From assembly GCA_902702965.1 (NCBI GenBank), contig CACRXP010000721.1, positions 27,347 to 91,346 of the forward strand: a stretch of DNA of 64,000 nucleotides, given 5' to 3'. Origin of the DNA: Spirometra erinaceieuropaei. Taxonomy: Eukaryota > Platyhelminthes > Cestoda > Diphyllobothriidea > Diphyllobothriidae. How positions within the stretch are numbered: the first letter of the stretch is position 1; the number at the start of each line of letters is the position of its first letter. The notes under the pieces were generated by a model. That model worked only from the letters and a program-made list of their open reading frames with translations, did not search any database and was not told the origin of the DNA. Below are positions 1 to 64,000 of this stretch, in pieces. The position numbers were made by a program, and so were the translations under genes.

Positions 1-904
1 TGCAGAACTTGGAGTTAAATCTCCGGGACATGACTTTTTAGGGTCAGAACCGAAATTTCAATGAACATTTGAGTCGAAGACAATCAACTACTGTGGAATA
101 ACCACGTAATGCCCATTCTACAAACAAGTAGTACTACGAGTAGTATGAATTCCATATGGTAATGGTAGTATACCGTACTCCCGACCTAGATACTTGCTAA
201 AAGCCCAGACACGTGTTTCGCCGATATTCTGCCGCTGCGTGACACAGCTGCGAGGGGTTCGGCTCTTCAGTGGGACCCCCAGCGTTCTCTAGCGGTTTCC
301 GGTATATGAACTCCAGAGAATAATCAGGTGAATAATTTCAGAAATTAATCAATGCAGAACTTGGAGTTAAATCTCCGGGACATGACTTTTTAGGGTCAGA
401 ACCGAAATGTCAATGAACATTTGAGTTATTCCACAGTAGTTGATTGTCTTCGACTCAAATGTAATTGACATTTCGGTTCTGACCCTAAAAAGTCATGTCC
501 CGGAGATTTAACTCCAAGTTCTGCATTGATTAATTTCTGAAATTATTCACCTGATTATTCTCTGGAGTTCATATACCGGAAACCGCTAGAGAACGCTGGG
601 GTCCCACTGAAGAGCCGAACCCCTCGCAGCTGTGTCACGCAGCGGCAGAATATCTGCGAAACACGTGTCTGGGCTTTTAGCAAGTATCTAGGTCGGGAGT
701 ACGGTATACTACCATTACCATATGGAATTCATACTACTCGTAGTACTACTTGTTTGTAGAATGGGCATTACGTGGTTATTCCACAGTAGTTGATTGTCTT
801 CGACTCAAATGTTCATTGACATTTCGGTTCTGACCCTAAAAAGTCATGTCCCGGAGATTTAACTCCAAGTTCTGCATTGATTAATTTCTGAAATTATTCA
901 CCTG
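1..904. repeat. Head-to-head palindrome of a 352-bp satellite unit
   Basis: The word TGCAGAACTTGGAGTTAAAT starts at 1 and again at 353, giving a 352-bp period on the left side. From about 454 the same sequence runs as its reverse complement, with the unit end repeated at 525 and 876 (period 351). The two arms meet at about 427-453, where a 26-nt spacer is itself the reverse complement of a piece of the left unit. No coding potential was seen. It could be a real satellite array with an inversion, a foldback element, or an assembly fold-back artefact at a contig end. Confidence 0.85.
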
Positions 905-930
905 ATATATATATATATATATATATATAT
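905..930. repeat. (AT)n microsatellite
   Basis: Thirteen AT dinucleotides end the palindromic satellite and separate it from the segmental duplication that follows. Confidence 0.9.
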
Positions 931-1253
931 CAAGCCTTTGAGAAATCCGCATTGGTTTCAATAAGAACACTTAGGCCTTGGTTAAAACATACATTTTTTC
1001 ATCGTACGTGTGGAGTTGTTTAATTTTATAAGGGAAAAGTAACGGATGGCAACAAGAATCGCTATATTCGGCCCTTTTCCCAACCCATCCGAGGACAAAG
1101 CCGCTGTAGTATAAGGTAATAACAATAACGAAGTTGGTATATTGATAGAAAGTCAAAACAATGCCTTCACCCATTGGTATTCATTCGCATAGGCTAGATT
1201 ATCTGTGCTATTCTTTTTAAGTTACAAAAGTTGCAAGGAAACCGAACAGAACA

Positions 1254-1410
1254 GATTGCTACATGAAGGACCACAGCCTATTGGGGAAGTCCTCCGGTAA
1301 TTACAACTTTACTGAAAGTGAGGAAATAGGGGCATTTCCTGAGGTCATATCCAAGCGGAAAACATTGCTGTGCAGTGCGATTTTGTAGAAAAATGCAATT
1401 CCTAGGTTGA
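1254..1410 (+). pseudogene. Relic of coding segment D
   Basis: The sequence aligns with the open segment on the minus strand at 43781-43530 and with about 12860-13060. Shared residues include the words HEG-QQP-GEVL and GAFPEV. Here an in-frame stop follows GEVLR and the frame shifts afterwards, so it is not coding. The parent protein family was not recognised. Confidence 0.5.
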
Positions 1411-3144
1411 TAATGTTAAAAAAACAATGCTTCTGAAGTAATACAAGTCGCATTGCAATTTAGGTCAGAAACTCGAATTGCACTGGAAGTGTTCTAAAGA
1501 GCTACGACCCGTATCGAAGTAAGTGGGAGATCACCAATAATGCACCACCAATGCATTGATTGTTTTTCATATCAGGGATAATAACTGACTGAAATTCAAT
1601 ACAACTCTTCGCTCGGCAAACATTGCAACTTCATGGTAATGAGAGATTAAGAAGAGCCCATTGTCGTATGCACTGACAGCAACTTGCCCTATCACATATG
1701 TGGCTTTTGATGATTGCGCATTAGATTTTCCGACAATTGCCGAAGCAGAGGTCTGCCTGCTGGCAGTCTGAAGTCTTAATGGAATGCCGCTTATAAGGAC
1801 TTTCCTCCAGCACTCCCTCAGCTGAAGTAATTAGACTTAACTGTCTTGATGATGGTTAGCTTTCAAGTGAACGTCTCAGTAGTAATCAGAATTTTTACGC
1901 ATGGTACAACGCTGTCTCGACTGTGACAGGATGACTAAGGTTTGTTGTTGTTGTTGTTTTTGCTGGTTTTGCTGCTGTGTTATGTCAGGTTAGGGTGGCC
2001 GAGCTGACAGACGTATTAACTTCACGTCAAAACCCACTGTCAGCCATGACTTCCAAAGCGTCTGCTGTCTGTATCGTCTGCATGCAGGTATGCATTTACG
2101 CAGCACGTGCACAAGACTCCGGTTTCATGCGAAATCGGACTCAGTCCACGCACACATAGCCGCTTGGCACTTAGAAATCTCTCACATTATCCTAGACGTG
2201 CTTGTTCCCTTAAGCACTCAAAGCAGAGTACAGGCGACGAAAACAGTTTTGAGTTGTGGATTTATAATATCCACACTTCATTGCCCTCACAGCAAAATCT
2301 ATCTCTAACCACAGGGAATAATCCAAACCGTCAATGTTCGCTGTCACAGGTCCCCGTTGGATTACAAACACCATATTGGTATCAATTATATCATCGTTTA
2401 TGACCCTATATGTTTTGTCTCTGATGATGAGTTCGAGCAGGCATACGAAACGTCAGGCTAATAAAGATCGTGTCAAGGCTATCGTGTCTCCTTCTTCAAA
2501 CCTGGCCAATGTTCTTCATCACTGAAACCTGAAGTAGTTGAATCATGACCAAAAGATTTCAGGGCATTTCTTGGTAAATAGGAACAATGTCACTTTTAAC
2601 CGCGTAAGTTGTTTGACAAGAATGTTTCGTTAAAGTCAAGAATATTACTCACCATTACGTGCGAAAGACTTCATTGTGATTCATGATTACTACATAACCT
2701 ATAATGAGGAGTGGTGCAGGCAACGATATAAAAACCATTGCGTGCGAGAGGCCTGTATAGGAAAAAAAAACTCAGACAGTTCTTCAGACAGTTAGATGTT
2801 TGTGCTCGCAGGCTTGTAGATAAGAAGACGTCGCCTAATGCCAAAAACCGACTTTTGTAATCCTTAGTCAGTATGACATGGAAATTGGCAACTCCAATTT
2901 AGGTAAGTGACGTTTTGCCAAATTCCAAGTATGGTACATAATACGTCTGCCTTAACCGTGAGCCTGATAGAAGTCTACCCAATATTTGACATAAAGCGAA
3001 TCGGATTTTGATGGTAGGTGGTGCTGCGGAGTCCGTTTAAATGCTCCTAACACGCAGCTTGGACCAAAGTTTGTGCACACAGTTTTAAAAGCTTATTTGA
3101 TAAGATATTATGATGGATAGGCAACTTCATGGGGTCCTACAATA

Positions 3145-3880
3145 TCAAAAATTAATTTGTTTTATCGGGACCGGCGATATTTCAAATTTGGGAAGACTGA
3201 TGTATATTTCTAACAGTGAGCATATTGATTTTTGTAAAACTGTTATTTGCCTAATAATACCCGTTACACATGGCAGATATATTTTGCCCGCTGTCACAGT
3301 TGGTCTCATTATTATAAATAATATTGATCTTGTGGAAGATGTAAACGTCAATGAATTGGCACATGCCTTCGCCACAAGCTCATCCAGCGAGTGCAATGCA
3401 TCTTGCCTCCATTTCTTTTGTATATTTCGAAGTTTTCTACAGACACTCTGGACAATGCCGTTAAAAATATGACCTTTGGAATGCAATAGCGCATGTACTG
3501 CCAGTGTTCTGAAGGTATGTGGGAAGTCCGCAATTGCGTCCATACCTTTCATATCAAAGTTAAAATGAGAGCTGACATATCACTGAAAAGAGTAAATCAA
3601 CCTCATCCATTCACAGTTCCACAGACAGGAACATGCTTATTCCAGAATTTATACCCGAATTCGTACGAGCAGAGCACAACGTTTTTTGCTGACATTCGTA
3701 TTTGACACATAGTGTGCTTCCGGAACATCTAAACTATTTATTTCCTGTCAAAATAGTTTCAAGAACACATTGTTTAAAGCTGATCGGTATTTAATCCAAT
3801 GTGATTAGTCGTTGTGTGGGAAATTTACGGGTGGGCAGCAGGACCGACAGTCCATCTGCCACAGCGAGATGGTTGCGTAA
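3145..3880 (-). pseudogene. Relic of a divergent family gene (exons 2 and 3), copy 1
   Basis: The minus-strand frame 3552-3145 contains MDAIADF and KKWRQDALHSLDEL, matching exon 3 of the complete gene at 39235-38951 (VDAIADF, TPWRQNLLRTLDVL). The expected acceptor, ending TTTTCAG near 3583, would place a TGA as the first codon. Upstream, about 3880-3690 aligns with the exon-2-like reading frame at 41335-41500 but has several stops here. The reading frame also runs past the usual stop into unrelated sequence. I call it a decayed gene. Confidence 0.6.
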
Positions 3881-3918
3881 TAACAACTTAATTGCTAAAA
3901 GTTAGTTAGTATATACCA

Positions 3919-4088
3919 GGAATTACATTTACTTTCAAGACAGAGGTTGATGGACAACTCCCATTTCTGGATGACCTTGTACGTCAAAAAACCGACGAAT
4001 CACTTCATAGATCAGTTTGTAGCAAAGAGGTGTATCCAGAGGTAACTCTTCACTTAGAGCGTAAGCAGCCTGTTATATCTCCAGATAG
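3919..4088 (+). mobile_element. PLE reverse-transcriptase fragment, copy 1
   Basis: Translation gives a short piece matching the PLE reverse transcriptase at 44360-44500: EITFTF-KTEVDGQLPFLDD, then VYPEVTLHLE. The YADD region and both ends are missing. The same fragment is at 15326-15496, so it inserted before the segmental duplication. Confidence 0.75.
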
Positions 4089-5935
4089 TATGATGCCAGT
4101 TCTGTGCGGAATAGAACATAGACTTGATACCAGAGAACACATTTTCTGTGTCAGTCACTCTGTGTACCCCAACTCTTAATCCTTCCGTCCGTGGCTTCGT
4201 ATTCAAGGGTTCAGCCTTCGTCTGGTTTGCGTGTTACTACTGGTCTAGTCCAGAAGGCCCGCATGGGCAGGCCCTCGCCTGTTGCTGACCCCTGGAGGTC
4301 GCGCATAACTCGGCGGCATGCTAATGTCTGTCTTGCAAACGGGCTTCCTATGCGAGGTTCTCCGGCGAATTCGCGGCTCTTTGTCAGGCGTGACTTCCGT
4401 AACTAATGAGCGTCCTCGAAGCTAATATGTTGCAACATCCGTGATATTGTAGGTACTTTAAGGAGTCGCGCTGAAGTTGATAGCATATAAAGACGGATTG
4501 GTTAAAGTCTTTCGATTACGGCTCTTCATTCAACCCTCGCACAAACGCTGTTGTACAACCACTAAACGTTATATCGTCACTGGCGCTACTTGCTTTTATT
4601 TGGTAGTTTAATTTCCTAACTAGAACTGTTCGTTCGATGGTCAACTGTATGTACCAGCGGACTCGGAGAAAAAAACAACGTGCGAAGCACTTTCTGGATG
4701 AGGATTGCGCGCTAACATAACACAAAACCATATATCCGAGCTCGCCGAAATGAAATGTATAAAAATTACTTGAATAAATCCCTGCATAAACTTCATCCTT
4801 GATCTGGAAGATATAACAGTATCTCATGATGACGCCCTATAGAATGTTGTTGCAAGATGCCGATTTTGCACAAGTAGCCCTTAAAATAAAGCAGATTTTT
4901 AGTGAAAAGTGTTGTAATATAGTGATCCCCAGACCAATGTAAAAAGCAACATGAGTCTACATGTGGCATGATATCGTTGGACTATTTAGAAAGGCCTGCA
5001 CCGCAAGATCTGCGAGTTTGGAGAGAGCAGATCGCCTCCATGCATTCATTATATGCAATGCCTCTGTGACATCTTGCAATCTCTTGACGTCAGTCAAACT
5101 TGTGAACCGCAGCCCCGTAACCCGCAACGTCTTTGCAGCTTGTCCAAGACCGTAAGCATAATGTATATGTGATTCTGCTTCTACCCTCTGCAAATTAACG
5201 CGGATTACGTCTCTTGCCACATAAACGTCATAGTAGCCCTGCTTTACCTAAAATGGTGCATGAATTTAACTGGTTATTTGAAAAACATAAAACATTCTGC
5301 AGTAATTTACGAAGATTTTCCAGTTAACACACATAAGTCCATTTGGTTCAGTTTTACGAGCATTTCCAAACAATCGTTTGGGACTGTGTTAAAAGCTCAA
5401 AGTCGGCGCACATTACATCCATTTGTTTCAGGAGGTATTTGAAAAAGCTATATAAGTGATGTGAAGAAGCGATTTTTTAATATATAATGGATATAGTGAC
5501 GCTGGGCACGACAATCTTAGTCACTGACGAATAGCGTTTGTGTGTGTTTATTGTAACTTTGCAAATACTTTCTAACGTGATGTTAAAATGACAGGTGTTC
5601 ATACCGTATTTTGAGCATAAATAGGCGTTGGAAGCAGAGACACGATGAACGGGGGGTTTTTACTGTTGTATGCCTCAAATGCAGGGCATTCAGTGTTATC
5701 TGTGCGCTTTTAGGTACGCCACCTGCAGGTAAGTATCTAGTCAATCAATATAAAGATTTTTATTTGGAATATAAAGAGGTTAGATGCAACGCTCAGTAAA
5801 TGTACGACCTCGTGAGTTAGAAATCTGAATATCGCCGTCCACAAACTCATCACCTGCTTGAGCCAACCGATATGTCCTATAGGTTGCGCGCGAAAACCCA
5901 TCACAAATGCCCTTCGAATTAAATAAATGTACTTA

Positions 5936-6839
5936 TTAGAAGAAGAAAATTGGCTCTCCGGAACAGCTTTATTTAACTGCTGACGTTTCAAAGAGCTGGG
6001 TCTGCTCTTCATTGTCAAAGCGTAAACTGCACCTAATCGATCAGAAATTTAGTTTAAAGTGGCAAGTTGTGTTGGCCGGCCTCATGGTGATCGATTTTTT
6101 TCCCTCTCCTCCCGCTGTGTCGGCTTCTCAGTAGATGGTTGACGGGCGTTTTTTGCCTGTGCGCTTTATGAGTCAACACTCCGTCGAGGGGAGCCGATTG
6201 GACTTTAGTCGGGCGGTCGGTCTGGCGGTTCTTGTTCTTCCTCACCGAGTAAGCTCAGCGTCGGGATATCTCCGTGCTGCCTTCTTAATTCAGGTGTGGT
6301 TGTTTGGTCCTGCGCTCTACGATTGTGATGACGTAAGACTTTGTAAGCTGCAGGAAGGTCCAGATGCCTGTTGATAGAGTGGGCATCGGAGAACCACGCT
6401 TCGAGAGTTAGCCGTTCTGATTTTGTGTTGCCTCGGCCTAAGATGGTAGCCCTCTGGAGGTCAAAAGTATGCCCCGTTCCTCCAACGTGTGTTGCTAGTT
6501 GAGAGTTAGGGTCTAACCTCCGAGTGGCCGATTTATGTTCTTGTAGGCGAGTTTGCAATTGCCGCTCAGTTTCGCCCACATAGTTGCAGTCGCCCTCATT
6601 GCAATTTATTTTGTAGATGACTGCTGAGGTTTCAGCGGGTGGCAATGGGTCTTTAGGTTGCATCAGGCGACGTCGAATTGTTGCTTGTGGTCGATGGGCT
6701 ATGCCTACTCTGGTGGGTTGTAACAGTCGCGAGACCGCTTCAGAGACCCCTTTGAAACCTCAGCAGTTAAATAAAGCTGTTCCGGAGAGCCAATTTTCTT
6801 CTTCTTATAATCTTCCCGGATCTCTAAACTTTTCCAATC
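5936..6839 (-). mobile_element. Penelope-like element with target-site duplication
   Basis: The 904-bp insertion is flanked by TAAATGTACTTA at 5924-5935 and 6840-6851. The second segmental-duplication copy has that 12-mer once (17332-17343) and no insert, so this is a filled/empty pair. The ends carry a 56-bp inverted repeat (5938-5993 and 6750-6805) with one mismatch. Inside is a GIY-YIG endonuclease domain on the minus strand. The reverse transcriptase is absent, so the element is 5'-truncated and not autonomous. It must have inserted after the duplication, or been lost cleanly from copy 2. Confidence 0.88.
6205..6663 (-). CDS. GIY-YIG endonuclease domain of a PLE
   Basis: The open frame gives 152 residues. 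The first 40 contain the GIY-YIG core in its PLE form: VIYKI, then C-x4-C, NYVGETERQLQTRL, QEHK. A later LTLEAW supplies the usual glutamate, and an Asn-Arg-His-Leu-Asp-Leu stretch near residue 115 matches other PLE tails in this window. In PLEs this domain follows the reverse transcriptase and nicks target DNA. It is only the C-terminal third of a PLE protein: no RT lies upstream, so the ATG at 6663 is probably not a natural start. The frame is intact, in keeping with a young insertion. Confidence 0.8.
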   Translation of the reverse strand: MQPKDPLPPAETSAVIYKINCNEGDCNYVGETERQLQTRLQEHKSATRRLDPNSQLATHVGGTGHTFDLQRATILGRGNTKSERLTLEAWFSDAHSINRHLDLPAAYKVLRHHNRRAQDQTTTPELRRQHGDIPTLSLLGEEEQEPPDRPPD

Positions 6840-8407
6840 TAAATGTACTTAGTATAAATGACAAAGAATAAAGTACTTAGGTAAGTTACGCCCCTTGGGT
6901 GTTTCTGGCCGTTTGCCACTGAAAGGTTTGCTTTCCTTAAGGGTCAAATCCAGTTTTCCATGATGCAGGGAATATTTAGCTCACTCGGCATACCTGCCAG
7001 AGCCTATCTTTGCTCTGTGCTTTGCAAACTTGCTATTGGCGCTTATGGTGGGTGTCTGCTTGGCCTCGGGATTGACCATGAAGGCTGTGGCTATATGCGA
7101 AACCACCGTTCCCCAGCCTTCTGGCAGCAGATGCAGTTTGATACGAAACTAACAGTCAATACTGCGTTTAGTCCAGATGGGTCTATACGGCTCTTCTGCC
7201 GACTGCCCCTCTTTTTGATGGAGTTTACATTTCTGCAGATTACAACACGTATCAATGGCGTAGGCATGCCTGTCTGTACAAAGTGCCTGGTATGATTGAT
7301 GGTGTAGTGTGCGTGACCTTTGCACAGTATCTCTGCATATGTCATTCATTAATCGGTTACAATTTCACTACCCAGAATAACCATTTTTAAATTACTGCCC
7401 TCAGCGTCTTCCATGATCCGTTATTGATCTGCTCATGTAAGGCCTCCTTTTAAATGTTTTGCATTTCAAATACCCAATCCTGCCGCTCTTAATTCCCAAA
7501 ATTGTGTTTTCGTCTGCTTATTAGAGTTTTGTCTACCGCAAATGCGAGACATTTAAAATTGTCCATGTCAGGACGGCATAACGCAAGCGGGGTAGGACTT
7601 TAATGCCAAGGATATGTTTGGGCGGAAGAGATAATCCGCAAATAATAGTTTATTGCCAATGTGGCCACATTTAGAATTAAAACTATGGCAGTAATGTGTG
7701 CTATACGTGGGTGGAGAATCGGTAGACACCCTATATGCGCGACGGTTGTCCTTTTCGTATACGGTCACGCCGAACTCTGCAGGAGGCCTGGAGTAAAAAG
7801 ACCAAAGGACGCAGGCAAACCGACAAAACGGAGACCCGCGCCAATCCGCCTAGGATGCTAATGAGAAGCATGATGAATCATAATCCGCCTAGGATAAATC
7901 TTTCGCCTTTTACTAAAGATTTACGTGTTGGGGTGCAATACGATGAATCTATATGGTCATATTTGCAGCGCCCCGTTCTCGGGGCGGTTAAAGTGAACAA
8001 GAAAGTCACCCTGACAGGGCTTCTGCGCGTACAATCCCAGACATATTGAGAACGTAATCACAGCTACTGAAATCGTACTGCCTTAACCTGGAAGTGCAGG
8101 AAAGGATAGCTAACTGGCAGGGCTACCAACTACCAACCCGCCGAGTATTGTCTACCACAAATGCGAGACATTTATATTTGTCCATGTAGTTAACGAAACG
8201 TCAGCTGTAGATATATGCCAGGCCACCACGTATGTAAATCATTATGTAGAAGGTTTAAAGATTAGCGTCTGATTATTCTATTCTCGCCTGCCTGCACATC
8301 GACGCCGGAGTCACCCAGTTTTCTGTTCTCCATCAGGTGAACGGCGGAGTAAACATGACGACATATGGAACGACATGCGGTGACTGGGGCTTCGTTTCTT
8401 CCCACTC

Positions 8408-9560
8408 TGCGACGTGAGGAAGAAGGCATTATCGATGGAGTCAAAGGCGGAGTGCATCTTGATTTGTGAAAAAGCTAACTAGGCTTTTTCACATTGTGCG
8501 AAAGGGTTTTTGAAGACAGTCAGACGATCATTGGCGTAAGTAACCATACCATAGTAAGCCAACGGTCATTGCTTAGAATGGGGCACTTTTATTTTAAAAG
8601 CATGCGATACCGTTCATAGGTGGTCGACAAAATGGCCAAATGAAGATTGTCATTGCCCCATTAAGACAGACGATCAACTCACTACGTCGTTTTTTTTCTG
8701 CAGGCATGTACAAGGATGTTCTACGTTAGTTTTGAGCACTATTCATAGTCTGGTCTGTCCTTTAGTCGCATGTTATTTTTCCGCCAGCCTAATACGCCGG
8801 CATTTGTGTGGTCGTATTGACGAAGGCAAGTTTTTGTTCAGTACCAGAGTGGTTGCAGTAGGTTGCGCCCTGCCCAACGAATTATTGTGTTCTTGAAGTG
8901 CACATTCATACATGGTCAACGTGGGTTTCTATAACGCCTACTACTTACCTGTAACTTTTGCAGCCTTATGCTTTCAACAGACCGTAGCCAATTGCGTATG
9001 ATCATACTATTTGCAATTGCTATGTGGGTTTTTTTACAATTCTGGGGCTACGCACATGTACTGGCTAGTGCCCCGCCATAGCGTAAACAAAATATTTATT
9101 GTGATTTCCCTGGAAATGTGCCTATTCTGTGTTTTTTTTTACAGTCATTGGAGAATACAGAGACAATTGCCCTCTTTTTACTTAATAAAACCGAATTTAA
9201 CTGAACGAACATGGCGCCGAATTATGGTTAAAACTGATAGGACAACATTTGAATTGAGCAACTTGTTTCTTCTTGATTAAGCTCAGCGTGAATCGCAAGC
9301 CAGATTTTCGTTTTGCTGATTCTAGTGACACGTGATTCCACAAGTTATACGGCAACAACATTTCGACAGTGTTTATGCATAGAATGGCAATCCCATTCCA
9401 TATCTTTTTAACAACACACACTGTCTGCTTTAACCGTGAAAGCTTGATGGCCATTACTTTAGACATTAATTCGTTGATGTTTGGTATGAATCGCTCGATA
9501 GAATAGTTAAAAATGGGAAAGCAAATAAAAACAAGCACATGCGGCATTTTTAAACAATTG
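8408..9560 (-). other. Intron 1 of the broken family member; no gene of its own
   Basis: Read on the minus strand, about 9540-8560 aligns with 49541-50480, intron 1 of the complete plus-strand gene. Shared words include CATGTATGAATGTGCACTTC and AAAGACAGACCAG. No exon or RNA gene was seen in it. The stretch shows how far whole-gene duplication extended. Confidence 0.65.
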
Positions 9561-9680
9561 CTTACACAGAATATTTGTTCAGCCACTACCTACATAAAAC
9601 AGCATCAAAATCAATGACGCCAAGACGACCTCTTTGCACGACATGTTTTTTCAACAAAATACTAATGGCATACTTCGGAA

Positions 9681-9707
9681 TTTATATACACCTAAATAAG
9701 CAATTGG
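9681..9707 (-). promoter_or_regulatory. TATA and CCAAT boxes of the broken family member
   Basis: On the minus strand TATATAAA lies at 9688-9681 and CCAAT at 9707-9703, some 40 and 60 nt before the ATG at 9644. The same boxes and spacing occur before the plus-strand gene at 49462, within about 170 bp of clearly aligned flank. Confidence 0.55.
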
Positions 9708-10790
9708 TCCTATGCCGCATAACCCACACGATGCCAGAGAATGCAGCTGGGCGTAGATTACTGGTAGAGCAGACAGATGCTGCATGCATCGCCAATCATT
9801 AAACGTCACGAAATGGTATCCCTTTCTACATATTTTTCGGTGATAATTTTTTCTCTGCTGCATATTTTGGCGTTTTGAAATGAACAATAATTAAAATGTG
9901 TCTCGAGTAAAAAAATTGTCAATGCTTTTCTTTAAACTATAAATTTTTTTGAGTATTTCCACAATAAAGCGATTTTTTGAAAACTTATTTTGATAATCTT
10001 ACAGCATTTCCACCAACAAAACAAAACAAATCCAAAAATGTTTATGACTTGTTAGAATGTTGCACTAAGTTACCATTTTACCGCCAAAAAGCAATTACTT
10101 GAAACTGTATAAGCAAAACTTATGCAAGTAATTGTTCCCATTCTGCATGCCTAATCTTGGTTCCATTTACGGCACATTTCGTTTATGTTATCTAAATGTC
10201 CGTAAAAATTACGGACATTTTTTCACAGATGTGAGTCTTTTAGCGACTGCATTGATTCCACTTTTGTACGAAACTATTCTTCAGAAAGCCTCTTAAACAA
10301 TTTCGGCTGCTGTCTGATGTGGCTGACGTGTAAGTTGATTGATAGTCGTTAAATAGTTCACCTTTGCAAATCAGACAAAATAGCAGACAAGACGAAGTTG
10401 CAGAAAAATTAGCACGCAAGTCCTAATAACAGTGCCAAAAGGTGATCAATGCCATTGCCTTCGGACCACTTTAAACTGCCTTCCAATGAGCCACCAGCAG
10501 CACAAAATCCGGGATATGAGGGCATTTTGAATGTGTCAGCCAAATATTTGTTTATTGATGTATTCTCTACTTCTGCTAACAAATAGTCATCTGACAGGTT
10601 GACCATGACGCAACCTAAAATCTATTCTATCATGATGCTCGTTGTCGATATTGGTATTGAAATTAAACATGCTCGCCGTACTATTACAAACGTAATGCAT
10701 CCTTGGCCACAACAACTCCCTCAATCGCTTTCTATTTCGTCTGCCGTTTGGCAACCACAAACAGGTTTTAGCAGTCTAGTCAAATAACAA
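9700..10790 (-). promoter_or_regulatory. Conserved 5' flank shared by two family loci
   Basis: This flank aligns in several blocks with 22650-23940, the flank of the complete minus-strand gene starting at 22597. Matching blocks include the TGGTAGAGCAG/TTGGCAGAGCAG word, CAAGTAATTG and CATTTTTTCAC, at similar distances from the two ATGs. The region has no convincing coding frame. It may hold shared control elements or simply reflect duplication. Confidence 0.5.
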
Positions 10791-10852
10791 CTCTCTTTCT
10801 AAAAACGCCGACACTTTTGCTGATTTTCTGACATATTTCCGATGTAATCCTG

Positions 10853-11430
10853 TTGATTAAAACTTCTGACAGACGAACACGTGACCTTGCGGACACGGGC
10901 AAACATAGAGGTGCATCAAAGCTCAGACTGCAACGGCTACTGTTCACAACACAGTCGTTCATAAACCCATCTGAATCATTTAGAAACCGCTTAAAGCCTG
11001 AAGAGCAATCTGGAGTACGGCATAGCATTTCCTGTCGAAATTGTCCTCGTAACTACACAGGACACACTGGACGCTGGCTATGCGACGAGGCTACGCATTA
11101 TCACGAGTGGCCGCCCACACCTACGAAATGGGTAACCAGTTTATCTACGCAGCCACCTAAATAGTCGTTCACGCCGGAAACAAAACATGCCGAGAACTGA
11201 GTGCAGCCTGGGCCTCGGATGAGATCTTGGTCAATCGATTTATCGATCTGGCGTCGGCTTATGCAGCCCTGCGTAGTCACCATCAGTCGTGCGCGTCGGT
11301 CGATGATTGGGCTAAGTGTCTTATAACTGTCGCTTGTTCTGTTGCTGCTACTTCCACTGAATACAACGTTCCGGTGCTCGAATCTTCGTTTTTCATTTAT
11401 AAACTGCCTAAGTCCTTTCGCTAATCAGGT
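10853..11430 (+). mobile_element. PLE GIY-YIG relic
   Basis: The frame from 10853 contains RNRLKPEEQ, then the C-x2-C-x3-Y-x-G-x-T-G-R signature (NYTGHTGR). After a frame change, 11105-11300 reads AHTYEMG, then WASDEILVNRFIDLASAYAA, the usual PLE endonuclease tail. An in-frame stop and the frame change show decay. A closely related relic is at 31840-32610. Confidence 0.75.
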
Positions 11431-11544
11431 CCCGTTCGTGTGTGAGTCAAAGGAGTCATAACCGAAAATAATTGAAGCCTTGAATATTATGGGTGTTTTG
11501 CGTTTCGTAAGCTTGAGCCCGAAGTTTTGAGACATTTTGTGCAA

Positions 11545-11660
11545 CTATTAAGTGCGTACAAGACAAAAGGAGTGCATTTAGGTTACAGGTACATTTTCTG
11601 ACATCAAAATAATTCGAAGAAAAATGTTTCCTTCGGGAAAGTGAACAAACTCTATTTCAA
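11545..11660 (+). repeat. PLE terminal-repeat-like segment
   Basis: The segment aligns as reverse complement with 46340-46455 (shared words AATTCGAAGAAAAATG and the CTTCGGGAAA/CTTTGGGAAA variants) and in part with 46020-46080 and 44040-44075. It therefore looks like a dispersed PLE end. Confidence 0.5.
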
Positions 11661-12239
11661 ATGAATACTTGGCGGGCATACATAGCTTAAGACAAATTCT
11701 CGTCAGGCGAGTACAATTATATGGGAAAGGAGTGGAAGCACAAACACGTCAGTGATAATATAAATCGATTAAAGTTCGCCTTAAACACAGGCTGAATGTG
11801 GAAATGTGGGGGAGGCAGTGTTTGAGTCAATGTGAGAACGGAAGGGCGCGGGGCAGTATAACGATAGTCGATATTCCACCACTGTAGGCGCGGCGCCTGA
11901 ACGTGGTTCTTCTGTACGCACAAATTTAGTTTTCACAACCTGATGGCAGCAGCCTCTGCTGTTGCTAACAAACGCTGTCCCAGTGGTTTAAGATAGCTTA
12001 ATTGAACCTTATAGATCACACAAAACGTTTCATTGATGTCTACATGATATCCGGAGTCCATTAAATTTCGTAAATTGTTTATTATTGTGCCCTGGTATAA
12101 ATTCTGACAAATATTTAAAATTTAAGCATGCCCAAAAATTCGATATTCCATTGTTAGCGCTGGGGATGTGTCGATGCTGCGGACTGGTGAGATGTTTTGA
12201 ATAACTTTCGAATTATGTTTCTTTTAAGGCCTCATACGT
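11661..12239. other. No gene seen
   Basis: Only short frames are present, with no splice pattern, tRNA or repeat that I can support. Confidence 0.5.
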
Positions 12240-12590
12240 CGGGCGTGGGTACGACTGGCTCAGGACGGTTAATAAGCCAGAAATGACCATTCTACTCTCG
12301 CTTGTCTTCGTCGGTAATAAAATACTGTCTATATCATGCGCCGCCGTGCGGCTGCTTATTGAGCTCTAAAAAGAGCCCGTAAGACAAAACGGAACGAGTG
12401 AGTTCCTTAATATCGATCGGCGAACGCCCTTTACCATTGTTTATTCCCAATCGGAAACCGACAGGAAAACAGACACGTGGCTCAGTGATTAGAGGCGTGG
12501 ACTTCTAACTGACGGGTCGCGAGTTCCAGCTTTAGATGTTCCACACCGTGGGGTTGGGTAGGGCTGGCTGACGACGCTTAGGCCTCGAGT
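12240..12590 (+). mobile_element. tRNA-derived SINE copies
   Basis: At about 12475-12540 a tRNA-like head reads GTGGCTCAGTGATTAGAGGC (A-box type), followed by GGTCGCGAGTTCC (B-box type). The upstream 12240-12420 stretch is a SINE body that recurs at 45650-45985 (TATCATGCGCCGCCGTG against TATCATCCGCCGCTGTG). So a body and the head of a second copy lie together, directly against the left edge of the segmental duplication. Confidence 0.6.
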
Positions 12591-12859
12591 AAAACATACA
12601 TTTGTTCACAGTACGTGTGGAGTTGTTTAATCTTAGGAGGAAAAGGTAACGGTTGACAATAATGAACGTTTTATTCGGCCCTGTTTCCTACCCATCCGAG
12701 GACAATGTCACTGTAGGATGAGGCAATAAAAATAACCAGGCAGGTATTTTGATAGAAAGTCAAAACAACGCCTCCACCCATCGAAATTCATTTGCATAGG
12801 CTAGATTACCTGGGCTTTTCTTTTTAAGTTACAAAATTGGCAAGGAAACCGAACAGAAC

Positions 12860-13060
12860 AGAATGCTCCAGGAAGGACCGCAGCCTATTGGGGAAGTCCT
12901 CCGGTAATTATCAACTTTAGTGAAAGTGTGGAAATAGGGTGATTTCATGAGGTAATACCAGTAACAGATATCAAAGCGGAAAGCATTGCTCTGCAGTGCG
13001 ATTTTGTAGAAAAATGCAATTCCTATATTGATAATCTCAAAACAACAATGCTTCTTAAGT
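12860..13060 (+). pseudogene. Relic of coding segment D, copy 2
   Basis: The reading ...QEGPQPIGEVL, then AFPEVIPVTDIKAESIALQC, matches segment D at 43781-43530, but a stop after GEVLR and a frame change separate the two halves. Function not recognised. Confidence 0.5.
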
Positions 13061-14744
13061 AATGATGTCGCGTCCAATTTCGGTCAGAAACTCGAATTGC
13101 ACTGGAAGTGTTCTAAAGAGCTACGACTGGTATCGAAGAAAGTGGGAGATCACCAATAATGCACCACCAACGCATTGATTGTTTTTTTATATCAGGGATA
13201 ATTACGGATATAAATTCAATACAACTCTTCGCTCGGCAAAAATCTTAACTTCATGGTAATGAGAAATCAAGCCCATTGTAGTATGCACTGACAGCAACTT
13301 GTCCTATCACATATGTGGCTTTTGATCATTGCGCATTAAATTTTCCGACAATTGCCGAAGCAGAGGTCCGCCTGCTGGCAGTCTGAAGTCTTAATAGAAT
13401 GCCGCTTATAAGGACTTTCCTCCAGCACTCCCTCAGCTGAAGTAATTAGACTTAGCTGTCTTGATGATGGTTAGCTTTAAAGTGAACGTCTCAGTAGTAA
13501 TCCGAATTTTTACGCATGGTACAACGCTGTCTCGACTGTGGCAGGATGACTATAGTTTGTTGTTGTTGTTGTTTTTGCTTGTTTTGCTGCTATGTTAGGT
13601 CAGGTCAGGAAGCCCGAGCTGACAGACGTATTAACTTCACGTCAAATCCCACTGTCAGCCATGACTTCCAAAGCGTCTGTTGTCTGTATCGTCTGCATGC
13701 AGGTATGCATTTACACAGCACGTGCACAAGACTCCGGTTTCATGCGAAATCGGACTAAGTCCACGCACACCTAGCCGCTGGGCACTTAGCAATCTCTCAC
13801 ATTATCCTAGACGTGCTTTTTCCCTTAAGCACTCAAAGCAGAGTACAGGCGACGAAAACAGTTTTGAGTTGTGGATTTATAATATCCACACTTCATTGCC
13901 CTCACAGCAAAATCTATCTCTAACCCCAGGGGATAATCCACACCGTCAATGTTCGCTGTCACAGGTCCCCATTTGATTACAAACACCATATTGTTATCAA
14001 TTATATCATCGTTTATGACCCTAACTGTTTTGTCTCTGATGATGAGTTCGAGCAGGCATACGAAAAGTCAGGCTAATAAAGATCTTTTCAAGGCTACCGT
14101 GTCTCCTTTGTCAAACCTGGCCAATGTTCTTCATCACTAAAACCTGAAGTAGTTGAATTATGACCAAAAGATTTCAGGGCATTTCTTGGTAAATAGGAAC
14201 AATGCCACTTTTAACCGCGTAAGTTGTTTGACAAGAACGTTTCGTTAAAGTCAAGAATATTACTCACCAGTACGTGCGAAATACTACATTGTGATTCATG
14301 ATTACTACCTAACCTATGATGAGGAGTGGTGCAGGCAACGATATAAAAACCATTGCGTGCGAGAGGCTTGTATAAGAAAAAAACTCCGACAGTTCTTCAG
14401 ACAGTTAGATGTTTGTGCTCGCAGGCTTGTAGATAAGAAAACGTCGCCTAATGCCAAAAACCGACTTTTGTAATACTCAGTTAGTATGACATGGAAATTG
14501 GCAACTCCAATTTAGGTAAGTGACGTTTTGCCAAATTCCAAGTATGGTACATAACACGTCTGCCTCAACCGTGAGCCTGATAGAAGTCTACCCAAAATTT
14601 GACATAAAGCGACTCGGATTTCGATGGTAGGTGGTGCTGCGGAGTCCGTTTAAATGCTCCTAACACGCAGCTTGGACCAAAGTTTGTGCACACAGTTTTA
14701 AGAGCTTATTTGATAAGATATTATGATGGATAGGCAACTTCATG

Positions 14745-15240
14745 GTCTAATTATTATAAATAATATTGATCTTGCGAAAGATGTAAACGTCAATGAATTG
14801 GCACATGCCTTCGACACAAGCTCATCCAGCGAGTGCAATGCATCTTGCCTTCATTTCTTTTGTATATTTCGAAGTTTTCTACAGACACTCTGGGCAATGC
14901 CGTTAAAGATATGACCTTTGGAATGCAATAGCGCATGTACTGCCAGTGTTCTGAAGGTATGTGGGAAGTCCGCAATCGCGTCCATATATCACATGAGTAA
15001 ATCAACCTCATCCATTCACAGTTCCACAGACAGGAGCATGCTTATTCCAGAATTTATACCCGAATTCGTACGAGCAGAGCACAACGTTTTTTGCTGAAAT
15101 TCGTATTTGACACATACTGTGCTTCCGGAACATCTAAACTATTTATTTCCTGTCAAAATAGTTTCAAGAACACATTGTTTAAAGCTGATCGGTATTTAAT
15201 CCAATGTGATTAGTCGTTGTGTGGGAAATTCACGGGTGGG
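14745..15240 (-). pseudogene. Relic of a divergent family gene, copy 2
   Basis: This is the counterpart of 3880-3145. The exon-3-like part at about 14990-14790 is shortened by a 36-bp deletion at its start and by the 172-bp deletion beyond its end. The exon-2-like part (about 15240-15050) has stops. Not functional. Confidence 0.55.
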
Positions 15241-15325
15241 CAGCCGGACCGACAGTCCATCTGCCACAGCGAGATGGTTGCGTAATACCAACTTAATTGC
15301 TAAAAGTTAGCTAGTAGTATATACC

Positions 15326-15496
15326 GGGAATTACATTTACTTTCAAGACAGAGGTTGATGGACAACTCCCATTTCTGGATGACCTTTACGTCAAAAAACC
15401 GACGAATCACTTCATAGATCAGTTTGTAGCAAAGAGTTGTATCCAGAGGTAACTCTTCACTTAGAGCGTAAGCAGCCTGTTATATCTCCAGATAGT
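15326..15496 (+). mobile_element. PLE reverse-transcriptase fragment, copy 2
   Basis: Same fragment and insertion point as 3919-4088, with one extra frame change (GACCTTTACG in place of GACCTTGTACG). Confidence 0.7.
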
Positions 15497-16364
15497 ATGG
15501 CGCCAGTTCTGTGCGGAATAGAACATAGACTTGATACCAGAGAACAAATTTTCTATGTCAGTCACTCTGTGTACCCCAGCTCTTAATCCTTCCGTCCGTG
15601 GCTTCGTATTCAAGGGTTCAGCCTTCGTCTGGTTTGCGTGTTACTACCGGTCTAGTTTAGAGGGCCCGCATGGGCAGGCCCTCGCGTGTTGCTGACCCCT
15701 GGAGGTCGCGCATAACTCGGCGGCATGCTAATGTCTGTCTTGCAAACGGGCTTCCTATGCGAGGTTCTCCGGCGAATTTGCGGCTCTTTGTCAGGCGTGA
15801 CTTCCGTAACTAATGAGCGTCCTCGAAGCTTATATGTTGCAACATCCGTGATATTGTAGGTACTTTAAGGAGTCGCGCTGAATTTGATAGCATATAAAGA
15901 CGGATTGGTTAAAGTCTTTCGATTTCGGCTCTTCATTCAACCCTCGCACAAACGCTGTTGTACAGCCACTAAACGTTATATCGTCACTGTCGCTACTTGC
16001 TTTTATTTGGTCGTTTAAATTTCCTAACTAGAACTGTTCGTTCGATGGTCAACTGCATGTACCAGCGGACTCTGAGAAAAAAACAACGTGCGAAGCACTT
16101 TCTGGATGAGGATTGCGCGCTAACATAACACAAAACCATATATCCGAGCTAGCCGAAATGAAATGTATAAAAATTGCTTGAATAAATCCCTGCATAAACT
16201 TCATCCTTGATCTGGAAGATATAACAGTATCTCATGATGACGCCCTAAAGAATGTTGTTGCAAGATGCCGATTTTGCACAAGTAGCCCGTAAAATAACGC
16301 AGATTTTTAGTGAAAAGTGTTGTAATATAGTGATCCCCAGACCAATGTAAAAAGCAACATGAGT

Positions 16365-19300
16365 CTACATGTGGCATGATATCGTTGGACTATTTAGAAA
16401 GGCCTGCACCGCAAGATCTGCGAGTTTGGAGAGAGCAGATCGCCTCCATGCATTCATTATATGCAATGCCTCTGTGACATCTTGCAATCTCTTGACGTCA
16501 GTCAAACTCGTGAACCGCAGCCCCGTAGCCCGCAACGTCTTTGCAGCTTGTCCAAGACCGTAAGCATAATGTATATGTGCTTCTGCTTCTACCCTCTGCA
16601 AATTAACGCGGATTACGTCTCTTGCCACATAAACGTCATAGTAGTCCTGCTTTACCTAAAATGGTACACAAATTTAGCTGGTTATTTGAAAAACATAAAA
16701 CATTCTGCAGTAATTTACGAAGATTTTCCAGTTAACACACATAAGTCCATTTGGTTCAGTTTTACGAGCATTTCCAAATAATCGTTTGGAACTGTGTTAA
16801 AAGCTCAAAGTCGGCGCAAATTACATCCATTTGTTTCAGGAGGTATTTGAAAAAGCTATATAAGTGATGGGAAGAAGCGATTTTTTAATATATAATGGAT
16901 CTAGTGACGCTGGGCACGTCAATCGTAGTCACTGACGAATAGCGTTTGCGTGTGTTTATTGTAACTTTGCAAATACTTTCTAACGTGATTTTAAAATGAC
17001 AGGTGTTCATACCGTATTTTGAGCATAAATAGGCGCTGGAAGCAGAGACACGATGAACGGAGGGTTTCTACTGTTGTATGCCTCAAATGCAGGGCATTCA
17101 GTGTTACCTGTGCGCTTTTAGGTACACCACCTGCAGGTAAGTATCTAGCCAACCAATATAAAATTTTTTATTTGGAATATAAAGAGGTTAGATGCAACGC
17201 TCAGTAAATGTACGACCTCGTGAGTTAGAAATCTGAATATCGCCGTCCACAAACTCATCACCTGCTTGAGCCAACCGATATGTCCTATAGGTTGCGAGCG
17301 AAAACCCATCACAAATGCCCTTCGAATTAAATAAATGTACTTAGTATAAATGACAAATAATGAAGTATTCAGGTAAGTTACGCCCCTTGGGTGTTTCTGG
17401 CCGTTTGCCACTGAAAGGTTTGCTTTCCTTAAGGGTCGAATCCAGTTTTCCATGATGCAGGGAATATTTAGCTCACTCGGCATACCTGCCAGAGCCTATC
17501 TTTGCTCTGTGCTTTGCAAACTTGCTATTGGCGCTTATGGTGGGTGTCTGCTTGGCCTCGGGATTGACCATGAAGGCTGTGGCTATATGCGAAACCACCG
17601 TTCCCCAGCCTTCTGGCAGCAGATGCAGTTTGATACGAAACTAACAGTCAATACTGCGTTTAATCCAGATGGGTCTATACGGCTCTTCTGCCGACAGCCC
17701 CTCTTTTTGATGGAGTTTACATTTCTGCAGATTACAACACGTATCAAAGGCGGCGGCATGCCTGTCTGTTTTCGGATGTACAAGGTGTCTGGGATGATTG
17801 ATGGTGTAGTGTGCGTGACCTTTGCGCAGTATCTCTGCATATGTTATTCATTAATCGGTTACATTTACACTACCCAGAATAACCATTTTTAAATAACTGC
17901 CCTCAGCGTCTTCCACGATCCGTTCTTGATCTGCTCATGTAACGCCTCCTTTTAAATGTTTTTACATTTCAAATACCCAATGCTGCCGCTCTTAATACCC
18001 AAAATTGTGTTTTCTTCTGCTTATTAGAGTTTTGTCTACCGCAAATGCGAGACATTTAAAATTGTCCATGTCAGGACGGCATACCGCAAGCGGGGTAAGA
18101 CTTTAATTCCAAGAATATGTTTAGGCGGAAGAGATAATCCGCAAATAATAGTTTATTGCCAATGTGGCCACATTAAGAATTAAAACTATGGCTGTAGTTG
18201 TGTGCTATACGTGGGTGGAAAATCGGTAGACACCCTATCTGCGCGACGGTTGTCCTTTTCGTACACGGTCACGCCGGACTCTGCAGGAGGTCTGGAGTAA
18301 AAAGACCAAAGGACGCAGGCAAACCGACAAAGCGGAGACCCGCGCCAATCCGCCTAGGATGCTAATGAGAAGCATGGTGAATCATAATCCGCCTAGGATA
18401 AATCTTTCGCCCTTTACTAAAGCTTTACGTGTTGGGGTGCAATAAGATGAATCTATATGGGCATTTTTGCAGCGCTTCGTTCTCAGGGCGGTTAAAGTGA
18501 ACAAGAAAGTCACCCTGACAGGGCTTCTGCGCGTGCAATCCCAGACATATTGAGAACGTAATCACAGCTACTGAAATCGTACTGCCTTAAACTGGAAGTG
18601 CAGGAAAGGATCGCTAACTGGCAGGGCTACCAACTACCAACCCGCCGAGTATTGTCTACCACAAATGCGAGACATTTAGATTTGTCCACGTAGTTAACGA
18701 AACGTCAGCTGTAGATATATGCCAGGCCACCACGTATGTAAATCATTATGTAGAAGGTTCAAAGTTTAGCGTCTGATTATTCTATTCTCGCCTGCCTGCA
18801 CATCGTCGCCGGAGTCGCCCAGTTGTCTGTTCTCCATCAGGTGAACGACGGAGTATACATGACGACATATGGAACGACATGCGGTGACTGGGGCTTCGTT
18901 TCTTCCCACTGTCGATGCGTACTGCCTAACAGTCAATTTCGGATACAAAAATCAAGAAGACACTCAGTATCTCCCGTAAACATAACTTGCCGTTGCATAG
19001 TGGATAATAATTTTGCTGAGCAGTCTTCAGGCGTAAAACGTGCATGGGAATGTAAACCCATCGATGGGCGCCCTTAGTATTTGCTGATTCTGCTACCCAC
19101 CAATGAGTTAATAGGCGAAGTGATTGCCGGTTGTCCTAGACACTATATCGAGTGTTATTTTAGCTGTCTTTTTGACGAAACATATCCATTTATAATGTAC
19201 AGCAGCGTTTTTAGAACATTTAACATTCTATACCCCAATGAATTAAAATTTAGCGGTTACCATTTTGAATATTTTTTAATATATATATATTTATATATAT

Positions 19301-19804
19301 ATATATATATATATATGTGTCGAAGTCGAATGTGTGCTTTAGGAAAGGAAGTTTATTGTGCAAATTTTCGACGCCGGTTCCCCGAGTAATCGTCAGGCAC
19401 AGACGGAAAGCAAATGCGCCAACACAGCTAACATCTTAAGTGCACGTAAAAAAATCTCTAATCGGCTGACGCTCACGCCAGTAAGCGGCCGTCGTGTTTG
19501 TCAGTCCGTTCTGATTGGTCCCCTCCTCTTCCAATAAACTTCCTTTCCCAAAGCACACATTCGACTTCGACTTATATTTCATGGGATGCCTACCTTCCAA
19601 TATATATATATATGTAGAGTAGAAGTGGTAGGCATTCCGAGACGATATAATGAAAAAGGAAGAGGTTCTTCGGAAAAATCGAGTTGTACTCGTGAATTTT
19701 CGAATTGGTGACACCAACCCGTCGTCAGACGAAATGAAGAGNNNNNNNNNNNNNNNNNNNNNNNNNNNNNNNNNNNNNNNNNNNNNNNNNNNNNNNNNNN
19801 CCTT

Positions 19805-19858
<54 letters not shown>

Positions 19859-22597
19859 TTTCCTATAAAATAGTAGTCGCGATCACGGATCTCTGACTTA
19901 GTAGGAGAGCACTAAAGTTAAGAATTCTGGAAAACAATAAGAATGTGCGTTCAAATTAAGCATTAATCGGATTTGAAATGACGATGGCAACTGAACTACA
20001 AGTAGTAGCCTCAGGCCCCATATGCATGCGTAATTAAGTCTATGCCCTAAATATAATAACGTTTACGTTAGGCATGACATAATTTCGTCTTCAATGCAGG
20101 CGGGCATGCAAGACCATTCTTAGCTTGCTCAGTCTTCTTGCATTGGTCTATCCAGGTGTTGTAGTTTAAAGGAATATTAACAGACAGATTCAATTAGTAA
20201 ACAAGTTACCACTGCGTATAGAATTATTCGAATTATGGTATGCGTACCGTGTGATGCATTTCAAATCCCACGCTAGAGAAGGTCAGGTTGCATGCCATCT
20301 TAAAGTACTCTGCCTCCAGTACGAGATCAATATAGAAGCATTGGTGTACTTGTGGATCGGCTGCTGTTGTCATGTAAAGTTGGGTTTTGCTTCCTCGGCT
20401 GTACGACATGGATGCGCTGAATTTCCAAGAGCGTTCGAATCGCTTTTGAACAAACTCATGCAATTGGAATCCCCCGCCCGAACCTGGGCATGGCGGACCG
20501 GCTTGAACACATGCAATGCAAAGAGATATCTCGTTTACTCATTTGTGTGCATGAGCCGATTCCGCGAAACTATTCATTATTATCGAGTTCGTCTTGGCTA
20601 GGGACTTCATATAACTCCAAATCACGTAACGCAGTGTCTGATGTAAAGCGGGCAGGATCAGAGTAATTGGAAGTTTCTTAGGCAAACACTCTGTGTTCAG
20701 TTCAAAATGCGTCATCAGGGGGCGTCACCGCCGCGTAGGCAATGATCACGAATTCATAGTCGGTGTCGATTATTAGTGTTAAAACTACATGACCGTCTAT
20801 TTCCTCAGCACTGTTACACCAACCATTTTTTCCTTTATATGCGTAGGCGGTAAGCGCAGTGAGAACATTTGGCAGCACAGGTGGAGAGGCTTGAGAGGCA
20901 CGGAAGCGTTTATGGAATGTGGAAATGCCATAAGCTGGAGGGTGATCAATCAGCACTCGTGACCTTGACCGTGCAGCGACACACATATTTTGCGACTTTT
21001 ATCTGCTAGGGTAAACACACGGCGAAGTTTGCACTGGGCCCGTCTCACGAATAATTGCTCTATTCGCCCAAACTGATAGGCCCACATAGCGACGAGAAAT
21101 GGGGCTGCTTATGCGGAGTCCTATCAGGTGCCATGGTTAAGACATGAAATGCCCATTAGTCTATCTTAACATGGGCATGACTAATCTGCAGCGCCAACGG
21201 TAGCATTCTGTACTGCCCTATTAATGGTCCAGAGACGAGCGACAAAACTATTCTACGTAAGGAAGCATCTTTCTATAAAAACAGGCGCCAACCGTCAAAC
21301 TGACTCACATTTGCTAATAAAAGCGAAGAGAAGTTCGGAAAAGTGGTCGGGGTAAAAAAAGAAAAACGCTGGAACGCCAGATTTCGAGGGAAGATGAAAT
21401 CCGGTAAATGGCCGCTGGGCGGTGTGCGATGAGCGTGGGATTTTGGATTTTTAATAAAATGTAAACACTTTTTTGTATTACGTTTTACCGTCACATTAAA
21501 TATATAAGCAGATGAGTAGATGTGCTAACTCATGAAATGTCAAACGAAATGCGTTCTCGTTTTGAAAAGATAAATTGAATAAGGTTGTAAAACTAATCAC
21601 GAATCAGCATTAATCTATAATGATCCGGTTACCATAGGGTGTCAGCTTTGGTAAGAACTTATTTTCCGCTGCATTCAGTATCCATAAACTGCAAAAATGA
21701 CTAATTAAGTAGCATGCAACTTTCTCACTGATTTTCGATGCCCTTGAAAATGCAATTATATTAAATGGAAAACATGCATGAAAATATTCATTTTTTCAAT
21801 TACTGGGTAGGCATTCACGTCTTCTTTCAATTTAATAATCAAAAAATAAGTAATATTTGGTTTTAAAAATTTTTAATTCCCGAAAATTGTGAACCCGACC
21901 TGCTGTAACAATTCCATTCAGGGTTTCAAAACTACAAACTGTATATTTTCCGTGTACGGAAAACCATGTATTTCTCTACGGTGTTAAGAGGAGACTATAT
22001 GAGGTTCATGAAATTAAGCAGTGGATCTGACTCATATTGTTAACTTTACAAGCTATATTCGTAAATGCAGATACATGACGTTTCATGAACGGCCATTTAA
22101 CGGTATTATAAAATCGCACAACTTCACGCCAACTCCTTACCTTTACAGCATCCCCTCGTTTTATTCCATGCGATTGTACCACTTCCAATAACTAAATTGA
22201 AGTCTATGCTGACACGTTTGCGTCTGCAAACATCTAAATGGTTGTGAAATAAAAAATGTATAAATATTTCCCTTTCAGTGTTTTTGGTGCGTTGGAGGTT
22301 TATCTTTGGCAAGTTTAAATTCAGTAGGGAGCAGAAAGGCGTTTGAAGATTTTTCCTTAGTTATAGTTAAATGAAGCAAGCGAGTACTTGATAGTCTGAG
22401 GATGTCTCATTATAGACACTACATTGGTGAAGTATAATATGGAGCAATTGATAAAACAGTAGCGAATTAGGCACCAAAAATAAGGAAAATAATCGCGAAT
22501 TAGTTAAAAATTACATACACAGAATATTTGTGTAGGAGGTGTTAATATGCAACACCAGGATCATCGTCGACTGCAAGATGATTTCCTTGCGCGACAT
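16365..22597 (-). CDS. Secreted three-exon family protein, complete gene 1 (207 aa)
   Basis: Exons: 22597-22519 (79 nt, donor GTATGT), 20501-20248 (254 nt, acceptor TTCAAG, donor GTACGC) and 16655-16365 (291 nt, acceptor ATTTTAG, stop after SCHM). Phases agree (1, then 0), and the joined frame is 207 codons plus stop. Exon 1 gives a short hydrophobic leader starting MSRKEIILQ, read as a signal peptide. Exon 2 has PPCPGSGGGF, QKRFE, a VHQCFY cysteine and the CNLTF N-glycosylation site. Exon 3 has VYVARD, TGLRFTSLTDVKRLQ and a basic helical stretch with NAWRRSALS. Four cysteines (CP, HQC, CN, SC) could form two disulfides. Intron 1 holds a MITE; intron 2 includes the segmental-duplication edge and microsatellites. 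No known family was recognised; a secreted or surface glycoprotein is inferred. Confidence 0.75.
18910..19279. other. Intronic stretch, nothing recognised
   Basis: The stretch lies inside intron 2 of the minus-strand gene 22597-16365. The one longer plus-strand frame (19081-19389) runs into an AT microsatellite and has no splice support. Confidence 0.5.
19280..19318. repeat. (AT)n microsatellite
   Basis: A run of AT/TA dinucleotides directly next to the left arm of the inverted repeat at 19319. Confidence 0.85.
19319..19571. repeat. 40-bp inverted repeat (foldback), PLE-like ends
   Basis: The left arm 19319-19358 and right arm 19532-19571 match as reverse complements with one mismatch (GTCGAAGTCGAATGTGTGCT at the outer ends). 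They enclose 173 bp and are flanked by AT runs. The arm word GGAAAGGAAGTTTATTG resembles other PLE ends here (44060, 46060). It is probably a terminal-repeat remnant of a PLE. Confidence 0.7.
19742..19800. other. Assembly gap (N)
   Basis: A run of 59 N between AT-rich microsatellites, inside intron 2 of the family gene. True length is unknown. Confidence 0.99.
19809..19853. repeat. (AT)n microsatellite
   Basis: AT dinucleotide run directly after the assembly gap; it probably caused the gap. Confidence 0.9.
20702..20986 (-). other. Open frame within intron 1 of gene 1, status unclear
   Basis: A 94-codon open frame ends with IIDTDYEFVIIAYAAVTP. Part of it aligns with 50560-50680 in intron 1 of the plus-strand paralogue (IFDTECEFEID), but that copy needs a frame change and stops early. 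Neighbouring intronic DNA aligns about as well. I read it as conserved intron rather than an exon, though a lost or optional exon cannot be excluded. Confidence 0.3.
21514..22112. mobile_element. MITE of the Tc1-type family, 3'-truncated
   Basis: The left end reads AGTAGATGTGCTAACTCATG, as in the full MITE at 57827 and close to the terminal repeat of the transposon at 47357. The body aligns with 57835-58420 (words GCGTTCTCGTTTTGAAAAG, GTTAACTTTACA, CATTTCATG variants). The right terminal repeat is missing. It sits in intron 1 of gene 1. Confidence 0.75.
22141..22233 (-). CDS. Candidate 93-nt cassette exon in intron 1 of gene 1
   Basis: On the minus strand a pyrimidine-rich acceptor (TTATTTCACAACCATTTAG) precedes 93 open nucleotides that end at AAAG with donor GTAAGG. 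Entry and exit are both phase 1, so inclusion between exon 1 (ends phase 1) and exon 2 (starts phase 1) would keep the frame and add 31 residues, including DFNLVIGSGTIAW and a Cys-Cys pair. No counterpart was found in the paralogues, so it may be chance. Confidence 0.3.
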
Positions 22598-22649
22598 GAG
22601 TTAACCGACTGAGGTGTTAGCTGTGGGTTTATTAATTCATATCCACTGA

Positions 22650-23940
22650 GATACGCGACTGCCCCTTCAACCATTTAACTCACATGGTTACAAAGGCGCA
22701 TGGTATTGGCAGAGCAGTTTGTAGACATATGTCTCGTGCTTCACCAATCTTCAAACCCCACGCAATTAAGTGTCTTCCACATTTTAAGCAGAACATACAT
22801 TTTGCCTGTAGTACATCTTAGGCGATTGCAGGATACTTAATATTTGCCAATGTCTTTTAAGAAAACTGTATTTCTGTTCAACAATTCGTCTCGTTTAATG
22901 AACACGTTTGAGGGATTTCCTGATAAGATCATATTTTTAAAACATTGTATAGTGTTGGCGGCATCTACATTTATTATATCGAGCCCGATTACGCGGAAAA
23001 TGAGGGTAACGCAAAAGTATAAGTCTATTTATCAATTTGTTGCCTGTTGCATATATATATGCTACCTAAAAGAATAATTCGAAACCCTATACAAAACTAC
23101 TTCAAGTAATTGGTGTTTTAGCGATTCCAAAGTACGAGTTCGATTTAGTCATTTATATTGAAATTGTGTCAACACGCCCGGGTAATCTACGTGCATTTTT
23201 TCACTAATGTAAAGGTTTGTGGAGTTTGAGTTAATTCCGCTTTTCCAGACATCGATCCTTAAGAAAGCCGCAAGGAACAGCGTCGGTCGATGTCTGACAG
23301 GGCTGGCGTGGGGACTAATTGAAACCAGTATTTAACTTAGCGCAAACCAGATTGGCATCCTTGAGCAACTGCACTGATTCCGCTTTTATATGAACTGATC
23401 TTTTAAGATAGCATCGACAAAACCCTCGGCTGCTCTTTGAGTGAGCTGACGGAAAGATTGGTGAAAATTACTAAATTGTTCACAGTTTGGTGATTAACCG
23501 AAAGGGCGACAGATGGAGGTTCAGGAACAGTGTCCAGTAGGTGATTTTCTTCATCATTCCCGCCATCATCGGGTGGTTTTAAGCTGCGTCGAAATCCGCC
23601 ACTAGCAGCTACAGAGCCTGCATTCAAGGTCGATGTGCATACATCAATGAACTATTTGAGCCTCGGCACACTCCTTATTTTTGCATCACCTTGAGTGGCT
23701 AACTGTCATCTGCCTTGTTGACAATGATACATCCTGTCTTTACTTCCTCTTCTGATAGTGGGGTTAGACTCTATATGATTAGACATGTTGGTCATAGATT
23801 GGGCCGACTATGCTCGCCCAAAGAATTCCCCTAAAATACCCTTCTATTTTGTTTGATGTCCGACCCGTTTCACCAATGTGGTCTATTTTCTTCAATCATG
23901 TAAGTAGGCAGACGCTTGGATGTACACATCTAAATATTCC
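22650..23940 (-). promoter_or_regulatory. 5' flank of gene 1, conserved with a paralogue
   Basis: The flank aligns in blocks with 9700-10790 upstream of the broken member at 9644. The strongest block is near 23360-23900 against 10240-10780. No clear TATA box is kept just before the ATG at 22597, where the sequence is GAATTAATAAAC. No convincing exon. A weak GETGR-like reading near 23850 on the minus strand hints at an old PLE piece inside it. Confidence 0.45.
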
Positions 23941-25754
23941 GTAGCAGTCCACACAAATATCAAATTCCTTCAGGCTATGCGTTAGGTTAAGGATGGGTCC
24001 TGCCGATGCCAATTCTGTCAGCCGTCTGCGCGGCCTCACAGAACCATGAGAAATGGAAGCAGTTCAAAGTGCAAACTGAAATGCCCATAATCCATGGATG
24101 ACTGTCATTCACGCAGCTGTCTTTCGGAAATATGTGTCCGGCATTTATGAACTGCCCATGTTCTTTTTAATGTCAATATTCAATATGCAAGATATAAAAG
24201 TGGGGTTCGAATGGGCCGTAATTGAAAAAAAGATTGAAGCACTGCATTCTATGTCATTTCCTTTCAAAAGAGCGCAATTCGTTAAATCGCGTAACATAGT
24301 TGTAAAACGTTAGGTGTAACTGCTTACTGCGTTAAGGGGGTACAAAATTGCATTTTGTTTGGAATTTATTTAACGATACGTTCCTATAGTAGTCCTTTAA
24401 GAAATGCAGCCGCTTAATCCGCTGGTCGCTCGAAGTATGTTAACGTATCTCTATCCATCGTCTGGGCCCGCATGCCCGGTTTGACTACGGAAGCTGAGCT
24501 TTATTCTCACCTTATCGAAAGAAAATCACATCGCAGACAAAGATAATAATGAGAAACCACCAAATTCTTAAAATAAGTTTAAATTAGTGTCCTTACTCCT
24601 AAATATTTAATCGCATTGCACGCTCTTGGCATGATGGTTGATAACGCGCCTAAAAGCTAACCAACATGACAAGGAAACCGGACGGTCTATGTCAAACATA
24701 AATAAAAGTACTATTGGAGGAATTTGGGCCTTTGTTAAGATTGAGCCCGTATCACATATCTAAGACTAGCACAGTAATTTGCACAGAAATTATTTTCCAT
24801 AGGAATATGCGGCTGCCAATTTGACTTGATTTCACAATAAAAACAAGTTAAAAAAATAGCCCAAAACTGACCGAAAATCGTGAATTTAAGGGATCAAGAG
24901 GACGACATATTCTGATCACCTCTTTTAATCAGGTTGTTCGTATTTTAATCTTTATGTTGGCGGCTTTTATTGTGTTCTTACACAAGGTTGATTTCATAAC
25001 TGTTGTTGGATCATCTTACATAAAGGTGGAAAACCATTACGCACACATTAAATAGAGACAGGAATAGAGCCGATATGGCGTATGGGTTTGCGCACATTAT
25101 CCAATTTTTCAAAAGCTGACCAGGTGGCTTTTTTTCAACAACTAGCGGTTTATAATCAGGTGACACAGCAGACGGTGACGGGGTTGTAATGGCATACGAA
25201 AGTAATTTTGTTTAATTGCATATTCCTGTGCAATTTATAATTCCAGAGCAATTCTCGAGCACTGTATAATGTTTTCATATTGATCCAAAAATATAACTGG
25301 AGTACAAAAACATAACATAACTCTAAAAAACCAAATGCAATTGCGAAACGTATTACGTGTTGATTTTTATCCCCGAACGTAAAGCCGAAGCTAACCTTTT
25401 ACCACTAAGCAATCCGCAAAGCGCGCAACATTGTGCTAACCAAAATTCAGAAGCTGACGAATTTCGTACTCGCAGACAGCAGATATAGATTAATCGTGCC
25501 ATATCCTATCAGATGCAATGTATAGGCAAAGGAGAAAGCAAATATAACAATTAGAAATCCCCGCAAACGTTGGCAGTAGCAAATAATACAAAAGCAGACC
25601 ACTGAACAAAAAGTAGGATTTCTCGTGTTTGCTAAGCAAGAAAACTGGCTTTTCGCTAAATAACGAGAACTAAAGAAGTTACAGTCGTCCACGTAGGCAA
25701 CATACTGTCTTTATAAGAACCAATATTTTTATTCCATTTAGGACACTACTTAGA
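23941..25754. other. No gene seen
   Basis: Only short unsupported frames (for example 24098-24313 plus and 25692-25447 minus). No splice pattern, repeat or RNA gene that I can defend. Confidence 0.45.
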
Positions 25755-26010
25755 AGCACTCGTTGACTGTCTTGGGCAGTTTAAAGATTTCAGGTGTCCG
25801 TGTTACACCCGCTGATGCCAGTGCATGTCAGGTCTGGAGGCGTGAGCTGTCGGACTTGTTCATCTCCCAGCAATACGCTCCAGACGATTACTGTCTGCGT
25901 CGTCTGCATGCACGCACACACACATGCGTGTGCGCACAAACACAAGGATCCGGTGTTCATGCGTAGACGAACCCAACCTGCAAACATCTATCCGTCAGAC
26001 CGCTAGCTCG
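25755..26010 (+). repeat. Dispersed copy of the duplication core
   Basis: The sequence aligns with 1980-2150 of segmental-duplication copy 1: GAGCTGTCGGACT against GAGCTGACAGACG, then a CTGTCTG-TCGTCTGCATGCA word, then GGTGTTCATGCG against GGTTTCATGCG. A CA-rich microsatellite is embedded at about 25915-25945. Confidence 0.6.
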
Positions 26011-27261
26011 CTCATACGCGCGCGCCTAGAGACACAGCAATTCACAATGGCATTCCTGATCGGACACCAATAGTGCTCCGCTTTGCAAACAGCACAGGCT
26101 AAGAGGTCGGATTTGGGTTTCGGAGTTACAAACCTCAAACGTCTTTGTCCTCACTGCTCCTCCTGCGCAGGAGCGTCTATCTCCAGGAGCATCGATTAAT
26201 ACCCACCACTTACATACACAGTGTCACATGTGTCAATAAACACCAATTCGGTGTAAGCTTTATCGTAATTTCTCTGCAGGTCAGTGTCCCAAGGAACTGG
26301 ACTCTAAAGTAGTTAAATGCAGTCCTCAGAGCGCTAACAAATGCTCGGGGAATAGGAAAAAATACCCGTTGACGCAGCCTGTTTCGTATAATAAAATTGT
26401 GTCGATCAATACAAAATATTGGTAATTTAGGTTTATGCGGGGTGTTGTTGTAGTTTAGGGGTTTGTGGCTGTTACTTACTTCACTTTGAAAATTCGATGC
26501 CATTCGAAACGATTGCTTTGAAAATTATGCGATATCGCCAAAACAGTAAATTCATTTGCTTAAAGTTTCGGATTCATACTTAACTACATCAACAGAGTCA
26601 GCCCTCAATAAAATCAATTCATAAATATTGTCAACGTCCAGCAGGGGCGAGAAAACTGGAACCATTACGGAATCGAATTTAGGCCACCTGGATTGTAAAG
26701 GCGAAAGCAAACTTGATCGACGTTACGAGATCCGTAATTTCCCATAGGTATGTGGTATCATGGTAGCCGTAACCTGTAATTATCCCAAAGTCATACGTTT
26801 AAATTAATCTAATTTTCCAGTCCCTCAGTCGACGAGCTCAACCCTGAATTTGAAATGTCAAGGGGACAAATGTGTTTCTATAGCGATCGTGTCCATTTCA
26901 TGAAGCACACTGTATCCAAATAAACCAATATTTCTCGTTTGAAAATAGTCACCAGGCCATAAACAATAATGTATCTTGAACCAGCATGATGCCCGTTAAA
27001 TAATGGGATCTTTAACGGCAAGAATACGGAGATTGTATTGACCACTGTGAGTAAAGGCAGATCATATTGTGTTTGAGGAGCTGTGAACGTAAATCAGTCT
27101 GGATATTTTAAATTTACCCCTTTGTTTCTGCTCTCGCGTTCTGAGTCGCATATTGCCGATGCCTGACCAAGAGTGCTTTCTGAATTAGTGTGTCCGGTTG
27201 CCGGTGAGAACTAGCTGAGTGCCTAGATGTTTATGGGTCGAGTCCATAACTGTATGAACAG
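26011..27261. other. No gene seen
   Basis: No frame with coding character, splice sites or recognisable repeat. Confidence 0.45.
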
Positions 27262-27495
27262 CGGAGTCTAGTGGACGTCCTTACGTAAGTGCATACGGGA
27301 ACGTAGACTATAGAGACAGTAGACGCTTAGATAGGCATGGCTGTCAGTGGGTTTTGCTTTGAGACGACCATGTCTGACAGGTCGATCTCACTTGACCTGA
27401 CCTGACAGCAGAAGCACCAAAAGACTGTGATCCTGTCACAGTCACGACAATCTCGATTCACGCGCAGAAACTCTGATGGAAAGTATGACTAACAC
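27262..27495 (-). repeat. Dispersed copy of the duplication core, inverted
   Basis: The reverse complement aligns with 1900-2130: GTGACAGGAT, GTCAGGTCAGGTCA, AAAACCCACTGACAGCCATG. With 25755-26010 it forms a pair of oppositely oriented diverged copies. Confidence 0.6.
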
Positions 27496-27889
27496 TTGCC
27501 GTACATCTGTTGCCAGTCCACTTTAATTAATCGAAAAGTCAGCTGATAGATTTAACACGACATTGTCCGGTTTTTCCCCCAGCTGTTCTGAACCGCAAGC
27601 AATACTCTGCAGCAAGACGCATAATCTTCTAAATGTATACGTTTCGACAGTTAGCTTCATTGATTGAATATATTAACAAAAAATACACTTAACAATCGTC
27701 AAGAATCTTGAGCGCAAAACTGGCCCAGCAGAAGGTTGGTCGAATTTCGGCGAAAAATGTAACTTTGTGCTGCCTTTACACAGATAGGTTCATGCCTCTT
27801 CTATATATAATACTAAGTTAAATGAGCGTTCACCAATCGCTTTACGTATGTCACGTTTCCTGCTGAGCCTTGGAGTTCTCTTTTAAGCG

Positions 27890-28085
27890 CCTCCAACATC
27901 GCACAGTGGTGATTTATATAGGTAGCATGGCATTACCAACAAAGACAGGGAAGACCGGAATGACCACTTCTGCTTTGTTAGCCTTGATCAGGCAACACTC
28001 CCCCAAACTTCGAGGACGTCGGACATCCAGTCACCAGCACGCGGAGATCAAGCCTCAGGTTTTGCATACGTTGAGTTTGTGTGCG
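27890..28085 (-). mobile_element. Degraded SINE body
   Basis: The words AACAAAGACAGGGAAG and GGAATGACCACTTCTG align with the SINE at 45350-45410 (ACAAAGACAAGGGAGG, GCAATGGCCATTTCTG). The tRNA-like head is not preserved. Confidence 0.45.
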
Positions 28086-28089
28086 ATTG

Positions 28090-29458
28090 GCTGATAACCA
28101 CCAACGAGCCGTAAACGACAATTAAATTTCTGCTAGTTTTTGATGGTAGTGTGACTCCGCCTATAATGTGGACTATGCAAAAACAGTTAAACAATCAGCT
28201 CTGCCTTCCAACATAAAAACGTGATAAAGATTGTAGTAACATGTCGAAAATATGCTAGGTGATTGAAATTTGATGTGGGAAGACCCTTTTTTGACCATTC
28301 TATATACCTTCTGCTTTGTATTTATTATTTCAGTTTCCAAGGACCCTTCCTTTGGATGAAATATGAATACAGACACGGTACATGAGTCGAAACGGGAAAC
28401 TGACTGAATTACCTGTTATTAGCTAATTAATGCACACATGCGATGAAGGCTGAAAGTTTTAGCCTGTTCTGACTACACAGTGAGCACGGATGCTGCAATA
28501 CCAGCAGGCCCTATATGCATTCATAAAAAAACAACTGAAATTTTAATTGAATGTTTATTGTGGTTGATTTAAGAAGATAACATGTTCTGCGCATGCGATG
28601 ACTATTCTTAAAGTCTGCAAATTCCAGATGATGTTTAATTTCTTACTGGGTGCAAACTTATGAACCACACAAGCAGTTAGCGTGCAAGACTGTAATCAAC
28701 TATAATTGCGGCATATTTCAGCCCAACCATATGCCCTTTGAATGGAACCTTGATAATAAGGATGCATCGAGGGATAACTAACTTAGCAGCTTCTAATTTA
28801 CCTAAACGCCAGCCGCATAAGACATTGACCGAGTTTGTCTTTAAGGTCATCCGAAGGATCAATTCATAGATAAAACGAAATCAATCCAGTCATTAAAAGT
28901 TTCAATTCGTTTAGAAAACGCGCGTATAAGAAAAGAACATGTTGACAGTCTCCACGTGAAATGCTGTAAATGGAATTCGCACTTCTGACTTGGAAAAAGG
29001 GTTAGTTACGTAAAGCGTTTTTCTAAGAGGTTTTTAAATGATTTATTTTTTGTATTTAAAATAACTGAACATGTGGCGAGAAAACTGTTTTCTGTACATT
29101 CCTACATCTCCTCGTATCGCGTTCATCATCAGTCATCATCATAATTTTACAAGTGATTCATCTTACGCATCAACGAATCCATGTCGAATGTAATGGTCCT
29201 CAGACGTCCATGGTTATAGAGCAACTTATGTGCGCTTACAAAGCTGCGAAGTGTTACCGTGTGTTCATGTGTAAGCACTGCTAAATTATTACTGCTGAGT
29301 GGCGTAAAAATGTATTTGTCATTGAAATCTATATAACAGCAAGTTCGTAAATTACACACTGCGTTTAACTAAGTTCAACAGATGTGCGCAAGTCAAACGC
29401 AGTCCTATCAGTTCTGATTATAATCCGCGTCATACTGGTTCCGTTTAGTTTAAATTTG
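28090..29458. other. No gene seen
   Basis: Short frames only, such as 28862-28677 minus; nothing recognised. Confidence 0.4.
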
Positions 29459-29819
29459 TTAGGGTAAGGAGCATGAATATTTTTTACCACCGGCTGACCA
29501 TATAAATATCAAAAAACACTTCTGCTCGATAACTGGCTTAATCACAGCAGTAGTTTTTGACCCGATAGGGAAGCCTGTATACTGTACTCCGTCTGCAAGA
29601 GACAGTGTGGTTACTCTCAAAATGTAGGATGACCTCTTCATATGTCTCTTTGCCCATCAAACTTTGTTTCGAATGTAAGAAGACCGCACGAAATATAGAA
29701 TTAATATTTGAATGGAGCATATTTAACTGATTTTTTGACGATGACAAAATGTCATCTGCATAGCTCAGACAGAGTATTGGGTTAACTGAGTGAAAAAATA
29801 TGACTAATAAGTTGTCCAT
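29459..29819 (-). pseudogene. PLE reverse-transcriptase relic
   Basis: The frame 29819-29538 includes LCLSYADDILSSSKNQLN, with the YADD catalytic motif of reverse transcriptases, then EEVILHFESNHTVS and RRSTVYRL. It is the same order as in the better copy at 44270-44560, but with the block between ETEVDG and VYRKKAY missing, so an internal deletion is present. Both RT ends are missing. Confidence 0.75.
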
Positions 29820-31838
29820 TAAAGCGTCTTTTAGGAGACCTTATACGGGTGAGTTGCGATAGTTCCCATTAAAGAATTTAAAATGAACTTCGGCAAGCCA
29901 ACGTACGCGTTTGATAAAATCTCGTCAGACCTATATTTTCATATTGCTGTGGAAATGATTGAAAGGAAAATGCGGTCAAGCAGAAGGTTTTTACTAGCTG
30001 CGTTGATGGGAGGAACGAGGGTCTACAAAGGCAAGGTGAAAACCAAAATTTTAGTTAGTGTCAGGGGGAGAAGGGGATGGCGAGCAATGGGACAGATACT
30101 TATACGCAGGTAGCTGGCATGGTGATGATGGCCAATGGTAACTGTTGGGTCTGTACGAAGTCGACTGCTGGTTTCGGACTTAGCCAGTGATGCCGAATTC
30201 AGGACCACATACTCAAAAATATGCATTAAAAAACTGACATACTTTCATTAAATTGAGGTGTGTCGTGACTTCCCCCTAAATCGGAATAAAGAGAACGTTT
30301 GGTTGGCCTATCTTCGTTCAACATTTCCCTAATAAAGCATATCCAAATTTGGATTCTCCATAGTTAGTGACTTTCTGCGTCTTCAGTAAATTCGCCCAAG
30401 AAACCTAAATATATTCCACTATGTCCAATTTTACGATGGCTCATTGGTTGAAAAGCTTAATGTACATATTCTTTAAAGANNNNNNNNNNNNNNNNNNNNN
30501 NNNNNNNNNNNNNNNNNNNNNNNNNNNNNNNNNNNNNNNNNNNNNNNNTATTTTAGATTCTGACACCCCAAGTCGTTCTCAGACATCCGGGAATTGAACA
30601 GGTCTAAAAATCGACATTACCATGCTATTTGTGCATGCCGCATTTACATTAGGTTGGCATCACGTTCTATCACGCTATAACTAGTTATAGCGTACTTTTC
30701 AGTTCAACTATATCAACTTCAAGTCCTCCTCGACACTTCGGCGCAGATGACATCGCATTTCCACTACCAGTCTGAATATTTCCCGGCGTTTCATATGCCT
30801 GCATTTCGTGTATCTGAACTCGCTCAGACGGCCATACTGGGAGCAGGTACCAATCGACACCTTGTAGTTACGTCAGGCAAAACATTTGCTAAAGTGCAGT
30901 ATGAGCAATCGCCATATTTCCATGGCGGCAAAGGATAGTTGCGTGGTGATTACAAGTCATCTTTGTGACTTAGTGGAATCATCGTTCTTATAGAGCAAGC
31001 CAGCTTTACCGAAAATGCAATATGAAACTCAAACAATATGCAACATGAGCCTAAGCATCGGACAAGGGATGGCGACGAGAAGGAGGCAAGGGGAAAGCCG
31101 AACAGAAAGTTGAACAGAACGCCGGGTCACGTTATCCGGAGCTGTCCGTATCTCGCGGTCGCTCCTCTGGATAAGTCATTCCCACTAGAGGTGACGTGGT
31201 AAGATCATCACTACCACCGTTGATATGATGATTGTCGTCTACTTTTCATGGTATCTCGATGCTTTTGCCATCTACAAAAACGCCAACACTAGTTTAATAT
31301 AGTTCAGCATATTTAAGGGCAACAGGTAATGCCTTTGAACACCCTGTTTCAAGGTGTACTTGTAATGTTTGGTGTCAGCTAAACATGATACTAAAATTTT
31401 ATCCGTAATATATAAATTTTACGGATACTGTCTTTGAAATTGTGAGGCTAGGCACACGAATGACCACCGCTTCAGCGTCGATATACCCATTTTGGGTCCC
31501 CGACGCCCTTAGTGGCGCTGTGGACGGGGTCGTGGGGTGTCGGCACAAGGCCACTTTAGTTATTATGACTGTGTCTGTGGGTAGCAGCCCAAACATACTG
31601 CCAGTTTTTCTACAAGTAGGGACTGTCAATCTTTGTGTCTGATGCGTTTTATTGGAGCTCTTTGTGTAATGCAGTCGAGAAAATTGACGACCCTGTTTGG
31701 AAATGGCCCAAGTTTGCAGTCCTCACTGACGATTACTGAGAGGGGCTATTAGTAATTTAGATGCGTTACGGGGAATGTCAGGGAATTGCAATGACCAGTC
31801 ATGAGGAAGTGTTAATCCAACCTGGGGGGGGGGGAGAG
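29820..31838. other. No gene recognised; contains an assembly gap (30480-30548)
   Basis: Frames at 29883-30113 and 30747-30938 (plus) have no recognisable motif or splice support. The 69-N gap is at 30480-30548. A purine-rich stretch lies at 31060-31130. Confidence 0.45.
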
Positions 31839-32610
31839 GGATGTCCACTGATCTCCACTTCCTCTTGGTGTATATGATTGGTCGCTATGCGACTGCTTTC
31901 GAGGGCTCTAGATTAAACATGAGACCAGCGAGTCTCAGAGCCTGGTCGCCACCAAATGACTCGAACATCAATGCCATCGACGATACTGCCTTCTCTGTCA
32001 CACATCAAGGGGTTTCAGAAGCGACCGAGCATATTGCTGAGGATCTAGGCATTGGAATTGCACACCGCTCCAAAGCCACCATGCGCAATAGGGTCAGGAA
32101 AATCAAAGACAGTTAAAGCCTGAACAGCAATCTCAAGTTTTGTATCGTTTTCTGTGTCGAAATTGCCCCTGTAAATACAAAGCTTAGGCTGGGCTCATGT
32201 TCGGTTCGCGCATTCACAAACACAAGCTGTCTGTGCGACAAGGTAACGCATTAGCACGAAAGGCTGCCCACACCTACGAAATGGCTAATGAGTTCAACAT
32301 CGCACCCACCAAAATAATCGCCCACGCCTAAAACAAAACAGGCCGAGAATTGATGGAAGCCTGGGCCTCGGATGAGATCTTGGTCAATCGATTTATCGAT
32401 CTGGCGTCGGCGTACAGAGCCCTGCGTAGTCACCTCTAGTTGTGCGCCGTCGGTTGATGATTGGGCCTCCATGCCTTAAAATTGCTGTTTTTTTCTTTTT
32501 CTGCCAATACCTCTGACGATGGACTCATGTACGAGTCTGAAAGCTCAGCACAATAAACAAAGTATTCCAGTGCTCGACTCTTCTTCGCTTAAGTATGCAA
32601 TATATTTAAA
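31839..32610 (+). mobile_element. PLE GIY-YIG relic
   Basis: After 32040, fragments read NRVRKIKDS, then in shifted frames C-x2-C near 32155, IHKHKLSVRQ, KAAHTYEMANEF, ELMEAWASDEILVNRFIDLA. This is the PLE endonuclease tail and closely resembles 10853-11430. Stops and frameshifts make it non-coding. The 3' part, near CTCATGTACGAGTCTGAAAG, matches usual PLE tail sequence. Confidence 0.7.
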
Positions 32611-32814
32611 ATAACTTCTTGCTTCCTTTTAGCTTGTTCTGTTTCGGATAGCCCTGAGTTCAAATAAATGTAATGCACGCTCTTTTTTGCGCTGTCAATG
32701 GAGTCTTCAAATGCCTTTTTCTACTAACCTGGAGCACAGAACAAGGAAAACTGGATACGGTAAATTCAATAATATTTGCAAATCTGTTCAGCGATCTATA
32801 TTTGTTAAAAGTAG

Positions 32815-33075
32815 TGTTCAATTTGTCGATCAAGGAGTTCACCTTCTCCAAGTACAACAGAATCATCGTAGCTTTTGTATGGATACAGAAGTAGTCCATA
32901 CTGACTTTCAAAATGCTGAAGCAAAACACTTTATCTTTACGGGTATACAATTCACAAGCCGGAGTGACATCTAAACGTGACAGAAGCAAGGCACATAATG
33001 AATAATTAGAGGCGATCTGTTTGTCCACACTCGAAGATCTGGCGGCACATGTGTCATAAGTGCCCAGCGATGGCA
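32815..33075 (+). pseudogene. Exon-3 relic of the secreted family
   Basis: The frame to 32974 ends EVVHTDFQ, then FTGIQFTSRSDI, matching ...TGLQFTSLTDI of exon 3 in the gene at 60782. After DI the aligned DNA continues (ATAATGAATAATTAGAGGCG against AAAATGAATACATGGAGACG) but carries TAA, TGA and TAG codons. No exon 1 or 2 was found upstream; a PLE relic lies there instead. Confidence 0.65.
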
Positions 33076-33079
33076 TGCC

Positions 33080-34287
33080 TCCTATAAATTCATGTTTCTC
33101 ATTATTTTGGTCTTGATTGAGTTAAATTGCAATATTTAGCACAACAGTTACTATCGGCCTCTTGCGACAATATGCTTCAGGACGCCATCATGGGACCCTC
33201 TCAGCCTCTCCATACCAGTGGCTCAGGGCTTTCTCTGTGCAATTTGTGCTCAACCCATTTCTACGAGGTACATTAGAAGTTCATATGATATGTTAGTTCA
33301 CCCTCAATATGTAGATCGAACAAGCCCTCAGAACGACTAAACTCTGCGATAGAGCGGATACCTGGTTGTTTGACATTCACTGGTTCTTAGAAATCAAACT
33401 ACGAGTTTTCGAACCTAAATTGACTAAGTTGCTGCATGTTGCATCTCTTCGACTGGCTTTTCTTGTTGGCCATTTACGAGTAGGCCGCTATTTGCATCCA
33501 ACTTTCATTAAGTATGTTTACGGTCAGCCTGTCTCACACGAACTCAAAATCGCAAAATGATGTGTTAAGCAATGTTTTGTTCATGCAAGTCATGGCCGCG
33601 CTGTCAGTTCGCATACAAATAATTTTTTTCGTGTCTTTATTCACATCCGAATACACAGGTTAACAGGATAATAAGAAAACTTCATAAGCCGACATGTTCT
33701 AACTGGATTCGTCATCACCAAAGTCTTGAAGGTGTTTCCTACTTATCTAAAATGCATAAGATAACTTTATTCCTGGTAACCGGTTGGGCATACGACAACT
33801 GGTAAGTGCGTCTAGACTCATCTCCTATCTGACTACTGTGTCGACATATTTCAGCGTGATAAATCTCCGATAAGATGACGAGATCAGTTCAGCGCAAGTA
33901 CCCCCATTGCAACTGAATTAGGTGTGATGTAACTAGCCGTTGTAATTAAAGGTAACTAAGCCGTTGCTCATTTTAATTCGGCACTACAGACTGGTGTAAG
34001 AAAAGTTGTCGACAATGTTCTATGGCGATTTAAAGTATATGCAAGTGCAGAGTGTAAGTTCACACGTACTATGAACCCTTATATTGCCTGCACATGGATA
34101 CCTTTGCAAAACTTTACTATTATATCTTACTCCTCTTTTGCATTTACGTTGACATCCGCTTAGTTTGCGAATGATGTAAAATTAAGGCCCGCATTACTAT
34201 ATGTAGCAGTTTTGGGTTGCTGCATTTAGCGTACTGAGTAAAGTATATGTTAAATTAGTTTCAATATAGTTTTGAAAGTTCTACCAG
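33080..34287. other. No gene seen
   Basis: A plus-strand frame at 33366-33560 has no recognisable motif; nothing else stands out. Confidence 0.4.
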
Positions 34288-34706
34288 CTAGATCGCACTT
34301 GGTAGCCAGGCCCCGTATTACAGGTGTAGGGGTTTTTTACTGGGGTTATTTTGTGGGGCTCCATAATCACATCTGACCCATTTGGCATCTTATTTACGTT
34401 TGAGGTTAGGATAACGGTATCAGTTAATGGTTTCCGATTTTCGGATTAGGTTTATGCCTTTAGGGTTAAGTTTTCGGGTTATGGTTAGGGTTTGAGCGTA
34501 CGATTATGCTTCAGTTTTACGGATAGGTTTTGCAGTTACGGTTTTTCTAAGAAATAAGGTAACGTTCACGATTTCGGTTAAATTTAGGGTTGTCGTGAGG
34601 GTAAGCGGTTAACGTTTAACGTTGAGGTCAGGGTTAGGGTTAAGGGTAGGATTACGGTTAAGGTCGCTGTCCGCTTCCCCATTCCTGGCTACCAACTGCG
34701 GTCTAG
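34288..34706. mobile_element. Short inverted-repeat element with a telomere-like core
   Basis: The termini 34288-34310 (CTAGATCGCACTTGGTAGCC...) and 34684-34706 are 23-bp inverted repeats with 2 mismatches. The 373-bp interior is full of degenerate TTAGGG/TTACGG-type words, for example at 34460-34490 and 34620-34670. No coding capacity. It may be a non-autonomous DNA element that captured telomere-like sequence. Confidence 0.7.
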
Positions 34707-35789
34707 CCGATCTACCTATTTTAGTAAACTATGTAATTTCATACTCATAAGTGACATGGAATGCCAACCTTCAGATTTGTCCTTCTTTCTTCCTCTTTTT
34801 CATATTTATTTGTATTTAATTACGAGTCAGGAATGGGCGGTTGTAATTCTAATGGCTTGGCGAAGCAAGGAAAATTCTCATGGACGACGGATGTGGGCCA
34901 ATTTATGGTAACAGAGTAGAGAGATGACGGAAAATGTCGGTAGAATTACGGGTTTATTCTGGCATGCTCTAGTGCATGTTTGTGTTTCAAGAAATTGCTG
35001 GTAGTATTAAGGTAGAAAAAATCCGAAATATTATTGTTTAAACATACCCGTATTATCTGTCGTTTCACTTCTTTGATGCTTACAACTGCATCAGGTGTTG
35101 GGCCTTACATCTTATTAAACAATGTTTGTTAACTTATATGCATTATTTATTTGATGCCAGTCTGTTTGACCATTTCTTAAGGAAAACTTTCCTATTTCGG
35201 TTACTGCACTTGTATTCGACTGAGCGCCCAACTAAAATTATTGTTCTTACCGTTTTTTGGCCATTTTGTCATAACTATTATTTCGTGTTTGTCTGCTTTT
35301 GTCATTAAAATTAATTGATTTTGTAACGCATTTTTTTGATATGGCGTTCAAATAACGGGTTCGTTTGAAAATGATATGCGTTCCTAGAGGACATTTTAAT
35401 GCTTGGTCATGTTGTCCTTTGTATTTTTTTTTGATTCCAACAAAACATCATTTAGCACCGGAATGCCTATGAATGATCTTTTTTTTTGCGGGACTTTTCC
35501 GTTTCATAGACATAAAACGCAATTCTAATGAGAACGACAGTCCGCGCCTTTCTTCTTGATTGGATTAGATGGACGTTGCCAAACTCGAATTCCTAGATAT
35601 TTATGTGAGTATCATTGCTGAAATGTAACCATAAACCGACGTACGTTTTGTCCAAGTTTACTGTGCCGCTTGCTTTTATAAGCCTAAGTGGTTGATTGAC
35701 GTAAGTTTCTCGTTCACTGCAGTGGGAATGTTTAGTCATAATAACCTACAATACACCAATTTTATAAGGTGTTTGCCTTCAGAAAGTTA
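34707..35789. other. No gene seen
   Basis: T-rich sequence; the frame at 35126-35308 (plus) is Phe/Leu-rich from base composition and has no splice context. Confidence 0.4.
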
Positions 35790-36455
35790 CAAGTGCACGT
35801 CTCATTCCCATTTTTAACTGTAGAGATAAGTATAATTCTGTTTTAATTTTTTTTATAATTCCCGAATAATTTTGAACCCGACCTGCTTTTACACTTGCAT
35901 TTTGGGTTTCCAAACTACAAACCATATAAGTTTTGCATACAGAAAACCATAGATTTATCTATGGCATTAAGCGTGGACCATAAAGCGTTTATATAATTTA
36001 GCAGTGGACATGTTGTTAACTTTACAGACGACATTGGTAGACGCAGAGGTATGATGATTTAAGAACGGCCATTTAACTGTATTTAATATTCTCGCGATCG
36101 TAGGCTTCCTGAAACCAAAATGTGCGCTTATTTCGAGTATAAAATTGAAAAAAATCGTTCTTTCCTATTAAATAAGCAAAAGAACGAATAGTTCTATGCA
36201 TATTTTCTGTGAAATATAATTAAATATTCAAGGTCATCACAAAACAATTCGACGATAGCAGGCTAGTTTAGTAGAACTAAATATACTTTTTCTGGCATGC
36301 ATAGAGACATAATTACGTTCGAAAGCCGACGCCTAGAATCATTATAGAACTGTGATGCAGGATTATAAGTTTACAGACCATCTTATTAAATCTTTTCGAA
36401 ACAAGAACGCATCTTGAAATACAGAACTACATTTCATGAGTTAGTGCACGTACAG
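35790..36455. mobile_element. MITE of the Tc1-type family, 5'-truncated
   Basis: The body from 35855 (AATTCCCGAATAATTTTGAA) aligns with 21875 and 58175, and the right end CATTTCATGAGTTAG at 36430-36444 matches the terminal repeats of the family. The left terminal repeat is not found. Confidence 0.7.
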
Positions 36456-38950
36456 TTTATGTAAATTGAGAGGGTGGCATCCCACGAAGAATAATTAAAA
36501 GTTAGTAGGTAATAAGGAAAAAAATAGAATTTTATTACTGAATTTTGAATAACGCTTCCCCCTGTCATCGTCAGACCTGAGTAAATAGCTAAAAAAAACA
36601 TTTGTAATTGCAAAACCCAAATAACAATAACCCTTTGGCGATTTCCTCAGTAAGCCTATGTCATATACGTTATAAGGGATCATTTTTATCCTTTCTTTAC
36701 ATTATGTCGATTAATTTATGACTCTTCTGAATTCGTGACTTCACGGATTTTCTGCTGTTTGTGCTAGGAGGCGTTAATGATGGTGATTCTCTTCCATGCA
36801 AAAGCACGCCCCGTCATGCAAACACTGAAAACCAAGCATGCTATTGATATGTGTATACATATGCAAAGAAAATTCGAAATAAGTGCTTAGGCTTTAAATT
36901 GCACTGGATTTTAATAAAGGCATACACTTTTTCACATTTGCAAAACGATGTCTGCTTAATCATGACCAAATGTCTTTGTGAGTGAACCATATTATCGCGT
37001 CTTAACAGCAAACCATCTTAATTGAACATTTAATAAGTTCGAAAAAAATGGCTTTCTTTTCTAATATAATATGTCTTTTTGCAGATAGCTGTAAGTCTTT
37101 TTGAATGAAGTGCGCGCCATTTTTTGTACAGCTCATGCGGTTTTAGTTCTGTGTCTGGGCGGCGCTGTATAACAAGACTTTGCATTATAAACCATGTTTG
37201 CCTTTATGGAGTTTTCGTCCAGAAATGGCCACTTTCAACAGTATTCTTTAAGGCTTTACTATTTAAGCTCGCTAGTCTCCCTAACTCGATGACGCGGGAA
37301 TTGTCCCATGTGAGTTGTATACAAGTCCATGCTACGAGCTTAGAAATGGCAGTGGCATCTTTACACTTGCTGTTCGTCCAATGGCATCCGCGTTGATCTG
37401 CATAATACAGATTAATTTTTCTCTTCTCTCGCTGCATCGATCTTTCTGGCGATATTTTGCCGACATTACAGAAGGTTGCAACTTGCGTCACTAACGTGCT
37501 TTGCAAATCTCCTGTTACTCTGTATCACAACACTTCCTGGAAAATATCGTCCATTTTTCGATTTGAGTTCATATATGGCTGCTAACGTTACCAGTATTAC
37601 TGAACCAACTATTTGCTGGCCATGTTGCAGTTAACACAATTTCGTTTCGTCTTTTATTTGTATTGCAGGTAATTTGCGGACCTTAAGCTTTTTGCGCTTC
37701 ACATTATATATTTTTTGTTTTTTAAAGAAATCATGTTCGCCCGCATGCAGCTCAACTCAAAACGTCTATTTTTGTCGGTTCCTTAATATTGGCATCCTCG
37801 GTTATCATTTCCGAAAAAGACTGGGATACCACACTCGAACTGTTGATTCCTGCAGTGGTCATCATGTATGGTTTTTTCTTATTTTTCTCCTTCTTCAATG
37901 AAGTAGCTACTGTTTAGTGTATTAACTGAGCACATGAATGGAAGAACTTTAAAATCTAATCTTCAAGTAATGGGTTAACAAAGATTAACATCGCAATACT
38001 CAAATCGTTTATTTTCAAATCAGAATGCCCGATCAATTTAGTTTTCGTGATGAAAGGATTATACCGCGCAATATCTGTTAATTATACCAAAATTAACCAA
38101 CGTCCTTGCGTATTAACAGAAAAACGGCAGCATACGTGGCATGTGCTTAGTGATATATTTGTTAGAGACAGGCATTATCGCAATGCGCGAACTGATCTTT
38201 TACAAATCAGGAAGTCTGAATGGCGTACTAGCCAAATTATGTCTTCATGAACGAGTAACAAATAACCATGAAAAAAACCGCAGGATACGAGTCGGATATG
38301 TACAGTTAAAGAAATGCAAAAATAAAAAGAAAAAAATGTTAAAGTGCCGTATTGTGGAGTAAACCATAATTCGCGGGAATTGGTTATTATCTTCCTAGAA
38401 AAGGTGATTCTTCCAAAAGTCGTCAATTCCTTTGTACGGTATTGGAACGGGTCAAAAAGGAAGCACTCGAAATGTCATCGTAGCAGTACACGATCACAGT
38501 GTCTTCTGTTGCGTCTTTCTGACAACTGAAATTAATAGCCCATTTTGATACAAATACTTTCCACATAAGGGTATGTTTCGTAAAAACGCCTGTATTTGAA
38601 TGACCTACATTTCCCGTCTGTGAAAATCATGCTTATATAACTGCCCCACATATAAACGATATTTCTCACGTGTGTTTTAAATTATTTGCATGCTTTGCAG
38701 ATTACCGCAAGCTTTTTTATACCCCTCGATCTCTTCCAGGAGTGTGACTACTACTAAAATGCAGATCCACAAATATACATTAGAATTTTCGATAATATTT
38801 GCGTTCAGAAACAATAAAAATACGGCGTTTATAATGAAATAGGCATAAGGAATTGCGTAAAGCTGTTATTTGCTCATCAAAACATGTTTGAACAAAAGAA
38901 TATATTTTTCACGGCGTCACATTTGTTCTGATGCTCCTATAGAATATTAA
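36456..38950. other. No gene recognised
   Basis: Several frames (37506-37204 minus, 37674-37901 plus, 38141-38362 plus) lack recognisable motifs, paralogues in this window, or convincing splice sites. Confidence 0.4.
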
Positions 38951-40403
38951 TCATGTGATGCAAGAGAAAGCCAATGCAATCGCGGAGGCCTCAGATGCAA
39001 GAACGTCCAGTGTACGCAGTAAATTTTGTCTCCATGGTGTCACCCCCTTCCAACGTTGTCTCCGGGCATTCTCGACAATGTTAATAAAAACAAATCCGTT
39101 AAAATGCAATAGATCGCGTTCTGCTAGTGCGCTCGATGCGAGCAGGAAGTCTGCAATCGCGTCCACATTTTTCACGTGGAAGTTAAGTTTGTCAACCCTT
39201 GCGGGCCGAGTGGCCATTGCTATGAGCGGGTTCATCTGAAACTATAACATGGGAAAGAAATGTAAATAGCACACGGGCATTCGATAACATTTCAATAAAT
39301 ACTCCGCGGAGGCGGAAGCCGTAATGCTTAACTTGCCTAATTAAAAAGACACTGGTAATAATACGTCAGAATACAAGTCGAAATCTCGGTTATAGTAGTA
39401 CGGCGTTTTGTGCCGAGTTTCGTGAGTGGAGGTAGGTGCGATTAGTGGACAGCCTAGCTATGTGATTAGCATCAGCATTTCTTTTCAAATTAACAGTTAA
39501 ATTTATCTATAACAGTGCCGTTTACAAGCAAGCTGTATGTATGTGCGAAATAAAACTGATAAGAAATGTAATTTCACCCAAATTATTCACGAAATTATAC
39601 GAGTGGTTTACATTAAGTAATCATTTTCATTCATATGCGTAAAGTCGGCGTTTTAAACGGGTCATTTACGCGAAGTCAAAGTAGACACTATTGCTTGTCA
39701 GGATGCAAATATTTAAAGTAATTGTGTTTACTGTATAAAGCAGTCGAATGTGCAGCAGCGGAAATGTTACATTGCACGCCAATTTGAAGGCGTGTGCTTC
39801 AACCGTTTGGGACACAGTGAAGCTTGTAGTGGTATTATCACCGTTCTGCCTGTGTACACTAAACACTGAATTCCGACTGAGTCGATCCAGCAAGATGTTG
39901 GCAAGCCGCAAATTCTCCCCGAAGAGCGGACACGGCGTTGGCGCTAAAATGCCAAAATATGGACACGTTTAGTTAATAGCAAAGCTTTTCCAAATATTGC
40001 GTACAGAGAAGTAAGTATAAATTACAAACTGCGTGAATTGCAGTCCTTTGGGCAATTTCAATCATGAATGTCCAGTGCGCCGAATTTCACATTTAATATG
40101 TCAGAAGACATATCTGACATCTTTTTGTCCTTAATACGACAAGCAATATGTGTTTCAACATCAAAAATGTGGATTCTACAATAAAGTTTTCGAACTCCAG
40201 ATGCCTTTTTTCCAAGTATTTTAGGCAACTAGAAAAATTGCAAAGCCTACTTAGAGACACATGTAAAAACGTCGGACAGTACCTGAAGCGACGTGAACCA
40301 CCGTAAAATTTAACTTACATTCGCTGTCTTCATACTTGCAGGCTGTGTGTAAAAACCAGTACATAAGGAGTGCAAATAGTGTGAGAGATCCCAGTGAACA
40401 CAT
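38951..40403 (-). CDS. Secreted three-exon family protein, divergent subfamily, complete gene (193 aa)
   Basis: Exons: 40403-40319 (85 nt, donor GTAAGT), 39943-39732 (212 nt, acceptor CATTTTAG, donor GTAAAC), 39235-38951 (285 nt, acceptor GTTTCAG, stop after SCIT). Phases 1 and 0 match the other family genes. Exon 1 encodes MCSLGSLTLFALLMYWFLHT plus ACKYEDSE, a good signal peptide. Exon 2 keeps PTPCPLFGEN and the CNVTF glycosylation site but has lost the HQC cysteine. Exon 3 has NVDAIADF and TPWRQNLLRTLDVLASEAS, equivalent to the WRRSALS helix elsewhere. Introns are short (375 and 496 nt) and free of transposons, unlike its relatives. A TATA-like CATAAAAGTC lies about 50 nt before the ATG. 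Function unknown. Confidence 0.78.
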
Positions 40404-40447
40404 TCGCTGATATTGTGCGGCGAGGGCCTAAGGAGATGTGAGCACAG

Positions 40448-40457
40448 ACTTTTATGG
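40448..40457 (-). promoter_or_regulatory. TATA-like box of the divergent family gene
   Basis: CCATAAAAGT on the minus strand, some 45-55 nt upstream of the ATG at 40403. Position and sequence fit a core promoter; no experimental support. Confidence 0.4.
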
Positions 40458-40977
40458 CGGTCGTACTGATTAAATGGTATTGTTATGCTTTAAGGACCGA
40501 CACTGGTCGTCTAATCGTCATTAAGATTCATCGTGCGCTAAATGCGACATTTGTCGCAGACGAAGTGCTTAATTTATTGGTCGCATTCAGCAATGCTAAT
40601 CCGTCATTAACACAAAACAATGTAAATCCCATGCGTGACCTTTTCACGCCTACATTTCAAAGCGTAGCCGCCCAATATAACCGACAGATCTAGATTTTTG
40701 ACAGTGATTCAGCAGATAAACAAAGGCTGCTGCTATGGAGGCAGAAACGATATGGGACAGGTGTCAATTGTGATAAATGTCTCAGACACAGTACAACTAA
40801 CTGGCAACTGCCCAATATAACGCTTTACTGAACTCCAAAATGCCGATATCTACGCCGCTGGCAAAAGTAGCAAACTGCTAAACAGTTCGCTTGCCTGAAT
40901 GCATTTTCTCCGATTCTCATCCACTATGGAGAAATAATATAAATACAGTCAGGTGTTATTAGAGTAGGGGCTCACCG

Positions 40978-41232
40978 ATTGGGTTTCGGAAAATGCTCGT
41001 TCCGTTGATCCTTGGGGCTCATACCAGAACCCTCGCAGGCAGTCGCACAGCGACTAATAGTAGACAAAATTTAGATGGTGCCGATAAATTCAAGACACAG
41101 ATAAATAAATGACCGTTTTACATTATTAATCGTCCTTAACCAGTCATATTCAACCCAAAGTGTGGATCACTTGAGATTCGAACCTGGAGTCGTTGGTCGG
41201 GGAATTTTTCACTCTGCCAAATGTCGGCAGAT
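40978..41232 (-). mobile_element. tRNA-derived SINE
   Basis: The minus strand shows a degraded A-box region near 41215 and a B-box-like GGTTCGAATCTC at about 41180. The body matches 45250-45460 (GGTTTCGGAAAATGCTCGTTC, CCCTCGCAGGCAGTC). Confidence 0.65.
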
Positions 41233-41334
41233 AATATGTCTGTAATTTTAGGTAAAACCCGTGTTGCCAATATTGCATCTCGTAAGATTGATACATATTA
41301 TTAACTACCTTTTGGCAATTCAGTGAGTATTAGG

Positions 41335-41760
41335 CAGCCATACCGCTGTGGCTGATAAACGTTGGACTGTTCGGTCTGTTGCCAACCGCCGAAAGTCCCC
41401 ATTACGATTAATCGTACTCGATGAACTACCAATAGGTTGCAAGAGATGTGATCTCGAAACTATATTAACTGGAAAAAAATTAGTTAACTGTTCCATAGAA
41501 CACTTTTTACCACATAAGAACCAAGGCATAACAAGCTGTACTCTGCTGAACCGATTTTCGGTATGAATTCTGGAATTTGCATGTCAGTGTCTTTCGAAAT
41601 GTGAATGCGTGAGATAACATTCCTTTTTTCAGTAAAATTTAAGCTTCAAATTTAGCTTTGATATTGAAAATATGGACGCGATAGCGGACTCTTTACTGTG
41701 ACACCGAGCAAAAAATATATGTCATGTGTAGCGTAAACTATTAGGCAAATAACAATTATA
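41335..41760 (+). pseudogene. Relic of a divergent family gene, copy 3
   Basis: The exon-2-like frame (about 41335-41520) is open: KRWTVRSVANRR, then CKRCDLE, then KKLVNCSIEHF, which can be laid against the CFYVD...CNLTF part of family exon 2. The usual Cys-Pro start is missing and the end donor is poor. After an acceptor TTTTTTCAG at 41632, an exon-3-like part reads NMDAIADSL and then stops. The homologous relics at 3880-3145 and 15240-14745 are also dead. Confidence 0.5.
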
Positions 41761-43529
41761 CAAAAATAAGAGTGCTCAGTCTTGGAAATATACTTAATCT
41801 CAAGGACAAAACACACGAGTTTTCCTCAGTTATGCAATTTCACCGATTCAGACTAAAAATGGCCTTTTGATAATGTGGACCCCTCAAAGTTTGATATCTT
41901 TCTTGATATTTTAACAAATGAAAGTCTCCAAACTGTGTGCAGGAAATTTGACCCAAGCTGCTTGTTAGGAACATAAAGCCGGATTCCGCATCACCACTTA
42001 TCACCGAAATACGAGTTGCTTTGTGTCAAATATCGGTAAACTAGGATCACAGTTACATTTGAGGCAGATGTTGGGACACGAAATATTGACTAAACTCGGA
42101 ATTTGGCAAAACGTCAATTATATAACGCAGAGATGTCTGTTTTCAGGTCGGATTAAAAGGATTGCAAACGTCGGCTTTTAGCATTAGACGACGTTCCATT
42201 ATCTACGAGCCTGCGAACAGAAGCATTGACGTGTCTGAAGAAATAAGACAGATAGGCCTTTCGAAGGCAATGGCTTTTATATCGTTGACTGGACCGGTAT
42301 TCACCATCGGTTGGTAGTAATTATGGATGAAAATGACTTCTTTTGCACCCCCTGATAACAAATATTCTTGGCTTTAACGAATTACTTTTGTAAATAAACT
42401 TAAGCAGTTCAAAGTTCAACTTCTTCAGGATTCACAGATGGAGAACATTTGCCAGGTTTGAAGAAGGAGACACACTGACTAGTACAAGAGCTTTATTAGC
42501 CCGATGTTTCGGATTCCTGATCGAACACACCATCAGAGACAAAAACAGATAGGGTAATAAACAGTGATATACTTCATACAAATTTGGTGTTTTTAATCGA
42601 ACGGGACCTATGACAGCGAAAATAGACGAAGTGGATTAATCCCTGCAGTTAGAGGCAGATTCTCCTTTAAGGTCAATAAAGAGTGAATATTCTAAATCAT
42701 TAACTCAAAAGTGCTTTCGCCGCACGTACTGCGCGTAGAGCGTGTACGTGAACACGCGCTTCTATGGTCGTGTGAGAGATAGCTAAATGATCCAGCGGCT
42801 AGGTGTGCGTGGATTAAGTCAGCTTACGCATACACAATGGAGTCTTGTGGACGTGCCTACTGGCATGTACACGATACAGACAGTAGACGCTTTGGAAGAC
42901 ACGGCTGACAGTGGGTTTTGCAGTGAAGTGTATACGTCTGTCAGCTCGACCTCCCTGACCTGACCTGACCTAGCACCAGAAAAAAAGCAACAACAACTCT
43001 TTATGGTCATCCTGTCACAGTCAAGACAGCGTTGTATCACGCGTACAAATGCTGATTACTAGTAAGATGTTCACTTTAAGGCTAACCACCATCAAGACAG
43101 CTAAGTCTAATTACTTCAGTTAAGGGAATGCTTGAGGGGAGTTCTTTTAAATAGCATTCCATAATGACGTCGGAATGCAAGCAGGCAGACATCTGCTTCG
43201 GCAATTGTCAGAAAATTTAATCCGCCATCAGTAAGAGCTGCATTTGTGATATGATAAGTTGTTGTCAGTGCATACTGCAATTGGCAGGCATTGATCTATA
43301 GCTATCATGAAGTTGTATGCTTTGCCGACCGAACAGTTGCATTGAATTTAAATTATAATTTTCCCTGGAACGAAAAACTGCGTAATGCATGTTGCTGGTG
43401 ACATCTATCTTTTAATCGATACCAGTAGTGGCTCTCTGGAATGCTTTCATTGCTTCTGACTAAAATTGGACAATAAATGTTACACTTCAGAAAAGCTGTT
43501 GTTTTAAGATAATCACCTTAGGACTTGCA

Positions 43530-43781
43530 TCATTCTACAACATCTAACTGCAGAAAAATGTGCTCCGCTCGGATATCTGTTCCCGGCATTACTTCAGGAA
43601 ATGCCCCTATTTGCTCAATTTCAATAAGGTTTTTTTGGTTCCAGAGGACTTCTCCAGTAGGCTGTTGGCCTTCATGGAGCATGGTGTTCCACCCGGGTTT
43701 CTTGCCACGATCGCAATTTAAAAATGAATGTACATATAATCTTGTTATGCAACTGCATATTAATCGGTGGAGGCATTGCAT
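43530..43781 (-). CDS. Open coding segment D, unknown protein
   Basis: The minus-strand frame is open for 83 codons. The conserved part is GWNTMLHEGQQPTGEVLWNQ, then IEQIGAFPEVMPGTDIRAEH and LQLDVVE. Two other copies (1254-1410 and 12860-13060, plus) are broken by stops and shifts, so the conserved part marks a once-coding sequence. The start is uncertain: the conserved block begins near 43690, after a T-rich stretch, so it could be an exon. I do not recognise the protein. Confidence 0.4.
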   Translation of the reverse strand: MQCLHRLICSCITRLYVHSFLNCDRGKKPGWNTMLHEGQQPTGEVLWNQKNLIEIEQIGAFPEVMPGTDIRAEHIFLQLDVVE

Positions 43782-44187
43782 TGACTTTCTGTCAACGTAC
43801 CTGCTTCTTTCTTTTTACCACCTCATACTACAGTGGCAATTTCTACGGATGAGATGCAAACAGAGCCGAATATTGCAGACATCATTATCAACCGATAACT
43901 TTAATCTGTATAAGTTAACAAATCCACACCAAAGACGAACAAATATATGTATTCCTCAGTGCCTTTGCCTGCTTTTTCAAAGAATAGGACAAACATGTTG
44001 CATTTCTGAAAGGTCTGAATATATATATATATATAAATCATTAGGAAGGTGAAGTTCTTTGGGAAACAGCAAACATTTTATTGGGAATTATTGAGCCTGC
44101 TCCCCCAGCTCGTCTTCAGACAACGGGTGTCTAGAGACAAATTTTTCCTTCTGAAATCAATGCTACCGGCAATAAAAACGTGCTCCC

Positions 44188-44646
44188 ATGGGTTCACCAA
44201 TATCCGTTTTCCTTGCAGAAGGATTACTGCAGAAATTAGAGAGCATAGCACTTCCTGCAGTCAATCCAAAACTTTGGCTGCGATACGCAGATGACATTTT
44301 TGTCATCGTCAAAAAAGATCAGTTGAATCTGGCCCATACCAATATTACCTCCATATTTCCAGAAATTACATTTACTTTGGAAACAGAGGTCGATGGACAA
44401 CTCCCATTCATGGATGTCCTTGTACGTCGAAAAACCGATGGATCATTCCAAACATCAGTTTATCGCAAAAAGGCGTATTCAGAGGTCATCCTACACTTTG
44501 AGAATAACCACCCGGTCTCTCACAAATGGAGCACAGTCTACAGCCTTCTGAATCGAGCCAAAACCCACTGCTCTGACGAAACAAGTTATCGAGCAGAAAT
44601 GAAATACCTTTTACAAACTGTTCTCCCAAAATGGGTACCCGCATGA
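44188..44646 (+). pseudogene. PLE reverse transcriptase, C-terminal part
   Basis: The frame gives 152 residues: MGSPISVFLAEGLLQKLE, the catalytic LWLRYADDIFVIVKK, then TEVDGQLPFMDVLVRRKTDG and VYRKKAYSEVILHFENNHPV. The order is standard for PLE RT from the active-site strand to the thumb. It stops at a TGA caused by a one-base loss just before it; the next frame continues as GYPHDFLRQ. In PLEs the RT primes on nicked, often telomere-like or AT-rich targets. Not functional as it stands. Confidence 0.85.
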
Positions 44647-44842
44647 CTTTCTACGTCAAGGCAGGAGGCAAAAGCAACTCAAGGGAAAAGGTATTTCCAA
44701 TGCTACGGCCGTTCAGGCTCCAAAACCAACCACATGGCAAACTCTCCCACACATCAAAATGTATCGGAACATGTCGAAAGACAATTAAAAAAGTACCAAC
44801 TACACGTAGCACATTAGCCGGCAACTACCTTACGCACACAGC

Positions 44843-45208
44843 TTGTGTACCCTAAGGACAGGGTCAGCTACCTCGAAAGAAAAGCTGTCATCTACAAAAT
44901 CCCATGTTCTATTTGTGATGCCGTTTTTTTGTGGCCAAACTGGGAAATCTGTCTCAACCCGTATACATGAGCATAAGTTAACGTTAAAGAGACGCGAAAA
45001 TCTATCCCAGGTGGTCATCCACACACTAGACACTGATAACAAATTCGTATGGGAAAACACTCGCATTGTTGTCACCTGCCAAACAAGGAAAGGCGGCTTA
45101 ATCCTGGAGGCGATGCACTCAGACAAAGCATGCATCAACCGGCATATCGATTTAGATGTCACATGCAAAATCGTTAAGGACAAACTGAATCAGCCGATCC
45201 CGAGATGA
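44843..45208 (+). pseudogene. PLE GIY-YIG endonuclease
   Basis: The domain begins in another frame as AVIYKIPCSIC (about 44885-44915), then a T-run insertion shifts into the frame that reads FCGQTGKSVSTRIHEHKL, HTLDTDNKF and LEAMHSDKACINRHIDLD to the stop at 45208. Cys-x2-Cys, Gly-Gln-Thr-Gly, the Arg and His of the core and a later Glu are all present. The shift makes it non-functional. Confidence 0.8.
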
Positions 45209-45221
45209 CAACCCTAACCAA

Positions 45222-45532
45222 TCATGGATTTCTTTTGCCAGACTCAGTCTTAAACCGATCGGGTTTCGGAACATGCTCGTTCGGTTGCGCCTTTGGACTC
45301 ATACTAGCACCCTCGCAGGCGGTCACACAGCGGCTAACGGTAGACGTAGATAAGATGGTGCCGACAAAGACAAGGGAGGCCGCAATGGCCATTTCTGGCT
45401 TATAAGCGACCACCAGCCAGTCATACCTAACCACAAGTGTGGGCCACTTGAGATTCGAATCCGGGATCTTTGCCATGCAGTTTGACGCTCTACCATTTAG
45501 CCACCTCCCCGTTGTCCTGTCGGTTTTGATCG
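45222..45532 (-). mobile_element. tRNA-derived SINE
   Basis: On the minus strand the head reads GGTGGCTAAATGGTAGAGCG (A box) and GATCCCGGATTCGAATCTC (B box), followed by a body with GGTATGACTGGCTGGTGG and GCCGCTGTGTGACCGCCTGC. Its 3' end abuts the PLE stop. The tRNA-like head does not fold into a true tRNA with a paired acceptor stem. Confidence 0.75.
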
Positions 45533-45554
45533 GGAATATTAATTATGACAATGG

Positions 45555-45985
45555 ACGCCTATCGATTGCGTTAAGGAAAATACTCGTTCCGCTGTACCTT
45601 GGGGCTCATACTAGAAGCCTCGCAGGCAGTCACAGAGCAAGTAGTGGTAGACGTAAAGGACGTTCATTGATCGGTTATAACATACTGCCTGTATCATCCG
45701 CCGCTGTGTGGATTCTGATTGGGCTCGAGAGACGAGTGTCCATAAGGCACAACGAAACGAGTAAGTTCCGAAGGAACGTTCGGTAATCGTCCGATACCAT
45801 TGTATATTCGCGATGAAAACAGACAGAGCAGCGGACTCGTGGCCTAGAGTTAAGAGGCGTGGACTTCTAAATAACAGCTTGGGAAATCGAACCACATATT
45901 TTCCACATTTCTGTTTTGAGTATGACTGTCTGACGACGGCTAATAAACCAGAAGTAGCAATTTCAGTCTTTATTGTCTTTGTCGC
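45555..45985. mobile_element. SINE body and second SINE head
   Basis: 45570-45740 is a body piece (CTTGGGGCTCATACTAGAAG, CCTCGCAGGCAGTCAC) related to 45222-45532. 45837-45890 is a plus-strand head (GTGGCCTAGAGTTAAGAGGC, then GGAAATCGAACCAC), like the one at 12475. Confidence 0.6.
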
Positions 45986-45999
45986 CAATAGCATACTGC

Positions 46000-46460
46000 A
46001 AATATATATGCCTTACGAGAAACATAATTGGAAGGAAAATGTGTCCTTTGGGAAGGTGAGCAAACTTTATTCCCCGTAATCGATGTAAGACGTGTAGGAA
46101 TTGTGAACAAAAGTTACAGTTTAAATATACCTGAAGGAGTGATATTGCATTGTAAGTGTACATATTTCGCAGAGAAATGCAGAGATGGTTAAATCCGATC
46201 GAAACGTGATGTCAGTTTTCAGCGTAAGCCCATTCTCAGTACTGAAAATGCAATTTGTATCTTTCGGGAATGTTTTAACTTTAACTATTTGTCACATTTG
46301 CATAACGTCTGACGAAAAAAAGGGACACCATCGTTAAAAATGTACGAAATAGCGTTTGCTAAATTTCCCAAAGGACTCATTTTTCTTCGAATTATGTTCA
46401 CATCAAAAAATTTAACTGTAAATCAAATTCACTCCTTTAGTGCTGTACGCAATTGATGAT
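46000..46460. repeat. PLE terminal-repeat-like segments in inverted orientation
   Basis: GGAAAATGTGTCCTTTGGGA at about 46035 (plus) and the reverse complement of a related block at 46340-46455 face each other. The second aligns with 11545-11660. They are probably the ends of a deleted PLE. Confidence 0.45.
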
Positions 46461-47354
46461 TGCGCACCAAGACTTACAACCTTGGTCTCAAGCATATGAA
46501 ACTTAAAAAAACATGATTTGCGAGGCTGCAAATATGTTTAGTTATGACCCGTTTGGACCGCAATCGAATTGACCTGAATAGCGAGAGGAATTGGTCAGTT
46601 AGTAAATGTTTCAGCTAGGTTTGCGAAAGACTGCGATGTGAAGAGTAGCCATCCATGGATTATAGCCGTTCCAGTCTGAGCTGTGATTCTTCTCCATTTT
46701 CGCCCGTGTCCGCGAGGTCACGTAAACGGCTTCCAGAATTTCTAATCTGCACGATGCCTCAGTAATATATTCGTTAATCAGCAAAACAATCAGCAGTATT
46801 CTTAAGAGAACTCTTTTTTGACTAGACTGCTACGACTTATTTTTGATTCTCGAACGTCAGACAAAATAAAAATTAACCTTCACGTCAGCTCTACTAGACA
46901 GCAACCGACATTCTTCGTTGGGGCATTCTGAACAATTAGTGAGTAGAAAAACGGAAATAAATCCAGTCATTTACACATTTAAATCGATGAAAAAATGTCA
47001 TCTTTACAGACGTAAATTTTCATAAGGGCAGCGGAAAGTGTCGTGAATGAAACTGCGATTGGGAAATGAAAATGTAAACAAATACGTGCTGACGTTTTTC
47101 TTATGCAGGTGCAAATGTTTAAATTAAAACGGATAAAAACAGCAAAGTAGGACGACCTTCTGGCAACCCATATATCTTTTGTTTTTTACGTTCTTTGCTG
47201 GGTCAAACGGTAATATTCGCAAAATACCCTTTCAAAAAACCGTCCTATCGTAAATATACTTTTAACATTTTACGATTAAGAGATAAACCATTCAAAATTA
47301 TTTAATTTGTGTAAACGGCAAATATGCAGCAGAGACAAAAATATCTACGAAAAA
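46461..47354. other. No gene seen
   Basis: AT-rich sequence with short frames only. Confidence 0.4.
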
Positions 47355-47930
47355 TACAGTACCTGTGCTAACTCATGAAATGCTTAGGTCAAAATTATAG
47401 TGGACGATGTAGTGTATTTTTGGTGTCGTTATTTGTGTTTATTTGGTTGAAATAAGGACGAAAAGACCGTTTTCTGAAGGAAAGTTTGATACGGATCTGT
47501 CTATTAAATAGAAAACGGGCCGGATTAAGGCGAAATCGGAGGATTCCTGATATTCAAGCAGTCTCCTACGCTATTAAAGCTTTCGGATGGAAATTCTTTG
47601 TGTAACCTTATTAATCTGTTTGAGAAGATTAATAAAAGGACGAAATTTTTTGATAAACTTTCGAACAAAAAGAAAAAATTAAATTTCAATATCAACAAAA
47701 TCAGGGAAATGCAGATAAATTATTTCTTATTGTGTTCAGGAAATAACGTGCGATTCTTTATCTAAAAATTCTATTTTACAAATTTGTAATGGTTTATGTT
47801 TCAAAATACCGAAATAAAAAAGTTTATCAGTGTGAATGTTTTACCAGACTGAAAATGCGTGTCGTAAACGAATATATATTGAGTTCGCGCGACATGCCGT
47901 CACTTTGCTCTGCCACGCCAAACGATAACT

Positions 47931-48963
47931 ATGTCTAAACAATACCTATAAGAAGTTGACTTCCAGAGCATTCGAAAATTAGCGGCGGAAGGAATTCCGC
48001 GTGAGTCGTTAGCTAATATTTTCAATATTAGCAAGGTCACTCTATGGCGCATTATTAATGATAAAACTGTTCCTAGAAATAAGATAGGGGGACCAAAACG
48101 GTCCTCAAGTAAGCAAGACGACGATTTTATTCGTCGTACATTAAAAAAGTTTCATTACATGGCCATTGAGACCATTCAACGGGAACATCTGCCGATGTTT
48201 TCTACGAACGTCATTAGAAAAAGGATGAAGGAATTTAAACTGCAGCGGCGGAAGGCCATGATTAAGCCATATTTAAGTAGAAAATTAATTAGAGAACGGC
48301 TTTTATTTGCTAAGAATTATATTGAATACAGATCTTCATTTTGGAAGAGCATTTTCTTCTGCGATGAGGTTCTTTTTTTAGACAAGCCTACGAAGTCGCT
48401 CCAAACTGTCATATGTGGAAAGAACTTCCCAAGAGAACATACTACGCCGACGGCAACATTCAAGAACTGTCGGCGGATGATGGTTTGGATGGCGATTAAA
48501 TTCGGTGAGCGGCCTGTCTGGCGGTCAACATCCGACACCATCAACAGCAAGGTGTTCATTGCAATTGTCAAGGATGCTTTCGGCTACAACGGCATAAGTC
48601 GGCGCCGAATGGATACTGTAATTTTGCAGGACAATGCACCTGTCCACCGCTCTAAAGAGGTACAAATTTGATGCCGCTTGCAAACATAATCTAACATTTT
48701 AGACAACAACCACGCTCTCCGCAATTGGCCTCCAATCCATTTTCATCCCGGCCAACAGTCCCGACCTTAATCCAATCGAAAATCTTTTTGGAATAGTCAA
48801 AATAAATTGGCACAAAGCTAAGAAGACTCTTTCAATGCAGGAAAAATTGGATTTCATACTCAATAATTACATTTTACAATTCACCATAGATAACCTTGTC
48901 GTGTCTATGTCAGACAGACTTTCTGCTGTTATTAATTCGAATGGACAATCTACAAAGTACTAA
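47931..48963 (+). pseudogene. Tc1-type transposase (DD34E) with a 43-nt intron and one nonsense codon
   Basis: Exon 1 is 47931-48659 and exon 2 is 48703-48963. The intron (48660-48702, GTACAA...TTTTAG) is phase 0. Joined length is 329 residues, normal for Tc1. Residues 10-60 form a helix-turn-helix (SIRKLAAEGIPRESLANIF, then VTLWRIIN), followed by a GGPKRSS hook. Catalytic residues: D in FFCDEVLF, D in VILQDNAPVH, and E in NSPDLNPIEN. Splicing puts exactly 34 residues between the second D and the E. Without splicing the frame stops at 48671. Codon 7 is TAA; the next in-frame ATG (48159) would lose the DNA-binding domain, so this copy is probably inactive by one base. Confidence 0.88.
48660..48702 (+). 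other. 43-nt intron in the transposase
   Basis: GT at 48660 and AG at 48702, with an AT-rich middle and a T-rich end. It contains a TGA in the upstream frame and TAG in the downstream frame. Removing it restores both the frame and the DD34E spacing, which is strong internal evidence. Confidence 0.75.
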
Positions 48964-49275
48964 TTTTTTGTATCTGTTTCTGTCCTTAATTATTTTTGAC
49001 CTTTTATGCGCCCTCCTCCTTTATACGTCCTCATACGTAGCCTTTATTAACTTGGTTGTAATATAGGCGTTTCTCGAAAATGTGACTTTTGTCGAAAATT
49101 ATTTATTTTTATCTCAGTAAATAATATTTTCTTAACCAAACTTTGCTTTATTTCTTTGGCACATCGTTTATTTTCCGCTGTCAGACTTTGGGAGCCGTAG
49201 TGTTTACCGATTTTGCGTTAAAGGCGTTAACCTGTGTTAATTCGTGACATTTCATGAGTTAGCACAGGTACTGTA

Positions 49276-49461
49276 TGTACAAAGGTACATCATTTGACGG
49301 CTTTCAATGATTGGCGAAGCATGTGGTGTCTGTCTGCATCGTTAATAATCTACGCCCTACCGTACACTCTGGCAATATGTGGGTTTATGCAACATGGGAC
49401 CAATTGCTAACGTTAATGTGTATAAATTACGAGTTCTTTCACTAGCCTTCTGCTGAAAAAC
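49276..49461 (+). promoter_or_regulatory. Promoter of the plus-strand family gene
   Basis: CCAAT is at 49400-49404 and TATAAA at 49421-49426, some 60 and 38 nt before the ATG. The block from about 49300 to 49465 aligns closely with 9810-9640 (minus) before the broken paralogue, including both boxes. Upstream homology is cut by the Tc1-type insertion ending at 49273. Confidence 0.6.
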
Positions 49462-52400
49462 ATGTCGGGCAAAGAAGTCGTCTTGACGTCGATGGTTTTG
49501 ATGCTGTTGTATGCAGGCAGTGGCATCGCAAATGTTCTGTGTAAGTATTTTTTAAACAACGTAGCATGTGCTTGTTTATATTTGCTTTCTCTTTAGAAAT
49601 TAACGGACCGAGTTTTTCATACCTAGCATCAACAATTTCATGTTCAATGTATCTGCCATAAATCTGCAATGAGTAAAGTAGAAATCGTCCATGTATGTTG
49701 TTGAAAATCTATGAAATGGGAATCTCCGTCCTTGCTGCGTGACTTATGGGATGCCGTGTTGTTTGAATCAGCATAACGAAAAGTGGGCCTGCTCTTCACG
49801 CTGTGTTTAATCAAGCAGGAAACGGTTGTTCAAACTAATTGATATCCTATCGGTTTTAGCTATAAGGCGGCCTCCGTCTTCTCCAGTAGACAAGAAAAGA
49901 CACATCTGCAACAATATCACAATAAAAATAGTTTACTGTATGTCAGCGCACTAACTAGTACATGTTCGAAGATGTGTGTATGTAAAAAAAACCTACATAA
50001 CATTTGTAAGTTGTGTGATCATATGTGATTAGTCACGGGCTTTTGAATGTTTAAGACTGCGAATGTAACTGGTAAGTAGGAAGCGTGATAAAGGCCTACT
50101 TTGATCATGTATGAATGTGCACTTCAGGGGCAAACAAAGTCGGTGGGCAGGGAGCGCCCTTCTGCAACCACCCTGGTACTGAAGAAAAACTTGCGTTTGC
50201 CAATGCCAGCTGTCCCCGATCATAATTTACTGATTAGAGCACACATTTGCGGGCATATTATCCTGACGGAGAAATCGCTTACAACTAAAAGACAGACCAG
50301 GCTACGAATAGAGCTCAAATTTAATATAGAACATCTTTGTACCTGCCGGTAGAAAAGGAGGACAATCTAGTTAACGGATCATGGGGCAATGGTCATGTTA
50401 ATTTGTCCATTGCTGCTATCCCTTCTTGCAGATGTAGCTTGCAAATGTAAAGGTCAACTAATGCGCAATCCGTCACTTTTCAGTGGCTTCTGGTAGAATT
50501 CCCCTAATTATGGTAGGCAGGCGTATTGGTTTGATCACAGTAGGCCAAATCCACAACGAGGTGCACACAGGAAAAAAGTTGGTCTGTGGATCCAGACTGT
50601 CAGGAAAAACGATCAAGTAATTATCGAACTAATTTTTGACACCGAGTGCGAGTTCGAGATCGATATCGAGGGGTGATTATGGGTTCTCTCAATCCGAGGT
50701 TTTACTTCTAAACTAACCGTTTGCCTTGAGAACTTCATGTTGGCATAATCTTGTCTTATTCTCACCACATGTTGTGTTGAGGGATCTTGTGTTACGTGAA
50801 ACCCCCAGCCTGCCATCTCTGTCTAAACGAACTCATATTGTTGGAAACTATATGCTGAATATTTTATGTAGACGCGTGGTTATGCTAAGTATCTGTTTTC
50901 CCTTTATGAGTTGAAAGCGGTCCGCATTGTCCGGGATCAGAGAATGGATTCCACTTGTACGAATTTGTTCAGAAACGATTCGAGGATTCCTGCGCATTCA
51001 CGGCTTCCATGTCATATAACCTGGAAGGCAAAACGCACCTTCTTATGACAACATCAGCCAATCCAGAAGTGCATCAATGCTTCTATGTTGATCGCGTTCG
51101 GGAAGCAAAGTACTGCAAAATAACATGCAACCTGACCTTCTCTAATGTCGAATTTGGACTACATCATATGGTACGCATATTACAATTTAAGCAATTTCAT
51201 GAACACTGAAGAATGCTGTATAAAGCGGACTTAAAATTTCTAAGGATCTGCAAGATATACTCAACAGTCGGTGTTACTAAAAGTTAATATATGTGTATGC
51301 AGAAGCTAGGTTAACAAGATTAAGCCAAGTTTCTATGGTGGGGCATGCTCGCCTACATTGAAAGGAAATACGCTATGCCTAAAATGTGTCCAAGTCATGT
51401 GGAACTTGCACAGAAGGAAAGCTGTTTTGATGCCATCTGACATAAGATTTACTCAGGGATATCTAATTGCATTTCGTAAAGCTGCTCGGCCCATCAGAGC
51501 CTCGGTAGGAGAGACGCCATCAGGCAACGCCGAGTTCGGCGTTATCCAGTAGGAAAATAGGAACGCCTGGACTATCTCGTACGTGATGCCCTCCCCACGA
51601 GCATTAAAGAGGGTTCCACAAAAATTTTGACAAAACAGTCCGTCTGGTAGTTTGAGTTATGATAGTAGGACAGGAAGCAATATTCCGAAATTTATTCTGG
51701 CAACATAAGTCTTCAAACATCGACGAAGTAATCCGAGAGCCAATATCTGAAACCAAGACTTCTTGTAAGCCATGCTGGCTAAAGATGCTTCGTAGAAAGG
51801 CCATGGTGGCAGGTGTGGTCGCTACATTCGGCTGAGCAATTTGAGGCCACATAGGGTAGGCGTTCACCAAGATTAGGTAGGCGAATCCGTTAAGTGAACC
51901 AGCGAAGTCGATAGGCACGTGTGCCTACGGCTTCTCCGGTGGTTGGTAGGGTATTGGCGACTGACGAGGCTGCATATTTGCAGCCTGCTAAGATCGAGGC
52001 CAGTGTGCAACCTGGTGGCCGATGTTGCCGTAGAAACCTGACCAGCAATGCTCGGAGGAAGAAGAGCGGGCGAATATCGCTAGCGAAAGCAGTGGTCGAC
52101 CAGCAGGTCTGCCCGTATGTGATGGCCTGACGGAGGTCAGGATCCTGTTCAATCGCGCTGATGTCAGATGTCCGCGGTTGTGGCAGAGATGCCCTGTATG
52201 GCATCTGTGAGGCGACGGCGCACACCGTCCTCAATCTAAATAGCGGCAATCACAATGTCTTCCTCAGGTTCCTGCAAATTGCAGATGAGGCGAGAAAGGG
52301 TGTCAGCAAGACCAAAGTCGGTAGTAGGGCAATAGAGGATGTCGAATCCTGTAACTAAGAAGAATGGTTACACATCGCTAAGGTCGGCCGACTGAACAGA

Positions 52401-55400
52401 CGAGAATGTCCTTCTACGAACTAAAGATTAACGGCGATGGTTTGTGATCCGCCAACAACAAGAAATGGCGACCGTACAACAGTTTGTGGAACTTCTCTGC
52501 GGCAAACACGAGGGCTAGATTCTCTCTGTCTATTTTCTCGTATTTCTTCTCCGCAGGGGTTAGCGTTCAAGATGCATACATGCTCGACGTTCAGACCTAT
52601 CATAAAAAGTATGTAAAATGACGATCACAACTCGATGGTTGGAATCCTTTGCAGCAACATCTATTGGCAGCGTCAGGTCATTGTGCTTGGGCAGCAGATC
52701 TGACCTAAGGCGACTTAGGGACGACCTCGATCTGCAAATACGCACCAGTGGGATCCAACTTGACAAAGCGAGTGGCCTCAATCAGCAGGGTAAAATGATT
52801 AGCCGGAAACGGCAGTGCATAACAGTTCAGCATCAGCGCGTCATTTGGGCAGGTGTATTAGTCAGCACAAATGCGGATTGAGTCATTGGACTCCTTAACC
52901 ACAATGATTACAGCGGCCCAATCAGAGTAGGATACAGGAACTAGAACTCACAGTTCCTTCGGACGATTCCGCTAAGCTTCGACAAGTGGTAGCGCTGCAT
53001 CTGCTTCAAGACGGCGTACTCGTCGGCCATTGCAGTTGGCAACTGCCATACGATGTACGTAACCAGGCTTTTTAATATTAAAGATATCAAAATAAGCGTA
53101 TAGTCATTTGTCCTGTTTGTATAGCAGCCGACTTTCAGGACGGATAACAAGGATGCACAGTTTCAGGAAATGAGATAATTGCTTCCTTTGAAACCATTAC
53201 CCTCGTTAATCGATTCCAGTAAATGTGCCAATACAATGCACAAACGAACACCTCCAGTCTGTGCGAGCTGTAGGCCGGAAGGACCGAGTGCATGAAACGC
53301 TGTACGCAGTTTTCGGCCCATCAGAGCCTCGGTAGGAGAGACGGCATTAGGCAACGCTAGGTTCGGTGTTGTCCTGTAGGATAACAGGAACGCCTGGACT
53401 TTTTTGTCCGTAATCCCCTCCCCAAGAGCTTTCAGGTGGGCTCACCCAAAAATGTTGAAAAAACGATCCGTCTGACCGTTTAAATAATGAAAGTAGGACA
53501 GGAAGCGAAAATGCCGAATGTTATGCCGGCGGCAAAAATCTTCAAATATCGCCGGAGTAAACAGAGAGCCAAGATCTGTCCGCGGAAGTGACAGAGATAC
53601 ACTGTATGGCATCTGAGAGGAGACTGCGCACATAGTCCTCAATCGAATTAGTCGCAATCACAATGTCTTTCTCAGGTTCCTGCTAATTGCAGATGAGGCG
53701 AGAAAGGGCGTCAGCCTGACCAAAGTCGGGAAAACGGCAAAAGAGACTGTCGAAACTGTGACTAGGAAGAATGGTTATTTATCGCTGAATTCGTCTGGCT
53801 TAAAAGACAGGAATGTCCTTCTTCGAACCTAAGATTGACGGCGGTGGTTTGTGATCTTCCAAGTACACGAATTCGCGACCGCACAACAGCTTATGGAACT
53901 TCATGGCGGCCAAAACGAGGGCTAAATTATCGTTGTCTATTTGCCCATATTTCTTCTCCGCAGGGGTTAGCATTTAACATTTATACGTGATCGACGTTCA
54001 GACCTATCAGAAAAAGTATGTTAGATGACGAACACAACTCCATGCTTGGAGGAATTTGCAGCAACAACTATTGGCAGCAGATCTGAACTTAGCATCGAAT
54101 TTAGCTGGGCGAAGGCATTTTCGTATTCGGACCACCGGCAACAAGGAGCATCCTTCTGCAACAGACGGTTAAGTGGGGTCCGTACTTTATTCAACGATTG
54201 CAGAAGGACCTTTAGTAGCTAATCCGAACACGAAACGAACGAAGGTGCGATACATTCTTCAACGCAGGCATCGTTGCTTGGCCCGAAGGTTTTCAGGATC
54301 TGGATGACAACCGGGGACAACAGAAAACGAATCCGAGATGGTCTCTGGAGTCGTGGAAGAATTCGAACTTGTCGGCACGCAGGCCTGAAACCATATTCAT
54401 TGACGCGTTTGAGTACTGCACACACTCGGTCTTTCAGCTTGCCAGAGGAGCGACCCAGGATCCTGATGTCGTTCGGGTACCCAGCTGTGCCAGGGATGTG
54501 GGCGGGCATTGCGTTAATCGTTTGCTGGAGCTGTGCCGGTGGGCTCTTGACACCAATAGGCAGCCTTGTATATTGGAACAGACCGCGGGGAATGTTAATG
54601 GTCAACAATTCGCGCGACTCTGGGACGACCTCGATCTGCTGGTACCCATAAGCGATATCCAGCTTGTCAAGGCGAGTGGCCACATTCATCAGGGTGAAAA
54701 TATCAGCTTGAAACGGCAGTGCATAATAGTTCAGCATCAGCGTGTCATTAAGCCGGTGTAGAAGAAAGCACGAATGCGGATTCAGACATTGGATTCCCCA
54801 ACCACAATGGTTACAGCGGGCCAATCAGAGTAGGATGCAGGAACTAGAACTCTCAGTTCCTTCAGATGATTCAGTTAAGTCTCGACAAGTGGTAGAGCTG
54901 CATGAGCCTCAAGACGGTATACTCGTCAGTCATTGCAGTTGGCAACTGCCATGCGATGTACCTACCAAGGCTTTCAACTAGCAACGATACCAAAAGTAGC
55001 GTATAGGCACTTGTCCTGTTTGTATAGCAGTGAGCGATTTCTGCATGATAATGAGCAATTATCTTTTTGACTGTATCCAATTATTCTATCTGTACAAGAG
55101 GTCACTTTCAACTCATATATGATAACTTAAAAAATGTTTTTTTTCTCTTTTTACTTCATGCTTTTGTTTAAATATTATAAGCTTTAAATGAATATAATGT
55201 GTTCTGCATTTTGAGCTCTCTATAAAATTTAATTGAATGCTTTAGTTTAACGTGAAAACGCAACCAAGCATGACTACATGCGTTCACTTGGATGCTTTTA
55301 TAAAATTATGCGGTGTTTTATATTCGTCAAACGAATATTTTATTCCCTGTTCCATTAAAGTCACACGAGAGTCTCCTTCGCGTGTATATGCCCAAGGACT

Positions 55401-55651
55401 CGATCTACGTTTACTTGCAGAACGTTGTCGCAGTAACTGAAATTCATTATGTTTACGGCTCCGGACAAGCTCGGGGAACTGTGCGATCTACGGGACTACA
55501 ATTCACCAGCTTGAATGATGTCCAGACCTTGCAGCAAACAATGGAAGCACTGCATATAATGAACATGTGGAGACAATCTGCCTTGTCCATGCTTGAAAAC
55601 CTTGCGACGCAGGCCTTTTTAAATACTCCAGCAGTATCGTGCATTCTATGA
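49462..55651 (+). CDS. Secreted three-exon family protein, complete gene 2 (209 aa)
   Basis: Exons: 49462-49540 (79 nt, donor GTAAGT), 50911-51170 (260 nt, acceptor CCTTTATGAG, donor GTACGC) and 55361-55651 (291 nt, acceptor CATTAAAG, stop after SCIL). Phases 1 and 0 give a continuous 209-residue frame. Exon 1 encodes the leader MSGKEVVLTSMVLMLLYAGS. Exon 2 has HCPGSENGF, VQKRFEDS, VHQCFYVD and CNLTF, plus two extra cysteines. Exon 3 has VYMPKD, TGLQFTSLNDV and NMWRQSALSMLENL; 49 of 82 aligned residues match the gene at 60782. Intron 2 is almost wholly gypsy sequence on the opposite strand. The exon-2 acceptor at 50918 would break phase, so I chose 50911. Family not recognised. Confidence 0.75.
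51440..53150 (-). mobile_element. Ty3/gypsy pol relic 1
   Basis: Minus-strand order from high to low coordinates: RT start (52940-52790), RNase H (52700-52420; PIDVAAKDSN, then TPAEKKYEKIDRE in a shifted frame), integrase (52250-51480; a His-Cys zinc-like stretch, then PIDFAGSLNGF and SQHGLQEVLVSD). Several frameshifts and an internal RT deletion are present. No LTRs or gag were seen. Confidence 0.8.
53158..55080 (-). mobile_element. Ty3/gypsy pol relic 2
   Basis: This is a second copy of the same pol region in the same orientation, directly next to the first. It holds RT (54824-54219), a short RNase H part (54060-53820) and integrase pieces (53657-53158). The boundary words CGGCCCATCAGAGCCTCGGT (51488 and 53318) and CTTGTCCTGTTTGTATAGCA-type ends (about 53110 and 55015) occur in both. 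Tandem arrangement; no LTRs seen. Confidence 0.8.
54219..54824 (-). pseudogene. Ty3/gypsy reverse transcriptase, damaged active site
   Basis: A 201-codon frame covers the RT fingers and palm: LNDTLMLNYYALPF, RLDKLDIAYGYQQIEV, ELLTINIPRGLFQYTRLPIG, then GYPNDIRILG where the family has a Y-x-D-D box. The first catalytic Asp is present (KLDIA), but the second site reads Pro-Asn-Asp, so the enzyme is dead. The N-terminus and the RNase H junction are frameshifted. Confidence 0.85.
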
Positions 55652-55879
55652 TTTCATGTTGTATTGTATGTTGGTCATTGTAGTGGAATATTACGTGCTT
55701 CGCAATTAAACACTCTTTTACTTTCCGGATACCTGGTAGAGAGTTGGTTTCCTAAGACAAAATCCCAGCCGAGGCGCGATTAAAGACCCAGTATTGCACA
55801 TTACACATTGTTGCCTACTGAATTACAAACATGAGCGTTGCTTCACCAGCTAATGCAGAGATGCCATTCGTTCGGACAT

Positions 55880-56770
55880 TGAAGACCTTAACGGAAATCT
55901 TTTAAGAAGGTCAGTGCTACGGTGCTTTCTACCCATAACGCCGTTACGGTTGGTGTGCCTTCCAATGCGTAGCCATCCATACCAGCTGTTTTGTCTCCTT
56001 TATCCATTGACGTTCGATTTACACTTGAATACTTTGCCATCCATATCTCCCATAGGCACAAACGAGCTGCCTTTAGTGGCTACGAAGTCGACAACATCAT
56101 TTAAGTCCCTGCTCCCCCATAGGGAATTCTTTCGTAAACGGCATGTTCTATAGATGTTCCTCTTCCGTTCTTATGTTTGGTTTACCTTTCGATAGGATGC
56201 CATCCATATAAGCAGTTTTATTTCCTCCATCCTGTCAATACGTCATCAATACAAGAAACAGGTTCAACAGTGATGACTTTAGCGGGTAAGACATTGATGA
56301 CATCCGTTAGATAACCGCATCCCACATGGAAATCTTTCGTAAACGGCAAGTACTAGATATTCTCTGACCCCAAAGCTCGTTAGCTTCCGTTCAACTTTTG
56401 ATCATTGAACATTCAAAACATCCACAGAGTTGCTTTACCAGCTCAAAAGCATTGCCCTTCGTTCCGTCACCGCAAAACTCCTAGATATAAATCTTTCGTG
56501 AAGGGATGTTGTGGGGGTTTTCTTCCCAGAACACGGCTAAATTTAATGTTATTTTCGATAAACAGCTATACGTTCCAGGGGTTTTCTTTCCATAGGCGTC
56601 TGGGCTCTGGTTAACCTTAGAAGAAGTTGTCATCAGTACTGGTCATATGTTCAGCGGCTGCGACAAAGATACGGTCTGGTAAGTCACTGCACCCCCACAC
56701 AGAATTGTTTCATAAAGGGTTTCTTCTAGGGATTTTTTTTCTGTCTCTAGGTAGGTTCAGTTAATCTTTC
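55880..56770. repeat. Degenerate tandem repeat, period about 160-225 bp
   Basis: The block CCCA-A-GGAA-TCTTTCGTAAACGGCA...CTAGA recurs near 55890, 56118, 56322, 56482 and 56692. Linked words such as CTTTCGATAGG-T-CCATCCATA recur between the blocks. No frame runs through the units. Confidence 0.6.
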
Positions 56771-56859
56771 GATAGGTTACAATCCATACTTAGGGTTTTA
56801 TTCCCTCAATCTTCTGGCGTTAGCATACACTTGCCATCAGACCTGACGTGCGGTTTCAT

Positions 56860-57770
56860 AGCGTGGCTTTACCGTTAGCTGATGGGATTATCAGGGTTGC
56901 TGACACAGAATATGTCATTTGCAATTTCTGGTATAGGTTTCAGTTTTGTTAAACATGTCGCTCTCGGCGACCACCTTTTTCCTGCCACAACTATCGCAGT
57001 GGCTTTTATTTTGTGCCCGGACAAGCAATATTTATAAAATTTAAAAAAAACGTCATCCCTTCCTTTTAGTTACCTTTCTCCAAAGGACTATCTTACCTGT
57101 TGAAAAATACATCGGTATCGGGCGTTCGGCTAAAACTAAAACGCCTACGCAAAATGTCGAAGAAAGGCATTACAGCCCACACCCAGATCTCTTTGGTCGA
57201 GACGGATCCATATGCTGAATTGTGCTTTATCTAAATAAGTCAAGTTAGACTTTCCGGAGACCAACTCGATTTCAATCAGTTTCATCGTCAGCCTCGATAA
57301 AGTTTCCCTGACGGCTTTGTTCACAATCTACAAAATTCCTGGAGTGGCTAACAGTGTAGTGCTTGTGTCTTTCTGTAATTAGGGCACTGGATGCCTTTCA
57401 TTTGTCCATAATGACGGTTCTAAGGGACGGTCTGCTCCTTTTACGTGCTTGAACAAAAACGTTCTTTTTCTGCGAGGAATTGAATATGCCAAGTACCCAG
57501 TACCACCTTCGCGTCCCTCTGAAATTGTATTTCATTCTGATGACCATTGTTCCTCAAATCTGCACATCGCTTCCCCGCCCGCCAAGTTGCCTGCTATCCT
57601 TCATCATGGCGGCTGTGCATACGTCGCGGCTGCACGATACCATCTGAGTGCTGTGTTAGACTCCAAAGCCACCACTTGTTCAGACTATTTCAATCTCTCA
57701 TATCTTCCAAACGCCGGCATTATGTTAGTGATGGTAGGCCGGTTGCCACCATGATTAACTAGGATTTATT
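56860..57770. repeat. Diverged copy of the right part of the segmental duplication
   Basis: 57310-57390 aligns with 7270-7330 (TACAAAATTCCTGGAGTGGC... against TACAAAGTGCCTGGTATGAT..., then GTGTAGTG). Weaker matches continue to about 57520. The plus frames here (57449-57754) are not supported as genes. Confidence 0.4.
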
Positions 57771-57826
57771 TGCCTTCCTTCTGTAACATCCGGTGCAGTG
57801 ACAAACCAAAACAGTCGACACACATA

Positions 57827-58795
57827 CAGTAGATGTGCTAACTCATGAAATGCAAATCAACATTTGGAAATGCGTTCTCGTTTTGAAAAGATAAATTAAG
57901 TAGTGTTGTAGAACTAATAATGATGCAGCAAAAATATATAATCATTTAGTGACCACAGGGCGTCGGCTTTCAAAAGAACTTATTTTCGGTAAAAATGACT
58001 ACTTAAGTAGTATGCAATCATCCCATTGATTTTCAAGGCCCTTGAAAGTTCAATTATATTTCACGGAAAAAATGCATAAAAATATTCATTCTTTCACTTA
58101 TTTGGTACAAAATCACGTCTTCTTTCAATTTAATGCTAAAACGAAGAGTAAAATTTGGTTTTAAAAACTGTTTCAATTCCCGAATGACTTTGAACCCGAT
58201 CTGCTTCTACACTTGCATTTAGGGTTTCAAAACTACATGCTTAATATTTTCCGTGTGAGGAAAACCATGTATTTCTCTACAGTGTTAAAAGGAGACTATA
58301 TGAGTTTTATAAAATAAAGTAGTGTATTTGATCAATATTGTTAACTTTACAAATCACAATCGTAAATGCAGATACATGACGTTTCATGAACGGCCATTTA
58401 AATGTATTAAAAAAACTGAAAATTAGAAACTTTTTTAAAACCGAATTATAATCTTCTTTTGAGCATGAAATTGGAAAACTTCGTAATTCTCTACCGATTA
58501 TGTCAAAGAATCAATATTTCTATTCATGTTTTGCATGAAATATAACTAATTGTCAAGGACTTCGAAAATCAATGAGAAATTTGCAGAAGTCTTATGTTGT
58601 CATTTGTTGCAGAGTATGCATCTTGCATGCAGCCGAAAATAAATTCTTCCGAAAGCCGACACCCTGCGGTAACTGGATCATGACAGATTTATGATGCATC
58701 ATGATTTGTGTTGCAACACTGCTTAAGTAATTTTTTCGAAAAGTGAACGCATTTCCAAATTTTGCTTGTCATTTCATGAATTAGCACATCTACTG
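57827..58795. mobile_element. Full-length MITE of the Tc1-type family
   Basis: The ends read CAGTAGATGTGCTAACTCAT (57827) and, inverted, CAGTAGATGTGCTAATTCAT (58795). Similarity between the arms extends to about 150 bp. TA precedes the left end; the right flank is TG, a probable mutated TA. The 969-bp interior has no transposase. Ends match the autonomous-type element at 47357-49273 in 22 of the first 26 bases of the left end. Confidence 0.85.
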
Positions 58796-58949
58796 TGTTT
58801 CTTCTATGCAGCCGCATTGGTTTGTGGCTTGAGTTGGCGGTAGGACTGCGTTTTCCTTGCAGTAAATGTGAGAATTATACTCTTGAGTAGAGAACCTAAT
58901 TAAATAAAGAATTAATTTTCTACAGAATGTGCGAGAGAATAAATATGTA

Positions 58950-59160
58950 GATGCGTGTTTTTTTTCATGAAATACAAGTAATTTTTTAAGGGCGTCAAAA
59001 GTGAAATGAAAAGTTCATGCAAATTCACGGGTCATTGTTAGAGAAGATAGGTTTTGCACGCAGACGGAAAGATGTTCGTTCGAATGCCGGTCTTCTGAGT
59101 TAACTGAACTATTAAATAATCATGTTACATAATAAATAATTTACTGATTGGAACTATGAT
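58950..59160. mobile_element. Second, partial MITE copy
   Basis: The order CATGAAATACAAGTAATT, then GCACGCAGACGGAAAG, then GAATGCCGGTCTTCTGAGTT parallels the right half of the adjacent MITE (58540-58700). No terminal repeat at either end. Confidence 0.5.
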
Positions 59161-59504
59161 CGATACATTCTCTGGTAACGGTGACGGCGACAAACTGAAT
59201 GAATTATTTAAGGTGAAGTAAACATTATCAAGCAATGGTTCCGGCGCAAAAGTGTCCTAAATGACACTCGAAATAGACTTTACATAAAATATGTACATGT
59301 GTGTGTTTGCCCTTTACGACAAGTCTAAACAAATCAGTCGCTCATTCGGTCTATTCAAAAATCCTTACTCTAAAGCCACGCAGTAACTTAGATGCCACGG
59401 ACTCCTAAACAATGACTTGCACACAGATTAGAGACAAACTGTCGCCGACTGAAACCTCAGAAGTTTTCTGACAAATGTTTTGCAAGGATGGAGGCTGGAT
59501 TAAC

Positions 59505-59780
59505 TAGTGGCCGCTATTTCCTCTCGGTTTCTGTCACACAGTTGCAGTCGCCCTTATTGCAATTTATTTCGTAAATGATTGCTGAGGTTTCAGCCTGCGA
59601 GAGGACACAAAACTCGATCAGCATTAGGCCGACAAACACAACATATCACTTGAAATTTCCGATCAACTAAGCACATTTTACACATTGACAATGTAGAGCC
59701 GACCAAGCTATTTGAAACGTCAGCATTTAAAAAAACCTGTTCCACAGAGCCCATCTTTTTCTTCTTGTTCTTCACATAAT
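59505..59780 (-). mobile_element. PLE fragment
   Basis: 59535-59600 matches 6570-6640 (CAGTTGCAGTCGCCCT-ATTGC, GAGGTTTCAGC). 59715-59775 matches the terminal repeat at 6750-6805 (TTTGAAACGTCAGCA-TTAA, CAGAGCCCAT-TTT-CTTCTT). It is a deleted relative of the element at 5936-6839. Confidence 0.65.
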
Positions 59781-59789
59781 CAATTCGGA

Positions 59790-60420
59790 TATCCCAAATC
59801 TGCATTGCGAGAATAACGTGTTGAATATCGCCACATTTTGAGGTCATGCTGCTTCATAAAGAGTAGAACGAAATAGCAGCCAGCTATAAGCATAATTAAT
59901 GATGCTCGGATACGAACCAACATGGAAGTGCTTAAACTTTTGCCACTTGAATGACGTGTGCCATCATTTTTATCATCAGTACAGAGTACCTGCATTGCCC
60001 CCAATCACACAAGGTGGGTTTTCAAAGGGCACTAAGAGTTAGGAAACAGCAGAGACAGCATGGGATCTGAGTAGAATTCATGGTACTGTTTTGCAAACGC
60101 CTGCTGACAGCATGCATATATGTTCTTTGGATTTTCACTTTCTGTAAGAATGGCACGGAAGCTAGTAAAATATTTTTCAACTGACAATACCTAAGCTAAG
60201 ACAGTATCTTAGATCACAGAACAGCAAACTCAAAAACATCTCGAAGCGGACAAATTTTGCACCTGCCTTGTCATCGCGGCATTATCGGAATTGGCGTATT
60301 TCTGTTTCAGATCAGTTGCAAAATAAACCCATGCAACAAGGAAAAATGCCGGTAGTGAGCGGAAACCCACATGCAGTACGCATTGAGGTCTGAGATCTTT
60401 TTTAACACATCACATCCGAT
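59790..60420. other. No gene seen
   Basis: Short frames only; the stretch lies just downstream of the last exon of the minus-strand gene at 62987-60452. Confidence 0.4.
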
Positions 60421-60451
60421 GGTCAATCGTTGTGGATCATTGATTTAAAGG

Positions 60452-60535
60452 NNNNNNNNNNNNNNNNNNNNNNNNNNNNNNNNNNNNNNNNNNNNNNNNN
60501 NNNNNNNNNNNNNNNNNNNNNNNNNNNNNNNNNNN
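60452..60535. other. Assembly gap (N)
   Basis: 84 N. The gap removes the last residues and stop of the family gene's exon 3. If exon 3 is 291 nt, as in its relatives, the stop would be near 60492. Confidence 0.99.
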
Positions 60536-62987
60536 TCGCAAGGTTTTCGAAAATTGACAAAGCAGATCGTCTCCATGTATTCATTTTGCGCAGTGATTCC
60601 ATGACATCTTGCAATCTCTTGATGTCAGTCAAGCTGGTGAACTGCAGCCCTGTAGCTCGCAGGGTTCCTCGAGTTTGTCCGGCGCCGTAAAAGTAGTGTA
60701 CTTCTGCTTCTGCAACAACATTCTGCAGATCAACGTACATTAGATCTCTCGTCAGATACACGCGATGGATACCCGACTTTGTCTGGAATAGACAAAGACC
60801 AATCTGCATAAGTTAGGACAAGTATTCAATCGTACACCGCTGTATCTATGTCGCTTTAATCAGTTTAGAATCTGGATGCGTATAATGACCATTTACACTG
60901 CCAACTATCCCGAAAATTGCATGTAATGCGAAAGAAAACTACTTATTAATTATGTCATTGTTAAGTTAATGCCGGTCAGCGTTATATATACCATAATTAA
61001 AATCATCATCGAATAAGTTTGGAGAAAATACCTATCGAAACTCAACGTGTGGATACTTTTGACCCAAACTTGAGGAAAATAGCTTATTGCGGCCAGCTAT
61101 GAAATGTCCATGAAAAGTCCAGCAAACGCTATCACCGCGTGCTGAACACCGCGTGAAACTCGTCAAACAAACTAGCGATATTGTTAGCATTATCAAATAA
61201 TCACGCGCTCCTTGTACCCATTTCGATAGTAGGGATAAATATCCTTGCAATACACATAAATATGAAACAGTGGTCATTTTGTCCAGTTCTCTCCCTTTTA
61301 TTCGGGCCCGATTTCTTCAATTCGCCGACGTTATTGTTTATGCTGTTTGCGAGCTTGTTGAACTCATTACCATTCCATAGCAGATCAGATCCCTTGTCCA
61401 TCAAGTAATTGCTCTGTTTGGTCCAGTTCGCAACTGTATCAATTTCGTTTGCCGTGTGCTGCCTGTCGACGGCCAAGGTAACAATAACGCTCACTTTTGT
61501 ATCCTCATATGTCCTTGATGTTATGCTGTAGAAATCGTCATTTGACCTTTTTGCTGAAGTAGTAAAGTCGCCACTTGCTGCTGCAAGACATTTTCGAAAT
61601 TCCCACCGGCCTCACACATCTGCAACGGCGAGTCGAAGGATGCAATAAAGTCCTCAGTTTAACCATCTCTTGTGCCGAACTTTACGTATTAGAACAGAAC
61701 CGTCACTTGTTACAGAGTGAGACGACGACAGGAAAATTTCGCAGACGAGGACTCTTTCAAGGCAGAAGAAGTCCATATCAGCAGGAACAGACCTCCCACG
61801 ACCATGGTGATGTAAATCGACATATATACGAAACATCAGCCTGCACACAGCACTTTTCATGAAATCGCTTGCTCTTTTTTTGCATTTTCCCATGGGTGAT
61901 TTAGAACTTAATAATTAATCTAGACTGCGGATCTGCATGAACAATGGCATGTATTTATCTAAATCTAGAAGAAACAGGCAAACTTCTTTGAGAACGAAAT
62001 GACACTTATCCAGTTAAATTTCAGCACGTAGTCGAAGCACATTGTTTGACTAATGCGTCACCTACAGAGACAGAGGCGAGATTGACTCCGCAGTTTTGCT
62101 TTGATTCATTCCATCACAAGCGAATCATGGGATTTTTCAGACAACACCTTATATATCTAGACATGCAAATCTGTTCTTAAAGTACGCAAGCTGTATGCGT
62201 AAAGTAGTCGCCGATTTCTATTTAGGGTTATTTCAGCAGTTTCTCGAAGGCGCGTATCAATTCTTAATGTATGGGTGATTCTGATGTGATTTTTATCCTT
62301 AATACTTACATGCGCTAGGATGTCCACTTTAATACATATAAGTGCATATGCTGAAGGAATATGCGAGCTCACAACTGCCAGCGTAAAGGCTTTACGGCAT
62401 AGGGTTAGGGTTTGGGCGTACAAAGCTTCGATGACAAAAATTAATATCGAAATTCGGGATCATTAAGACTTGAGTTTGTCTAAGACCGGTTGACGAATGT
62501 AAATAGGTTAATACTGGACATCTCAGTCTTCGTCTGCATCAACGTCTATAGTTTAAGGGGACTGCATACACTTTAGGAAAAAAAAGAACCGTCAACATTA
62601 ATTTTATCATTTTTTTAAAATTTAGTTTCTATGCTAACTTTATTTCATAATAACATCAAAGGACAATGAGATCATGGCAACGCTTAAGTTAATAAATGCT
62701 TTTCGATTCGTATAATAAGACTAATATGCATACCATGCGAAAAATATCAAACGCTACACTAGAGAACGTCAGGTTGCATGACACTATGAAGTACTTTGCC
62801 TCGAAAACGTGATCAACATAGAAGCATTGGTGTACTTGTGGGTTGGCTGATGTCCTCATGAAAAGTTGAGTCCTGCTTTTTCGGGCGTACAGCATGGAGG
62901 CGCTGAATTCATGAGAATGTTCGAATCGTTTCTCAACGAATTGGTGCGGGTAGAATCCTCTGTCTGAACCCGGGCATCGCAGATCTA
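60452..62987 (-). CDS. Secreted three-exon family protein, exons 2 and 3 (incomplete)
   Basis: Exon 2 is 62987-62734 (254 nt, acceptor ATCAAAG, donor GTATGC). It contains LRCPGSDRGF, VEKRFEHS, VHQCFYVDHVFEAKYF and SCNLTFSS. Exon 3 starts at 60782 (acceptor CTATTCCAG) and reads THE-family VYLTRD, TGLQFTSLTDIKRLQ and NTWRRSALSIFENLA before running into the N gap at 60535; the frame is open throughout. Intron phases agree with the complete genes. No exon 1 with a leader and donor was found up to 64000; it may lie outside the window. The upstream stretch MAVYIVCIK joined to exon 2 is open but is probably intron. Function unknown. Confidence 0.72.
60783..62733 (-). other. Intron 2 of the incomplete family gene; nothing recognised
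   Basis: Frames at 61494-61201 (minus) and 61575-61862 (plus) are open but have no motif I recognise and no paralogous support. A short telomere-like word (GGGTTAGGGTTTGGGCGTAC) is at 62402-62421, resembling one at 34481-34501. Confidence 0.4.
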
Positions 62988-63254
62988 CTTTGATACATAC
63001 AATGTAAACAGCCACAAGTAATAGTGGGCATCAACAGATTCTGCTCAAATGCTCATAGTTTTTGAGTTCATCTGATACAGTAACAGTGTCTCATATATCC
63101 CAGCAGCAATCGGCGATGAGAAGTAGACACGATCGCTCAAACAGAAATTTCCCAATGCAAACGCCTTTTCTCTAGATCGGAATGTTTCAGCAAGGAGAGC
63201 AAACAAATCCACAATCAGTGTCCATAACTAGTTTGGTAATTGTCTGACTCTTTA

Positions 63255-63447
63255 GATATGTTTTAGCGGATTGTAAATAATTGATATTGACCCAAATGGG
63301 AAAAAACACGACGATACGGTAGGATTCGAACTCACCGCAGGAAGCGGAAATGCTTAAGTACAGCCAACTATCTTGCCAACTGAGCTATGAAGCCTCATAT
63401 TGGGAGCTGAGTATAATGACAGTTTGGACAAGTTGCCCGCCAAACCT
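63255..63447 (-). mobile_element. tRNA-derived SINE, copy a
   Basis: On the minus strand a head TAGCTCAGTTGGCAAGATAG (A box) and GTGAGTTCGAATCC (B box) is followed by GTGTTTTTTCCCATTTGGGT. A leader GGTTTGGCGGGCAACTTG matches copy c. The acceptor stem does not pair, so it is not a working tRNA. Confidence 0.65.
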
Positions 63448-63499
63448 ACTGCAACGTCTGAAATCCACTGAATCTGACACAGTTCGTTGAATGTCCAAG

Positions 63500-63700
63500 C
63501 AGGGTGCCCTTAATAATTGACCTAGAATCCGTTACATGAGTACCAGGTTCCGGGTAGTCCTTCGTAGCCCAGATGAAAACAGCATTGGTTGTATAAAAGC
63601 CGTCCTCTTGCTATCATGGGTTTAAATCCTACTAGGGCGCCGAATTTTTCACAATTGTCTCAATATTGATTATGTGAGCCTCGTAGAAATCTAGTTTATT
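63500..63700 (+). mobile_element. tRNA-derived SINE, copy b
   Basis: GTAGCCCAGATG, then GCATTGGTTGTATAAAAGCC, then CATGGGTTTAAATCC (degraded B box), then GCGCCGAATTTTTCAC. Same order as copies a and c. Confidence 0.6.
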
Positions 63701-63777
63701 CTAGGTGGATTACTTACAAAATCCTGCTTGGGCGGTCACCTTACTGTATTAAGTTTGAGAATTTCCATACGTTGCAA

Positions 63778-63985
63778 TAGGTTGGGCGGGTAACTTGACC
63801 CAAATGTGATTAAACACATGTCTCTTGATGGGGCCTCATACCTCAGGTGGCCAGAGCATTGGCTGTACTAAAGCCGCCTCCTTACAATCGCGGGTTCGAT
63901 TCCCTCCGTGACACCGAGTTTTTTTCAGTTAGGTCCATGTGTATTACTTGATCGCTTGGCCCGTTATAACTATTTATGCATATTT
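63778..63985 (+). mobile_element. tRNA-derived SINE, copy c
   Basis: Leader GGTTGGGCGGGTAACTTG, head with CAGGTGGCCAGAGCATTGGC, B box CGCGGGTTCGATTCCC, then GACACCGAGTTTTTTTCAGT. It is the best-preserved copy and may continue to the window end. Confidence 0.65.
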
Positions 63986-64000
63986 CTCTAAAACAGGTCA

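Follow-up and report, generated by a model that had tools for sequence, protein, structure and literature searches.

Three-exon genes for probably secreted small proteins form a very large and apparently unnamed family in the tapeworm Spirometra erinaceieuropaei

Background

What kind of gene family is represented by four loci, alike in plan and strongly diverged in sequence, that lie close together in the genome of a Spirometra tapeworm, whose larvae are long-lived in very different hosts, people included? The stretch of DNA analysed here, referred to as the window, comprises 64,000 nt of Spirometra erinaceieuropaei contig CACRXP010000721.1 (positions 27,347 to 91,346 of the forward strand). 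A first-pass annotation, made from the letters alone, had proposed that these loci form a cluster encoding small secreted, Cys-rich glycoproteins that are under selection and carry no recognised domain, and had raised a possible host-interface role.

Gene plan of the window loci

The four loci, here termed A to D, share one three-exon plan, in which a signal-peptide-like exon 1 ends in phase 1, exon 2 ends in phase 0, and a last exon of 285-291 nt closes with S-C-x-x-stop; the internal junctions are AG acceptors and GT donors. Exact models of loci A, B and C, with predicted proteins of 193-209 residues, were obtained where the first-pass annotation had placed them. The plan holds in full at these three loci, and at the partial locus D wherever neither a gap nor the window edge cuts it. 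Locus A, on the minus strand, has its signal-peptide-like exon 1 at 22519..22597, exon 2 at 20248..20501, with C-P near its start and C-N-L-T-F near its phase-0 end, and exon 3 at 16365..16655 (291 nt, SCHM-stop). Locus B, also on the minus strand, comprises a signal-peptide-like exon 1 with Cys22 (40319..40403), an exon 2 that lacks the middle cysteine and has a 14-residue deletion (39732..39943), and an exon 3 of 285 nt ending in SCIT-stop (38951..39235). Locus C lies on the plus strand, with a signal-peptide-like exon 1 at 49462..49540, exon 2 at 50911..51170 and exon 3 at 55361..55651 (291 nt, SCIL-stop). At locus D, on the minus strand, exon 2 (62734..62984) was recognised by its sequence match to the A and C exons, exon 3 (60536..60782) is cut by an N gap at 60452-60535, and no exon 1 was found in the ~ 1 kb of window left beyond exon 2. 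An open stretch at 61204-61611 in intron 2 of locus D was considered as a distant exon 3 and rejected, its score being under those of the best shuffles.

Among the fixed features proposed earlier, C-P, C-N-L-T-F (in exon 2 of locus A) and S-C-x-x-stop were recovered, while the tryptophan motif of exon 3 had to be rewritten as W-R-x-x-[AL]-L, and FTSL-D is absent from locus B.

The matches listed in protein searches were only unnamed S. erinaceieuropaei proteins, including at least eight predicted, partly chimaeric ones in nr (P0001-P0008). P0002 is identical to locus C over the join of exons 2 and 3, and P0005 matches exon 3 of locus D at 81 of 82 residues. These deposited models differ from ours in being gene-prediction fragments or chimaeras. 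Splicing in the worm along these lines is thus suggested by sequence and by gene predictions, P0002, which supports the splicing of locus C, being itself one of the latter. The least certain junction is that between exons 2 and 3 of locus A, because it spans 3.6 kb with an N gap in intron 2, and because the deposited model P0003 joins an exon 2 nearly identical to that of locus A (41/42) to a different exon 3.

Relatedness of the four loci

The exons of loci A, C and D match one another with tblastn E values of 2e-29 to 6e-36, and their introns do not align. Locus B is distant from these three, at 24-28% identity. Nevertheless, a profile built without B found its exon 2 with an E value of 1.6e-4 among 1306 frames, and when A-type and B-type profiles were compared, the score was 35.3 for exon 2 (best of 100 shuffles, 18.9) and 30.3 for exon 3 (best of 100 shuffles, 21.0). 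The weakest link among the four loci is exon 3 of B, which the A-type exon-3 profile alone reaches at only E 0.14. The similarity of the four loci is not due to chance, and they constitute one family, B included.

Family size in the genome

What had been taken for a cluster of four belongs to a very large family, of which the rest of the genome holds more than 150 copies. The search found at least 165 exon-2 places, 148 without stops and 17 with stops (150 places plus 15 added; 20 of the 150 and the 15 were not fetched), and at least 176 exon-3 places. The figure for exon 2 is an undercount, because the locus A query missed B's own exon 2. Exons 2 and 3 occur in the right order, on the same strand and within 12 kb of each other in 109 pairs, with both members open in 97; a control with exon 3 on the opposite strand gave 18 pairs under a looser rule. 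Twenty divergent 10-kb regions were examined individually, and exon 2 was present in all 20 and an exon-3 match in 19. Of these 19 matches, 16 had a single frame with a phase-0 AG upstream, and the C-x-x-stop end was likewise seen in 16.

The plan is also conserved at the level of the exon boundary. Among 114 full-length exon 2s, a GTA or GTG donor lies exactly three codons past the domain in 111, and an AG lies 11 nt before it in 84. These sequences fall into 101, 88, 72 and 36 clusters at 98, 95, 90 and 80% nucleotide identity, respectively.

Such numbers could also be reached by an old family of which only a few members still work, the remainder being mostly pseudogene relics. Orphan and broken family pieces do occur in the window, and 27 of the 176 exon-3 places contain stops. 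However, the proportion of stop-free exon 2s given above and the low pN/pS between paralogues, described below, speak against this reading, which we regard as very improbable.

Exon 1, cysteines and glycosylation sites

The family proteins are probably secreted, judging from exon 1. It is hydrophobic at loci A, B and C, and the hydropathy profile picks out the N-terminus alone at A and C; B has an equally hydrophobic C-terminal stretch. Upstream searches of 20 further loci gave a signal-peptide-like candidate for exon 1 in 19, as against 4 of 20 in an antisense control. In 18 of the 19 candidates the last cysteine is residue 22, and 16 share a length of 28 codons; neither feature was demanded by the search, and some of the loci are close copies of one another.

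The description of exon 2 as Cys-rich did not hold up, since there are only three family cysteines, of which B has two. These cysteines occupy positions 1, 51 and 67 and are present in 100, 99 and 100% of the 114 full-length exon 2s, respectively, two of them being retained in 114/114. Whole proteins have 4-6 cysteines (15 sampled members). An N-glycosylation site follows the last fixed cysteine in 75 of the 114, which gives the glycoprotein claim a partly conserved site. Both disulfides and glycans can be predicted from these conserved residues.

Selection

Loci A, C and D are under purifying selection, in agreement with the first-pass annotation. For these loci, omega is about 0.3 (0.28-0.37), and the bootstrap upper limit of pN/pS is 0.56-0.63 over exons 2 and 3, so that dN/dS is well below 1; dN/dS pairs with B are largely saturated. 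When random change was simulated up to the distance between A and C, the frame stayed free of stops in only 4 of 2000 runs. Over the wider family, disjoint pairs of exon 2s, sorted into four classes of identity, gave pN/pS values of 0.34-0.47, a count from which 36 of the 114 exon-2 rows were dropped because the row in the alignment differed from the frame segment. Some close pairs are near 1, with pN/pS values of 0.92 and 1.24 resting on 4-5 changes each. All four classes show purifying selection, and nothing points to the rapid change that an antigenic arms race would be expected to leave. This suggests that an expansion of this kind can be dominated by purifying selection instead of fast change, which bears on how such families evolve.

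The same result is relevant to a reading in which the expansion serves the worm itself, the proteins being secreted for an internal job in the vitellaria or eggshell, the reproductive tract, the tegument matrix or cell-cell recognition. A role in reproduction, structure or development accounts equally well for purifying selection across the classes, and the exon-1 and cysteine patterns indicate only that the proteins are extracellular. The expansion is very large and clustered, however, and expansions of that sort are more typical of interface families. We consider an internal job somewhat unlikely.

Searches for known relatives

The earlier statement that no known domain is present is borne out by our searches. 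No Pfam match above the curated score was obtained with seven window frames and four spliced or partial proteins, and nothing credible was found with 20 exon 3s, where the best stray match had an E value of 0.018, or with 23 exon 2s, where it had one of 0.13. Profile searches of PDB sequences gave either no match or best E values of 0.36 and 2, none of them credible. AlphaFold2 models, made before the deep alignments from the genome search were available, were too poor for naming a fold (pLDDT 34.6 for P0001 with 15 sequences; 48.9 for exon 2 with 8 sequences). In the low-confidence exon-2 models, strands come after a single helix, which recalls a cystatin-like fold, but profile scores lay within those of shuffled controls (7.9 against five cystatins, shuffles 8.0-16.2; 12.2 in a further comparison, shuffles 6.0-18.3), and the best Foldseek match, at E 0.41, was disregarded. 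The cystatin reading of exon 2 was thus rejected.

Could the exons belong to a transposable element or an endogenous virus that has spread as repeats? Transposon pieces are present in the window, and the deposited models P0005 and P0008 run on into other sequence, which we take to be transposon-like. Against this, the family exons have no credible Pfam match, to a transposon protein or otherwise, and no viral or prokaryotic relative emerged from one query each, P0002 being the one used against viral contigs. Exon 2 of locus C likewise had no relative in phage records, and PHROGs yielded one stray match at E 0.073. In addition, the genes follow a spliced plan of three exons whose phases are fixed, copies that have diverged to about 30% are still open, and exons align where introns do not. 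We regard this as the least probable of the readings considered.

Antigen B, Kunitz inhibitors and CAP proteins are expanded secreted families of other cestodes, and all three have Pfam models. Like the present family, they are multigene families of small secreted proteins, but in the members scanned here Pfam detected none of the three. The family is apparently unnamed.

A closer comparison is offered by Sparganum proliferum, a close relative, for which the published account describes expanded families of unknown function, in five orthogroups whose products mostly have signal peptides (PMC8166898). One of these, the plerocercoid-immunosuppressive factor (P-ISF, OG0000083), is termed there a cysteine-rich glycoprotein (PMC8166898). 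The present family might be P-ISF or another of these expanded secreted orthogroups, among which are OG0003096, OG0010117, OG0011363 and OG0011373, an identity that would be compatible with the explanation we favour below. However, the cysteine count of the 15 sampled members is low for a protein called cysteine-rich. No protein called P-ISF was among the matches listed, where length limits and a word filter could hide it. We judge this identity to be distinctly unlikely.

Possible role

On balance, we favour the explanation that the window cluster is part of a giant multigene family of exported proteins that probably meet varied host molecules. Exon 1 would encode a signal peptide, with Cys22 directly after it in most sampled members. 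Exon 2 would add a module built on three fixed cysteines, an N-glycosylation site usually coming after the third, and exon 3 another module with a fixed cysteine just ahead of the stop. The products would most likely be exported, disulfide-bonded and often glycosylated, and either leave the worm or be deposited on its surface, different paralogues probably meeting different host molecules or host species. A role at the host is plausible, since the worm is a parasite, the expansion is very large, and the lineage has other secreted families that have expanded.

The family grows through segmental as well as tandem duplication. With introns free to diverge, paralogues may exchange entire exon-3 modules, as the single deposited model P0003 hints. 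A bolder version of the favoured explanation, which we hold to be rather unlikely as a whole, is that the exons encode an undescribed fold or domain pair, present in well above 100 genes in one tapeworm lineage as an exported, diversified and host-acting set, with the terminal module reshuffled through intron recombination and odd-cysteine members possibly dimerising via the spare cysteine.

Given its size and lack of domain annotation, the family may be one of the largest sets of uncharacterised genes that the worm has, and may provide a ready candidate list of secreted antigens, diagnostics and host-acting proteins.

Duplication and other family pieces in the window

Two copies of a segmental duplication unit, at 967..8406 and 12574..18910, are 92-96% alike over aligned blocks. 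The second carries exon 3 of locus A, and the first carries its counterpart A' (4957..5247, minus strand), an intact frame with 93 of 96 residues the same and with no exon 2 partner found within the window. Exon 3 did not prove significantly more conserved between A and A' than the surroundings (4/291 versus 61/2099 differences, P 0.18). Around exon 3 of locus A, contigs C721, C415, C266 and C1164 are 94.7-96.9% alike; haplotypes and duplications are not separable at this level, because the window's own two copies match each other just as closely (95.7%).

The duplication unit also contains a B-type exon-3 copy, E (3340..3561, minus strand), which lacks the S-C-x-x-stop end, and its duplicate E' (14782..15015, minus strand), a pseudo-exon with in-frame stops. 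An orphan exon-1 copy resembling that of locus C, with an in-frame stop, lies at 9567..9644 (minus strand), and weak remnants lie at 32852-33084 and 41648-41698. Neither these pieces nor A' had been described in the first-pass annotation. The A' piece, read as 5247-4957, is the source of the start coordinate originally given for the cluster.

Gene models and kinship of the four loci

Each locus model was rebuilt from the DNA sequence, and the first-pass annotation, which had described four loci with a common three-exon plan (a signal-peptide-like exon 1, an exon 2 with cysteines and a last exon 3 ending in S-C-x-x-stop), was borne out, details aside. Loci A and B, on the minus strand, and C, on the plus strand, encode open predicted proteins of 207, 193 and 209 residues, respectively; their junctions are AG/GT, and exon 1 ends in phase 1 and exon 2 in phase 0. 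For locus D, on the minus strand, exon 2 is present together with the greater part of exon 3, which ends inside an N gap; no exon 1 was found for it within the window. Among the details, the label "Cys-rich" for exon 2 needs correction, the W-R motif of exon 3 is present in the form W-R-x-x-[AL]-L rather than exactly as proposed, and the exon 3 motif FTSL-D, described as a fixed feature, is absent from B. In A and C the N-terminus stands out by its hydropathy; in B it does not, the C-terminus being just as hydrophobic.

The exons of A, C and D match one another at tblastn E values of 2e-29 to 6e-36. At the DNA level (blastn, E 1e-5, at least 120 nt), the alignments among these three loci stop no farther than about 30 bases from the exons; none of the introns aligns. 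B is a remote member that nevertheless belongs to the family, since its profile-to-profile scores against the A-type exons (35.3 for exon 2 and 30.3 for exon 3) lie above the best of 100 column shuffles (18.9 and 21.0). A profile built without B recovers its exon 2 at E 1.6e-4, and its exon 3 at E 0.14 only.

Two features of the introns can be mentioned here. Long AT dinucleotide runs occur at about 19808-19853 and 19280-19330, the first of them close to the gap of Ns at 19742-19800 that interrupts the second intron of locus A, so that the assembly there deserves less trust. In intron 2 of locus D, an open stretch on the minus strand (61204-61611) has no Pfam match; as a distant exon 3 it was rejected by test, and it is perhaps an exon of another gene.

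Extent of the family and conservation of its plan

We are almost certain that the loci belong to a giant protein-coding family. The window (C721:27347-91346) comes from an assembly of 758.7 Mb in 1932 contigs, which has 63 places matching A exon 3, at least 150 matching A exon 2 (150 of 283 candidates scored), 114 matching B exon 3 and 82 matching a divergent exon 2. The unions, which are lower bounds owing to the limit on scored candidates but may include uncollapsed haplotypes, are at least 165 exon-2 places over 39 contigs, not counting B's own (148 without stops), and at least 176 exon-3 places (149 without stops). The cluster of four described at first stands for the window, and the extent of the family was understated. 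A same-strand exon 3 lies within 12 kb downstream, with no intervening exon 2, for 109 of the 165 exon 2s, and 97 of these pairs are open in both exons (median distance 1243); under a looser control rule lacking the no-other-exon condition, 18 had an exon 3 on the opposite strand. A neighbouring exon 2 lies within 50 kb in 119 of the 165 cases. The exon 3s of A and B recur on contigs C415, C266, C277 and C1164 (regions L003-L006), where the DNA around A exon 3 (around position 1501-1788 of these regions) is 85-97% alike; either the clusters were duplicated or the contigs are haplotypes left uncollapsed.

The A exon 2 search gave 150 exon 2s, of which 130 were fetched; 114 full-length copies from 112 sources were compared. 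The donor lies exactly 3 codons past the domain in 111 of them and an AG lies 11 nt ahead of it in 84; cysteines 1, 51 and 67 are kept in 100, 99 and 100%, and 75 carry N-x-S/T after the third cysteine. We also fetched 20 regions of 10 kb around divergent exon 2s. Exon 2 was present in all 20 and an exon-3 match in 19, the remaining region, L017, having one placed by the B exon 3 search at the extreme end of the fetched stretch. In 16 of the 19, exon 3 is a single frame with an upstream phase-0 AG. The other three are L023, where two frames share the match; L018, with a partial match that lacks an acceptor; and L009, with no phase-0 AG within the open frame. The C-x-x-stop end is found in 16 of the 19 (not in L021, L023 or L028).

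When the 20 loci were scanned by a simple rule (an exon that opens with ATG, is hydrophobic and ends at a phase-1 donor), 19 had an upstream exon 1 candidate, compared with 4 of 20 for the antisense strand. Features that were not search criteria recur among these candidates: 12 of 19 begin M-S or M-T, the last Cys is residue 22 in 18, and 16 have a length of 28 codons. The 19 are not independent cases, since some of the loci closely duplicate one another. Cysteines were counted in 15 loci over the cores of exons 2 and 3 and the end of exon 1, where they number 4 to 6. Eight of these (L010, L011, L012, L013, L015, L020, L022 and L025) have five in these regions, signal peptide excluded, a number that would leave one cysteine unpaired or make dimers possible.

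Selection on the reading frames

Selection on the frames, proposed from their openness, was upheld by codon comparison, with omega values of 0.28 (A-C), 0.37 (A-D) and 0.28 (C-D). Random change simulated to the A-C distance introduced a mean of 6.4 stops, and zero stops in 4 of 2000 runs. Among disjoint exon-2 pairs, taken from 78 usable rows of the 114, pN/pS was 0.34 at 95-99.5% identity (10 pairs), 0.38 at 90-95% (9 pairs), 0.47 at 80-90% (23 pairs) and 0.46 at 70-80% (15 pairs). Single close pairs are more variable; for example, A-group exon 3 pairs, with few changes each, range from 0.23 to 1.24.

Relationship to known proteins and possible function

The view that the family has no recognised domain was sustained by HMM searches. 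Pfam gave no match for seven window frames and four spliced or partial proteins; 20 exon 3s and 23 exon 2s drew nothing but strays, with best E values of 0.018 and 0.13, respectively; PDB sequences gave either no match or best E values of 0.36 and 2. Cystatin was considered and rejected, its profile score being within the shuffled range. Structure models were poor (pLDDT 34.6 and 48.9), and Foldseek returned nothing usable with the latter. Transposon pieces in the window (6205-6759, 47952-48963, 44176-44646 and 54219-54824), comprising a GIY-YIG endonuclease, presumably Penelope-like, a two-frame Tc-type transposase and weak reverse-transcriptase matches, lie apart from the family exons.

Searches of deposited proteins, partly with about 8000 candidates scored, gave at least 8 distinct matches, all unnamed and all labelled Spirometra erinaceieuropaei, and it is on these matches that the assignment of the window to Spirometra and to this species rests; such searches detect only relatives with common short exact words, so a lack of the family in other tapeworms cannot be deduced. 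The 138-residue prediction P0002 shows no difference from locus C across the junction of exons 2 and 3, and P0005 matches D exon 3 at 81 of 82 residues. No relative of P0002 was found in viral and prokaryotic contigs, nor of C exon 2 in phage records. Two public predictions, P0005 and P0008, fuse the family to foreign sequence, which in P0008 includes zinc-finger domains and in P0005 a piece recurring at 53766-53545.

For Sparganum proliferum, PMC8166898 reports secreted families that have expanded and whose function is unknown, from one of which (OG0000083) a gene was cloned and named plerocercoid-immunosuppressive factor (P-ISF), and 12 lineage-specific expansions, mostly of unknown function, in S. 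erinaceieuropaei. PMC4265353 states that nearly half of the gene families are species-unique, the largest 20 of them having no significant hit to annotated proteins. No such family is described in the portions seen of PMC4262225, PMC12249497 and PMC10481575, and a look-up of six terms in PMC13104597 gave no match. Our search, which covered the text of papers, found none on this family, and an unnamed orthogroup number for it may well exist. The products are very probably exported. By inference they could act on the host, a reading to which we give even chances; its main rival is a reproductive or structural role, and purifying selection does not decide between the two.

Growth of the family

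The window contains a duplication (967-8406 against 12574-18910, 92-96% alike over aligned blocks), one end of which lies inside the second intron of locus A. An older, inverted counterpart to parts of 909-12576 is present at 41299-50356. In P0003, an A-like exon 2 (41 of 42 residues) is joined to a C-like exon 3 (78% identical to C, 56% to A), which reflects an exchange of exon 3 or else a misjoin in an older fragmented assembly. The older assembly has an N50 of 4,647 bases according to PMC4265353, and P0003 presumably derives from it. Inside the duplicated block, 7870-7987 matches U5 spliceosomal RNA at 45.4 bits (gathering threshold 40).
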